Source: Trebouxia sp. TZW2008
Taxonomy: Eukaryota > Chlorophyta > Trebouxiophyceae > Trebouxiales > Trebouxiaceae
NCBI GenBank assembly: GCA_002118135.1
Contig: BDIU01000450.1
Location: 62,001-126,000 of the forward strand
Length of the DNA: 64,000 nt
Direction of reading: 5' to 3'
Positions within the stretch are counted from its first letter, which is position 1; each line of letters opens with the position of its first letter. The notes below the pieces were generated by a model. That model saw only the letters and a program-made list of their open reading frames with translations, made no database searches and was not told the DNA's origin. Made by a program: the position numbers and the translations under genes. Shown here in pieces: positions 1 to 64,000 of this stretch.

Positions 1-180
1 AGCCATCAATTCTGCCCAAAGTACAGCCACATGCTGCAAAGCAAGTCTCTTCAGCAGTTTCCTCTATGACGCTCCTGCTGTGAGGATGTACACCATTTTA
101 AGATACATCTGAGCTATGTTTTTGCCTGCGCTACTGTCTGAGCAAAGCAGCCTGACTGCCAACTTGAGGGATTTGGTGAG

Positions 181-645
181 GTTGAGCATTGGTAGGATAG
201 TGGACCATGCGCTAGTATGGGCTATGGTGGGCTGATGTGGGCCGTCATGAGCTATTGTGGCAATGATAGCTGATGCGAGCGATTTTAGACTCATGTTGGC
301 AATGGTAGGCTGATGCAGGCAATGTTAGGCTGATGTGGGCAATGATGCTGGTGTGGGCTGTAGTGGGCTAGTGTGGGCTTTTGTGGGCCGTGGTGGGCTA
401 GTGTGTGCTAGTGTGGGCAATGGTAAGCTGATGCGGGCAATGGTAGGCTGGTGTGGGCTATGAAGGGCTAGTGTGGGCAGGCTGGGCATGTGTGGGCTAC
501 GATGGGCTACTTTGGGCTTTCGTGGGCCATGTTGGGCCACTGTGGTCAGTTTGGGCTATGGTGGGCTAGAGGGGCCATATATAGCAACATGGTAGGCAAA
601 TGGTGGTGTTTGGCCATCAGATTGGGCTGTGCTGATGGGCAATGA
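181..645. repeat. Degenerate GGGCTA-rich tandem repeat
   Basis: The stretch is built from imperfect units of roughly 10-11 bp around TGGGCTA/TGGGCAATGG (for example TGGGCTAGTG, TGGGCAATGG, GGGCTGATG), repeated several dozen times with substitutions. The open frames across it on the minus strand (His/Pro/Thr-rich) are by-products of the repeat and not credible genes. It is a simple minisatellite, and I see no transposon ends. Confidence 0.8.
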
Positions 646-2571
646 TCGATGAAAGTGTGAGTCCTATATAAGGGTTGCCAGCAGATCATTTTTGTCAGCA
701 AGTATGGGTCTCAGCAAAACCTAGGTTGCAGGCCAGCAAAGGATAAACGACACAGTACCGTCTGGACGGCGACAGCATCTGTGCTGTAGCATGCATCAAG
801 GCCTGACGAGCGGCGCTACTGCGCGTGAGTCTTAACGTCCGGTCGCCGAGACGCCGGCAAGATCTGCCTCTGATCATAGTGATCAGTGTCAGGTAGTTCC
901 CTCTCCTCTGCGTTTCAGCGGTTGTAAATGGACTGCATGCAAACCTCAATACAGCAGCAACGGAAGATGTGTCTTTTGGAACGTCAGCGCAGCTGATGCG
1001 GGTCACAGATCAGTGCAAACTTCGCTTTGACCTGCAGCAGAGCCTGTTTTGCTGTACGTGCCCCTCAAACCTTAGCCACGCCTGCATCTCAAGCTGTCAG
1101 CCGGCAGCAGAAGAAGTAGGCTGTGATGGCTGTCTCCTGTCACCAGCACTGCCAACCGCATCTGTTGACAATGCTGCTGCCTGTACACGCAAACCAGGCT
1201 ACAACAGTTGTCAAGACTGTCTCAGCTGCTGGTGAAACTTGTCTGGGTTGCCAATGCCTGGCCAGGATGCACTTGCGCCATAGCTATCCTGGCACCAACA
1301 GCTGGTGTGCAGCTGAGCAATTTCAGCAGCAGAGGCTTTGCAAACCCTTTCATTGAGCACGAGCCATAATGCAACTCTGGAGCTCGCTCTGCAGACGACT
1401 CAGCAGGAAAGTGAGCACGGACAAGATCCTGTGTGCGTCTCAGCACTGTGGTCATTGCAGTCTTGTGAATCATCAAGCTGCATCTAGCGCGCTGCGAGTG
1501 ACGACATGGCATAATGAGTCTGTCTTCGCACAGTCTGCCACAACCTTAAGAAAGCATCGCCATATGGTTCCAGCTGGTGTACAGAGAGCCTGCATCATGT
1601 AGCCGTGCAGATCACATGACGCCTGTTCATTGACTGTGTACTACAGTGCACAACGACGTTTCCTTCAGCTTGTGAAATTTACGGTATAAGCTTTCATCAT
1701 TTTGTTGCGACAGCATTCTGCCTACTAGTCAAATTGGTGCAAGCGTACTGTCAATAACTTGCGACTTGTTGACTAGGCTTACTAGGCTGAAACAGCAGAA
1801 GCTTCAGTGCCTATAGACAGAGCCTTTGCGCCCAGTTGACTAGGCTGAGACAGAAGTGGTCCATGCCAAGAGCGTCATCGCGCGTTTTTCCTAGACTACT
1901 GACCCATTGCAGAAGGGTCTCAGAGCAGAAACATGCACCTGCATTGCATGACTCAGTATCAAGCTGGCCCCGGGTAAGCATTGGGCATGTCACTATAGTC
2001 TTTCCCTCAAGCAAGAAATTTCCATAGCAGCCCGTGAGCATACTAGCAATGCAGAACTTTTCACGGACCAGATTGCACCTTTGCTGTTTCAACAACAGGC
2101 TGTATGTGAGTGTGCTTTTGAGCTGCTGGCATGTATAGTTGCCTCGAGAATAAACATATGAGCCGACATGCATATCGCCGTGCGAGGCTCCTTGAGGGCG
2201 TGCTCCCAAGAACAACACACAAGAAAGAAAAGAAAAGTCTATGCCGTCAGGTCATAAATGGGCCCTCTGTGTGAAGAGGTAGCCCAGGGTAGTCACTCAA
2301 GCTTGGCCGGATTGCAGCCTCGCTCATGGCAATATAGCGATAGGACAGAAGTGCTTTGTCATATTCTACTAACATGTCTCTGATCGCTTTGTCAGATTGC
2401 ATCAGAAGCAATGCATGCAGCATATTGATCTCAGATTTGCTTTGGCATCAGCGTCTACATAGCTAGCTGCATGACTTTGTGCTTTTGGCTTGACTTGTAT
2501 GCATTGCCTGCAAGCCAAGCAGGACTGCCCATAATAGACAGACATTGGTGACACTTGGTATGTCAAAGGAA
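646..2571. other. Gene-poor stretch, nothing recognised
   Basis: Only short open frames of 60-135 codons on both strands lie here. They are Cys-, Ser- and His-rich and match no family I know. No convincing chain of exons with consistent splice phases was found. A minus-strand open frame at 1811-2218 is the longest and looks random. Confidence 0.5.
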
Positions 2572-2719
2572 ATGCATGCAAGCTTTGACCAGCACAGTCA
2601 TGCATGCAAGCGTTGACCAGCACAGTCATGCATGCAAGCTTTGACCAGCACAGTCATGCATGCAAGCTTTGACCAGCACAGTCATGCATGCAAGCTTTGA
2701 CCAGCACAGTCATGCATGC
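2572..2719. repeat. 28-bp tandem repeat, five copies plus a partial copy
   Basis: A 28-bp unit containing ATGCATGCAAGC followed by TTTGACCAGCACAGTC starts at 2572, 2600, 2628, 2656 and 2684, with a partial sixth unit from 2712. The period is exact. Only one substitution is obvious (CGTTGACC in the second unit instead of CTTTGACC), so the array is young. The unit contains the palindrome ATGCAT/TGCATGCA. Confidence 0.95.
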
Positions 2720-3134
2720 GTCATGCATCCTCAAGGTGGTTGCAGGCAAACTTTACAATTTTAAGTGTCTTCTGAGAAGTCATCCTGACTTGTGAGTATT
2801 TGCATGTAGTTGTTGCCACAGAAGGCATGAGTGCAAGTTGATTTTGAAAGTTTGTTCTTGACATGCTTGCATACAGTGGTATAAAACATTAACCTCCGGT
2901 GCTATAGCTGCTATGCCTGTTCAGCAACCACTTACTAAGCTACAGTGTGCCATCAGTTTGGCAGGCTGGCAAATTGCTATGCTTTACATTAACGCTTGCT
3001 TGCGCTGCCGCAGTTGATCCTGTTCACAACCCTGTTAACACCTTGAAGGGGACCTTGCAAGATCAGTTGCACAGCGGTCAAGTGCACACCGCTACTGCTG
3101 ACGCTTGCATTCCTAGAGAGTTTGGCCTGACAGG

Positions 3135-3153
3135 TGGTGTTGAAATAACACCA
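3135..3153 (-). terminator. Histone 3' stem-loop of H3
   Basis: On the minus strand, 31 bp past the H3 stop codon, lies TGGTGTTATTTCAACACCA. It folds into a 7-bp stem with a 5-nt ATTTC loop. The same element follows H2B, H4 and H2A here. It corresponds to the 3' hairpin that ends replication-dependent histone mRNAs in animals and green algae, but the stem sequence differs from the metazoan GGCTCT-type stem. Confidence 0.9.
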
Positions 3154-3183
3154 TTGAAAATAGGAATGAGTCAGCCTGCCAGT

Positions 3184-3959
<776 letters not shown>

Positions 3960-4448
3960 ATGGCACCAAAGGCAGAGAAGAAGCCTGCCGCTCAGCCCGC
4001 CAAGAAGGCAGTTGCCAAGAAGTCTACTGCTGGACGCAAGAAGGGATCCAAGAAGGCCGTAGAGAGCTACAAGATCTACATCTACAAGGTAGCCATTGAT
4101 GAAGTTTTCTTCATGCAGCGTCGGCGTCTGCTGGCGCAATTGACATTTTGCTGTACTGACAAGTGATCAGACCGGAATTCTGATACTGTCATTCTTGCAC
4201 AGGTCTTGAAGCAGGTTCACCCAGACACTGGCATTTCCTCCAAGGCTATGTCAATCCTAAACTCTTTCATCGCTGACATCTTCGAGAAGATTGCTGTTGA
4301 GACAGCTTCTTTGGCAAGGTACAACAAAAAGCCCACAGTCACCTCAAGGGAGATTCAGACAGCTGTGCGCCTCATTCTGCCAGGCGAACTGGCCAAGCAT
4401 GCAGTGTCAGAGGGCACCAAAGCTGTAACCAAGTTCACATCTGCTTAA
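3960..4448 (+). CDS. H2B: Histone H2B
   Basis: Core histone H2B, 124 aa. Exon 1 is 3960-4088 ([10 protein letters not shown] to YKIYIYK, 43 codons) and exon 2 is 4203-4448. The 114-bp intron is phase 0 with GT/AG borders. The basic Lys/Ala-rich tail, the [11 protein letters not shown] and [11 protein letters not shown] segments of the histone fold and the C-terminal AVTKFTSA are typical of plant and algal H2B. It is transcribed away from H3 and followed by the 3' stem-loop at 4474-4492. Confidence 0.98.
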
Positions 4449-4473
4449 GTCAGGCAGCCTATCTCATCACAAA

Positions 4474-4492
4474 TGGTGTTATTTCAACACCA
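4474..4492 (+). terminator. Histone 3' stem-loop of H2B
   Basis: TGGTGTTATTTCAACACCA lies 25 bp after the H2B stop codon and is identical to the H3 element. It has a 7-bp stem and an ATTTC loop. Confidence 0.9.
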
Positions 4493-5656
4493 CCTGTAAT
4501 GGATACACTCTCCTTACAACCACTACTTTTGCAGCAGCAACCCTGATAAGTTGCGACAACAACACATTGCTACCCAGGTATTCTGTCTGCTTTCCTCACA
4601 CTATTCACTGCAGCTTGCCATGAAGCTGTTGCTTACAGCACTTCTCACTGAAGCTTGCTCCAACAGAAGCTTTGTGCATGCCATCGCATTTGTTACTCTG
4701 TTGAGGATGTTGCACGCAGACAATCAAGTCAAGTCTTCCTGCTGTTCACTTGACAATTGTTGCACACAACATATCTTAGTGGCATTGCAACAGCTTTCTG
4801 TCATGTGACTGTGCACAAGCTGGCAATCATATGACTTCAGCACAGATCAAGGACTGAAAGCAATGCGTGTTGATGCACTGTGCAAAGCAAATGGTGTATA
4901 AGCTACTTGTTGTGTTTTACTGCCACCAAAATAATGCAAGTAGCTGCAGCTTGCTTTTGCTGTAAACTTGTTAGGTGCATGTGATGTCAAACGCATTGAT
5001 TCTGCATTCACTTGACTTGTCTACCCACAGTCCCCAGTGCAAGCTTGCAAATATGTCATGTGGCAGCTATTGACGCACATCTGCCTCGGGTCAGCATAGT
5101 CACTCATAGTTATTGTCTACAACGCTGGTACTGTATGTAGAGTATACGTAGATGCATGCACTGCATGACATGTAGCAGACATCATTGCTACGATGTCTTG
5201 GTCCATGACAAGTCACACTTGCACAAGTGTGCATGCAGTCCTAGCCCATTTGACACTGAGAACAAGATTGTCTTCAAGCCTTTGACATGGTGCACCTTTA
5301 CTTGTCTCACATATGCACATCAACAATGTTAAAAGTAGACATGTGTGCTTGCCTGGCAGGCTTGCCTGTACAACAGTGCAGACTACACTGTGAAACTTGC
5401 ATGAAAAGATGGACTTGTTGTGAGTGCACTGTCGTGACTGCAGACTTGTTAACTCCCAACCGCTTGCGATGTTATGCTATATCAACAACATGCCCGCAGT
5501 CTTCTGAGATTGCTTGTTGATTGATCAAGGCAGGCAGACCAGAAGGGAACAGGACGCGCAAAACAACATTGTTCACTGTACAGAGCGCCCCGTGAGCATT
5601 GTGAGGTCAGCTTGAAGTTTTTTGACCAGGTTAAAAACACGAAATTTCCGGACAGG
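4493..5656. other. Intergenic region between H2B and H4 3' ends
   Basis: This region lies between two convergent histone genes. Short open frames rich in Leu, Cys and His are present but match nothing. I see no gene, mobile element or array. The sequence is rich in TGCA/TTGC words like the rest of the window. Confidence 0.6.
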
Positions 5657-5675
5657 TGGTGTTGAAATAACACCA
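5657..5675 (-). terminator. Histone 3' stem-loop of H4
   Basis: Read on the minus strand this is TGGTGTTATTTCAACACCA, the same hairpin as for H3 and H2B, placed 29 bp past the H4 stop codon. Confidence 0.9.
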
Positions 5676-5704
5676 TTTGTTGTTTGTAGCAAAGCTACAG
5701 CAAT

Positions 5705-6982
<1,278 letters not shown>

Positions 6983-7010
6983 TTCATCTCGTTCAGTATA
7001 TCACTTCAAA

Positions 7011-7029
7011 TGGTGTTATTTTAACACCA
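7011..7029 (+). terminator. Histone 3' stem-loop of H2A
   Basis: TGGTGTTATTTTAACACCA lies 28 bp after the stop codon. The stem is identical to the other three elements; the loop is ATTTT instead of ATTTC. Confidence 0.9.
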
Positions 7030-7386
7030 CCACACATTGGCAAGCTACTCTGACACAGCATTTGCGACAACACCACACATCTTTGACATGCGCAAGGCTC
7101 ATGCCTGAGCGTACACTTCAATGCAATTGCATTTGATGAAGTATGCAGGTTTGTGATCTAGACGATAATTATAACCGGACACCTTGCAATATGCATCACT
7201 AGCTTTGGTCGAAGAATCTATTGCCACTTTTAATTTGTGCTCTGGTAGCACAAGACCTGCAATTTGCTGGGGTTTAGTTTGCAATTGCTACAAATACCCA
7301 CTTGCCTCCATCAATTTGCATCAAACCTTCACAGCTCAGACTGTAACAGGACAGGGACTAAATCTGCAATGTCACTGACACACAAG
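7030..7386. other. Intergenic, convergent H2A and SSRP1 ends
   Basis: This 357-bp gap lies between convergent genes. I see no ORF of note and no repeat. It presumably holds the 3' UTR and polyadenylation sites of SSRP1. Confidence 0.6.
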
Positions 7387-10300
7387 CTAATCTGAGTCAG
7401 CTGCCTCTGCTTTGCTGGCCTTGTATGCAGCCATTTGCTCTTCATATCTTTTCTTGTCTTCAGCAGCTTGCTCCTCATAGGGCTTCTTGTCTTCTGCACT
7501 GACAGATTTCCACTTGTCGCCCAACACTTTTGCAACATCTGTGAAAGCGATGCCAGGGTTCTCTGACTTGACCTGCACAGGCATCATTCCAGGTCAGCAT
7601 AGCTGAGCAACTACTTGAATGCTACAGATGCATCAATTCTGCTTAGATAGTTGTGAGTGTACATTTTAGATTGCTGAGCCACAGAGATGATCGCTGAGCA
7701 GCTTGGCAACTCAGGTGCACTACCAAGGCTGTACGTGCCGCAATGCACATCTGCTGAAGCACATGCTGTTATGAAAAGCATGTTTGGCGGCTACAAGCAG
7801 TGGCAAAGTGAGCATCAATGCAAACAATATGCCAATCTGGCTGCCAGCAAGCAGGATATCAGGTGATTGCTGATGTTAAGGACGCACAAAAAGGTGTGAT
7901 TTCCCAGCATTTTGTGACATTATTGGGCATGACCTGCATGTCATCAGCTGACAACATGATGCTTATCGTACCTTTTCTCTGTTTGCTTGACTGAAAAACA
8001 TGAAGGCAGACAGGCCTCGCTTGGGTTCATTTTTGTCTTTCTTCTTCCTGGGCTTTTTGCCCTTGCCCTTGCCCTTGCCGCCCTCACCGTCTGCAGGCTC
8101 TGCAGAAGAAGCCTTGGATTTTGACTTTGCCTTCTTCTTCTCTGGTTTTGCTTCATCGGAGTCTCCAGCTGGTGTGGGGGAGGGTTTATGCTTGGCCTTC
8201 TTCTGCTACAACAAAGCGATGTCAGCAAAATGAGCAACAGGACACAAAACCTTGATCACACTATTTCAGCGCAGCGTATGCTGCATGAGTCTCCATGAAA
8301 GCCATGGCAAGGCAATTGTGGGCCTGCTGAGGCTGGCTAGCACGTGGTCTGAATGCATCAGTAAATGCAGGCAGTTGTGACATCGACAGCTTGCCTCTGA
8401 TGGATGCCATTGCTAACACACCTGAGAGACATGCAATCACGGCACTCTGACACAAGCAACTCTGGGCTATGAATCATACTGAGAGGAAGTAGTACAGCGC
8501 ATGGAGGTAGCGTTCTGCATTCATTGCAGCAAAATGCGCCGTCTCAATTTCAAGAGCAGCAAGGAATGCATGTTAGCTTCTGCTGGATGCAAATGTGTGC
8601 AATTTGCACCTTTGGCTGCTCATCAATCATCTCAGCATCACCGCTCTCAGCGTCACTTTCATCTGATGGCTCTCCTTCATCATCGTCTGCGCTCTTCATG
8701 TCAAAGTCAGCATCCTCTTCAGAGTCTTCATCCAGCTCGCCAGCAGCTTGCATTGACGCCATGCCTGCAGAACAAGTCAGCACAGCATTCGATGCATTGC
8801 TTGCTCATATGCGCCCATGGCAGGCCCAGACAGCCAAGGCAATTTGCACAGAGGCCAGCAGCTGCTTCAGTGCAAGAGTGCTGCCTGGAACAACAACATG
8901 AGGTCATTTTACGACACACCAATCTTGCTCTATTCGACAAAATGCTTGCAGGCTGCAGCAACTCAGAAGCAGTACAAACAAAACTGTTCATTGTCACTGG
9001 TGACGTTGATCAAGGCAATGCTGGCTTCTGTGATGAAGAGCTGCAAGATCAATGCTCAAGGGTACTCTGTCTTCTGTTTGACAATCTTGTGCCACTGCCA
9101 GAGGGTCATGCAGGTAGCAAAGTAACTGTCAACAGCAGGTGTGGACTGCTGATGCAATGCACCCCACATATGAGTGTTGAAAGGTGATGGTACATATCAT
9201 TTTTTGAGTCTGCATCTGAGTGTTGGGCTGTGACGCGACATTTGATTACCTGTGTCAATGTCCTCTCCGAGGTCCACATCAAGGGCTGCTCTGGCAGCCC
9301 CACTAGGGCCCATTTCAGCCTCAGCCACATTCTCAATGCGCAGCCTCTTGGCTTGGATGAAGTTGAATAGGTTGTTCCACTCTGACTTCTGTATACCTCT
9401 GAATTGAAACTCCTGCATCAGTGCATGAAGAAGTCAGTTGGTATCATTTGTGATGTCTGCAATGATACTGTTTCGATGTATTGGTGCGTGCTGCAGATGG
9501 TCCTGCGCAGCTGTACATTGTCATGCGCTTGCAGCTCAAACTTGTTTGCATCTTCACGCAGCAGTGCATGTTTGCTGAATTCCAGTTGCCTTGCGGCATC
9601 TGAGGCAAAGCATGGGTGCAAGCAAGTCAGCCACAGACAACCTGCCTGCAGCATTGCTGCACTGCACAGCACATTAATGCCATACAGAACAAAGCGTCTG
9701 CACCATCTGTGCCAGATACGTGTTGCAACACAGTACTGCCCAAGGTGCATAAACAGCATCAACTGTACACAGGTAGGTAGCCCTGACCACAGCGAACATG
9801 CACAGCGAACATGCAAGCTTGCATGGAATACTTTGTTTTGCAAGTCTGGCAGAAGCATGAGACAAATTGTCAGAGTTCATATGACTCTCCCCCTTCCTGC
9901 AGCCATTGCTAAACATGCTTCTTGAGCTTGATTGAACCACAAATCGCTTTTAGTGGGCAAAGATCTGCAACAGTGGTCATGCCAGGATGGTTCAAACAAT
10001 CATGAGAAAGACAGAGCTGCATGCAATCGCAGCGAGTCACAATGCTTGTTTGCGACTGCTTTTGGGTGTGTCTGTGCATTGGCGCAACTTTGCATTGCAG
10101 ACTTTGACAGTGCAGTGCAACTTACAGAGCTAATGCGTACCTGCTCTGCTTGCATGCGGATGGACAGGTCAAAGGTCTTGGCGCTGGCAGGGCCTCCTTG
10201 ACACAGAAATTGACAAGTGAAAATCACAGCTGCATGCAATGCAGCAAGTAACAATGCTCAATCATGAGCTATCTCCAAGTTTGTTACTGCATTGATGCAA

Positions 10301-13300
10301 TGACACCTGAAAAAGTGCTGTACGACAAGATGCAGCAAGAAAGATACAGCTAATGCGCACCTGGTCTGCTTGCATGCGGATTGAAAGGTCAAAGGTCTTG
10401 GCACTGGCAGCTAGCATGCCAGGGCCTCCTTGACGCAAGAACTCTACGCTCTCTATCTCATCATGCACTAGAAGGGTTGGCGGCTTCTGGACATAGAAGA
10501 ACGCCCGCTCTAGAGGATATAAGTAGCCGTCATCAGCCTGCAGAAACAACAATTTTTTTAGAAAGCAGGTGCTGTCATGTCTGCCAAAATCTTTTCCAAA
10601 CGAATCTTGACAAGGTCATTCATATTGAGACAGTAACAAGGTTGCGATGTTCACAGCTGCAGACATATGCCCAAACCGATGTAATCGATGCTTGGACGCT
10701 TCTGAAACAAAGCAACCCTGTTATGGCAGCTGTAAGCTGTGACAGCATTAGCAACTCAGCAGACACATACGTACATGAAGCTGTGAATGTGTTCAATCCC
10801 TGCCTGATCATGCAGCAGCCCTTGCATGGCATAAGCAGCTGTTGATGCACAGAGCAGGAAAAAACAGAGGCAAAGGCATGTCCCTGCTGACCTTGTATGA
10901 GCAGCGCACTGCGTAGCCAGCACCATCTGCTGTTCTGAAGGCTGATGGCTTGGTGAGCTTGGTGGCTGCCAGCCCCCTCAAGGTCTTGCTGAACACATCA
11001 ACCGCTGAGCCTGACAAGGACTGTTGCAGCTTGCCGCCACACTGTAGGCATACAACATTTGCTTACTGATTGCACGTGTATGGCATGAGACAATTGATTT
11101 TGGAACTGGGTGGCTGCCAGACCCCTCAAGGTCTTGCTGACACAGCAACTGCTGAGCCTGACAAGGATTGCTGCAGCTTGCCACCACATTGCAGGCACAA
11201 GCTGCTTTACTTATGCATTGCGCATGTATGGCATGAGAAGGTTGCTTTTGGTGGTGCTCCAAGGACATTGCCATCTTAAGCAAGCTGTCTGACACAGGAG
11301 CAGTAGTGAGCAACAAAGCTGCATGGCGGGTGCAGATGATCCTGGCACAGGTGCGGCTTAAGGAGGCAGCTGCAGTGGTGCTGCTCGCTGCAAACAGCAA
11401 TGTTAATAGATCACATACTCATGCAGCTTTGCATTACTGGTTCAAAGTCAAACACAACACTGATAACGTGAAGAGCAAACATGCAGCAATCAGAGGTCAA
11501 GTCAGTGTGATATGGTGCATGACAGTAGCTTATCCTGGCAATGTCTTTGGTGCAATCAAATCGTTCTGGGCAAAGCAGCAGCTTACGCCCAAGGAGAAAC
11601 AAGCAGCAGCTCCTTTGTCCTTTGCAGCCAGATGCTGACTTGCACTCTGAGGAGTGCATAAGGCAGTGCATGAGGCAGCTTTTAAGTACAGGCCCAGCTT
11701 ATCAGGTCTACATGCAGGACGCACTGTGATAGCACAATTCATGAGCTTGACATGCATCAAAGCGCGCTGATCAGACAAATTAATGAGCTTGACATGCATT
11801 AAAGTGTGGTGATGCAACAGAATTGGCACCTTTCCATTCTTTGCTTCAAGCTGCTCCTCTGTGATGTCCAGCTCAACATTGAGCTCCTCGTCATTGTTGA
11901 ACTGGCAAAGGATGTGTGGATAGTAGGTCTGACCCTTGCGAATGGGAGGATCCAGGGAGATGACAACCAAAGTCTGGGGAACATTGGACTTTGGCAACAC
12001 AAACAATCTGACAATGGAATCGTACTGTATTCTGTAGTCTTGCGCCTGCAGCACATATACAAACTCATTGCAACATATCCATGTAGCACGAGTTGTCATC
12101 CCTCACAAACGCACTAACATGCTGCTGACAAAGCGGTACTCGCCAGAGAGGAAAGTGTTGAGCAACAGCAGGACTCAGGCAACTCACAGCAGGCTGAATG
12201 CACTACTGCCTCTGCTATGATGCTGACGCCTTTCAACGCTGGGCTTTGAGTCAAGGCAATGCATCAAGCACTGTCGCTATTGCAGTTGTATGTCGGCATG
12301 GTGTGCACTTGCTTGCTGAGCCTTGCCTGCGCTGGCATGAGATCAATTTCAACACAACATCTGCAAAAGCAGCATTGATATGCACCTTATAGCTTGTCTC
12401 CTGCTGCTGCATGTGTCACAGAACACTGTTGCAAGTGTTGCACAGCGTACCTGACCAGTCAGTTTCAGGGACGACAGATACATCTCCACATCAAAGCGGC
12501 CACGAGGTGCCAGCAAGGACATGCTCTCCCTGTCAAAGGTGACAACAGCATTTCCAGCAGCTGCACCAGCGTCTGTAAACTGCACAATCTGGTCATGCAA
12601 CACCTGCAAGCACAGGCCTTTGTCAAGTCTTTCTCCCTGCATTGGACTGTCACAGAACTTGTTGTCCCAATGACTACCAGCAAAGCAAGCGTTGATATAG
12701 GTGTGGTTGCATTGATGAGTCAATGAATGTGCAGCATTGCAAGCAAGAGCTTTTATCTGCTGATACAGTCATGCACTTGAGCAATCAGCCATGACGACTT
12801 GGATCTAGCCTTGCTACGACTGCGCTGATATGGTTGTGCTGATCTTGCGTGCTTATGGTGCTTAGCTGTGCTGTGTCAGAGTGCTGCCCAAAGGAGCAAG
12901 GACAAAGGTGTGTGCACACACCAAAGCAGAACTTTCAGTCCCTTGAGGAACCAAAGGGGTTGTGGCAGTTTGCGTTCTGTATGCGGATCAAAAGCAGATG
13001 ATTGTTCAGGCTTTGACAGCAAATTGCCAGACCTCAAAAGGTCTGCAGGTGAAATAATATATCACCTGCTGAACCTGACTGATTACAACAGTTGACATTA
13101 TTGCATAGCAATGTGCATTGCATTGCTGTGCAGCAGAGAACTGACCTCAGCAGCGGAGGTGGTGTCCTCGCCACCAAATCTTTCACTGTCTTTGGGGACA
13201 TGGAAGGACATCTCAAAGAGGGCATCTTCATGGTCCCCTCCTGCTGTGTCATCTACAGGAAACTCCAGCATGACATCATCTCTACCCTTCTGAACCTGCA

Positions 13301-14845
13301 AGGCAGCATATTTTCAATACTCTCTTCACGCGGGCATCAGTGACTCACACGCAGAATGGCTCACAAGCTCACTGGCTCACAAGCACACATTGCAAGTGAG
13401 ATCCTGGCAATTCCAGACATCAATGCAATCTGCTGATGAAGGTATTGGCTGAAACGGTTCGAGCGCACCTGACCCACATCTGTCAGGGGTATTCGGAAGG
13501 CTGGCTTGCCAGCTACATTGAAAACTAGGGTTGAGCCATCCACAACGGCATCACCCCAGTTGCGCCCACTCATGGACAGCTCCTTCTCCTGGAAGTCGTT
13601 GGGTTTGTGAGCAGCATGCACTGCATTGGTTGTTTTGGACAAGTCATGCAAGGGATTCCAATGCATCTATGTCAATGACATGTGTCCCACCCAAAACAAC
13701 TGAGTATGCTACAAGTTGTGGCAAGATACAAGAAAATAGAAGCGCTCTAAGTTTTTGTATATCTTTGCCAGGTTGACTCGCTTCAGCACAGTGCACAACA
13801 GCAACAACAAGCTGCTACTCAAGACTGCAGGCCATTGAGGTTCAGCTGTAACTGCGCACTGGCATTTGCTGCCAGCGAGTCAGATTGCATACCTCAATAG
13901 GCTTGTCATGATCATTAGTGAATCTGCGAAGCTGCTCCAGGTCCTGCAAATATTGGTGAAGAGTGACTACAGCATTCAGTACAAACTTGGTTTAGCACAG
14001 GACTGGTTGGAGACAGGTGACTGCTCCACTATATACCTAGCTGAGCCTGTCTAGCATGCATCTTGAATGGAAATGGAATGAACAGTGTCATAAGTCAGCA
14101 GCTAGATCAATGTCATGAGAGCATCAGCTTGCTAAGCAGGCACAAAGGGGGGAACAGCTGAGCAGCTCAGTGCTCTGCTTCATTGCTGTGTAGCAAGAAA
14201 CAGTGGACATTGGCTTGTCGACTTCTAACAGTGTAACATCAGATGTCCCGATCATGACAATCGAGACAAGCCTGCCCGATGAGACAGGACCTGTGCCACA
14301 AACACGCAGCAATGTATGCTAGATAGCAGAGTGACTGGTTCTGTCATCAATGCACATGGCTTGATCCAGTGTACCCGGCCTGCATCAGCTGTCATGCAGA
14401 GGTACCTGATCACGAAAGCCTGTGAAGTTGGTAGTTGCACCACTTTTGCCTTTCACGCCAAGTTGGCATCCTCTTGCTACTTTTGTCCATATTAGCTTGT
14501 CAATATCTGCGTCAAGATGCATGGTGGTAATTGTCTGCTATAGGAAACAATTACCACCTGCTCTGATGGTAATGTAGAGCGTAACAAACCAATAGGGCCC
14601 TGACATATGTGTGCAAACTGACCCTTGATAGGCAACTCGACTGTCTTGCCAGATCCTCCGCCCGTCTTTTTCCAGAAGAAACCATTAGCTGTGATCTTTA
14701 AGTGCCCTTGACTCTGTATGACAGTGCATGTTGACAGCGTCAGCCAAATGATCTGACAAAGATTGCCTCGTTTTCCTGTGGGACTTACCGTCCCGCTTCT
14801 GCTGCCCAGCGAGATATTGCCGAACTGATGCACATTCTCGGACAT
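7387..14845 (-). CDS. SSRP1: FACT complex subunit SSRP1
   Basis: HMG-box subunit of the FACT histone chaperone (partner SPT16), nuclear, acting during transcription and replication. The model has 14 phase-consistent exons: 14845-14789, 14713-14623, 14506-14406, 13943-13893, 13588-13469, 13295-13146, 12603-12451, 12045-11830, 11020-10892, 10537-10361, 9412-9250, 8764-8610, 8205-7972, 7572-7387. They encode 660 aa, close to plant SSRP1 (about 646). Domains in order: N-terminal dimerisation/PH region ([17 protein letters not shown]), middle PH domains ([52 protein letters not shown]), an acidic Asp/Glu/Ser exon (about 471-521), a Lys-rich linker, and an HMG box (about 578-650; [10 protein letters not shown]). 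It sits tail-to-tail with H2A. Introns 9-10 and 10-11 flanks contain partial exon duplicates, described separately. Confidence 0.95.
10141..10203 (-). repeat. Donor-side partial copy of SSRP1 exon 10
   Basis: On the minus strand the end of exon 10 ([12 protein letters not shown], then a GT donor) is repeated 220 bp downstream as [14 protein letters not shown] followed by GTACGC. Only the last 20 or so codons are copied, without an acceptor that keeps the frame. The full exon 10361-10537 joins in phase to exon 11, so this copy is probably not used. Confidence 0.8.
10952..11245 (-). repeat. Acceptor-side duplication at SSRP1 exon 9
   Basis: Two units about 147 bp apart are similar over more than 100 bp: the segment spanning the start of exon 9 and the preceding intron end (10952-11098) and a diverged copy upstream (11101-11245). 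The true junction is at 11020/11021, and the copy's equivalent is near 11167. The copy contains the exon start ([16 protein letters not shown]) but loses the frame. Confidence 0.8.
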
Positions 14846-15921
14846 TTTGCCGCGCCTTAGTTGGGTTGCAGCATCGGACTGCAGGCGACAAAGTCAGGTG
14901 CTCGACCCCTCGCACGTTCAAACAACGATCTGTTGGCAAGCGCACGATGTAGCAGTGCGGCGATGTGTTTGCGCAGCGATCTAGGTATCACGCATTCACT
15001 ATACGCCCAAAACTCAAATTGAGTCCAGGTTGCGAATGCGCGATGTGCGCAGCATGCACAAGTAGGCAGCTCTGTTGTGATAGTAGAAGAAGAACGGCCA
15101 GGCAAGCACACTCAGCAGGGCATGCAGGCGCATTGCTGCCTGCCACACATGTGGGGGAATCAACTGCTCATTTGTAACATATATGTATTTACAACACTGA
15201 CCACTGACCATTTGCTATTGCTAAGCGTTTGCAGTGTTATGTCATGGTTATTTACTTACTAAGTAGAGAGAGCATGAGTAAAACAGTGTAAATTCAAATG
15301 CTGGGTTTCAACTTTTTGACAACAGGCAGCCATCTGTCAACCCTATGCTTAACTGGTCCACTGCTTGTTTCTTAATTCTAATTTGATTATAGTATAGTAC
15401 TTAGTGTAGAAGTGTACCGTGAACGGTTCCAGTGTCCCAGGTATTCATTGACAAAATCTTGAAATACTCAGAGTTCTGAGTTTCTAAGGGACTGTGCTAC
15501 TGTGGGACAGGTGACTAGAGTTGGTTAGTACCACATGAATACAGGGTCACACACACGCGCACCCGCTGTTTATGCGCCGCTTGCGGCGCTGCCCTTGTAC
15601 ACAACCCTCATAATTCAACTTTTTGAGTTTCTGCAAGCAGAGCTAGAGAAAGCTGTACGCAGTGGCTGCAGAGCTTGTTCGCAGAGCGCGCAGACGTCAG
15701 GCAGTGACACTACAGTGATGTGGCGCTGATCCTACAGAAGCTGCACGCAGTTTCCGCACAAGTTGGGCCAGAAAACCTATTAAATTCCATAGCCTTTTGA
15801 TAGGATTCTGACAGGATGACATAAGCTTGCCTATTTCTGCGTGCAGACACGTGGACTTCTTATTGTATCTAAATTCCTTCTGTTTGTTCTGTAATTACAG
15901 TAGAAAGGCCGGATTGGCAAC
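14846..15921. other. Intergenic region upstream of SSRP1
   Basis: No recognisable coding exons. The first 200 bp, adjoining the SSRP1 start, presumably contains its promoter. Around 15890-15900 a pyrimidine-rich stretch ending in TTACAG resembles a 3' splice site just before the small ORF at 15922, so a 5'-UTR intron is possible. Confidence 0.5.
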
Positions 15922-16065
15922 ATGAGCACCGCTTATGAGAACCTGAAAGAGCACCTGGAGTTAGCCATCCGGCAATTAAAGAAGATCAAAGGAACCAAAA
16001 AGAAATTCGACTGGGAAGAGCTCTGCAGCCTAGAAAGCTCATTTACTGATCTCACTGACAACTGA
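15922..16065 (+). CDS. Small 47-codon ORF, unknown protein
   Basis: The sequence reads ATG through TGA in one frame, starting MSTAYENLKEHLELAIRQL and ending FTDLTDN. The peptide is helical and charged: a Glu/Lys-rich N-half with KKIKGTKKK, then FDWEELCSLE. A good 3' splice site (TTACAG) ends 22 bp before the ATG. I do not recognise it. It could be a genuine small protein, or the first coding exon of a longer gene, since a CTGCAG lies inside the ORF. No partner is evident. Confidence 0.45.
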   Translation: MSTAYENLKEHLELAIRQLKKIKGTKKKFDWEELCSLESSFTDLTDN

Positions 16066-16505
16066 GCGGTGCAGGTGAGGTCACAATCTGATTGTGTGCG
16101 TCGAACTGCCCTGCAACATGCAACGACCGTGTCCATCAATACAGCTGTTGTCTTGACAAGCTCGCACAAGCAAAGGTCATATCCTGATGCACTTTGTAAA
16201 CAGATGCTTGTTGCTTGCAGTAGTTTTGCAACAGGGAATGCTACACAGGACACAATGCCCAATGGGCTGATACTAAGTAGGCAAGCCATGCTCATGGTAC
16301 ACAAAGGGATCCTCTTTATTGACCGTTTGCGTGAGCAGCTTTCATACTACATTTTCATGCTAGGTTTGGCAGCAGAAGAAAATGGACCAAAACCTTTGCT
16401 CTGCTGAGACAATGCATTATCACTAGCGCAGCAGTCAGATATTGTGCAAAATTGTGCAACTGTGCAAACAACAGCACTTCAGTTTGTGCTACAAGCTAAA
16501 GGGCT
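16066..16505. other. Intergenic, nothing recognised
   Basis: This stretch lies between the small ORF and the 3' end of the coiled-coil gene on the opposite strand. It has short random open frames only. Confidence 0.5.
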
Positions 16506-19149
16506 CTAGGACAAACCAGTATGGCTTGCGTCAAAACATGCCTTGACTGCCCATGCTTGCAATGTCCGCCATAGCCGTCTGCAAGCACTGTGTTTCCAAT
16601 GGTGTAAGTCTGCTATACGCCAACTGCTTGCATTCTGCTGCCTTGGCAGGCAATCATGCTCAAATTGCAGCTCATCCAAGCAAGTCTGGAAGCTGTGAAC
16701 AGCTGACTCATGCTGGCTGCACTCCTGCCTCAGCTGCTGCTTGTCTGCTTGACATCTTTCAAGGCACGCTCCCTGCTGATCAAGTTGTGCAGTCAGGTCA
16801 GACTTGACATGCTGTAGCTGTTCCTGCAGGCTCTGGACAGCGATCTGCACCTCGATTTTCTCATTGGATGCCAGCTCCCTCAACTGCATTGCAGAAACAG
16901 GAGTGACAACTTGCTGCACTCAGGATCCCAAAGCAGGCACGTGGAACGTACAAACCTGTGACACGTTGTGACAGACAATGCTGCTTCTCTCCATGTGATA
17001 CACTTGCACCATTGCACAATCCAGCCTACTTGGTCGTTCAGACTGTGTTTGAGAACATAATAGTGTGCAAGCTTGATAGTGATTACAGAGCTGCGTCACA
17101 AAGTCCCAAGAAGCATTGCCAAAACTGCATGAAGCATCACCTACACATGAAGGCTGTGCTGCCTTGATTCTGGTGCAGTGCACTGCAGTAGCTTCATATA
17201 GCCAGCGATAGCAAGACAGCTGCCTTTTGCTGAAACCACTGTTATTACCTGTTCCTCATGCTTACTATATATCTCATCAACCTCCAATGCAAAGATCTGC
17301 CTCGATTGCTGCTCTGCCTCCTGGTGCACTGTCTCAAGCATACTCAGCTGACGGGAATGCCTTTCCACAGCTGTCTTACAGGCATCATCTGCCTGTTTCT
17401 TCAAGCTGGTCACCTCCGCCTCTTTGTTTTGTAGCTGCTGCCTCAGCAACTCCAGCTCATTCATATGCAGCTGCCTGAAACGGAACACCAGCGCTACATG
17501 AGCCACTGTCATAAGCAGACGCTGCTTGCTTCTCTGCACGCAGGGACCTTGCTATGTACCGCTTGTAACCATTGCTCTAAGTCGATGTTCAGCAACTCTT
17601 TGAGGCAGAATTCTTAGACTCACAATGATGACAAGCACACATTGCTCGCAGTTCTGCATGCAGAAGCTGAGGGTGATATTGATGCATTGGCTCAAATGTC
17701 ATCAAGCTAAGTTGAGCTCCTGGGGTGCTGACTGATTCAACACAAACTTTGAGCAATGGGCAACAAGGAGCACAGGACAAGTTGGTGTCAATTTTGCTTA
17801 CACGACAGCCAGCAATATAGATCTGTGCCAATGGCTGCCAAATCCTTAGTAAGACTGACAAACAAAGATTGCAGTCACATTGACCACTGCTGCATTGCTT
17901 GCAGTCACCACTGTAGTCAACCAAGTCAGGAGTATGTGCCACACTGACGCGATTGTGCAAGTCTAGAGGCATGATGGCTTAAGCGTGGTTGCAGCCTGAG
18001 ATGAGCAAGCCTGTTATCTTGCTGAGCATGCAAGGTGTGCAAAGTCATGCTGATTAGCAGCTAGCAGCTTCACAGCTGCGGGCAGATTCTGCTTCCAGGG
18101 GCATTATGGCACGCAATGAGGGCAAGACCTTGCCTGATCTGTGCCAGCTCTGTCTCCTGAGCATAGCGCTGCATGTGCAGGCGAACAGTGGCATGGTCAT
18201 GCTTGCAAGCCTTCAGGTCCATCTTGTGCTGATCTTGCAGATCCAGAATGTGCTGCTGGGCTGGCTGCATGCAGCCCTGCAAGTCTGCCACCTGAAATTG
18301 CTTGTTCCTGCATGCACATATACAGTCACAATGTGCTGCTTCATGGAGTAGAGGTGTTTGATAGGATGGAATGGCCACAGGATTTGACCAAAATGGCAAC
18401 AAGCCTGCTCTCATACCTGTGCAAAGTACATGAAATTCTGGTTGAAAGCATATGCACTTCAGGAATTCCCAGCCTAAAGCAGCTTTACTGAGACTTGTTC
18501 AAGCCTAGAAGCCCAACAATGCATTTCATGATGTTGTTTGTATCGCTAGCATGCCACAATGTCTGCTAACATGCTCTAAAGCGTGATAGTGTTGTCAATG
18601 CAAGCGGAGCGGTTGATCCATCTCTGCAACATTGACAAACACTTGGATATTGCGTGCAGTAGTAGCGCTCAGGATGCCCAGTGAAACACAAGTGTCGGAG
18701 GCTCACTTGCAGGTGGACTCTAGAGCAGATGATCCTGTAGATGGGCTGTGCCTTGCAAGACCTGCGCGTCAACTTCATTTTGTGCTGATCTGACAATCTG
18801 CTGCAGCCTGTCTTGCAGCTCAGCAACCTGCATACGTAACAGACTTGAAAAGGTCTGTGAATGCAATACTTTGCAGCATTAGTTGCCATGTTGGCCCGTC
18901 ATAGCAATTTGATAGCACAGCTTCAGCTAAGCAATGTCGTAGCGTATGAAGTTCAGTTGTGAGACCATGACAGATATTGGATACACATGTGCAGAATGAG
19001 ATGGCATATCAGGGCATTGCATGCCAGACCTGTGTTGTACGCTTGAGCTGCTCCTGGTGTTGCTGCTGCGTCCATTGAAGCTGTGAACCCAGACGGGAAA
19101 GCTGCAGCTCACTCTGATGAATGAGTGATTGCTTGTCCTGGAGCAGCTC
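16506..19149 (-). CDS. Coiled-coil protein, partial gene model
   Basis: A chain of minus-strand exons encodes Gln/Glu/Lys-rich heptads: 19149-19030, 18827-18762, 18291-18129, 17474-17249 and 16883-16506 (stop TAG). Phases fit except for one missing small exon between 18129 and 17474, which must enter in phase 1 and leave in phase 2; a short one near 17555-17600 would fit. Segments such as ELLRQQLQNKEAEVTSLKKQ and LQEQLQHVKSDLTAQL are typical long coiled coil. The C-terminus turns Trp/Arg-rich (HHWKHSACRRLWRTLQAW). I could not find the first exon upstream of 19149. Function unknown; a cytoskeletal or centrosomal role is only a guess from composition. Confidence 0.65.
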
Positions 19150-21048
19150 CTGCATAACGTTTATGCATCACTGCTTCATCTAGCAAAGCTGTGCATCAGC
19201 TGACATACCACTCAAGCCAAATATTGTACAAAGCTGTTTCAACACACAACAAGAAAAAGTTCAAGTGCTTGCTGATGATGCATGCGTGTCATATCTTGCT
19301 TGCTGCTTCCCATCGCCATCAGTCACGGAGTAAAGTGCGACCATTCATTTTCAAAACAGTGCTGCCTTCACTGTCACCTGGCTGCACGGGTGGCGGCACT
19401 AAGGAAGAGCCTCAATAACACCCTGACAAGACATCAATGCCATTGCTGCGTACGCACTGCCGCTACTCTCAGATACGCCGTTCAGCGCGCTTCCAGAGAC
19501 ATATCACATGCTCTTTTGACAAAAGTCCACACAGACGTACTGCAGCCTGCAGAGGGCATGCACGACATAACGCCTGCTCAATGCAGGGTGAGAGGCCTTG
19601 TATTTTGCCCCCATTGCGAATGGCCTGTGGTGCAACAAGCTGTGCTTTCCGAGCAAGGCTTCGAATTTGCAAGGATACTAAGAGTCGCAAATTGCAGGTG
19701 CGTAGTTGACAGTGTTGTGAAGAGCCCTATGCATGCGCTGCATAGCCTGCTCACTGAGACTGCACGGCTTCGCAAATTAAAATTGTTGCCTCCTGTTCAG
19801 TCCGTGCAGTTACAAGCTGCTTACGCCCGACAGGACATCGCGCGCATCAAATGAAAACTATCAAACAGTCTTGGCGATAGACGTCAGCAGGACGAAGCTT
19901 GCGTTGGTTGCTCGTTGTTGGTAGGGCAGACGATCACTTGCAGATCACGCTCGCTTCGAGCAGAGACTATACATTCCGCGAAATGTCAGTGACGAAGCCA
20001 TGCCACACATCGTCGATCTGATTCGCAAGAGCTGCTCTTCTCAATTAGGGCTGTGCAGAGCGCCCTTGTTCTGCAAGAGGCCAGACATGGCAGGCAGTAA
20101 ATGATCGTCGCGGTCAAGCAGCTCAAAATGCACCGTCGTACAGACCCGTAATGCACGCAGCGTCTTCCGCACACGAAGTTCAGACTCTGCAGGCGTCCTG
20201 CGCGCCAGATGCACAGCCGAAGCCGAAGGCGCTGCTACTACTGAGGTCACGTGGATCCCAGGTGCTCACGTGAGGTGAGGGCGACCCCGGGCCCGCCCCT
20301 GCGTCGTTTCGGCATCGAGGATAGAGTTAGTGCATCAGTGATAGGAGCATACCTGCGCTCAAAGCATAAAGTGTCTTGTTTCTATGACGACAGCAGTGTT
20401 GGCGCCTCAAACATATGACTACTGCTGACTTCCAATCTTGATTGCGCATAGCCACTCCACAGGGCCAGCAAGTGACCCGTGTTTCAAGGTGACCTTTGAC
20501 CGCATAAACGTCGCGTGAGAGCTCATCGCCCTCACAAAGGTGACAGCCAAGCTTGGTCGCTTTTTACCTGCGACTTGTGCTTGCTGTCACGACTCGCCGC
20601 AGTCGTTGGTTTTCTTCCACGTTTGCAGCAACGGCGCTGCGCTAAAACAGCTGGAGCGAGCTGATTGCAGCGCTTTTGTAGCGTAACTTCGATCGCAAGT
20701 TTGGTCTGTGTATCAAGGTACAGTCTTCTGGGCACCCCACTGGCTCAACAATTTGACAGCAAGATGAGTGACACCTTGACTTGTTGCTGCAAGCAATGCA
20801 CAAGTCTAAACTCAGGCCAGCATGCATAGTGATCACTTGCTTTTCTGCACTTCTACCATGCAGGGTTGCCGTGTGCATATTGCTGAGATCTGACATACCT
20901 TGTCATAAGTTTTCCCCTTATCTGTGCAATCAGCCTTGGCATGGTCCCTCTGGCTCAAGTACCGATGCTACATGTGCAGGGCCCATTGACCAAGCGGCAG
21001 TTTCGTACCTGTGATTTGACTTGCACCCCTTCCGTTAGTCAGCACCCA
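19150..21048. other. Intergenic region, nothing firmly supported
   Basis: The unlocated 5' exon(s) of the coiled-coil gene should lie in its left part. A 190-codon plus-strand open frame at 19282-19854 lacks any family signature and overlaps equally open minus frames, so I treat it as chance. The stretch 20220-20330 is GC-richer than its surroundings. An in-frame ATG at 20941 could extend the next gene by 36 codons. Confidence 0.45.
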
Positions 21049-23711
21049 ATGTTTCAACCCAACAATGGACAGCAGGACATGGATATTTTCAATGCCAGCG
21101 CCATGGGCATGCTGTTTGCACAAGTCCCTTTTGGCAACTTGCTAGGAGGTGATGTTGAGAAGGTGGAAGATGCCCAGTATGGCATTGCTGAGAAGTTGGG
21201 AGCTGTCCTTGGAACAGCTGGGGGCTTCACACCAGCCCTGCAGGGCATGCTGACAAACACAATGGCGGTCAGATACCCAGAGGCTGTCAGTCAACTCGCC
21301 AAAAATGGAAATCTTCTGAGGCATGGGGGGCAAACTCTGGCTCAAGTGCGACACATAGGCGGCAAGCTTGGTCCACATGCAATTCATGTAGCAAGTGCAA
21401 GTCAGATTGCAGCCAGCACCACCAGTGCCTTTATCACCATGTGCCACATTGTCGCCAGCTACGACAACGCAATCAAGCTTCAGGAAGCAAATGCCAAATT
21501 GGATCAGCTGCTGCAAGAACACAATCGGGAGTACAGAGCTGATTTGGAGGCCATCTACAACCATCTTGGAGACTTGCTAATGAAGCATGCTAGTGGCTTT
21601 GACATGAGTGCAGCGCTTGGCAGCAGTAGCCAAGATTTGGACAAGCTAGTCATCATCTGGCTGGATCAGATTGTCCACCAGCTGAAACCAGTAAACACAG
21701 CCACAAGTTGGAATGACTTCCTGGCAGGCATTGTACATAGCAACATGTATGCAGCTCTTCTGGTGGGAATACCATGGGCTATTCTATGTTCAGGACCCAC
21801 AACAGTTGCAGCAAAACTGGTCTATCGCCGCTGGGCTAAAGACCTATGTACTCGCCTTGAGGCAGTTAACCGCCTCACACGTTTGGTGGCTGTTGCTATT
21901 TGGCTGCGCCACATCATCAGTCATCACACAGCCAGTCTGCAGCCTTTGTATCACAAGTACAGCGACCGTCTTGAGAAAATAGGCATCATGGCTTGCAGCA
22001 TCAAACAGGCAGTGGAGGAAAATAGGAAGCTGGTCAACATTGATGGACAGCTTACCAGGCAGCTAGAATGGGAAGAGACATTGCCTTTGCGTGTCCGAGC
22101 CATGGTGCAAATTCCAAATGTGCCAAAACCCCAGACGGACGGGATGGAGGCAAAGCTCAGATTATGCTTTGACAAGGATGTCAAGTCATTCTGTTTGGTT
22201 GAAGAGGTAAACAGTGATTTGTATGCATGGCCATCTGTGTTTGCAATGTACATTTGCTAGTTGCATATATTGTGCTCCAGGAATGGCAGTAGTTGTGTGA
22301 CCACCTCTGCCTCCTCGCTCCACATTTCATCAAACTTGTCATGACTTCATGTGACATGCAGACTGGCAAAACACAACAGGTTACTCATGCTGTATGGTAT
22401 ATTTTTCAGTATGCGTATCCGTGCTTGCACCATAAGCAATGAGCTGCTTGCAAAAAGTCACTCAGAGCAGTGCTTGCAGAGCCAAAATGACTGCTGACTC
22501 TAATTTGCCAAACAGGACGGTGGACCACAAGCTGGTGGACCAGCGGACATGGCGGCTCTGCCTGCAAATGGTGAGTGAGTGTACTGCAGACTCAAGACTG
22601 TCCTTGTATCTTTTCACCTGTTGTGGTTGCATCATGCACAAATGTGAAGCTTTTGTTGCATGATTGATATTGTACATGTAGCAGGACCTTCAAGTACTTT
22701 GAGGCTTGTGGCCTTCAGCAAGATGTGGGCTTACTTTGTTGTTGGCCTTCTAGCAAATGCAGAGCAGGAGCTGAAAACAGAGCCAAAAACTAAGTAGCAA
22801 GACCTCCAGCAAACAGTGTGCTGCCTTATGTGTAATCAAGCTGGCTAGTAACACATGTGCTTTACCTCATTCCCAAGGATTGTGGGGGACAAAGACATTT
22901 TAAATTGCAGCAGCTGTGACCAGCAATGACAATGCTCATTTTGACTGAAACAACGCCCGGCATATTGTTGCAGTGGCCAATCTGGTGAAAGAAGTGTTTG
23001 ACAATGTGGTTGGGGCCAGTGCTGTGACTGCAGTGCTTTGCTACCTCAGTTCTGAGAGGATCACCAGTCTGGCAGATTTACAGGTATGACTGCATAAGCA
23101 GCCCTTCGATTGCACGGGCAGTATGCATGAGCTTTGTTTTGTTGGGTTTTGACAGTCCCTGCCAAGCTCACAGAGGTCACAGTGAGTACAAGACAGCATT
23201 TGACAGACAAATTCCATTCACACCCTTGCTAGCAATACGATAAACGACCAAACCACAAGTGCATTGGGTGTACCTTTGCCTGCACATGGACATGCACACA
23301 TGCAACAGACACAGTTTTGCATTCATTCTCCTAAATCTTCGATCCAGATCTGTCGTGTGTACACCTCAACAGTACAATTGACCACAATAGACCACATTTG
23401 TCAGGAAATTTTGGCTAATGCTGTGCTGTATAACAGCCTGGAAACAAGCAGCCTCAGGCAACAACACCATGCTGTGCACTGTATATAGCATGCAGATTGC
23501 AGCCATTTCAACTAGTTGATTGCCTTGCTATGAAGCTTTAGAGGCCTAACTGATTCAGTTGCTTGCTTGTTTGCAGTACATACTGCTCGATCGGATGTGC
23601 ACGGCCTTAGAGCCTCAAGGCTTGCCGCCTACCAGGTTGAACATGTTTTTGACCCTTGCCAAGGAGCGTCACACTGGTACAGTGCTTCCATCCAGGGAAG
23701 GAAATCACTGA
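21049..23711 (+). CDS. Unrecognised protein of about 485 aa
   Basis: The model has four exons with consistent phases: 21049-22206 (386 codons), 22516-22570, 22974-23083 and 23577-23711 (TGA). The first exon is unusually long for this window. The start was chosen at MFQPNNGQQDMD; an in-frame ATG at 20941 is an alternative. Visible features: a Gly/Ala-rich N-region (AQYGIAEKLGAVLGTAGG), an Ala/Ser/Thr stretch about 119-139, a helical heptad segment about 140-177 (LQEANAKLDQLLQEH), and one hydrophobic segment about 234-255 (MYAALLVGIPWAILCS) that could span a membrane. The second exon is Gly/Ala/Pro-rich in the frame demanded by phase, which makes it the weakest part. I know no matching family. 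Confidence 0.6.
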
Positions 23712-24780
23712 CAAAAGTCAGGATGCAGGATATCCTCTGAAACCCGAGAGCCTCACTACCAACCTCTCTAGAAGTAATACATCAAGTACTACAAAGGGTC
23801 AGCAAGCAGTGTAATTAGGTGAATCAGCTGTTTGCAGTGTTCCCTATAGGGTTTGGACATACATGTAATGCCTGCTGCTTTTAGTTTGTCACCACCTGGT
23901 GCTTGAGTTTACCAGCTTTCAATAAGGCTTCTTACATACATACAGACGACCTTGCTTGATACAAGCCAGCAAAGCATTGAATTCACTCAATGATCAGTGG
24001 TCAGACATGCAAATATACCTGGGCAAGCATGCAAGCTCGGAAGCCTTGAGATGAGCAAGCGTCTTGTACGCTGAGAGTTGCAGCAATCGTGTCACAATGA
24101 GCGCATGCAGGCTACGGTGGTCACATATGGTGATCATTGAAAAAGAATCATGGAATACTTCGTTGAGTCAGGCTGCATGGCCAAGACAGCTGCAGCAGCG
24201 TGCAAAGCACTGCCAAATGCCATTGCAATGCTTTGCATCGACGCCCAATGCAGAACAATAGATGACACAGTGGCATCAGCTGAAGACTGAAAGCTCAGGA
24301 GCTGCCCATGCATGCATCGTATGATCTGCCGTGCCTTGCAGCAAATGCCTAGTGCTAGCAAGCTCAGCTGCAGCTGCGACAGCGAATCTTGCTAAAGCTT
24401 TGCGAGCTGGGCCAAGCAAGGATTCCACAGCACCCTCATGACTTACACAGCCGCAGATGATCCGCGGGCCATGTTGCGATCATCCTGCTTGCTATGCCTC
24501 ATCAGGCACAGCCATTGGAGGTTCACCACAAGGGTCAACGCTAGTTGTACGAGGCGATAAGGTGCACGGCAAGCTGACCTGTCGATAGCTTGCATGATTG
24601 GCTCAAGTTGCACGTGTCGATAGGTGCAGTTTTTACAATCATACCTTTCGCTCGAGCCGGATTGACCTGCCAAGGCTGCAATGGGGACCAAACATCAAGC
24701 GTGTGCGGTCCTGGGCGATATAGGTCCCAATAGTTTCAGCTGACAGCGCGTTTCCGAAGGAATCAGACCGTAAGGCCAAA
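23712..24780. other. Intergenic, nothing recognised
   Basis: No credible exons. The right end is the promoter/5' UTR of the carbonic anhydrase gene. Short open frames on both strands look random. Confidence 0.55.
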
Positions 24781-27700
24781 ATGTCGATCTCTGACGTCTT
24801 GGACAACAACAAGTGCGTAACCGTCGTTGCCCATGCTTTCTTATCCGTGGATTTGTGTTAGCACGATCGCCCTCACAGCGCTTGGCGACATAAGCAGAAG
24901 GTGCAGTAAAAACAAAGCAGTGTGTGTGCTCAGTTTGCACGGTTGCCTGCAGGAAATGGGCCAAAGAGATGACCGACGCTGACTCCAACTACTTCAGCAA
25001 GCTCGCTAACCAGCAGGCTCCTGAGTACTTCTGGATTGGCTGCTCTGACTCCAGAGTGCCGGTGAGATATCCATTGCAGCAGTCTGTCGTACTGGAACAT
25101 CTTGACGCAAGTACCTGTCAGTTGCTCGGGTAGCTTTTCGCGTGGGATGTGCAGCACGCGGTCTGCTGAATATCGCGTCGGCTTGCTGATGTAGAGGAAC
25201 CAGCCTCTGCGATTGAGTCGCACATGTTTTCTACAAATTGTTTTGCCTGCTGCAGGCAACCCAATTGCTGGGCCTAGACCCCGGTGAGGTGTTCGTCCAG
25301 AGAAATGTTGGAAACTTGGCCATGCACGGAGACATGAACTGCATGACAGCTCTGGAGTTCGCTGTCAACGCCCTGAAGGTCAAGCACGTCATTGTGTGTG
25401 GTCACTACAACTGCGGTGCCATGAAGGGAGCCCTCAGCTTCCCTGACAAGACCCCTGGTATTGTCAACATGTGGATCTCTGAGATCAAGGACACCCGCAA
25501 CAGGCACGCAGAGCTGCTAGGTGGTCTTCAGGGACAGGAGCAGGTTGACAGGTAGGCTGCATTCGAGGATTGCCTGCATCAGACCTTCCTTCTACATGCA
25601 AAAGGCAGCCCCTTGTCACGGCACACATGCAACATCTTACATGCAAACACCTGTTACAGCATATATGCAACAACTTCCATGCAACAGCTCACATGCAAAC
25701 CCCATCAGCTGCACACTTGGGGTCACAGACTTGCTGTATTGCCTCTTCCTTTTCTTCAATTGAAACAAGACTGGAGGGAAAGAGTAGGCATGACAGCAGT
25801 GGTCAATGATCTCTTGTGCTTGATTCGCTCATGCCCTTGTCAGCATCTCAGCTCACACATCAGCCATTACTGTTGCTGTGATGTTGCTTGTGCAGGGGCG
25901 TTTTCTGCTTTGCACTTTTGTCATAAGGTTATGCACGGCAAGGCACATGTGTTGCAGCTTGTGCTAAGGATTGAACACAGCACTGCGCAGGCTGAGCCCC
26001 CTCATGATTGTGTTTTGGGAGTGCTACTGTGCAAGTGATATCAAGCCCCCTCTTATGGTGTGACATCAGCTGCAGGCTGTGCAAGCTGAACATCATTGGT
26101 ACAATGTGTCCTACATCGTAAGTCTGCAAGATTTCTCTCATGACAAGGCAATGTTGCATTCCCTGAATCCTCAACTTCCTGCAGGCCGTGTGAGCTGAAC
26201 AACAATCCCCACGCGTTCAATGTGTGCTCCAGTCTTACCATGGAATGTTGTTCATACATTTTGTCAAACCAATTATGCCAACAGCTGTGCCATGACAAGG
26301 GTGAGCTTTGCTTGCAGGTTGTGCAAGCTGGACGCCATTGATCTGGCATTGCCTTGCAATTCTCCCAACGTGTGCCCTGCCCCTGCCTGTCAGTCCTGTC
26401 ACTGGCTTTTTGTGACAAGGTCACAGTTTGTTGCAGGTTGTGTGGGCTGAACGCCATCCGCCAGGTTTTCAATGTGCGCTCTGGCACCGCCTTGCAATTC
26501 TCCCATCTTGTGCCCTAGCTCTGCCTGTTAGTCTTGATAGTGGCTTTCTTATGTCAAGGTAACAATGTGCTGCAGGTTGTGTGAGCTGAACGCCATCCGC
26601 CAGGTGTTCAACGTGTGCTCCAGCCCTGCCGTGCAAGGAGCTTGGGATGAGGGTCGTGAGCTGTCAGTGCACGGTCTGGCCTACTCTGTCGGAGACGGTC
26701 TGCTCAAGGTGATGCTCAACCACCTTTCTGTCTTATAGTATGGTTGTGATATGCCTCCAGCCATGCACAGCTAAAACAGTGTGCTTTGTTTGCCCTGTAT
26801 ATAGTCAATCCGATTTCATTCTCACCCCAGCATTGCATGCTCTGCTTGTAATTGTCTGCTCAAGGTGATGTTCAGCTAGTGCTTGGGCAAAGACAACCGC
26901 TTGCAGACCGACGCTGCTGTTGGGCAAGCATGGCTGACGCAGCAGCAGCGCTTTGTACACGGCTTGTGGTCCAAGTCAGCAAACCCAAGACTTGCGCTAT
27001 ACATGCCTAATGCATACTCATAAACCCTGACGTTTTTCTGAACTTGAGTGAGGCCATACAGGGTGCATACAACCAATCAGCTGGAGCTTGCAGTGTATGG
27101 CATCTCATTGTTGCTTCTTGCTCTGATTTACAGGAACAGTCAACACCATGGACAGTTCTTGACATCTCTGATCACAAGTGTCAGGTGATTGCAGGAGCTG
27201 ACTAAGCCCATCACTGGGTATGACATCCTGGTGGAAGTCAAGGAGGTAGCTGAGCACCCTGACATGTCAAGTTGACATCGTGCATGGTTCTCACAAGTGT
27301 CTTATGACTGCAGGAGCTGACTAAGCCCATCACTGGTTATGACACCCTGGTGGAGGCCAAGGAGGCAGCTGAACACCCTGGCCTGCTCATCTTTGAGGAC
27401 ACCTCCGGCCCCGGCAAGGACTGGAAGGACAAGGAGCTGCAGGCTGACATTGCTGAGGAGGTCAAGAAGACCGTCTTCTTTGAGCACGGCGAGAGGGTAA
27501 GCTTTATCATGATATCTTCTTGTTGAGTCAGCTGTCTGATTAACATCGAAGTCTCTCAGCACGTGTCAGTGCTTGCATGCATTTTCAGGGTTTCTCAGTG
27601 TTGGAGGTCAAAGATGACTCTATAGTGAGAAGGAATCGTCTTCAGAGCACGTGTCAGTTTAGTGACAAGCAGCCGTTACAATTCCAATTGCAATGCAGTT

Positions 27701-29050
27701 GTGCTGCATGCATCTCGTTCAAATGTAATGTTGTCAAGCATGCCATGCCTGTGCTTACGATGCGCACTTTTTGATGGCTAACAGTTGCTATATATGACGC
27801 CCTGCCTATACACTTATGCTATGCTGCGTATGCGCTCAAGCTGTAGGCCTTCTGACTGCAGGGTGTCATTGACAGCAATGCCCTGCCTGCCCTGGCCACA
27901 TTGCGCCCCCCCCCCCCCCCCCCCCCCCCCCCACCCCCCCCCCCCCCCTTCCCTTGCTCAGACCCCATCCAGTGTTGATGCATTCATGCTCTCCGTGCCT
28001 ACTTTGTACAATGTGACTGTCAACAGTGCCCTGCCTGTGTACTTATGCGCTCACACTACATGCCTCCTGCTGCAGGGTGTCATTGTCAACGACGCCCTGC
28101 CTGCTTGCAACCCAGGCTGCCCTTGCCACACTCCTTCTCAGTCAGTGCTCTTACGCTCTGTGTGCCTGTGTTGTTGACAATGCTGTGCCTATGCACTGAG
28201 TCTGTACGTGTCTTTGTTGCAGGGTGTGATTGTCAACAACGCCCTGCCTGCTTGCAAGCCAGGCTGCCCATGCCACACCCCCCGCGTCCAGCCTTTTGTG
28301 CGTACTGCCCCCAAGAGGATGATGCGCAGGTGATTGCTGTGACCTTGCTGTGAATTGCAGCTGTTGTCTGTTCCGTTTCAAGACTGTGCTGCTGAGTGCT
28401 TTCTGCTGACCCTGACGTGCCTCTGCCTTGAATTGCGCAAGCCATAGCAATACATTGCGGACATAAGACGAAATATAGTCTGCATAACCGACCCCTGTGA
28501 CATGCATAAGCTCTGAGTTGGAACACTAATGTGGTTTTCCAAATTTTGTGCAAGTCACTGTGTTGACTGCTTAGCTGGCAGCTCTGTTTAAGTGCGACTA
28601 GTCTGCAACACGCTTGCTACAGTACTGAGATCAACAGAGGGCCACAGGTCATTCATTTCTCAGCACTGATTCAATGTGGCGACAGTGCTAGAGATGACTG
28701 CGCTCATGGCCTTGTGTGACCATTGATTTTGCCGGCCTATTTTAGACTTATGTGCCTGGTCACTCAGCCGTCCCAAAATGTCATTTGTGACACACCTGAG
28801 CTGCTTGACTTGAGATTCCGTACCTGTCACAGCGGTTTTGGAGTTGGATTGCCCAATTTCAAACGGCTGCTGCTGCCGTCAGTAACTGTCATGACATTCA
28901 GAGCGAATCATCTGCTGCTTTCTCACTTGTTCTCTTGTTTGCAGGCCCATCAGTGCCAGTGCAAATGCAAGGATGATGAACAGGGTGAACAGGGCTGCTC
29001 CACGTGCAACTGCCGCAGCTGGCATGGCCTCCAGGATCGCATTTGCTTGA
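24781..29050 (+). CDS. Beta-carbonic anhydrase
   Basis: Interconverts CO2 and bicarbonate with a Zn ion. The model has seven exons, all in phase: 24781-24812, 24953-25061, 25256-25551, 26576-26708, 27314-27496, 28223-28329 and 28945-29050, encoding 321 aa. Beta-class signatures are CSDSRVP (Zn Cys, Asp/Arg dyad), GEVFVQRNVGN and VCGHYNCGAMKG (Zn His and Cys). The core resembles the Coccomyxa-type enzyme up to HGLAYSVGDGLLKELTKPITGY. It then continues for about 90 residues, including a Cys-rich NNALPACKPGCPCHTP segment and an Arg/Ala-rich tail, which is unusual. No obvious transit peptide, so it may be cytosolic. Introns 3, 4 and 5 hold repeated partial copies of the next exon. Confidence 0.93.
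26066..26640 (+). repeat. Five-unit array of the exon-4 acceptor junction (carbonic anhydrase)
   Basis: The TGCAG acceptor plus the start of exon 4 (GTTGTGTGAGCTGAACGCC in the real exon) recurs at 26071, 26180, 26313 and 26432 before the true junction at 26571-26576. Spacings are 109, 133, 119 and 139 bp. Similarity covers the acceptor and 20-60 bp of exon; the copies then diverge. The copy at 26432 is the closest to the real exon. Confidence 0.9.
27181..27370 (+). repeat. Acceptor-side copy of carbonic anhydrase exon 5
   Basis: GCAG followed by GAGCTGACTAAGCCCATCAC occurs at 27191 and again at 27310-27314, 119 bp apart. The upstream copy runs for about 70 bp of exon similarity (ELTKPITGYDILVEVKE) and then breaks down. 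The downstream copy is the complete exon. Confidence 0.92.
27851..28290 (+). repeat. Three-unit array at carbonic anhydrase exon 6
   Basis: The TGCAG acceptor plus exon start (GGTGTCATTG.. / GGTGTGATTG..) occurs at 27862, 28076 and 28223. The third is the full exon. The second is nearly perfect for about 60 bp (GVIVNDALPACNPGCPCHTP) and keeps an open frame. The first runs into a poly-C tract at the place where the real exon has CACCCCCCGC or nearby. Confidence 0.9.
27906..27948 (+). repeat. Poly-C tract
   Basis: 43 bases of C with a single A at 27933, inside the most degenerate copy of carbonic anhydrase exon 6. Homopolymer length should be treated with caution. Confidence 0.95.
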
Positions 29051-30063
29051 AGCTGCTGAGAGGGTTTTCACTCGTACAAGCAGAGTTCTGCCAAGGGTCA
29101 AAGAGAGTTCTGCCAATGGCAAAGGTGCCATGGTTGTATAGTCTGATGAGCCATGCAATCACACATTGAGGTTGCATGATGCGATTTTTGGTGCTGTTGA
29201 CTACTGAGCACAGATTTTCCCCTCAAGACACGGCTGTTAGTCCAATTTTGTCACATACTTTTCTGGAGAGTTGCAGGCTGAGATTGTCCTCCAATCTGCA
29301 TTCAGCTATGCTTTTGGCAATTTGCTTTAGCTGGCAGAATGATAATGTCACAAGGCAATGTGATATGATTTTTTGTGACACAATGTCCAGTCAAGATGCT
29401 GGTCCGGCTTGATCTATCATTGGGTCTGGCTTGTCTTGCGCTTGTAATCAATTCAATGTTCTTTATTCTGTCATATCTTTCCTTTTCACTGAGACTCAAA
29501 TGTCACTTCGGCAGGAGAGGATCTGTGGCTGCACTCGCACCTGAGCTGATGCATAGTCCGCACAAATTTGCACAGACTGTACATTTGACACTTGCTTCCC
29601 TTTCCTTTCCCAGCTCCCATAGCCTGATGCAGGGCGTAAATCTATATATATTTGGCATGCCGTTTATGCTTCCAGTCTGATAGAAGCTCTTTACTGCTGC
29701 AAAACGCATGCAGTGCAGTGATCAAAGAATTTGCACATGATGCATCAGCTACAAGACAGCAGAACGTGGTTGGTTTCAAGATGTGACTTTGGCGCACACA
29801 CACATGCCTGTAGCTACTGAAACCAGCTTGAATCAAGCTGTTTGCAAATGCAACAGCTGCGAGGCAGCAAATGAGGGAACTTGCCAGCTGCTGTTGCAGC
29901 TGCTCATTATGTGAACCCGCCACACGTGAGTGCTCGTGCCATGATTATCGCAGCACAGACTATCAGGCAGAATGCTGCGCGCAATCGAAATCGGTTCCGC
30001 AAAGAGTTACATTGCTTCTCAACAACGAATCACCCTTAGCTTCTGACAATTATCGCGCACAGT
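29051..30063. other. Intergenic between carbonic anhydrase and aldo-keto reductase
   Basis: About 1 kb with no supported exon. It contains the 3' UTR of the first gene and the promoter of the second. Confidence 0.55.
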
Positions 30064-33000
30064 ATGGCACCGCTACCGCCTGTACGCAAGCTTGGTCAGC
30101 AGGGTTTGAAGGCATCGGCACAAGGATTAGGTGAGACGCTTCCGTGCTCGAACGCCACATTATCGCATTGCTTTGCTGCAGCATCACTAGCTTTGCTGTG
30201 ATGAGAGCGAGCGACAATCAGATGAAGAGGTGCAGGCTGCATGAGCATGTCTCAAGCCTACGAGGATAACCGCAATCCGCTCAGCGACGAGGAAAGCACT
30301 GCCGCAATTCACAAGGCACTCGAGCTCGTTGTCACCTTCATCGACACTTCTGACGTATACGGACCCTTCACAAACGAGGTTCTTGTAGGTAGGCATCGCC
30401 GGGATTTATCTGCAGCTCGTTGATCAGCGCTCGCGCAACGTGCTAGGCATGTGAACGTGGTATGCATCAGAGCGCCGCACTCTTCTCATACGCTGTTGAG
30501 CCATATCTGCATGCTTCGTGATCTTTCTGTGCAAACAGGTAAAGCCATCAAAGGGAATAGGGAGAAGTACACTCTGGCAACCAAATTTGGTGTGATACGT
30601 CGCCCTGATGGCAAGGGCAATGATGTGATTGGCACAAGGGAGTATGTCCGTAGTGCTATTGAAGCATCCTTGAAGCGACTTCAGACAGACTACATAAACC
30701 TGTACTATCAGCATAGGATTGACAGGACTGTGGGAATTGAGACAACAGTAAGAGCAATGAAGGTACACTTTGCTTCGCCTCAATGTAAACTTGGTGGCCA
30801 TTGCTGCATGCCGACTGCACGCGTCATTCAGTGCTGCTGAGATGGAATTGTGTAGGCTGAAAAGGTGTGCAGGCTGACAGATCATACACTTGCATAAGTA
30901 ATACAACCTCCATGCATGCAGCTTTCATCAATAGAAGTAGAAGTTTTTGCACACTATGCGCTCGCAGCCCGATTCTGGAGGCCATCTTCAAAGAGTGCAC
31001 TACAAATCCAAATCAGACTTGAAAATACTTATATACGCATTGCATGTACAGTCACCAACTCAGTGCTTGCATAAGACTTTGCTGCATATCGCTGGAACAA
31101 TGCATGCAACAAGTTGACAAAGCAACACTGATTTGATGTTGTTTTGGCCTGCATTTCTGTGTCTGCGTCTTTTGCCATGCCGCATGAAAGTGAGTTTCCA
31201 ACTTGGTGGCGAAGCTGCAAAGTATCAAGCCACCCTGTTGCACGTCATCAAGCAGCAATACATGGCTCAATTGCCTATGCAGGAGTTGGTAGAGGAAGGC
31301 AAGGTGAAGTACTTGGGTCTATCAGAGGCGTCAGCAGATGAGATCAGGCACGCACATGCCATCGACCCCATCTCAGCAGTGCAGCTGGAGTGGTCCTTGT
31401 GGACCAGGAATGCCGAGGTAACAATCAACCAATCAGTCACTATACTTACTGTCATATGAGCCCAACGGTGATCATGTAGGCAATGTTGGAGGGACTACAC
31501 ACTCATGGCACCTGCCATTTTGAGCAATCTCATGGCCAGTATGGACTCCATCTGACAGAGTATCAATCCTTTCCCATTCCCCATCCCAGCATGTATGCAC
31601 GGCTTCTCTCGTGTTGAGACAAGTCAAAGCTTAGGCTTTCTGTTAGGTCCTTGTCTCTGTTCTGTACATGATGGGGCAATTGACAGATTGTTCTGCAAGT
31701 GAAAAGGTTCAAGAAGTCTTCCAATTCATCGTGCTGTTTGGCAAGATAATCTGGGCTGCAATGTAGGCTTGAGCTGCCTTTGTATGCCAGACCTGATATG
31801 CTGGTACCAGCGTGCACAAAAGTCCACAACGTATCTGTGAATTTGGCAATTCTTTGTATTGAACAGGCCAGCCTGGCAAATGTCAGGCTTGAGCTTGTAG
31901 CGCATTCTCAGTGCTGATCAATTGGCAAGCTCCATTGGTGACCGCAGAAAGAGGTTATTTCAACATGCACAGAGCTGGGCATTGGCATTGTGGCCCACAG
32001 CCCTTCAGGCATTGTGGTAGTTGTACAGATTTAACTCAAGGAAAGTCAACAAAGCCCTTTCGGCAACTGCAGGAAGATGTCATCCCAACATGCAGAGAGT
32101 TAGGCATTGGCATTGTGGCATACAGCCCTCTAGGGCGGGGCTTTTTGACAGGCACAATCAGGAGCGTCCAGGATCTCAAGGAGAAAGACAGAAGAATTGA
32201 ACGGTTTCCCAGATTTCAAGGCAACAACCTAGAAAAGGTGCAGACTTAGAGACAGGCATTGCACTCTGGTTTTACTGGTATTTTGTCAGCCGCTACATTA
32301 TGACGCCACACATGTTGTGTTATTGATTGTACTATATCTCATGCATGTATACAATGCTCCAATCTATGGCAACCCACATCACACGCTGCACTGAGGTGAC
32401 CATCCAGCAAGTGAATTGTCACTCATGATCATATGCAGGTTCTGCCGTATTTGCAGGTTCTTGTTGCTTTACCGCATCGGGTTTCTGATCCAGCCACCAT
32501 GGGTTTTGCAGTACACCTGACAGGCATAATTTTTATGCAGAATCTGAGATTGGTTGAGAAGGTGGATCAATTGGCCAAGGCCAAGGGAGTGGAGCCTGGA
32601 CAGCTTGCGTTGGCATGGGTGCATCATCAAGTAAGCTCAGAAACCCCCATGCCTCAGATTCTTTCATGATCAAATTAGGTGTCCTTCAAGCATCTACAAT
32701 TTCAGCGTCAAGTAAGCTGTACTATTTGTTTCATGTACAGCTTGCTTGCATTCAAAGCTGAAGGTTCAATGGCTCAATTTGAATTGGGAGTACTGCTCAC
32801 TTGATGCCGAAGGCTTGAGCACTCAAAAGACAGCTGACTTGATGCGTGACAAGCACATGAAGAGCAGCTCACCGATGCGTCATGCATTCAAAGGCCCCAA
32901 ACAGGACAAACATAATAATGATCAAGCAAGATCAGGCAATGTGAGCAGGGTGAGGATGTGTTTCCTATCCTGGAGACTGAAAGAGTCAAGAATTCTGAGC

Positions 33001-33748
33001 AAAACATTGAATCATTATAAAAACAGCCTGTTCAAAGAGCAGCTCCACACTTAGCTAAAACAAGGTGCATTGTGACGCATGTCCATCAAACTCACGCCAG
33101 ATGTGTACAGGGGGAGGATGTCTTTCCTATTCCAGGAACCAAAAGAGTCAAGTACCTGGAGCAAAACGCTGCAGCCTTTCAAATCAAACTGACAGCTGAA
33201 GACATTAAGCAACTGGAAACTGTATTTGCAACAGATCAGGTAAACTTCAGCATGACACACTTCTCTGACAGAAGCATACAAAATCTGTTTAGTGTGCTAG
33301 ACTCAGCAAGCGCTGTTGTGAGCAAGCGCTGTGCAAAGCAGTCAATGCTGCTGTCATGCAATCTGATTGGCATGCGATATGCGATTTGCCACAGCCAATG
33401 TGAGCCTAGTCAGCATGTATATTTGTAATCGCATCATCAGGGTTGCCTCTATAAAAAGAGGCTCCCAGTAACATGATGACGCCTAAGGCAGAGACGTTTC
33501 CTTTTTTCCTTTTCGTGTTTTCATTATTGCAGCTCCGTTTTGCAGTCAAGGTTTGATATGTTTTGAACCACTCTATCAGACAGTTGCACACAGCTTCGAA
33601 TGCACACACTTACACACACATGCCAAAGCACATAACCAAGCACAATCTCAGAAACTGACGGCATATTTGTTCCTTGCAGGTATTTGGCACCCGTAACAAT
33701 GAAGCCATGCAAAAGGCTGCCTTTGAAGGTGCAAGGAGTGAGGAATGA
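30064..33748 (+). CDS. Aldo-keto reductase (Tas/YajO-like)
   Basis: NADPH-dependent carbonyl reductase of the aldo-keto reductase superfamily, probably cytosolic. Eight phase-consistent exons: 30064-30130, 30236-30388, 30539-30762, 31283-31417, 32073-32237, 32541-32630, 33111-33239 and 33680-33748, 343 aa. The catalytic tetrad is visible: D59 and Y64 (FIDTSDVYG), K89 (TLATKFG), H132 (YYQHRID). Cofactor-binding segments are [12 protein letters not shown] and [14 protein letters not shown]. The architecture matches plant auxin-induced PCNT115-like reductases; the substrate cannot be told. Upstream partial copies of exons 5 and 7 lie in the preceding introns. Nothing suggests the main frame is broken. 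Confidence 0.94.
31941..32137 (+). repeat. Acceptor-side copy of aldo-keto reductase exon 5
   Basis: CCGCAG plus about 65 bp at 31948 resembles the true junction at 32073 (CTGCAG, then [18 protein letters not shown]). The offset is 125 bp. Shared words include CAACATGCA and GGCATTGGCATTGTGG. The copy has lost the exon frame. Confidence 0.88.
32941..33175 (+). repeat. Acceptor-side copy of aldo-keto reductase exon 7
   Basis: A copy at 32949 repeats the start of exon 7 (GAGGATGTGTTTCCTATCC, AAAGAGTCAAG), 162 bp upstream of the true junction at 33111. It is diverged but unmistakable for about 60 bp. Confidence 0.88.
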
Positions 33749-34775
33749 CGTACCATTCCATGTGGTTTATACTGTGCACGAACCTCAGCTTTGATGAGTC
33801 TGTTTTTGGCTTTATGTGTTGCTGGCTTGGCAGAGACAATTCAAGCAGCAACCTCTTGTTACAACAGTCAAATAGAGGCAGCAAGGCAATGGCGACAGTT
33901 TACTGTAGTCAAGTATTTGATGCTCCAGTGCAAGCAAACAGCTGTATCAGTCGCCGAGTGGCCAGCAGATTGTTACTTGCCTGGTCATGTAAGTAATAGC
34001 AAACGGTCAGTGGTCAGTGTTGCAAATCTGTATGTTTGTATTTTGGAAGTCAGTATTTGCAGCATGCCATTGGCCAAGCTGCAGCAGACTTGTAGTACAC
34101 ACAGCAGCTGTCAAATTTGAAGTCACCCATATTGAAGCATGCTGAGCATCTGTGCATGAGTGCCATGCCTCAGACTAGGCATCAATGGGGCACGCTGAAC
34201 AGGCAGGCTGTGCAATTGCTACTGATTTGCGGTTTTCGAGGTGCTGGAATTCAGTTTTGCTCATTCATGCAGCCAGTGGCTCAGAAGACGCAATGCACGT
34301 GCTTCAGCCAGCCGTTAAGGCTGATTGCATGTGCCATGGAATGGCAATACGAGACAGAGAAAGAGAGATCACAAGGTTTGGCCAGTCAATAAGTCTAATG
34401 TGCGTGTGTCAGAACCTGATCAAACGCGGAGCCATCTGAGGCAATCAGACCTGAAAACCTACACCTGATCCCTTTGACCTAAAAATGGTCTCATGATGTC
34501 AGTTTTAGGTGGGAAAGAAGATGCACACTGCTGCACAAGCGGTTGTCAAATGTGGCAACCCGATACAAGATGTTCCTCATCAGCTGTGTGTCCATAAAAT
34601 CCAAGGAATCTCTGTCTCAGCAAAAGCCTGCTTGGTTTCGGAGCAAATTCAACAGCGGGGGTGCTCTCAAGCAGTTTTCACTTCGACGCAAGGTCACTTC
34701 GAGAAGAAGCGAACAGGCGTGCTCTGAGCTTGCTCAAAACATACAAGCAAGTGGAGTGACTGCTTGCAGCCCTTC
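33749..34775. other. Intergenic, nothing recognised
   Basis: About 1 kb between the aldo-keto reductase stop and the F-box/LRR-like gene. Short open frames of 60-110 codons only. A CTTGCAG at 34764-34770 could be a 3' splice site of a 5'-UTR intron. Confidence 0.5.
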
Positions 34776-36013
34776 ATGGTGCCAGCGCTATGTCTCTCCG
34801 ATGACCTGTGGGCTAAAATTCTCTCGCTTTACGCAACGGACGCCACACACCATCAGCACGGGCTTCAGCACATGAACAATGACGTCCAATCGCAAAAGCT
34901 GTACTACCGCTACCAAGAGCTGAGGCTAGTGTGCAAGAGGTTTAACAAGCTCCTGGATCAATCTGAAGATTCGAACACCCTCCTTCTTTGGGAAGAGATG
35001 GATGGCCGAAAACTTCCAAGTCTCATTCGATGGATTCAATCTCGTAGCAGCACGCTTCGGGATTTTGTGGCACATTGTCCAAGCTGTACGCAGGATGCAG
35101 CCCTAACAGCTGCTATGCCAGCACCGTGCAACAGTGCTTCCAGCTTAGAAACCATCTTTTTGCGTGCCCCATCAGATGTTGCACTGAGCCTTTTGTCAGA
35201 GTTTCCCAATCTCACAAAGTTTGTGCTGGATGCCGACAACGATAGTAACCTTGATCTGGGCTCTTTGAAGTTTATCCCGAAGCTGTCTGAACTACACCTG
35301 AAAGACGGCTCGTTTTCAGATGTTGGCGAGCTGCCGCACCTGACGTCACTACATATGTACAGAGCAAGGGCCTTTTTTGGACAATGTCATTTTCATCTCA
35401 GCTTGCGAGAGCTTGTTTTGTGGGAAAGTCAGCTGGGCGCCATGCCATCAAATGGTGTTGCAGCCTGTCTTTCACTGCAATTTTTAGCATGTTGTCACAG
35501 CAGAATCTGCGCTGGTCGGGAGGCAGATTGTATTGACACTTTGTCAGATGATGCAGAGTCTCTATTACCTACCAACATTGCTGCTTTGACGCAACTTACT
35601 CACTTGTCGCTGGAGTCAAATGTGCCTCGTGAGAGCATAGTGTCTGTGGGCGGGCTGTACAGTCTGACAAGTTTGAGGACTCTTCGTCTGGTAGACGTTG
35701 CTTCAAGCCTTAGACTTATGGTGTGAGGAAGCCTGTTGTAGTGTTGGAGTTTGCTTGGGCAAGTATGAGACTGTTGCAAGAAGTCGATATCAGCGCCGTG
35801 TATCTGAAGTGTGATGACAGGTTGCTGCATCTGTGTGGGCTGCCATCATTGAAGACATTGCGTTTTACTGGCAAAAGACCAGTTGATATGGAGTCTGCAA
35901 GTCAATTTGGCGCTTTTATGTACAACATGGCTCTGCACAGCCCCCAGACTCAAATTTTTCTGAATGGTCTCACGGTTCACAGACCCCCACATATAATTAC
36001 CGGTCGTTTCTAG
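34776..36013 (+). CDS. F-box/leucine-rich-repeat-like protein, frame interrupted
   Basis: A long intronless frame runs from ATG 34776 (MVPALCLSDDLWAKIL) to a TGA at 35726, about 316 codons. An F-box-like N-terminus (DDLWAKILSLY, ELRLVCKRFNKLLD) is followed by irregular leucine-rich repeats (LTKFVLDA, LKFIPKLSELHLKDGSF, LPHLTSLHMY, LTQLTHLSLES, LTSLRTLRLVDV). LRR-like coding continues at once in another frame, about 35723-36013 (LLHLCGLPSLKTLRFTG). One frameshift separates the two parts, so this is a recent pseudogene, a sequencing error, or has an unseen intron. F-box proteins recruit substrates to SCF ubiquitin ligases; no target can be inferred. The lack of introns contrasts with its neighbours. 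Confidence 0.6.
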
Positions 36014-36541
36014 GGGATTTGACAACATTTTCATGCAAGCTTCTGATGTAAAATCGCAGCCAGCCCTGCAATCTTAATACCTTTCTGTTCTTGTGACATG
36101 TTGTTCGTTCAGACTCAGCCTTTGTACTGGTCAACGTCTCAAACAGCCTTGGTTGAGTTCCACACAGACTGACTATAATTGCCTTCACAGAACAATGCTT
36201 TGTTCAATCTTTTGATCACGGTGATCTGTCAGTTGATGACTGTCTGTAAGTGCCAAGAAACTTATGGACCATCAGTGTGGCTGGTCTGCATGCATATGCA
36301 GCGCAATTCCACACACGAAAGCACTGCAACCATTCCATTCACCAAAGGAGCACCATAAATCTTCTACGTGTCATGAATTTGGGTCAACCTAGCATCAACA
36401 CAGGGCATCATGCACAATATTCGTAGGCACACACACCATATAGGAGACCATAAAGCTGCAAACCAATCACATACACCCCTGAACAAAACAACTCTGTGCA
36501 ACCCGAGCAAAAGAATGGAGCCAAACACACGAGCACAAGCA
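36014..36541. other. Intergenic, convergent gene ends
   Basis: This gap lies between the F-box/LRR-like gene and the 3' end of P450 reductase. I see no gene or repeat of note; presumably 3' UTRs. Confidence 0.55.
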
Positions 36542-39500
36542 CTACCACACATCTCGCTGATAACGGCTAGAATCAGTCAACTGCTTCAGCTTGGCTTCTG
36601 CTTCACTGCTACTACTGCCTGACTGCTGCTGTACTATCTCTAACAGTGCAGCATGCACATCCTTTGCCATGCGTTTCGCATCACCACACACATATACATG
36701 TCCCCCTTGTGCATCTGACAGCATCTGATCTATATCTATTGCCTGTTGGTGCAACTGATGCTGCACATACACCTTGCTGACGGCATCTCTAGAAAACGCA
36801 ACAAACAGCTTCTGTAGCACACCGTTTTTAGAATACATGGCCAGTTCCTGCTCATATATATAGTCCTGAGACTTCTTTCTGCAGCCAAAGAATAGGTATG
36901 CTGGACCCAGATCAGCACCTGCAGAACACGCAGATATCATCAGCCAAAACATAGCTTTGCCTTGTTGCACGAGTCAAAGCCACATACACTGCTTCACAGC
37001 ACTTCTGAACGCCAGTAAGTCGTGCGTCACCACAGACATGCTGTGTGAATGTATTTGCCTTTTTGTTGCTCAGATGTTCACACAAGCTGCTACGTGAATC
37101 AGTGAAGTGTCATCATCATCAGCTTTTGCGCCACACTGTAAATGTGCACATGATGACTAAGCCCACACTTGATGATGCTTGATTGATGAAACCCTAGATG
37201 ATACAAGTCTAGCTGTATGCAATGTGTCTAACGTCTTACTAGAGCAGCCCAGTCTTGTAGAAAATCTTTGAAAGACAGCTTGCATGGTTTTGCCTTTTGG
37301 CACTACTGACCGCTGGCACAGCAACAGGCAGCAAGAAATGCTGACCAAGCTTGAGCAGAGCAGCTCGCTGTTGCAGGAAGCCTCTGAAAGGGGCCAAGCA
37401 AGTGTTACTTTGAAAACAGTAAGGGGGTGCTTGGTTGCTTAGGCAGCTTGCAAAACCATGTGGTGATGCCCGCGTTTGACAGTTGACAACAACAGGCAGC
37501 ATTGCAGACTCACCAGACTTTAGCAAGACGGCTCGCTCTTGAAGGAAGCCTCTGAAAGGGGCTAGACCAGTGCCAGGGCCCACCATAACGATGGGGGTGC
37601 TCGGTTGTTTGGGCAGCTTGAAGTGAGAATGCCTCACAAAGATTGGTATCCTATCACCAACACTTAGGCTCTTGAGGTAGTTGGAACATACTCCTAGGTG
37701 CTGTCTACCAGTGGCTGTGGTGTCTGCTACTATGGCACACGTGACGTGTATACCGTGTGGGTGCTGCTTGGGAGACGAAGAGATGGAGTAAAATCTCGGC
37801 TGAAGCCTGGGTGCCATGCTGCCAAAGAATGCACCTGCCACACCACAGAACTTGATCTATTGTGCTGTATATTAAGAAAACTTTTACAGCATTTTCTTCT
37901 TGCAATTGCGACTGTTCCCACAGCTTGTCCCAAGATGACCTTGTTTGATGAAAGATGAACAGAGGTACCACTGCAGTCAGAAAGCAGTGATTGGTCCTGA
38001 CTTTCATGGCCTGAGGGATACGACTGTCTCTCCTTCGGGTGCACTTATAACAAGAAATGGCAGCAGTGTCATTTGTGTGTTCACATGCGCACCTGAAGCA
38101 CCCAAAGCTGGGGACATAAATGGTCAAGTCAAATTCAACACAATCGAGACATCAATTGAGCACAATGCTGCTGACACGCGAGTTGCCTCATATCCACATA
38201 ATGGCCTTAGGTATAGGACTGTCTATACGTAAGTTTTTGTTTTGAGTGCCGTTATACCAAAAAATGGCGGCGATGTCATTTGTGTGTTCATACATGCACC
38301 TGAAGCACCCAGAACTGGGTACATGAATGGTCAATGCAATGACGCACTAGAGCCATAGCTTAAGCACGATGCTGTTGACACGCGAGTTGCCTCATGTCCT
38401 TATGAAGGCAGAGACAGACTAAACAACAAGTCTGTCTCTGCCATCATGAGGTTATGAGGCGCTTGCTTGTGAAGCTCTGCAGCTGCGTCAGGGCTGTTGC
38501 ACATGGCAATGCCTCTGAGAGGCAGGCCCAGCTCAGGCGTGGTTTCTCGTACATTTGTACATGCATCACGTGAGAGACGACAGAGGCAGGCCCACCAAAG
38601 ACAAGACCGAGCCCCTTTACCCTCCCTCTACTTCCTCCTCCATCAATTTCCCTCTCTGCTTGATGGAATGGGCCCACTTTCGTGATTGCCTTCAGCATAT
38701 CATAGAACCAGGCCAAACTTATCAAGCGGAGAGAGAAGCAAGAGGATGGAAGAGAAGAAGGACAGGGAACTTGCAGTTGCTGTGCTCGTCACATCCCAAA
38801 TTCCCCACTTCAGCCTGGCGCTCTGATGCTTGCAGTGCTGTGCTTATGACATCCCAACTTGCCACTTTGGCACCACTGATGCAGATGCAGTGAACGCAGA
38901 AGGTTCATTAGAGACAGCTTGAAACCAAACTGAAGGCTCCATTTGAGCTCAGTTGATCAGCGACAGCAGCAGCATCACACACGAAATAGAACTGCCCAGG
39001 TGCTAGGTGTGAAGAGTCCAAGTTGATCAACGTCTCATGGCAAGCATGTGCCATGCATAATGGCACAGTGCTGGAATTGTGTCATTCAGAATTGCATGTG
39101 TAGTTCTATCAAGGCCTGTCTTGATAGGAAAAGCAGGCCTTGCCTCAAATCAAGCAGGATGATGGAGTGTCACATCCAGCAATGCAGCGATGCCTACAAT
39201 TCATGCACAAATGCACCAACGTCCTACAAAATGAGGGCATGACAGAGGAACGCCGCTCATCACCTCACTTTGGTCAATCAACAGCAGTGTGCAACAGCGA
39301 TGACAAAAGGTCACAGACAAGTAAACTGCTGAACGCTTGCAGAACCTCTAGAAGCCACCGCCTGGGTCCTCCTACCCACTCAGTCGACTCAGCGTTGCCT
39401 TCTGGACTGGACAGGTGCAGCAGGCCAGCTGCCTTGGTTCTGTGCGTTCACACAGCAGTACAATGAGGCCAGTCTGTTGTGAACAGAAGTCCTACCTAGA

Positions 39501-42500
39501 GACGGTTTGACAGATGGGAAGGCCTGCAGAACCTCTAAAAGGCTCCGCCTTGGTCCCCCCACCCACTCACTAAACTCAGCTTTGCCTTCTGGACTGGCTA
39601 GATGCTGCAGCCTTGCTGCCTCGCACTCGTCTGCTGCTGCTGCAGCCAGGGCTGGGAAGCAGGACTTGTGAGCTGGCGCCCAAAGGTCTGCATATCTGGC
39701 TAGCGCTGAGCGTAAGCTGACTGGACCTGCAGCAATGAAGTGCATGTGAGTTGGAGTCGGGTTCAAGGTTGTGTAAAGGGAGTAAGGGTTTGCCAGGCAG
39801 AACCTAGCTGTCTCACTCTTTTCTGCTGCTGCTGCTGCTGCAGCTAGTGCTGGGGAGCAGGGCTTGCGGGCTGGCGCCCAAATGTCTGCGCATCTAGCAA
39901 GTGCCGGGCGCAATTCGACCGGACTTGCAGCAATGATGAACGGTCTGACTCTAGTGTCAGAGTTGCATGGGTAGACAAAAGGCTGTGTAAGGGCTGTGTA
40001 GGTAGCGCTAGGTCGCGTGGGTTTTGTTGTGATAATGTAGAGATAGTGCAAAGGTTGGCAGCCCAAAGCCTGACCTTAGACCATACTGGCTGAATGAGCT
40101 TGAGGCATTGGCAGCCAGTAAGGTGCAGCTTAATGAGCTTGACTTGATGTGCTGCAAGATAAATTAGCAGCTTGGGGAAACCGTTCACAATGCTGGCAAA
40201 AATTTTAAGTCTGCTGTGTCTCAACTCCCTGTTGCTGGCAAATAGGCAAAGCTGTGGTCTGCACATACCTGGGAACATACCTGGGAGCAGGAAGTGCAAA
40301 GGCGTAAGCTTGACAGAGCTGACAATGTCACTGCTTTGCACATGCTCTTCCCATGATGGTGAACATATGTGGATATCAGCTTTGCTTGTTTGGCAACAGG
40401 GTGACATTTGATGTGGCAACACTCTGATCATGTTTGCTGCCATGGTTGCCTAGAGTGTCATTAGCTAGACTTCGCTGACAAATGCAAAGTGCACAAGCCA
40501 ATTGCATTACAACATCTGACTGGAGTGTATCATCAATGTGAAGCATGGAAGCTGATTGCTTGATTGCATTGCACGAGCAAAACATCATTGACTGAGTTTT
40601 CAGCAACATCACAGTGTCTTGCAAGGCAGCAAAGCGCAGAAGTCAGAAATCCCGGTGTAAGCACATCAGCTCATCTCAATGCGTAACAAGTTCATCAGCT
40701 CTTGACAGGCAACAAGGTCTTCAACTCAATTCAGTAGGCAGCAAGCTCATCAGCTTACCTCAAAAGGCACAAAATGTGTTTTGACTCACCTGGAAATGGT
40801 GGGCCAAGCTCATCAGGATTCCCGTCTGGCAGCTGTAGGTTGAAGACAGTGTCCAATGGCATTCCCAGAATGCGCCCTGCATCCTCCACTATGCCCGGGG
40901 CGTTCTCACAATACAGCCCCACATGATCCCCTGCAAGTTTCAATTTGTAATCACATTACTTTGGCATCAGAACAGGGACTACATAGCGCTGAGCCACATC
41001 AGTATCATCAAGTGATCAAGCGTCCAGCACATCCGGTACACAGCACTAAGCAGCCTGCTGGAGCGTTGGCCCTCAGCAGCGAAAAACAGTAATCAGCAGC
41101 GGACAGACAATCCTACATTGTAAGAAAACCAAAAAGCTTCAAAGCGCCGTGTAGACCATTGTTGTCAATGCTGCAGAGCCCGTTGTGACACAGGCTGAAA
41201 CGCCAATACAATCAATACAGTCAGAGAGCCCTGCAACATTTTGCACCGTGATATGTTGGCAGGTGACAAAGCAGCAAAGCACTCAGATCACACGCCGCAT
41301 GCACAGTCTGCGCATTGCATAAAGTGCAAGGCTGTCCACCTGCTTCACATATGTCCAAAACAACCTTTGGGTCTATAACAGTCAGGATGAGTCATGCTGA
41401 CAAGAGGAATGCCGGCGGCGGCGGCTGTGCTTGCAAGGGAACACTGCAACAGTGTGATTTATACGCTACCCTCTGGCCTGTCACCTTTTTCCATGTCTAA
41501 TTGTATTGTATATACAGCAAGGCATATTCACCTGCTTCATACATCAGTTGGGAATCCCGTATATTCAGCTCGACATGTATACAGGACCTGTCGCTCTTCT
41601 TCGTGTGCAGCTCCCGCAACACACTGATTCGGGCATTGCATGGGTTGCTAGCATTGCTGCCGCTGTTGTCGCTGTTGACCAAGGGATCAACCTGTTGGGC
41701 CTCAGAGCCTGACATCAACTGAGTTGTGTAGGCAGGGAAGGTGCTCTCTGTGACTATTGCTGATGCCTTGGGAGTGCCACCCTGCAAATGTGACACCTAT
41801 ATAATATAGTGATATCGCCGTGGCAAAACCAGGTTCACTGGCGTGACTCCTTTAATAGGACAATGACAATGACATTGAAGTTGACCACACTAGCAATGGC
41901 AGAATGAATGTGACTCAGGTGCTAGCTGTGTATGGCTCAGATCTTCTCTTGCTGAATGGGCATGAAGCTCAGCACAGCCAAAACCTGACAATGCTGAGTA
42001 TCTGGAAAAAATTCGACATGCGTGATGCCGCGGCAATGCTGGAGGTGTGCAGGCAAAAATGCTGCAAAATAGCCCTGCATTTCTACATTTTTGCAGGTGT
42101 GGAGGCAGTTGCACCTGCCTCAGCTTTCTCAAAGATGTTGACATGCATGATAAGCCTGCACCTGTGCAGGTGTGAAGGCAGTAGCGCTCACTGCAGCTTG
42201 TTCAAAAGGGTCAACATGCATGACAACCCTGGATGCCTGGAAACTTTTGACATGCATGATGCCCCTGCATCTGTGCAGGATGGGAAGGCAGTAAGGCCCA
42301 CCTCAGATTTCTCAAGGAGGCTAGAAACGTCCAGCGAGCTGTACAGCTCTGTGCGCCAACTGTCAAAGTCTGCATCGATGTCTACGTCATCATCGCCATC
42401 GCCGCGTCTGACAACTGGACTGGCGCCCAGCTGCTCCATAGCTGCATGCACTTTGTTGCCCACTGCACAGAAGTGCTCGTACTGCTTGTTGCCCAAGCCA

Positions 42501-43276
42501 AAAACGCCGTACGACACACCCTGCACAGGCATGCTGATTGTCAGAAGTGTTGCATGGGTATCAGGGAAAGTGCTGTGACAGCCAGATAATGCTGAGCAAT
42601 AGCTACTGGTGTCAGCTTGGCTCTAAGAATTAGCATGAATGTCTCCTTGTCTTGTTTGCTGCTTCACCCGTGACACTATGTGACGAGATTTGCCACAGTG
42701 GCGCAGGCAACGCAACATTACGTTGCTGACAAGCCAGACTGATAGGTTCAGCACATAGAGAGGTTTGACTGCGCGCTGTTGAGGCTCTACCTTCAACAGT
42801 GTCTGCCCCTGCCCTGTTTCAGCCTCCTTTCCTGCTTTAATCAACCAGTTGTAAAAGTCCGCAGCATTGTCTGTTGGTTCACCATCGCCGTAGGTGGCCA
42901 TCAGGAAGAATACAAGCTTCTCCTTGCAAAGAACCTCCTCCGCTTTGTATTCTTCAATGTCAACTATGGCATACTGATTGCTCTCGCCATATCTTGTGGT
43001 CATCTCATTCTTGAGCTGCTTGGCAAAGCGCTCTGCGGTGCCCGTTTGTGTGCCGTACAGGAGGGTCACTTTTGGACCGCTTGGCTCTGATTTGTCAGCA
43101 ACTCCGTTTTGCTGCAAGGCTTTGCCAGTAGCAACTGCTGATGGCTCCGCTGTCTTTCGATGCCGCAAAAATAAAACGATGCCTGACAAGACAAGCAGCA
43201 CAACGGAGGCCAGCCCAAGCGTAGGCACGAAGCTCCCAGACCGCAACAACACATCTAGCTCAGCATGCGACGACAT
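36542..43276 (-). CDS. CPR: NADPH-cytochrome P450 reductase
   Basis: ER-anchored diflavin reductase that passes electrons from NADPH through FAD and FMN to cytochromes P450. Seven phase-consistent exons: 43276-42791, 42520-42302, 41781-41532, 40930-40790, 39726-39496, 37834-37514 and 36918-36542, giving 674 aa, normal length. An N-terminal membrane anchor is at about 17-37 ([20 protein letters not shown]). The FMN domain has [26 protein letters not shown] and [14 protein letters not shown]. The FAD domain has RFYSISSSP (R-x-Y-S-x-x-S). NADPH-site segments are [16 protein letters not shown] and [14 protein letters not shown], ending RDVW with the conserved C-terminal Trp. The start was chosen at [11 protein letters not shown]; upstream codons in frame lack ATG. 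Exons 2, 5 and 6 have partial junction copies. Confidence 0.96.
37235..37560 (-). repeat. Donor-side copies of P450 reductase exon 6
   Basis: The end of exon 6 ([18 protein letters not shown], then GTGAGT) is repeated 168 bp downstream on the minus strand, with boundary near 37346, as [18 protein letters not shown] followed by GTCAGC. A weaker third unit near 37238-37280 is possible. Confidence 0.88.
38025..38450. repeat. Two diverged tandem units in P450 reductase intron 5
   Basis: About 180-210 bp are repeated once. Shared words include GTCATTTGTGTGTTCA, GCACCTGAAGCACCC and TGACACGCGAGTTGCCTCAT. The units do not correspond to any exon I could place, unlike the other duplications in the window, so they may be a small non-coding repeat or relic element. 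Confidence 0.75.
38407..38442. repeat. Perfect 14-bp inverted repeat (hairpin)
   Basis: GGCAGAGACAGACT at 38407-38420 is followed by an 8-nt loop and its exact complement AGTCTGTCTCTGCC at 38429-38442. It lies at the edge of the repeated unit in P450 reductase intron 5 and could be a palindromic end of a small non-autonomous element. Confidence 0.85.
39560..39940 (-). repeat. Acceptor-side copy of P450 reductase exon 5
   Basis: The true exon 5 starts at 39726 ([20 protein letters not shown]). A copy 198 bp upstream on the minus strand (boundary near 39924) reads [20 protein letters not shown] and stays open for about 50 codons ([18 protein letters not shown]). The copy's acceptor is mutated from GCAG to GCAAG. 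Confidence 0.9.
42100..42330 (-). repeat. Donor-side copies of P450 reductase exon 2
   Basis: The exon end and donor at 42302 (CTCAGATTTCTCAAGGAGG on the plus strand, then GGCAGTAAGGCCCAC) recur in diverged form near 42119 (CTCAGCTTTCTCAAAGATG) and 42192. Each is joined to GGTGTGxAGGCAGT-like intron sequence and followed by ACATGCATGA words. Confidence 0.7.
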
Positions 43277-43514
43277 CACACCCACAGCCACAACGTGCTG
43301 GCCAATCTGCTGATGGCCAGCGATGCACCCGTCAGTTTTCAGGGCAGTACGGGTCCGATCAGCGCAAGCGATGGCTGATCGTGGCGCACAGCTTACACCA
43401 ACTACTCAACTACGGGCAATTTCGTGCTAGGGCTTAGCAAATCATTGGTCATGAAGCTTCAGGGGTAATTCAAACTGACCAATTTATGTAACAGCCTGAC
43501 AGGCAATTTTAGCA

Positions 43515-43853
43515 GTGGCATCAGTTCTACAGTTTCTACAGTTTAGGCTTGGTTGTCACCAGCTTCCTATTGCTGCTGGTCGTCGCAGTGGCATTGNNGG
43601 CGATGAAAGGCACTTAGTGTTTGAATGTGGAGCATTGGCTGGGGTGCGGGCCAAGTACCCTGTTTTGTTTGAGAGCTGCGGTTATAACATGCGTGCTTTT
43701 TTTGCGCAACATGATCATTTGGGGGTGTTTCACTATGTCATAGACTGCCTGAATTCATGGACATATAGTCATTGCCACAGTGTGGCACATGTGATCAGCC
43801 TTGTTGGCTGGCTAAAGCATGTAAAATTATTCTCTCTCTTCTCTCTCTCATGA
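43515..43853 (+). mobile_element. Non-LTR retrotransposon (LINE) 3'-end relic
   Basis: The translation carries the zinc-ribbon-like tail found after the reverse transcriptase of many LINEs: a DERHLVFECGAL segment, then RAKYPVLF and VFHYVIDCL. Only this C-terminal end is left. The preceding CxxC part overlaps a two-base assembly gap (43597-43598). It ends near a CT-rich tail (TCTCTCTCTT). It sits between the divergent P450 reductase and TOP3B promoters. A second relic with the same 3' end (ATCAGCCTTGTTGGCTGG) is at 49320-49450. Confidence 0.75.
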
Positions 43854-44279
43854 CAAGTCCCGACTAACATGCCTGCCAAGTGGTGTTGCTGGCATACATA
43901 TGGCCTGAACTCAAGCAACAAATCATCCAAGAGAGAACACAGACCCTAGGCCTATGCAAAGCTTGATGAGAATTGCTTTTATCACTTGTCTGTGAATGCT
44001 GCAAATTCTAAAGGCTTATACAAGAGAACGCAGCAATAGATGCAAAAGGTGACATCAGTCAATCAGCAGCAAGCAGCAATGAATGCCAAAGGCAACAGCA
44101 TGTACCTCCATAACGCCAGGTCATAACGCCAGCGCTTCATATCACTGCTCCCATGCTCTTTTGCGCGCAGCAGGACGCCATGTTTAAGGGGGAGCGTCAA
44201 CAGCAACGCGAAATGCATAAGGCACAAATGCACGCATAAAAGCTGATGCTGGAAGCCCGTGCAGCGAAGTTCAGGAAGC

Positions 44280-47200
44280 ATGACAGTCACAGTGTTGATG
44301 GTGGCGGAGAAGCCAAGTCTGGCGGCATCAATCGCGAAACATCTCTCGGGCGGCAAGGTGATGGCGCACCCAGCACGGATTTTGCTGAAAACTCTGCACA
44401 GAGCTGTAGTCGTATGCACGCACAGGTGCACTCTCGCAGATCTGCTTTGGAAGTGCACGAGTATGACGGCACTTTCAAAGGTCGCAATGCTCACTTCAAA
44501 ATGACGTCCGTGATTGGTCATGTCTTGAGTATCGACTTTCCCGCAAAGTTTCAAAACTGGGATACTACTGACCCGTCTACGCTATTTGACGCTCCCACCT
44601 TGAAAAATGAATCTAATCCTAAGGTATGCAACAGCATGCATTGATGCAAAGCTCCCATCACAGACGGTTGAACATGCTGTCAATCATTGTGATAACATTG
44701 TGCACACCCATGCTGTCCTGACATGTGGCACTTGAAATAAATTTCTGCATGACATTGCTTTTTGGGCTGTAAAGTGCAAGAACATATCGAGACTGTGGCC
44801 CATTGTACTCAGCATTCCAAGATCACTATGTTATGTGGCAGGCGCATGTATGCAAGCATCTTCAGTCCGAGGCAAAAGGCTGTGATATTCTGGTTCTATG
44901 GCTGGACTGCGACAGAGAAGGCGAGAACATCTGTTTTGAGGTGCAGCAATCTTGCTCCAGCAACAAGTGCAAGCTGAAGGGTGACTTATGCCTGTGCTGT
45001 CAAACGGACAGTCACCGTTGTCATCTTCTCATGCTTTAGCATCTTCACTGGGTCGAGCCTCTTGTACAGGTCCATTTGTTTGTATTACCATGACAAAGAT
45101 GTCCTTTCATGAGCGTTTGCATTGCATGTTCTGGTGAGGCAACTGCAGTGGTTGCCTGACCACTGTAGCACATGGCACTATCTCTGCTTCCTGTGGGCCT
45201 GCGTGCATTTTGGGGCATGGTTTCAATGATAAGCTTTCAGTGTGCGCACTGCATGCAGAGCTGCAGCGGCATGACTGTTTAGTTGCCAGCGTGACATTGC
45301 AGCATGCTCTGTGTTGCAAGCAACAATCGAGTTATGGATTGGCTTGACTTTCACAGCTTGATATATGACGGGGCAAAAAGTACATTTGTACATTGCTTGC
45401 GCACTTAATCTTGATATATCAAACATACATAAACAGTGATCACAGCATAGTCAGTGCATGTTATAGGTGATGGACAACACACTGAGGTGGATGCACAGAG
45501 CAGAGGGGCAGCAGGTGTATAGGGCCCGCTTCTCTGCTATCACTGCCCCAGAGATCAGAGCTGCCATGGTATAACTGTAGTAAAGTTACAGCATCTTACT
45601 ACAGCAATTCCATTTGCATGGTTTGTTTTTGTACTTACTTGAATCAGAGCTCCTTGCATCACGCATCACTCCTGTCTGGCCAGGATTAGACAGCACTAGG
45701 CGCTCTTACCATTGATTCACGCACTCAACTTACCATTGCAGCACATGCTGCAGCATCAACAGATTTGGCACATGTGCTTGCCTGTGTTTCAGTTCATGCG
45801 CTTGATCAAACATACAGCGTCACAGGGCACACAATGCAAGCCCCTCCCATGTTTGGATCTACTAGCCCAGTTTGCGTTTTGCACATTGCACAGGTTGTGT
45901 TATGTTGTATGGAATGCAAAGTCACAGTCAACATGGCTACGAATTGTTGCTCCAACCACAATCTCCAGTGGCTCAATCAGCATAGACTCTGCTATATTTT
46001 CACCTTTTGTCATTTTGGGAATGGATGTTTTCCTGCAGAGTAAATCAGGCAAGCCCAACAGAATATGTCAGTGTCAGTAATTGCCAGCAGAATAATAAGC
46101 ATGCATGCAATACACACAATTTCAAAGGCTGTTCATGCTGCAGAACAAGTTGGGTGAGCCCAACAGAAATGAGGCGTTGTCAGTGGATGCCCGTCAGGAG
46201 CTGGACCTGAAGGTTGGTGTGGCCTTCACCAGATTTCAGACCCGCTTCTTTCAGGTAACTCATCTGTCGTGCATCACGCTGCGAACAGTCGCCCTCAAAC
46301 TTCCCGCAGCCAAACCAGCGCTGCTTGGTCATCAAAGCTGTTGTGTTGTGCACGCTTGGAACCCACTTTTGGTTTGAGTATGCTGTCTTGAAATGGCTCT
46401 TGTGTCAAACATGCTGTGCTGAGCTCACCTGAAAGCTGCTTTTGCTTCAAAGCTGCTGTGCTGTGCCTGCAGGGTAAGTATGGCAATCTTGACGCCTCAG
46501 TAGTGTCATATGGCCCGTGCCAAACCCCCACCCTCAATTTCTGTGTCGAGCGTCACCAAAAAATAGCCAGCTTCCAACCTGAGCCATTTTGGGTTGTAAG
46601 ACCCCATGTCAGCAAGGGGGGTCAGGACATCACCTTGGAGTGGGGTAGGGGGCGCTTGTTTGACGTGGATGTGGCACAGATGTTCATGAGAGTTGTTAGC
46701 GATGGGCAACAGCTGAAGGTAACAATCACATCTGAGCTTGTTGACTAAAGTACACGGCTGCAATGTCCACAGCTTGACCCCTCATATGAGCAAGGGGGGA
46801 AAGGACATCACCCTAGAGTGGGGTAGGGGGCGCTTATTTGATGTAGATGAGGTGCAGATGTTCACGAGAGTTGTTACCGACGGCCAGCAGCTGAAAGTAC
46901 TCTTTGCAAGTCTGTCTATCTGTCTGTCTGGCTGCCTGTCTGCCTGCCTGCCTGCCTGCCTGCCTTCTTATCAATGTCCACAATCTTGGTGCCTATGCAG
47001 GTCACTTCAGTGAGTGAGAAAGAGGAGAGGCGGGGCCGGCCGCACGGGCTGAACACAGTGGAGCTGCTGAAGGTGGCGTCCTCAGCGCTCAACATGGGCC
47101 CTGCGCATGCCATGCAGATCGCTGAGCGCCTCTACACCTCAGGTACGACTTGCTAGATAGCTTTCTGCAACATCTGTCATGTAATGATACCAGGCCTGAT

Positions 47201-50200
47201 ATGTAGGTCCAACCCTATGGTGGCTATGGTAATGGCCGCATGTCAAGCAAGTGTCGCATTTACAGAAATCCAGTTTTGCATGCTCATGCCATGCAGATCG
47301 CTGAGCGCCTTTACACCTCAGGTGCAACTTGCTAGATAGCTTTCTGCAAAATCTGTCACATAATGACACCAGGCCTGATATAGGTCCAGGCCTATAGCTG
47401 CCATGCTAATGTAAGCATGTCAAGCGGATGTTGTACTTATATGCAAAATCCAGTCATCCATGACAACATTTTTGCGTGCTGATGCCAAGCAGATTGCTGA
47501 GCGCGTCTACACCTCAGTTCCGGCTTGCTAGATCAATGCCAAAGGCATGCACATAATTGGAGCAGGATGCAGATCAAGCAGGCTTGACTGTCCCATACAG
47601 TGAAGTGTTTTGGCAAGATAGGGCTTCAGCCACACACACTCAATACTTGTGCTGGCACATGTAACAACAGTTGATTTGCGCTGAGCATTACTCTCACGTT
47701 TGCAGTTGTGTTTGCTTTACTCAGTATCATCGTCATCATTACCGTTTTGTAAAATGAGAGCATTGTCTGCAGGGTATCTGAGCTACCCTAGGACTGAGAG
47801 CACAGCCTGTCCCAATGGTTTTCACTTCAATGAGGTCCTGGCGGCACAACAGCTTATTATTGCTATTGTAGCATTGTAGATGTCATCGTGTTCATTGTCT
47901 TTCCTTTGGCATTGCATGATTGTTTGCAGGGTATCTGAGCTACCCTAGGACTGAGAGCACAGCCTATCCCAGTGGGTTTGACTTCAATGAGGTCCTGGCG
48001 GCACAAAGGCGGCACCCCATCTGGGGAGACTACACTTCTGCCATTATGGCAAATGGCTTTAGCGCTCCAAAGGTAGTCTAGGCTTCATGTTGATTTCCGC
48101 CCTCCCCCAAATGGTCATGCCCAAAGCGTCTGTCCTGTATTCCTCTTCATTATCTTCTTCAACAATGGTGGCGTTCAGCATTTGGTCCTTGTTCTTTTAC
48201 TTTATCCTCTTCTTCCTCTTCTAATTCAGCACTGTGCCTTGTGCAGTGGGGTACAGATGTTGGGGACCATCCCAACAGGGTCATGGCTACTGAATTGGGC
48301 GCTGATGCTTTGCATATTTGCAGAACCATTACATTATATCATAAAAGCAGGTCCTTTTTCTCTTCATCATGTGCCGCTCTTGCCGCTAGCTATGTGCCTT
48401 GCCCAGGGGGTTACAGACATAGCCCCCCCCCCCCCCCCCCCCCCCCCCACCCNNTGGGCCCCCCCCCCCCCCCGCCCCCCAGCACCACCTCAGTGGTCAT
48501 GGCCACAGATGCTGACTTGGACACCCACTGCTGGCACATTTACAACACCAATGTGCAGCAATGCCTCTTCTTCTTCTTCATCCCTTCCATCCTCATGTTC
48601 TTCATCCCATTCATCTTCGTCTTGGATGGATTGCAGGGGGGTACAGACGTAGGGGACCACCCCCCCATCACCCCAGTGGTCATGGCTACAGACGCTGACC
48701 TGGACACCGACTCCTGGCGTATTTACGACTATGTTACACGGCACTTCCTGGGGTCAGTCAGCCCTGACTGCGTGTACAAGCGAACAAAAGCTAACTTCAG
48801 CTGTGCTGGTGAAACCTTTTCTGCCAGCGGCACAACTCCTGTCAGGCCAGGCTTTACTGCAGTTATGCCTTGGAGGGTGAGTCACAATTCTAGGCCTCAA
48901 AGTGCCTCTACAGTCATTGCTTGCTTGAATCTTTCAGTGTCAAGTGTGTCTGCTGATGTATCAAATGCAGCTTCAAAGTCGTGCTGGAAAAAGCTTTTCT
49001 GCCAGTGGCACAACTTCTGTCAGGTTGGGACTCACTGCATTACTGCCTTGCAGAGAAGTTTCCAGTGTTTTGCCTTTCAAATTTCCAGCCATCATTGCTT
49101 GCTAGGGACTGCCAGTCTTGACTGTGTCGAAATGAACTTTCATGACTTCACGGACATCCTGGTCATTCCCATGCAATGCGCTTGCACACAAGGCTTTGCT
49201 TGCCAGCTTGACTCCAAAGCATGCTTGCCATACACAAGAAAGATGAGGCTCATGTCAAAGGTGTACAGCATGTGCAGCATGTGCAAACTGCTACAGATAG
49301 TCACAGATACCTTTGGAATATGGGATCATATGCAGGTGTTCAAGTTTATTCTTGATTGCCTTGATTGTCTCAATATTTGATCAGGTTTTGAGACACGCGA
49401 TCAGCCTTGTTGGCTGGCCAAAGCGCGAAAGCTCTCTCTCTCTCTCTCTGGCACAAGTCTCACAGCATTGCAGAAATACACAGGTCACTACACCAGAAAT
49501 ACATCAGGTGCTCTTGTCATTGCAAACTTGCTTTTGTGACTGCTCAGGCTATGGAGGGACAACCGCTGCCAAATCTTGTTGAGGGTGAAATCCTACCTAT
49601 CAAGGAAGTCGAATTGCACCAGGTAAGGCATACAGTGCTGTGAATTTGCAACATCAGCAGCCGTGATGCTGTTTGATATTTGAGTTCGCTGATGTCTGAT
49701 ATATGATGTTGGTATCAATGATATCCAAATCTGCATTTGAGGCTGATTCTCAAGTACTCACATGAGTTGAAGCTCTTTTCTGCTCGCATGTTGACATTCA
49801 GATGCTGCTTTGCCTGACAGTTGTTTGCAGCTTCATGTTTCAAGATTGCAACTGTCAGGCCAGCTTGACTGTAAATGGCAAGGGGTCATGACTGCACCTA
49901 CTATGCCAAAAAGCAATGCTCTCACACAGGCATTGCTGTTCCTTACAGGGCAAAACATCTGCACCAGACTACTTGACAGAAAGTGAGTTGATCTCACAAA
50001 TGGAGAAGCACGGCATTGGCACAGATGCTTCCATTCCAGTTCACATCAATAACATCAGTGAGCGAAACTACGTCACAGTCCAGTCTGGGCGGCGGGTTGT
50101 GCCAACTGAGCTTGGCATAACTCTTGTCAGAGGCTACCAGCTTATAGATCCTGAGCTCTGCAGGCCACAGGTAACTTTGCAACCACAGCAGAAGCCACAC

Positions 50201-51597
50201 CTGGTCACATTACTATGTCACAGTGCAGTCTGAGCGCTGAGTTGTGCAAACTGAACTTGGCACAACCCTTGTCAGAGGCTACCAGCTTATAGATCCTGAA
50301 CTCTGCTGATCACAGGTAAGTTTACCACCGCAAAAGACACAGCAAACTTTACACGCATGAAAGAATTGTCTCAATGGTCTCTTTTGCCACATACATAACA
50401 CTTTCAAACTGAAGTTTGTCTGCAATCATAGGCTGCCTGGAAATGAACTGCAATAGCCATCAAGCAGTACCGCTTCCTGTGTGTGTTCTGCACGTGCTTC
50501 TGCATGTGCAGCCCTGTGCCTCACTGAGCACAACATAGATCATTGGCCCTGGGTGTGACTGGACCTCACTGAGGGGCTGCCAAGCTGTATACTGTATTGC
50601 CTAAAACAGTAAGAGTGCACAGTGTAGGTGCTCAGCCAGCTGCAGGGTGAGAATGCATTCAATGCCAGGCATGGCGGCTTTGATAACATGGTCTCAAACA
50701 GCATGATTGTCTGGCAGTGCGTGGCATTGTACTGTGCAAGGCCATGTAGAGGATGAGATTGGGTTGGTTGCAATGGGGCAAGCAGACAAGGGCGCAATTA
50801 TGGCCTTCCTGAGAGCATTCTGTCTCTCTGGAAGCAAGCATGCCTCACATTGTGTGGCAGAAATTCAGTACCCAGAAATTTCAGAAGTTGCGCGAGCTGG
50901 TGGCAAAGGGGTAGGCAAAACAGGATATGTTTGCTGCGCTTGTGTAGGTGCGAAGCCACGTGGAGGATCAGATTGGATTGATCGCCAAGGGGCAGGCAGA
51001 TAAGGACGCAGTAGTGGCTCACACACTTCAGCAGTTCCAGCAGAAGTTCCTGTTCTTTGTGGCCAAAGTTGCGCGAATGGATGCTTTGTTTGAAGCCAGC
51101 TTTTCTCCCCTTGCAGCATCAGGTACGCTCTGAGCCGCTTCATGGAAACTCAAATTGAACGTCGACACCAATCATGATTGCGATCATGTTGTGAACATTA
51201 AATCAGTTGTGATGGCAGTGACGGCGGTGATAACTAACTCACTTGCCTTGTGCCTGTTGTGAGGACCTCTACAGGCCCTTGGAAGACACTTTAGCTCACT
51301 TGCCTTTTCCTTTTGCGGAACATACCTTTTGTTATAGTTGTGCGTTTTGTATTGCAAACGTGAAGACCTCAAAAGACCAAGCTCATGATGCGAGTCTCTC
51401 CTATGCTGTGCAGGCAAGCCGCTGAGCAAGTGTGGCAAATGCAAACGGTACATGAAGTACATTGCGCAGCGCCCTTCCAGGCTGTACTGCCCCACTTGTG
51501 AAGAGGTGTATGCCGTTCCACAGGTCAGCCTTGCCTGCCCTACAGCTTGTGTTGCTATGATCTGCTTGTCACTTCAGACATATTTGTACACTTCTTG

Positions 51598-51660
<63 letters not shown>

Positions 51661-53864
51661 CATGTTTGCTTGCACGCAAAGTGTTGCCTGCTTCCTGACT
51701 TTATGCCACTGTTGCCTCAATGTCTCTGTTGCATAGCCTCTGTTTGCTGGCATGACAGCATGTGCATTGGGCTCAGAACACCATGCTGTCACAAACTTTC
51801 AAAGCTTCTATGACACAATGCAGCACAGCAACAGCAACCCAGCACATGTCATACATGTCAGAAATCTGGCTAGCTTGCAGGCTTCTGCTGGGACAAGTTG
51901 CCAATCCCTGCTCTTTGTCCGCTACTTGATGCTGACTGCATCACAGCAATGCCAGCCTCTACAACCTCTGTGGGTTGTTGCATAATGGCAGCTGCCTGCC
52001 GGCTGCCCTTTGCCCTTTGCTGCAATTTCAAGCCATGTGGTTTAACAAATGCAATGACTGTCTGCAGGGTGCGGCAATCAAGCTGTACAAGGGCCTAGTG
52101 TGCCCCCTAGACAGCTTTGAGCTGCTGCTGTGCTCCCTATCAGGGCCAGACGGCATGACTAACCCTCTCTGCCCCTACTGCTACAACAACCCTCCTTTTG
52201 AGGGCATTCAAAAGGTACCTGCTTGCTGCTCATCGGTATTGCTAGTGACTCAGCTGTAGCTGTCAAGCAACAATCTGCCCTTGCCCAAACCTGTGAAGGC
52301 CGCTTGTGGGTTAGCTGTCAGAAATGGTGTGTCTTTTGCTGCATTGTTAGCCTGCATTTCATATTGTGCACGACAGCTGCAGGTGATGCACAGAGTCACA
52401 AACGTTATTGTAGCTGCAATGGTCAAGCTCTTCTATAGGTCACAAACATAATGCTGTGTGACCTTGTGCAGGGCTCTTCGGAGGGCACAGGGGCCAGAGT
52501 GGGCATGCTTAGCCTGCTGTGGCCCCGCGCGACCCCTGCCCCCCCCTTGCTCCCCCCTGCATTAATTTATATACACAATGCTCTACAACACTCTTTGATG
52601 CTGTGCAGGCCTTCTGAAGAGGCCCATGCCCTGCACAAATTGCCCCCATCCCACCTGCAAGCACATCACACTTCAGCAACAGATGTCATGAGTGAAGTCC
52701 ATGCGCTTGTGCTTCTAATGCATGGTGTTGCTATGCAGGGCTCATCAGAGGGCACTGGGGCCAAAGGGGGCATGCCCTGCACGCTTTGCCCCCACCCTAA
52801 TTGCAAGCACAGCATGATTCAATAGGGACTGTGCTCATGTCCTGAATGTGACAACATGATAAGAGTTTTCCATGCATATGTACATATGATGTATGATCAT
52901 ATGGTGCAGGGCTCTTCAGAAGGCACTGGGGCCAAAGGCAAAATGCCCTGCACGCTGTGCCCCCATCCTACTTAAGCATGATTCAACAGGGATTGTCATC
53001 CTGTCCAGAGTGTGACAACCTGACAAGTGTTTTCCATGTGTAAGTACATATCATGCATGATCACATGGTGCAGGGCTCTTCAGAAGGCACTGGGGCCAAA
53101 GGGGGCATGCCCTGCACGCTTTGCCCCCATCCTACTTGCAAGCACAGCATGATTCAACAAGGACTCTCTTCCTGTCCAGAGTGTGACAATGGAACCCTAG
53201 TGCTAGACCCTGTCAGCGCCCCCAAGTGGCGGCTGGACTGCAACAGATGCAGCTTCCTGATTTATCTTCCTGCTGAGCTGCACAATGCCAAATTGTCCAA
53301 GCAGCACTGCGAGGTAAGCATCAAGCAGAGACTTGCTGATACTAATGTTGATGCAGATGCTGATGTCAATGTTGATGTGGATAACAGCAATGATGAGTGC
53401 ATGTCCTCCTTGATTGAAAGAAGGCTGCAGGAGTGTGACTCAAAGCTGGTGGTGTTAAATTGGAAGAAAGGCAAAGCACCTCTGGCAGAGGACCAGACAG
53501 AGTATACCGGCTGTGTGGTGTGTGATGAGCTGCTACAGCCACTGCGTGCAGTCAGACACGGCAGGAAACATGCTAAAATCTTCAATTCAAGAACCTGCTG
53601 CTTGTGCTGCAGGAGTGTGACTCAAAGCTGGTGGTTTTGGACTGGAAGAAAGGCAAAGCACCCTTGTCAGGTGCCCAGACAGAGTACACAGGCTGTGTTG
53701 TGTGTGATGAGCTGCTGCAACCGCTGTGTGAGGTCAAACATGGCAGAAGCTATGCCACAAGACCTGGCAGGGGGGGTCGCAGGGGTAGAGGCAGGGGGCG
53801 GGGGAGGGGACGAGGACGAGGAAGGAAAGCGGAAGACCCACGCATGAGCTTTAGAGACTTCTAG
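44280..53864 (+). CDS. TOP3B: DNA topoisomerase 3-beta
   Basis: Type IA topoisomerase that passes single strands of DNA and, in animals, also RNA. Sixteen phase-consistent exons: 44280-44357, 44426-44623, 44842-44940, 45467-45568, 46144-46254, 46473-46718, 47001-47142, 47930-48072, 48637-48876, 49548-49622, 49949-50170, 50948-51122, 51414-51523, 52068-52214, 53074-53313 and 53613-53864, giving 859 aa (human TOP3B has 862). Toprim residues are E10 (MVAEKPS) and LDCDREGEN. The active-site Tyr is Y330 ([10 protein letters not shown]). Other family blocks: [58 protein letters not shown], three Cys-pair zinc ribbons, and an Arg-Gly-rich C-terminus that resembles the RNA-binding RGG box. Nine exons are flanked by partial junction copies. 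The start agrees with the family N-terminus. Confidence 0.96.
46031..46190 (+). repeat. Acceptor-side copy of TOP3B exon 5
   Basis: TCCTGCAG plus about 40 bp at 46039 (GTAAATCAGGCAAGCCCAAC) repeats the true junction at 46144 (ACAAGTTGGGTGAGCCCAAC), offset 105 bp. The copy is short and out of frame. Confidence 0.75.
46600..46896 (+). repeat. Donor-side copy of TOP3B exon 6
   Basis: The last 40 codons of exon 6 ([18 protein letters not shown]) and its donor at 46718 are repeated 178 bp downstream, ending at 46896 with a GT donor. The copy is open ([20 protein letters not shown]). Entering it through the nearest acceptor in phase 0 hits a stop, so it is unlikely to be spliced in. Confidence 0.92.
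46912..46964 (+). repeat. CTGT/CTGC tetranucleotide microsatellite
   Basis: Repeated CTGT and CTGC units in TOP3B intron 6. It is simple sequence only. Confidence 0.85.
47101..47517 (+). repeat. Three-unit donor-side array of TOP3B exon 7
   Basis: The exon end ([13 protein letters not shown], donor at 47142) recurs ending at 47321 (donor AG|GTGCAA kept) and 47517 (GT lost to TT). Offsets are 179 and 196 bp. Each unit carries the following intron as well (CTTGCTAGAT, CCAGGCCTGATAT, AATCCAGT), so whole junction units of about 180 bp were duplicated. Confidence 0.93.
47761..48010 (+). repeat. Acceptor-side copy of TOP3B exon 8 (active-site exon)
   Basis: TGCAG plus GGTATCTGAGCTACCCTAGG occurs at 47773 and at 47930, 157 bp apart. 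The upstream copy is about 79 bp long and open ([16 protein letters not shown]), including the catalytic Tyr, but has no donor at its end. The downstream copy is the full exon. Confidence 0.93.
48241..48740 (+). repeat. Three-unit array at TOP3B exon 9, with poly-C and gap
   Basis: Acceptor plus exon start (GGGGTACAGA.. GGGGACCA) occurs at 48247, 48407 and 48637. The third is the complete exon. In the second copy the place of the exon's CACCCCCCCATC has become a long C tract (48423-48480) with a two-base assembly gap (48453-48454). After the tract the copy resumes as [18 protein letters not shown]. Confidence 0.9.
49141..49460 (+). mobile_element. LINE 3'-end relic in TOP3B intron 9
   Basis: A degraded end with [14 protein letters not shown] and a stop, then ATCAGCCTTGTTGGCTGG and a (TC)n tail, parallels the relic at 43515-43853 (VFHYVIDCL, ATCAGCCTTGTTGGCTGG, TC-rich tail). 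Two insertions of one family are therefore present. Upstream coding capacity is lost. Confidence 0.65.
50060..50315 (+). repeat. Donor-side copy of TOP3B exon 11
   Basis: The exon end from TGTCACAGTCCAGTCTG through GGCTACCAGCTTATAGATCC to its donor (50170) is repeated 145 bp downstream, ending at 50315 with CACAG|GTAAG. The copy contains a TGA in the exon frame. Confidence 0.92.
50735..51060 (+). repeat. Acceptor-side copy of TOP3B exon 12
   Basis: The true exon starts at 50948. A copy about 205 bp upstream (from about 50741) shows [20 protein letters not shown] against [20 protein letters not shown], and parts of the second half of the exon recur at 50865-50930. The copy is frame-broken. 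Confidence 0.85.
51599..51660 (+). repeat. Uninterrupted (CAG)20 repeat in TOP3B intron 13
   Basis: Twenty perfect GCA/CAG units run without interruption. They create spurious poly-Gln, poly-Ala and poly-Cys frames. Exons 13 and 14 join in phase across it, so it is intronic. Confidence 0.97.
52469..53180 (+). repeat. Five-unit array at TOP3B exon 15
   Basis: The TGCAG acceptor plus start of exon 15 ([20 protein letters not shown]) occurs after 52471, 52608, 52738, 52909 and, as the real exon, 53073. Spacings are 137, 130, 171 and 164 bp. The copies at 52739 and 52910 extend through CKHSMIQ/CPECDN-like sequence and break by stop or deletion; those at 52472 and 52609 are more eroded, so the closest copies are the youngest. 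Confidence 0.93.
53421..53740 (+). repeat. Acceptor-side copy of TOP3B exon 16
   Basis: GCTGCAG plus GAGTGTGACTCAAAGCTGG occurs at 53431 and 53613, 182 bp apart. The upstream copy stays open for more than 45 codons ([17 protein letters not shown] to [10 protein letters not shown]) and is cut before the RGG tail. The downstream copy contains the RGG tail and stop and is taken as the real exon. Confidence 0.92.
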
Positions 53865-54912
53865 ACTGCTGGTGCAGACATGCTGGCAATATCTCTCGCT
53901 GGCCAAGATAGCTCTGTCAGCACATTTTTGAGCACAGAATGGGACAGGTGCTGAATGCTTGCTTATCCCACGACTGTATGCCATGAAAAGGGGGCCGCGG
54001 CGCACTGCTAGGCAATGAAGTGTTCCATGAACGAACCTCTGACAAACTTAATCCAAGCTGTGCTTCACCCTGTGTGATGTGTTAGTTGCTGGGACAGTCC
54101 TCCCAGACTTTCACATCATAATGCAGGCTTATCTTTGTCACTGGATGTAGCTTTCACAACTCAACCATGTTCTGTCTGCTTTTGCAATATCCAATTGCCC
54201 ACAGTGTTTTGCTTCAATACAGGACAGTGAACAGGCTGCAGATCGTATAGTAGACCTCTTATGTGAAATTTTACAGCATATACTGTGCTGGCTTCTGAAA
54301 GCCAGTAAACTAGACCAACTAGTACTCTTGTCACACTAGACCAACGTTGGTCAAGATTTGAATACCTGTGCACACAGCGCAAAGCCACGTTGAGGTGCTA
54401 GAGGCAAGCAGAGTGAGATTGCCTTGGCTGCCGGCATGCAGGTCTGGCCCTCTGTCAGCACGCGTGAAATGTTCTTTAATTTGACCGCAGCAGGTCAAAA
54501 CTGTAATCAACGCAACTGAATTTTCTGGGCAAGGCCAACAAGCTAACGATAAGCTTGACATTCGCTTCACGGGTGACGCATCGGTGCAACATGCATCAAG
54601 CCACACAGTGACATGAGCTGTGCAAACATTGTCGAATAGCTTCGCCCAGGCGCAAGTCACTCGAGTTCATTTGTATAGCTGTGCATGCATCAGATCTAGT
54701 CAACCTCGGAGAGCATGCACAGCTTAAGCCTGCGCTGAATATTCAAATATCCGCCTCCTCAATTGCAAGTCCTGGCCAGCTGTGTTGCGTGACGAGAGGG
54801 ACCCTGCAGCGTCCGACAGGGCTACCGCATGCGTGCTTCGGCAATGATCTGTCGCGCTACCGTCCGTCCTTATGCAGACGGACAGACCTCACAGTACAAA
54901 CACTGCAGAATC
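53865..54912. other. Intergenic between TOP3B and rhomboid
   Basis: About 1 kb with short open frames on both strands that match nothing. The right part should contain the rhomboid promoter. Confidence 0.55.
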
Positions 54913-57256
54913 ATGTTAGGAGCCGCGGCCGCTGCCATGGGCGTTGCTCTTTGCAGCTGCCAAGGGTTCAGGTCAGTCTTTTAGAAAGCCCGCAACAGTC
55001 AGCAGTGCATCAATATTAATAAGCATATGGTCAGTGTGATGCTGACAAGCTCTAGATCTGGCATCGCACTGCACTGCACTGCACTGCATTGTGCATCAGA
55101 GTTGACATAAGTAGGTCTCTGCTCCATGTAGAATGGCCTCATTTGCTGCAGGAAGGGCATGCATGCAGCATGCATCACCGTTAGGAGAAGCTATGTCACA
55201 GGTCATAGGCAAATGAGCAGCCGGTTGTTGGTGCTCAAGAATGGCGCCTTCATTGTACAGCACTTGAGCAGAGGTTCACTGCTTAGTTGGGGTCTGAAGG
55301 TAAGCCGTTCTGTCACAACAAAAATTGTTGATCTGATTATGCAATTGCAATGTGGTCATGCGGTCTCACAGCAAGCTTGTCATGACATCGCATGCTTGCC
55401 AAGCCTTCATGCATGGTCCCACATTTAGCTATTGTATGAAGTCAAGACCAATGCACCACAACAAGATGATTGATGAGCTTGCGAAGTTGCCAAGCAGTGC
55501 TGTTTCCTCATTGTGACAGTGTTGCGCTGAAGCAGCATGTCATCAACAAGCTGTAGCAATCAACTTGAACTGTTGGCAAGCAGTGTTTCCTTGTCTTTGT
55601 CTCGCTTTTGCAGTGAAGCTTGCAGTGAAACATTGTCAGCAAGCTGAATCATCTTTTTAGGCTGTTGCAAAATTGTGCTCCTTTCACGGTCTGACAAGAT
55701 AGAGCTGGAGCCACACATACCTGGCACTCCAGCCAAAATGCAAAGCCATCATGATATTTTAGTGACAGCTGGAGCTTGAATGCAGATATGTGTGTCTGCA
55801 GAACAATGCGGCTATATCAGCAGGCCAATGGTGGCGTTTAGCAACGCCAGCCTTTTTGCATGCGGACGCAGGCCATCTTGCCTGCAATAGTCTTGCGCTC
55901 TGGGGATTTGGAACGCGTGCTGAGCGCCTATTTGGTCCTCAGAAGTTCTTGGCAGTGTTTGCTGCTTCCAATTTTGCTAGCTTTGCGGCAAGCTACAGAT
56001 TTACGCCAAAGAACTCAGTGGGTTCATCTGGTGAGACTTGTTGCTTCATCCTCATCATGAACATGAAATGACCATTTGTCTTCAAATATGATGTACTGAA
56101 CACAACCAACGGACCAAATGATGCATCATCACAAATCTGAGTAAGCATCACTGATCATCATATCATTATTTATTGTGAGGTGCTTGTCTCAGGTGGATGG
56201 CCTGTCAGCGCTCTGACAGCGGATTCAAACCTCACAACAACTGTTTCAATGATGCCATGGACCTCACGTTTGCAGCGGTTACATGCGTTTAAGCAGACTG
56301 CGTGCTGACCGTTCCTGGCAGCTGACTTGCATAGACTGCGTCGGCTCATGCAAGAATGCAGCTTGGGTTTTGTTGCAGTTTCTTGCGCTGAAGCTGGACC
56401 AACAGGCTGACAAGGTGGTTGCTTCATCACCATTGGATTTGCCTGCAGTCTTCATCTCGGTCAATGATGGTTTCAGGTGCCGTTTATGGCCTGGCTAGCA
56501 GCCTGGTGGTATATCATTGGAGGCACAGACAGATTACAGAGCAGAGAAGCTACCATGAGCGGCAACTGAAAACAATGGGATGGTTCTTTGCCATTGGGCT
56601 ACTGACAGACTTGTTCAGTCAGCGCTTTTGTCCTTCACCTTGCATTGACAAATGGTGAGGACTGATTAGCTTTTCGCATGTGTCAGCAACCTGTCAGGAG
56701 GTTGCTGTAGGACCTTGTGCATACAAGCAGCATGCAGATTGCAGAGCCAGCAGCAAAATGTCATCTGGTGGCAACGTTTGATTCACTGTTCCCTGCAGCC
56801 CAATTGCAAACTGCATCTGCTTGCATCACATGAGCGTTGAATGCATCTATACTCACACAGTCGCTGGGTTTAGAGCCTGCCTAGCAAGCATACTGTATGA
56901 ATGAGAATGTCATGATATATCTGTTGCTGCATGTGTGCTTGACTATGCAAGCCGAGGCTGCTTATGCATTGATGCAACTGATACAGAGATCGGCAAAACG
57001 GATGTTTCAATGCAGGGGTCATGTTGGCGGAGCCCTGGGGGGTGCCATGATGGCTTACATGCTAGAGCCAGACAGTCATCAAAGCAGAATGACATCCTGC
57101 CTGCAGCCAAGCACAGCCTTCACATCTGGAGCAAACAATCCAAGCAGTTGCATAGGGCCGTATTGTACAAATGCAGCTGTGAAAGGTAGTGGATTTGGAC
57201 TGTTGAGTAAAGAATTACAGAGAATGCAACAAACTGATCATGCTGAACCACTTTAG
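54913..57256 (+). CDS. Rhomboid family intramembrane serine protease
   Basis: Cleaves transmembrane segments of substrates inside the membrane. Five phase-consistent exons: 54913-54971, 55152-55299, 55802-56030, 56477-56654 and 57016-57256, giving 284 aa. Signature elements: NNAAISAGQWWRLATPAFLH, the H94-x-x-x-N98 pair in GHLACNS, the catalytic motif GSSG with S145 (NSVGSSGAVYGLASS), and the catalytic H207 in GHVGGALGGA. All catalytic residues are present, so an active protease is likely. The WRLATPAFLH pattern resembles plastid-type plant rhomboids (RBL10/11 group). The Ala-rich N-terminus is short for a transit peptide, and a start further upstream is possible. Confidence 0.88.
55066..55085 (+). 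repeat. Short GCACT pentanucleotide repeat
   Basis: Four GCACT units in rhomboid intron 1, followed by a GCATT variant. It is a minor microsatellite. Confidence 0.9.
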
Positions 57257-57548
57257 TGCAATCCAGTACACAGGACCTAGATCAGGCTTTGCAAGGAATG
57301 CATGATTGAACTAGCCTTCATTCATAGCGTGCAAGTCTTGTTTAGAACAAACGCCATATCGGCATGTTCAACAAGTCTGCAATACTGCAATTGATGTGAG
57401 TGAAAGGGAACTCCGAGTCTATCTTGTGACTGATAGCAAATGCCTGCTAATAGTTATCTGATGTACACATGCACTGGGGACAAAAGGAGAACTGCACTAC
57501 ACTGACAGTAGCATAAGCTGTAGCTCTTTATCAGTTTCTCGAGATCAG

Positions 57549-58014
57549 TCAACCTCTGTAGTCGCACTCAATGTTGTTGTCGTCCAAGTCAATGACAAAG
57601 CAGGCCAGGCCTTGCGGCACATGATCGCGTGGACCAGGTGCGCCATTGTCCTTGCCCCCATGCGCAACTGCAGCTGCATGAAACCCGCGTAGAGCTTCCT
57701 CTGACGGCGCCGATACAGCAAAGTGCATGCGCAGCGGTTTTTCCTCTGCAAAGAATACCTTTAACGTCAGGCAGCAATACATGCCGTCACAGACAGTGAA
57801 CGCCGGCCATGAAAACATAGCAGCGCAAAAGCTATGGCACTGCAGTACCTTGCTTGACAAAGATGAAGCCCTGCTTCTCGCCTGGCACGCCGAACCCTCC
57901 TCCTGTGCCCCAATCGGCTATAGGGACGTAACCCAAAGGCTTGAAAGCGTCCGTGTAGTACTGCTTGGCCGTCTGCCAGTTCTTGACTTTCAGCATAACG
58001 TGATCAAGACCCAT
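57549..58014 (-). CDS. VOC/glyoxalase-bleomycin-resistance fold protein
   Basis: Small metalloprotein of the vicinal-oxygen-chelate superfamily, 120 aa. Two exons: 58014-57849 and 57745-57549 (TGA), phase 1. Typical elements are MGLDHVMLKVKNWQTAKQYY at the N-terminus, GGGFGVPGEKQGF, and the C-terminal GLACFVIDLDDNNIEC. Candidate metal ligands are H5, H63 (MHFAV) and E115 (NIEC). Proteins of this type include lactoylglutathione-lyase-like and resistance-type enzymes, and the substrate cannot be inferred. It is divergent from the PPOX-FNR gene with a 393-bp gap. Confidence 0.9.
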
Positions 58015-58407
58015 GTCTGCTAAAGCGAGGAGGGACGACTCGAATACTTGGATTCGGGAAGAGTGGTGCGCAATGCAGAATCAGCAAGCTTGCATTTCAA
58101 TCGCGCGCAGTCGCTGAGGCCACCGTCAGTCGCTCCATAAATCTGCAAATTCCACCGCCGGTGTTGCACAATCAGTCATCAATCATCCATTCCTGGGTTA
58201 CGCAATAGTACTTTACTGCTGCTTTTGCTGGTGCTCTGAAACCATATTGCGCAACTTCCCCTGGCATGATCACGCAATGAGGCATGCGCCAACGCAGCTT
58301 CCGAACGATAACAAGAGATATGTCTATCTCAAAATCAGCAGTATCCCATGGGTCTCCGGCACGATTACCTTGCATAGCTTCACCTCAAGGCTGGTTGAAC
58401 AGTGCTC
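58015..58407. promoter_or_regulatory. Divergent promoter region of VOC and PPOX-FNR genes
   Basis: This 393-bp gap lies between two divergent start codons. It presumably holds both promoters. No motif was recognised. Confidence 0.5.
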
Positions 58408-61400
58408 ATGGTAGTCGACCAGGAAGCGCGAGTTCGCATATCGGGCTCCCACCCGGGACTTCTCGCGGTGCAGAGGCGCGTTGGCTCCGAAGCTTTCGCA
58501 AAGGCCCCAGACTTTCTCTCGTTGTTTGCTACACGACCCATCAGTCAACAATTACAAAAGTTCTTCCGTGACCTGCGACTCGTTTACACAGCGACGAGGT
58601 GAGTTCGTCCTGTTGTTGTGCACAAAATATCGTCGAGCAATATAGCCTTACAGTCAAGTGCCAACAACACCTTGCGCCTCGCTCACCAAGCCTTTTGCTG
58701 CGGTTCATGCCGTCGCCTGTGTTCAAATTTTACACAAGATAGCCACCAGCCTGCACAAAATGTCAATGCATCAGCCCTTGCATCAGCAAGTTGAAACCTT
58801 ATTGTTGCTGGCAGGGGTGACAGTGGGCGCCTGTGGGCTTCTGTGCTTTTTGGCAATCCCTCCTTCATACAGATCCCCAACACCTATCAGGCTGTGATCC
58901 AGCCAGTAAGGCACTTTGGCGGAGACCCTGCCAGGTACAATGCTGGAAGTGCTGTGGGGATGGTGGGAGTGATGCTCGAGAACAGGCGCAGGAATCTGCT
59001 GAGTGGAAAGATCTCCAGCTGTGAAGGGGAGCAGCTGACCATTGATGTATACCAGGCGCTTGGGAATTGCCCCAAATACATACAAGGTGCTGCACCATCT
59101 TTGTTTGCACAGCTGTATCTCGTCTGCGCCCAAGATGTTGGTTGCTACAAATAGCACGCAGCCTGCTGCTTGCATTGACGTCAATTGCAGCAGTCTCACA
59201 GCTGCACTTCTGCATCCAAGGGTTTCTTCTCATGTTGAGGTGCATGCACCTGCACTGATTTTGTTGATGTCAATGCTCAGAAATCATGACATTTGAGGCA
59301 TGACAATAACTGCTTAGCAATATGTAGAGCGCTGCCCAATGGCCTAATCTATCATCATGTAACTGTCTGAGGTATCAATGTCATGCTGCTGTCTACATGT
59401 CTCTCCATCACAGTTGTTCTATGTGCATTGCAGTCAGGGATTTAGAGTTGCGCAAGTCTGGCCTGGACACTGACAGCACGTCAAGCAACTCTGCGGCAAC
59501 TGGGCAGCAGACACTTGCCAAACCCCAGCTCGACTTGATTGCAAGGTCAGCATGCAATTGTTGATCACAAATACATTGCATATTCAGGTCACAAGGGCAA
59601 ATGAGAAACAACTCAGCAACGAGTTGCTTGTTGCAGACATGCCTTGCAGTTCAGGCCTGGACATTTCATGTTCATACTTGAGCTTGATGCTGCAGTGGCT
59701 TGATGCATTCAGCTTGCAGCAAAGCTGGTTCTGCAAACAGCAAGCTTGTTGCATCTGACAGTGATTGACAGCTCCTGCCAATGTTTGAAACATCAATCCT
59801 GAGTACGTCTAGCCTGTCCTGAGATAGTGACTGGGCTGCAAATCCATGCTCACAGTGAGCACATGAAAGCATGTATAATGCTAGAATGCTACGCACTGAT
59901 GCACAGGTCAGACACCTTCTTCATTGCCTCTGCACACAAGGCCAGCAGCTATGAGAGTAGCGGAACTTTGCCAGAAGGGTTTGAGGTGCTGCATATCAAC
60001 CACAAGGGGGGCTACCCGGGCTTTGTGCAGGGGGACCCCTCCGGCAGGCTGCAGTGGGGTGACTACATTGGCAACAACGCTTTCAGCACCCTAGGTGAGC
60101 AACCCTTGACTTATTTTAGCTTTCTGGTTCCTAGTAACTTTGCCAGAGGGATTCGAGGCACTGCACATCAAGCACAAGGAGGACTTCCCCGGCTTTTTCA
60201 AGGGGGACCCCTCTGGCAGGCTGCAATGGGGTGACTACATTGGCAATAATGCGTTCAGTACCTTAGGTGAGCAGCATGCACTTTTCCGAGTCGTCACTTT
60301 CTGCTAATTCATCTCTAGCTTTGGACCCATTAGGTTCAGTTTTGGGCCGTCTGACCAAGCATCATCTGCTCATACCAGCACTGGCTTAGAACCACAATAT
60401 GCAGTCACTCGCAGTACATGGTTTTGTACAATATGCTGTCCCCACCATCAGCTGCAAAGCATGCTGCATCTGCAACATTTAAAAGGGAACCTGTCCCTGA
60501 AGCCAGAAGCTGCTCTTTTGGTCATTGATTTTACCACAGGGACACACTGCACTTGTCAAAAACAACAGACATCCATGTGGACAGCACCTCATTTCCTGGA
60601 GCTCAAAGCATGCCCTGCCATCAATTGTAAAGCATTTTAGACTGACCACATCATGTGCTTTGCAGGAAATCTGTCACTGAACCCAGAAGCTGGTCTGCTG
60701 TTCATGAACTTCATTACAGAGGACACACTGCACCTGTCAGGAATAACAGAAATACACTATGTCAAACCAACATTGCAAGGACTCGATGCAGGCCGAAGTG
60801 TCAGGTCTAACGTATCAGGGTTCAACCACATTTTGTGCTTTGTAGGGAACTTGTCACTGAACTCAGAAGCTGGCCTGCCGTCCATTGATCTCACCACAGG
60901 ATTCAAGCTGCACTTAACAAGAAAAACAGCAATCCACTGGGGCACAATCAGCACTGCCAGGAACTCACTGCATGCCCGATCAGCAGCTGAACATCCTGTA
61001 CTAGTGACAGTCATGCTTGTTGCAGGGGACTTGTCACTGAACCCAGAAGCTGGCCTGCTGTTCATCATTCCGACCACAGGAGACACGCTGCACCTGTCAG
61101 GGACAACATGCACACACGGAATGAATCAATACAGCAAAAGACTCAATGCTGGCCCAAGCGTCAGGTCTAGAGCATCTGGGACCAATCATAAACTGTGTTT
61201 TGCAGGGAACTTGTCACTGAACCCAGAAGCTGGTCTGCTATTCATGGACTTTACCACAGGAGATACACTGCACCTGTCAGGGACAACAGAAATCCATTGG
61301 GATGAAACAGCACTGCCTGGGGCGCAACGCACAATCTACTTTCAGACAGAGGGATGGGTGCATGTGACTGGGGCTTTGCCGATTCACCAGCGTGGCTCTG

Positions 61401-64000
61401 TGCATAGCTCCCCATACAACCCAAGCCCTCCAAGTTCTCTCCATCAGGTGAGGCTTTGGGATAGATTGCAACTGAGCGGGGGAGTGCAACCTCTTGTTAA
61501 TGAATGCTTGAAACATGTCCTGCTTGTTCTGTTGCACCTGGCAGTGTCAAAATCAAAATCTGCCCAACTCCCTTCAACAGGACGCAGCAAGTTGCGCTCA
61601 CTACGTATTACCGAGTATCTCTCAACTCGCTTGCTCATGTCAACATCATAAATGCACAGCCACAATAGCGTGCTGTGTGTAAGCTTGGCTATCAGAAACA
61701 TTACAGATGCACCAGCAGCAAAGTTGACACTTGCATCTTGGTGGTGTCAATAGGATCTGGCCTGTATGGAACATAGTTTTGCAAGAGCAAGCCAGCAACT
61801 TAGGCTTCACACTGTTGTTTTGAATTGCTGCAGGCATCCAACACACAGAAGCTGAAGTGCATCAGCACCAAACAAGAGTCCCTGGACGTGATGTCGTTTG
61901 AATTTGAACTGCCTCAGCATGCTCAGCAGGAGGTGCTGTGTCAGCCTGGCCAGTTTGCATCCTTTGACTTTGAGAAAATTCAGCCTGGCAAGACTTTGAA
62001 CCGCACATGGACCATCAGTAGTCCAACACAACAGATCCAGCAGAGACAAGCTTTCACCATCAGTGTCAAAAAGGTAAGTAAGCCTGGCTTTGACTTTATT
62101 TATGCAGAATTGCAATGTCGTATTCCCTCTGAAGTCCAACGCAGCAGATCAACCAGAGACAAGCTTTCACAACCAGTGTCAAGAAGGTGATGCCAATGCT
62201 GTCACACCTTTCTCACTGAAACAGTGACTTCTGTTCATGACAAAAGCTGTGGTACCCAAAAAGTTGCCCTTATGGTGACTAAGTTTTCTGACTCAGCCCT
62301 GCAATCAGAAGCCAGTGATTGCTTCCCAAATGCACTATTCCCACAACAAGAATGTCTTGATGTTAAATGCGCTCCTGAAGAGATAACTGCACCAGAGCCA
62401 ATGGTGGAACATCACTCTGAATAGGCCTGTCTGCCCTGTTGGAGGCAAATGTAGTGTCTGGTGAATTGAGGGATCAATGACTTCATTTGTGTACTGCGTG
62501 TTTTTGCTCACGTGATGGCATCAGCTCAGTCACAAGCTCTATTGCCCTCTTACAGGGCGTTTTAGTGCCCAGTTGGCTGTTTAAAAAATTGCACCCAGGC
62601 AACACCGTCACCTTCAGAGGCATTGTTGGGGATTCCTTCTTATGCAATTGACCAATCCAAGAACGACCATCTGTACCTGTTTTGGTAAGGTTGTGTCTGA
62701 TCCCTCTGCAGGGAGGTTCTGTATCCAGCTGGCTCTTTGACAACATGCACCCAGGCAACACCATCACCTTCGGAGGCATTGATGGAGACTTCACCTTGGC
62801 CTTGGCAGCTGAACTAGTGAAGCATGAGCGGTCCAAGAATGGAGTGCTGTTGGCCGCAGGAGGCATTGGCATCAAATACACGATTCACAACTGCACTGTC
62901 AAGCAAAGCTTACTGCTTGCAGGGAGGTTCTGTGTCCAGCTGGCTCTTTGACAACATGCACCCAGTTGACACCATCACCTTCGGAGGCATTGATGGAGAC
63001 TTCACCTTGGCCTTGACAGCTGAACTAGTGAAGCATGAGCGGTTCAAGAATGGAGTGCTGTTGGCCGCAGGAGGCATTGGCATCAAATACATGATTCACA
63101 ACTGCACTGTCAAGCAAAGCTTACTGCTTGCAGGGAGGTTTGGTGTCCAGCTGGCTCTTTGACAACATGCACTCAGGCAGCGCCATAACCTTCAGAGGCA
63201 TTGACGGGGACTTCACCTTAGCCTTGGCGATTGGCCAATCCAAGAACGACCATCTGTTCCTGTAACTGTAAGGTTTCTGTGACCTAATCATGCACTGGCA
63301 AACAAGTCTGATGTCTCTGCAGGGCGGTCTGGTGTCCAGCTGGCTTTTTGACAACATGCATACAGGAAAGTCCATCACCTTCAGAGGCATCGACGGAGAT
63401 TTCACCTTGGCATTAGCAGCTGAACTAGTCAAGAATGATCGGTCCAAGAACGGAGTGCTGTTAGTAGCAGGAGGCATAGGCATCACACCCATGAGAGTGA
63501 TGCTAGCTGAGAGGCTGGCCATGCAGCTGCCGATCACGCTGCTTTACTTTGTACGCACCCTGCAAGAGGCGCCTTTTCTAGAAGAGCTTTGTGAGGTGAG
63601 TCTTCTTCATGACCGTGCAGAAGTTGCGCTCATAAATCATGCCCAAGACAGTAGTTTTGGCTGAAAGGCTCACAAGACAGCTGCTGGTCATGCCGCTGTG
63701 TTTTGCATGGACCAAAAAGTGCCATTATCTGAACAGCTTTGTGAGGTGAAGCTTTGTTACAATCGACATCAACATCATGAGAATGCTGCTAGCTGAGAGG
63801 CTGGCAAAGCAACTGCCGGTCACGCTACTCTACTTTGTATGGACCCTTCAAGAAGCGCCTTTTCATGACGAGCTGTGTGAGGTGAGGCATTTTGTGATCA
63901 GTGAGCACAGTACAAATGCCTCAAAAAACAACCATGAGAATGATGCTGGCTGAGGAACTGACAGCGCAACTGACGGCCATGCTGCTATACTTTGTACAGA
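58408..64000 (+). CDS. PPOX-like FMN split-barrel fused to FNR-type flavoprotein (3' truncated)
   Basis: Seven in-phase exons are visible: 58408-58598, 58815-59086, 59434-59545, 59907-60094, 61206-61447, 61834-62073 and 63323-63595, then a donor. At least 506 aa; the gene runs off the window. The N-terminal half matches the pyridoxamine-phosphate-oxidase-like split barrel of such fusions (LWASVLFGNPSF, LENRRRNLLSGKI, QALGNCPKYIQ, TFFIASAH, GNLSLNPEAGLLF). The second half is ferredoxin-reductase-like: an FAD segment R392-T-W-T (canonical R-x-Y-S/T, so Tyr is replaced by Trp) and GGIGITPMRVM for NAD(P). Bacterial relatives often end in a 2Fe-2S domain, which would lie outside the window. Reaction unknown, probably NAD(P)H-dependent electron transfer. 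It is the gene most heavily loaded with junction copies. Confidence 0.85.
59970..60266 (+). repeat. Donor-side copy of PPOX-FNR exon 4
   Basis: The exon end from ACTTTGCCAGAAGGGTTTGA to its donor (60094) recurs 172 bp downstream, ending at 60266 with a kept donor (CTTAG|GTGAGC). The copy spans about 130 bp at high similarity with small indels. Confidence 0.93.
60481..61380 (+). repeat. Five-unit 180-bp tandem array at PPOX-FNR exon 5
   Basis: Acceptor plus exon start (GGAACTTGTCACTGAACCC, encoding NLSLNPEAGLLF) begins its unit at 60481, 60661, 60841, 61021 and 61201: four intervals of exactly 180 bp. The last unit leads into the complete exon 5. The last four units lie in one uninterrupted frame from about 60653 to the exon, since 180 is a multiple of three. 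The first unit has lost AG context (AAAAG). Confidence 0.96.
62018..62188 (+). repeat. Donor-side copy of PPOX-FNR exon 6
   Basis: The exon end CAGAGACAAGCTTTCACCA..AGTGTCAAAAAG (donor at 62073) is repeated about 114 bp downstream as CAGAGACAAGCTTTCACAA..GTGTCAAGAAG followed by GTGATG at 62188. Confidence 0.88.
62551..63480 (+). repeat. Five-unit acceptor-side array at PPOX-FNR exon 7
   Basis: Units start after acceptors at 62555, 62711, 62922, 63133 and 63322 (the real exon); spacings are 156, 211, 211 and 189 bp. The second and third units are almost identical for about 200 bp and read GGSVSSWLFDNMHPG..GIDGDFTLALAAELV..GGIGIKY. Here the true exon continues as GGIGITPM. The low divergence of units two and three marks them as the youngest. 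Confidence 0.95.
63480..64000 (+). repeat. Donor-side array at PPOX-FNR exon 7 end
   Basis: The exon end (MRVMLAERLAMQLPITLLYF..ELCE, donor at 63595) recurs ending at 63745 and 63881 with GTGAGG-type donors, and a fourth unit starts near 63920 and runs off the window. Offsets are 150 and 136 bp. The same exon thus carries arrays on both sides. Confidence 0.9.

Follow-up and report, generated by a model that had tools for sequence, protein, structure and literature searches.

Partial copies of exon-intron junctions in a Trebouxia genome and their relation to a dense population of decayed small duplications, probably tandem in origin

Genes of the window and copies of their exon junctions

The window analysed here is a stretch of 64,000 nucleotides (C421:62001-126000) from the assembly of Trebouxia sp. 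TZW2008, which comprises 68.5 Mb in 527 contigs. Exons of six genes were modelled in 43 segments: TOP3B (16), POR (7), SSRP1 (9), carbonic anhydrase (CA, 3), aldo-keto reductase (AKR, 4) and PPOX-FNR (4). Exon limits are approximate except in TOP3B, being taken from coding-potential segments or peptides. Pfam confirms TOP3B on the plus strand and SSRP1 on the minus strand. Among the best 120 of 3295 homologs of TOP3B, the top-scoring match is from Coccomyxa viridis (71% identity), and in a tree of 28 rows the window sequence is placed among the chlorophyte rows without a supported sister. The other four genes we take to be POR, carbonic anhydrase, AKR and PPOX-FNR, following an earlier note on this DNA and the likeness of their peptides to such proteins.

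Several further features frame these genes. SSRP1 exons extend to 7396-9421, beyond the region in which the earlier note had placed its finding, and the terminus near 7.4 kb is presumably HMG-box-like. What we take to be a histone gene cluster, with peptides read as H3, H2B, H4 and H2A, occupies 3187-6979; an intron is apparent within H3 and local duplications are sparse. A long poly-C run containing N at 48400-48460, beside the copies of TOP3B exon 9, is probably an assembly gap or weak spot.

Each exon was locally aligned to its flanks; 150 control alignments to sequence from elsewhere were run alongside, and the threshold lay 4 above the highest of their scores. This search detected 36 copies beside 18 of the 43 modelled exons, beyond chance, and confirms the junction copies first described for the six genes in the earlier note (Table 1). 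The note had counted 24 junctions in about 23 of 59 exons. Its higher counts are compatible with ours, because the present gene models miss exons; junction by junction they were not reproduced. Copies lie on 22 exon sides, at 19 of which the boundary is inside a copy, and 31 of the 36 copies cross an exon boundary. A weak member of the set is the copy of CA exon 1 (48 bp, 75%, 684 bp away).

Table 1. Positions of TOP3B, of junction copies and of related repeats in the window (D, spacing between copies; percentages, identity)
Feature	Position	Strand	Evidence and remarks
TOP3B gene, 16 exon segments modelled, copies at 8	44280..53861	+	tblastn with homolog; Pfam Topoisom_bac and Zn_ribbon_TOP3B; copies
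TOP3B exon 6 end and 5' splice site, downstream copy	46776..46899	+	D 176, 85%
TOP3B exon 7 end and 5' splice site, downstream copy	47281..47332	+	D 179, 92%; intron part conserved too
TOP3B exon 7 end, second downstream copy, without GT	47477..47528	+	local alignment
TOP3B exon 8 3' splice site and start, upstream copy	47762..47849	+	D 157, 94% over 88 bp
TOP3B exon 9 start region, three upstream copies	48242..48546	+	48242-48319, 48404-48444, 48472-48546
TOP3B exon 9 end, downstream copy	48962..49053	+	D 177, 79%
TOP3B exon 11 end, downstream copy	50212..50339	+	D 145, 86%; two stops in old frame
TOP3B exon 12 start, two upstream copies	50622..50804	+	50622-50667, 50734-50804
TOP3B zinc-ribbon exon 15 start, four upstream copies	52466..53018	+	52466, 52603, 52734, 52901
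TOP3B exon 16 start, upstream copy	53424..53578	+	D 182, 83%
POR exon 5 start, upstream copy	39797..39934	-	D 198, 80%
Near POR exon 5 end, downstream copy	39331..39434	-	D 187, 82%; stops 24 bp before modelled end
POR exon 6 end, downstream copy	37341..37450	-	D 170, 76%
SSRP1 exon end and 5' splice site, downstream copy	10128..10205	-	92%
Complete 148-bp tandem duplication within SSRP1 gene	10955..11251	-	aligned 149 bp, D 148
Carbonic anhydrase exon 2 start, three upstream copies	26180..26497	+	local alignment
Carbonic anhydrase exon 2 end, downstream copy	26835..26874	+	D 156, 75%
Carbonic anhydrase exon 3 start, upstream copy	27186..27266	+	D 119, 89%
Aldo-keto reductase exon start, upstream copy	31927..32009	+	D 125, 77%
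PPOX-FNR exon 2 end and 5' splice site, downstream copy	60136..60273	+	D 172, 85%
Array of about 180-bp units between two PPOX-FNR exons	60484..61331	+	units 69-77% alike; self-BLAST
Near PPOX-FNR exon end, downstream copy	62125..62188	+	D 113, 84%; stops 19 bp before modelled end
PPOX-FNR exon start, four upstream copies	62553..63249	+	62553, 62704, 62918, 63129
Same PPOX-FNR exon, three downstream copies	63636..63997	+	63636, 63762, 63928

Some copies are incomplete. The first 20 bp are absent from the last upstream copy of TOP3B exon 9, and of the three downstream copies listed last in Table 1 the two at 63636 and 63762 hold the exon end, while the one at 63928 is cut by the end of the window. 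The array between two PPOX-FNR exons is overlapped by a 336-codon open frame; 180 is a multiple of three.

The strict geometry reported in the earlier note holds for all 36 copies, scored within 6 bp of the modelled exon limits. Upstream copies (n = 22) include the exon start in 20 cases and the exon end in none; downstream copies (n = 14) include the exon end in 11 and the exon start in none. A whole exon with both ends was found in none of the 36. As had been proposed, this geometry is explained by tandem duplications that break once within the exon and once within the adjoining intron. When duplications of the observed lengths were placed at random round the 43 exons, 80% were of the junction type, 5% took in a whole exon and 15% were exon-internal. 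Random placement thus yields mostly junction copies, and the junction pattern is what remains after exon-breaking arrangements are removed.

Outside the window we examined 22 exon pieces with kinase or XPG_I matches and found 11 copies at four of them, all kinase. The six upstream copies all lack the end of the matched piece and the five downstream copies all lack its start, the limits at the kinase loci being those of the Pfam match and not of the exon. From this set L008, one of 20 kinase loci, was dropped, as it is cut by a contig end; L042-L044 were included, and L041, L045 and L046 (the XPG gene with copies on C57) stand outside it. In the XPG-type gene on C57, one portion of a single Pfam model is matched three times within 480 bp. 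In L041 (C57:178778-179254), from this nuclease gene, one exon stretch occurs in three copies, two of them with stops.

Density and unit length of direct repeat pairs

Self-BLAST of the window gave 62 repeat pairs. The two copies lie within 800 bp of each other in 52, all of them direct, and 33 of these near pairs are spaced 110-220 bp. The same type of pair is common elsewhere in the assembly: 20 arbitrary 10-kb stretches, taken at round positions on long contigs, contain 194 direct pairs at 60-400 bp, covering 16.9% of the bases. Direct pairs per 10 kb number 5.67 in the window (computed on its first 60 kb), 9.70 in the arbitrary stretches and 7.37 at 20 kinase loci, with 0, 5 and 0 inverted pairs, respectively. 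Pairs are present in 26 of 26 10-kb stretches, with 2 to 21 in each, and block-shuffled sequence, Markov-resampled sequence and 50 kb of E. coli gave none. With six genes, arbitrary stretches and kinase loci all affected, the proposed independence of gene family and wide spread are supported.

The repeats are not confined to splice junctions, and a specificity for junctions is not supported. Modelled exons are touched by 22 of the 35 pairs in the six genes, where random placement would lead one to expect 16.9 +/- 2.9, and pairs abound in the arbitrary stretches. Selection on one of the two copies also eases the recognition of pairs that touch an exon. The six gene spans hold 35 pairs in 31.8 kb and the rest of the window 6 in 32.2 kb, roughly sixfold fewer, some of these 6 sitting just beyond the chosen gene ends. 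The low density outside the gene spans could reflect enrichment in gene bodies or a lack of conserved exons that anchor detection. In L033 (5595-9050) a single open frame of 1152 codons contains repeats in steps of about 51 bp.

Over 349 kb we collected 201 adjacent pairs, of which a few may be counted twice, since adjoining window pieces overlap by 700 bp. Spacing falls at 60-400 bp in 196 of them (median 161.5); the range 120-220 bp accounts for 138 and 220-400 bp for 18. Pairs that are not long arrays (n = 165, below 400 bp) have a median unit of 166 bp and an interquartile range of 134-194, and the median is 158-164 in each of four identity classes. Unit length is therefore humped near 166 bp and falls steeply above 220 bp; its shape towards short units is less certain, as units of 50 bp or less are undetectable by BLAST here. 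Simulated duplications of at least 80 bp were detected at mean rates of 0.83-1.00, and at the highest simulated divergence the rate was only 0.36-0.57 for 80-120 bp. TRF requires closer likeness. Its arrays have periods of 80-100 bp in 13 cases and of 140-190 bp in 19, beside 139 with periods shorter than 30 bp; a second period group near 90 bp may therefore exist. No 10-bp periodicity was found in the spacing of adjacent pairs. Nucleosome repeats and Okazaki fragments both belong roughly to the 166-bp length class.

Decay and age of the copies

The copies decay as non-functional sequence. Pooled over the 36 copies, mismatches at the three codon positions amount to 14.6, 13.5 and 27.3%, a ratio of 1.94 (bootstrap CI 1.61-2.31), which matches the value of up to about 2 predicted for a neutral copy beside an exon that drifts silently. 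Coding constraint on the copies had been considered, as the third-position excess in single pairs seemed too high; the pooled ratio is that of a dead copy. The frame is broken by 15 of 23 gaps. AG or GT is retained in 22 of 28 judgeable copies, close to the roughly 74% expected from 14% divergence per site; the remaining 8 of the 36 were left unjudged, either because no splice site lay close to the limit of the model or because the adjoining exon bases agreed at fewer than 16 of 25 positions. Decoy splice sites are not purged, and their retention is close to neutral. As intact decoys are tolerated, splice sites in this alga are probably paired across exons (exon definition).

These numbers bear on whether the copies might serve as alternative or mutually exclusive exons. 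Several copies do have an open frame, and most of those judged keep their splice dinucleotides. Such exons should be whole, and not one of the 36 copies includes an entire exon with both splice sites; moreover, the codon ratio is no higher than that of a dead copy, the frameshifting gaps argue against protein-coding constraint on both copies, and some copies contain stops. We regard a function of this kind as highly improbable.

Near-complete adjacent pairs (unit of 80-260 bp, 0.7 or more of it aligned; n = 91) have a mean identity of 81.2% and a maximum of 91.7%. None falls at 95-100% and 4 fall at 90-95%, followed by 22 and 28 in the next bins down. Among all 179 adjacent pairs of 80-260 bp, 13 are more than 90% identical, and their alignments cover a median of 0.41 of the unit. 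Pairs above 92% are short, partial or of a smaller unit, for example TOP3B exon 8 and, in L022, a 60-bp unit at 98%. A mutational process still going on, as suggested in the earlier note, is not borne out, with 0 of 91 near-complete pairs above 92% identity. A constant rate would give at least as many young pairs as older ones, which suggests that the process has slowed or stopped. The standard deviation of identity is 0.050, against 0.029 expected for a single age, so the duplications did not arise at one instant. If near-identical copies were collapsed during assembly, the very youngest pairs might be missed, but hardly those at 90-95%.

Origin of the duplications and alternative explanations

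The reading we prefer, with a probability of about two in three, is a decayed wave of small tandem duplications of nucleosome or Okazaki length, filtered by selection on exons. Units of about one nucleosome repeat or Okazaki fragment (median 166 bp) would have landed irrespective of gene structure. At exon edges selection would have retained only those layouts that leave one intact exon with both splice sites; selection for one intact exon places copies of exon starts upstream and copies of exon ends downstream. The losing copy would then decay neutrally in the intron and the surviving exon drift at silent sites only. Because the surviving exon changes only silently, junction copies stay readable longest. 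We infer that genuine tandem duplication gave rise to most pairs and that chromatin set the unit length.

The main rival is templated insertion, in which template switching or synthesis-dependent end joining would copy some 100 bp of neighbouring sequence into a site about 170 bp away. Among spacers of at least 25 bp between paired copies, 53 of 148 keep homology to an expected flank (p <= 0.05; about 7 by chance), and 95 of 148 show no significant homology even where the exon parts are 83-94% alike. Homology of the intron part is clear in the 179-bp exon 7 copy and the 164-bp exon 15 copy of TOP3B, weak at exon 8 despite the 94% of its exon part, and fails clearly in the spacer at exon 6. As a clean test of tandem origin, intron-part homology gave a mixed outcome, which we count against our preferred reading. 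The spacers without homology fit fast intron turnover and also fit templated insertion, which further draws support from the median aligned length (0.41-0.83 of the unit by identity class, lowest in the youngest). Many pairs have a spacer; in 21 the aligned length is within 15% of the spacing, and complete tandems, aligned over about the whole unit, exist in the window (10955-11251), in L040 (5522-5854) and in L021 (3855-4186). These tandems, the spacers that retain homology, the uniformly direct orientation of the near pairs in the window and the frequent crossing of exon boundaries, which tandem contiguity demands, all speak against templated insertion, and we judge it unlikely.

Artefacts of a fragmented assembly, with mis-joined reads or collapsed haplotypes, might be suspected from its 527 contigs and from the N in the poly-C run near 48.4 kb. 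Copies produced by read errors or alleles should hardly differ, whereas those found here are 6-27% diverged, carry frameshifts and decay neutrally, and pairs occur in every one of the 26 stretches; we give this explanation almost no credence. As regards introner-like dispersal, only 10 of 62 window pairs are more than 800 bp apart, and the junction copies match their own exon.

Ongoing intron gain through tandem duplication was suggested in the earlier note, which saw in the copies possible snapshots of it. It has precedents: an intron of potato RdRp was gained by tandem duplication across an intron-exon boundary, at the 3' splice site, with splicing supported by RNA-seq (PMC4974935), and tandem duplication of coding sequence with a proto-splice site is given as the source of some novel Drosophila introns (PMC2891723). 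The potato unit joins the 3' part of an intron to the start of the next exon, as do our 20 upstream copies with an exon start. The genome of the alga therefore has the raw material, and no product was seen: none of the 35 pairs in the six genes has both copies at least 30% exonic, and, once multiple tests are allowed for, duplicated flanks were not found at any of the 35 usable gaps that separate adjacent exons of the models (best p = 0.008). Here 37 gaps had been tested and two (TOP3B 1 and AKR 1) dropped, their high scores arising from overlap of the compared stretches; several of the 35 are long and may contain unmodelled exons. In contrast to the potato case, events in the alga are many and widespread, and no spliced product was seen. 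The Drosophila introns likewise involve local tandem duplication touching splice signals, but there an exonic segment becomes an intron, whereas the alga has dead copies of existing junctions in existing introns. Together with the lack of near-complete pairs over 92% identity, this makes ongoing intron gain very unlikely.

For the tandem duplications that we favour, two candidate mechanisms may be considered. Staggered breaks or nicks in neighbouring linkers could be followed by fill-in of the overhangs and end joining, or Okazaki fragments could be faultily processed. The 21 near-complete pairs show no breakpoint motif by eye, no edge base composition by GC and mostly little microhomology. 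In a set of 11 near-complete pairs the aligned span exceeds the unit by up to 6 bp, and in one of the 21 by 18 bp, the edges being blurred by decay. With neither edge motif nor composition and little microhomology, the molecular step is not readable from the sequence; the little microhomology weakly favours staggered-break repair over an Okazaki fault. A missing repair gene was considered as a cause and rejected. The assembly has matches to XPG_I, Ku and a family-A polymerase (DNA_pol_A), so no lost gene points to either mechanism; the XPG_I match on C110 (putative, one exon) we take to be FEN1-like.

Both mechanisms have counterparts in experimental systems. In human and mouse cells, fill-in by CST/Pol alpha-primase at breaks with 3' overhangs leads to small tandem duplications (PMC8355091); small size, local fill-in and end joining make this a candidate for the alga, although that study introduces them among short insertions (<100 bp), and ours show a hump near 166 bp. 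Yeast deficient in rad27/FEN1 accumulates ABA to ABABA duplications with a unique part of 1-91 bp and repeats of 1-21 bp (PMC5677150). The type of duplication, linked there to Okazaki-fragment processing, is alike; units in the alga are longer and show no clear flanking repeats, and a putative FEN1-like exon appears to be present.

The amount of duplicated exon sequence may also be compared. In a survey of tandem exon duplications, about 2% of exonic nucleotides in human, 0.08% in fly and 0.06% in worm have a homolog that is 80% or more identical (PMC9013439). For our six genes, which were picked for having copies, 18.5% of bases have such a counterpart, and for the 22 exon pieces chosen irrespective of copies 5.4%; methods differ, so the comparison holds to an order of magnitude only and human lies near the 5.4% figure. 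In both cases exon-like sequence is found within introns of the same gene, but duplicated exons are tied to mutually exclusive splicing in that survey, whereas the alga has partial copies. As a class of mutation, small tandem duplications are well established. In searches covering open-licence papers we found no genome with a sixth of its sampled bases in such pairs and a preference for about 166 bp.

If the length of the duplications were set by nucleosomes or Okazaki fragments, this genome would record a fault of repair or replication that laboratory mutants show on a smaller scale. Duplications at junctions are a route by which introns can grow, and they leave many near-identical pairs of splice sites, of which presumably one is used and one ignored. 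We propose tentatively, and consider it rather less probable than its converse, that a time-limited, genome-wide pulse duplicated one nucleosome or Okazaki fragment per event and then largely stopped, which would be a new kind of mutational pulse. By extrapolation, such a pulse, if true, would have left a natural library of dead beside live splice sites and would offer a direct test of how the algal spliceosome chooses between them.
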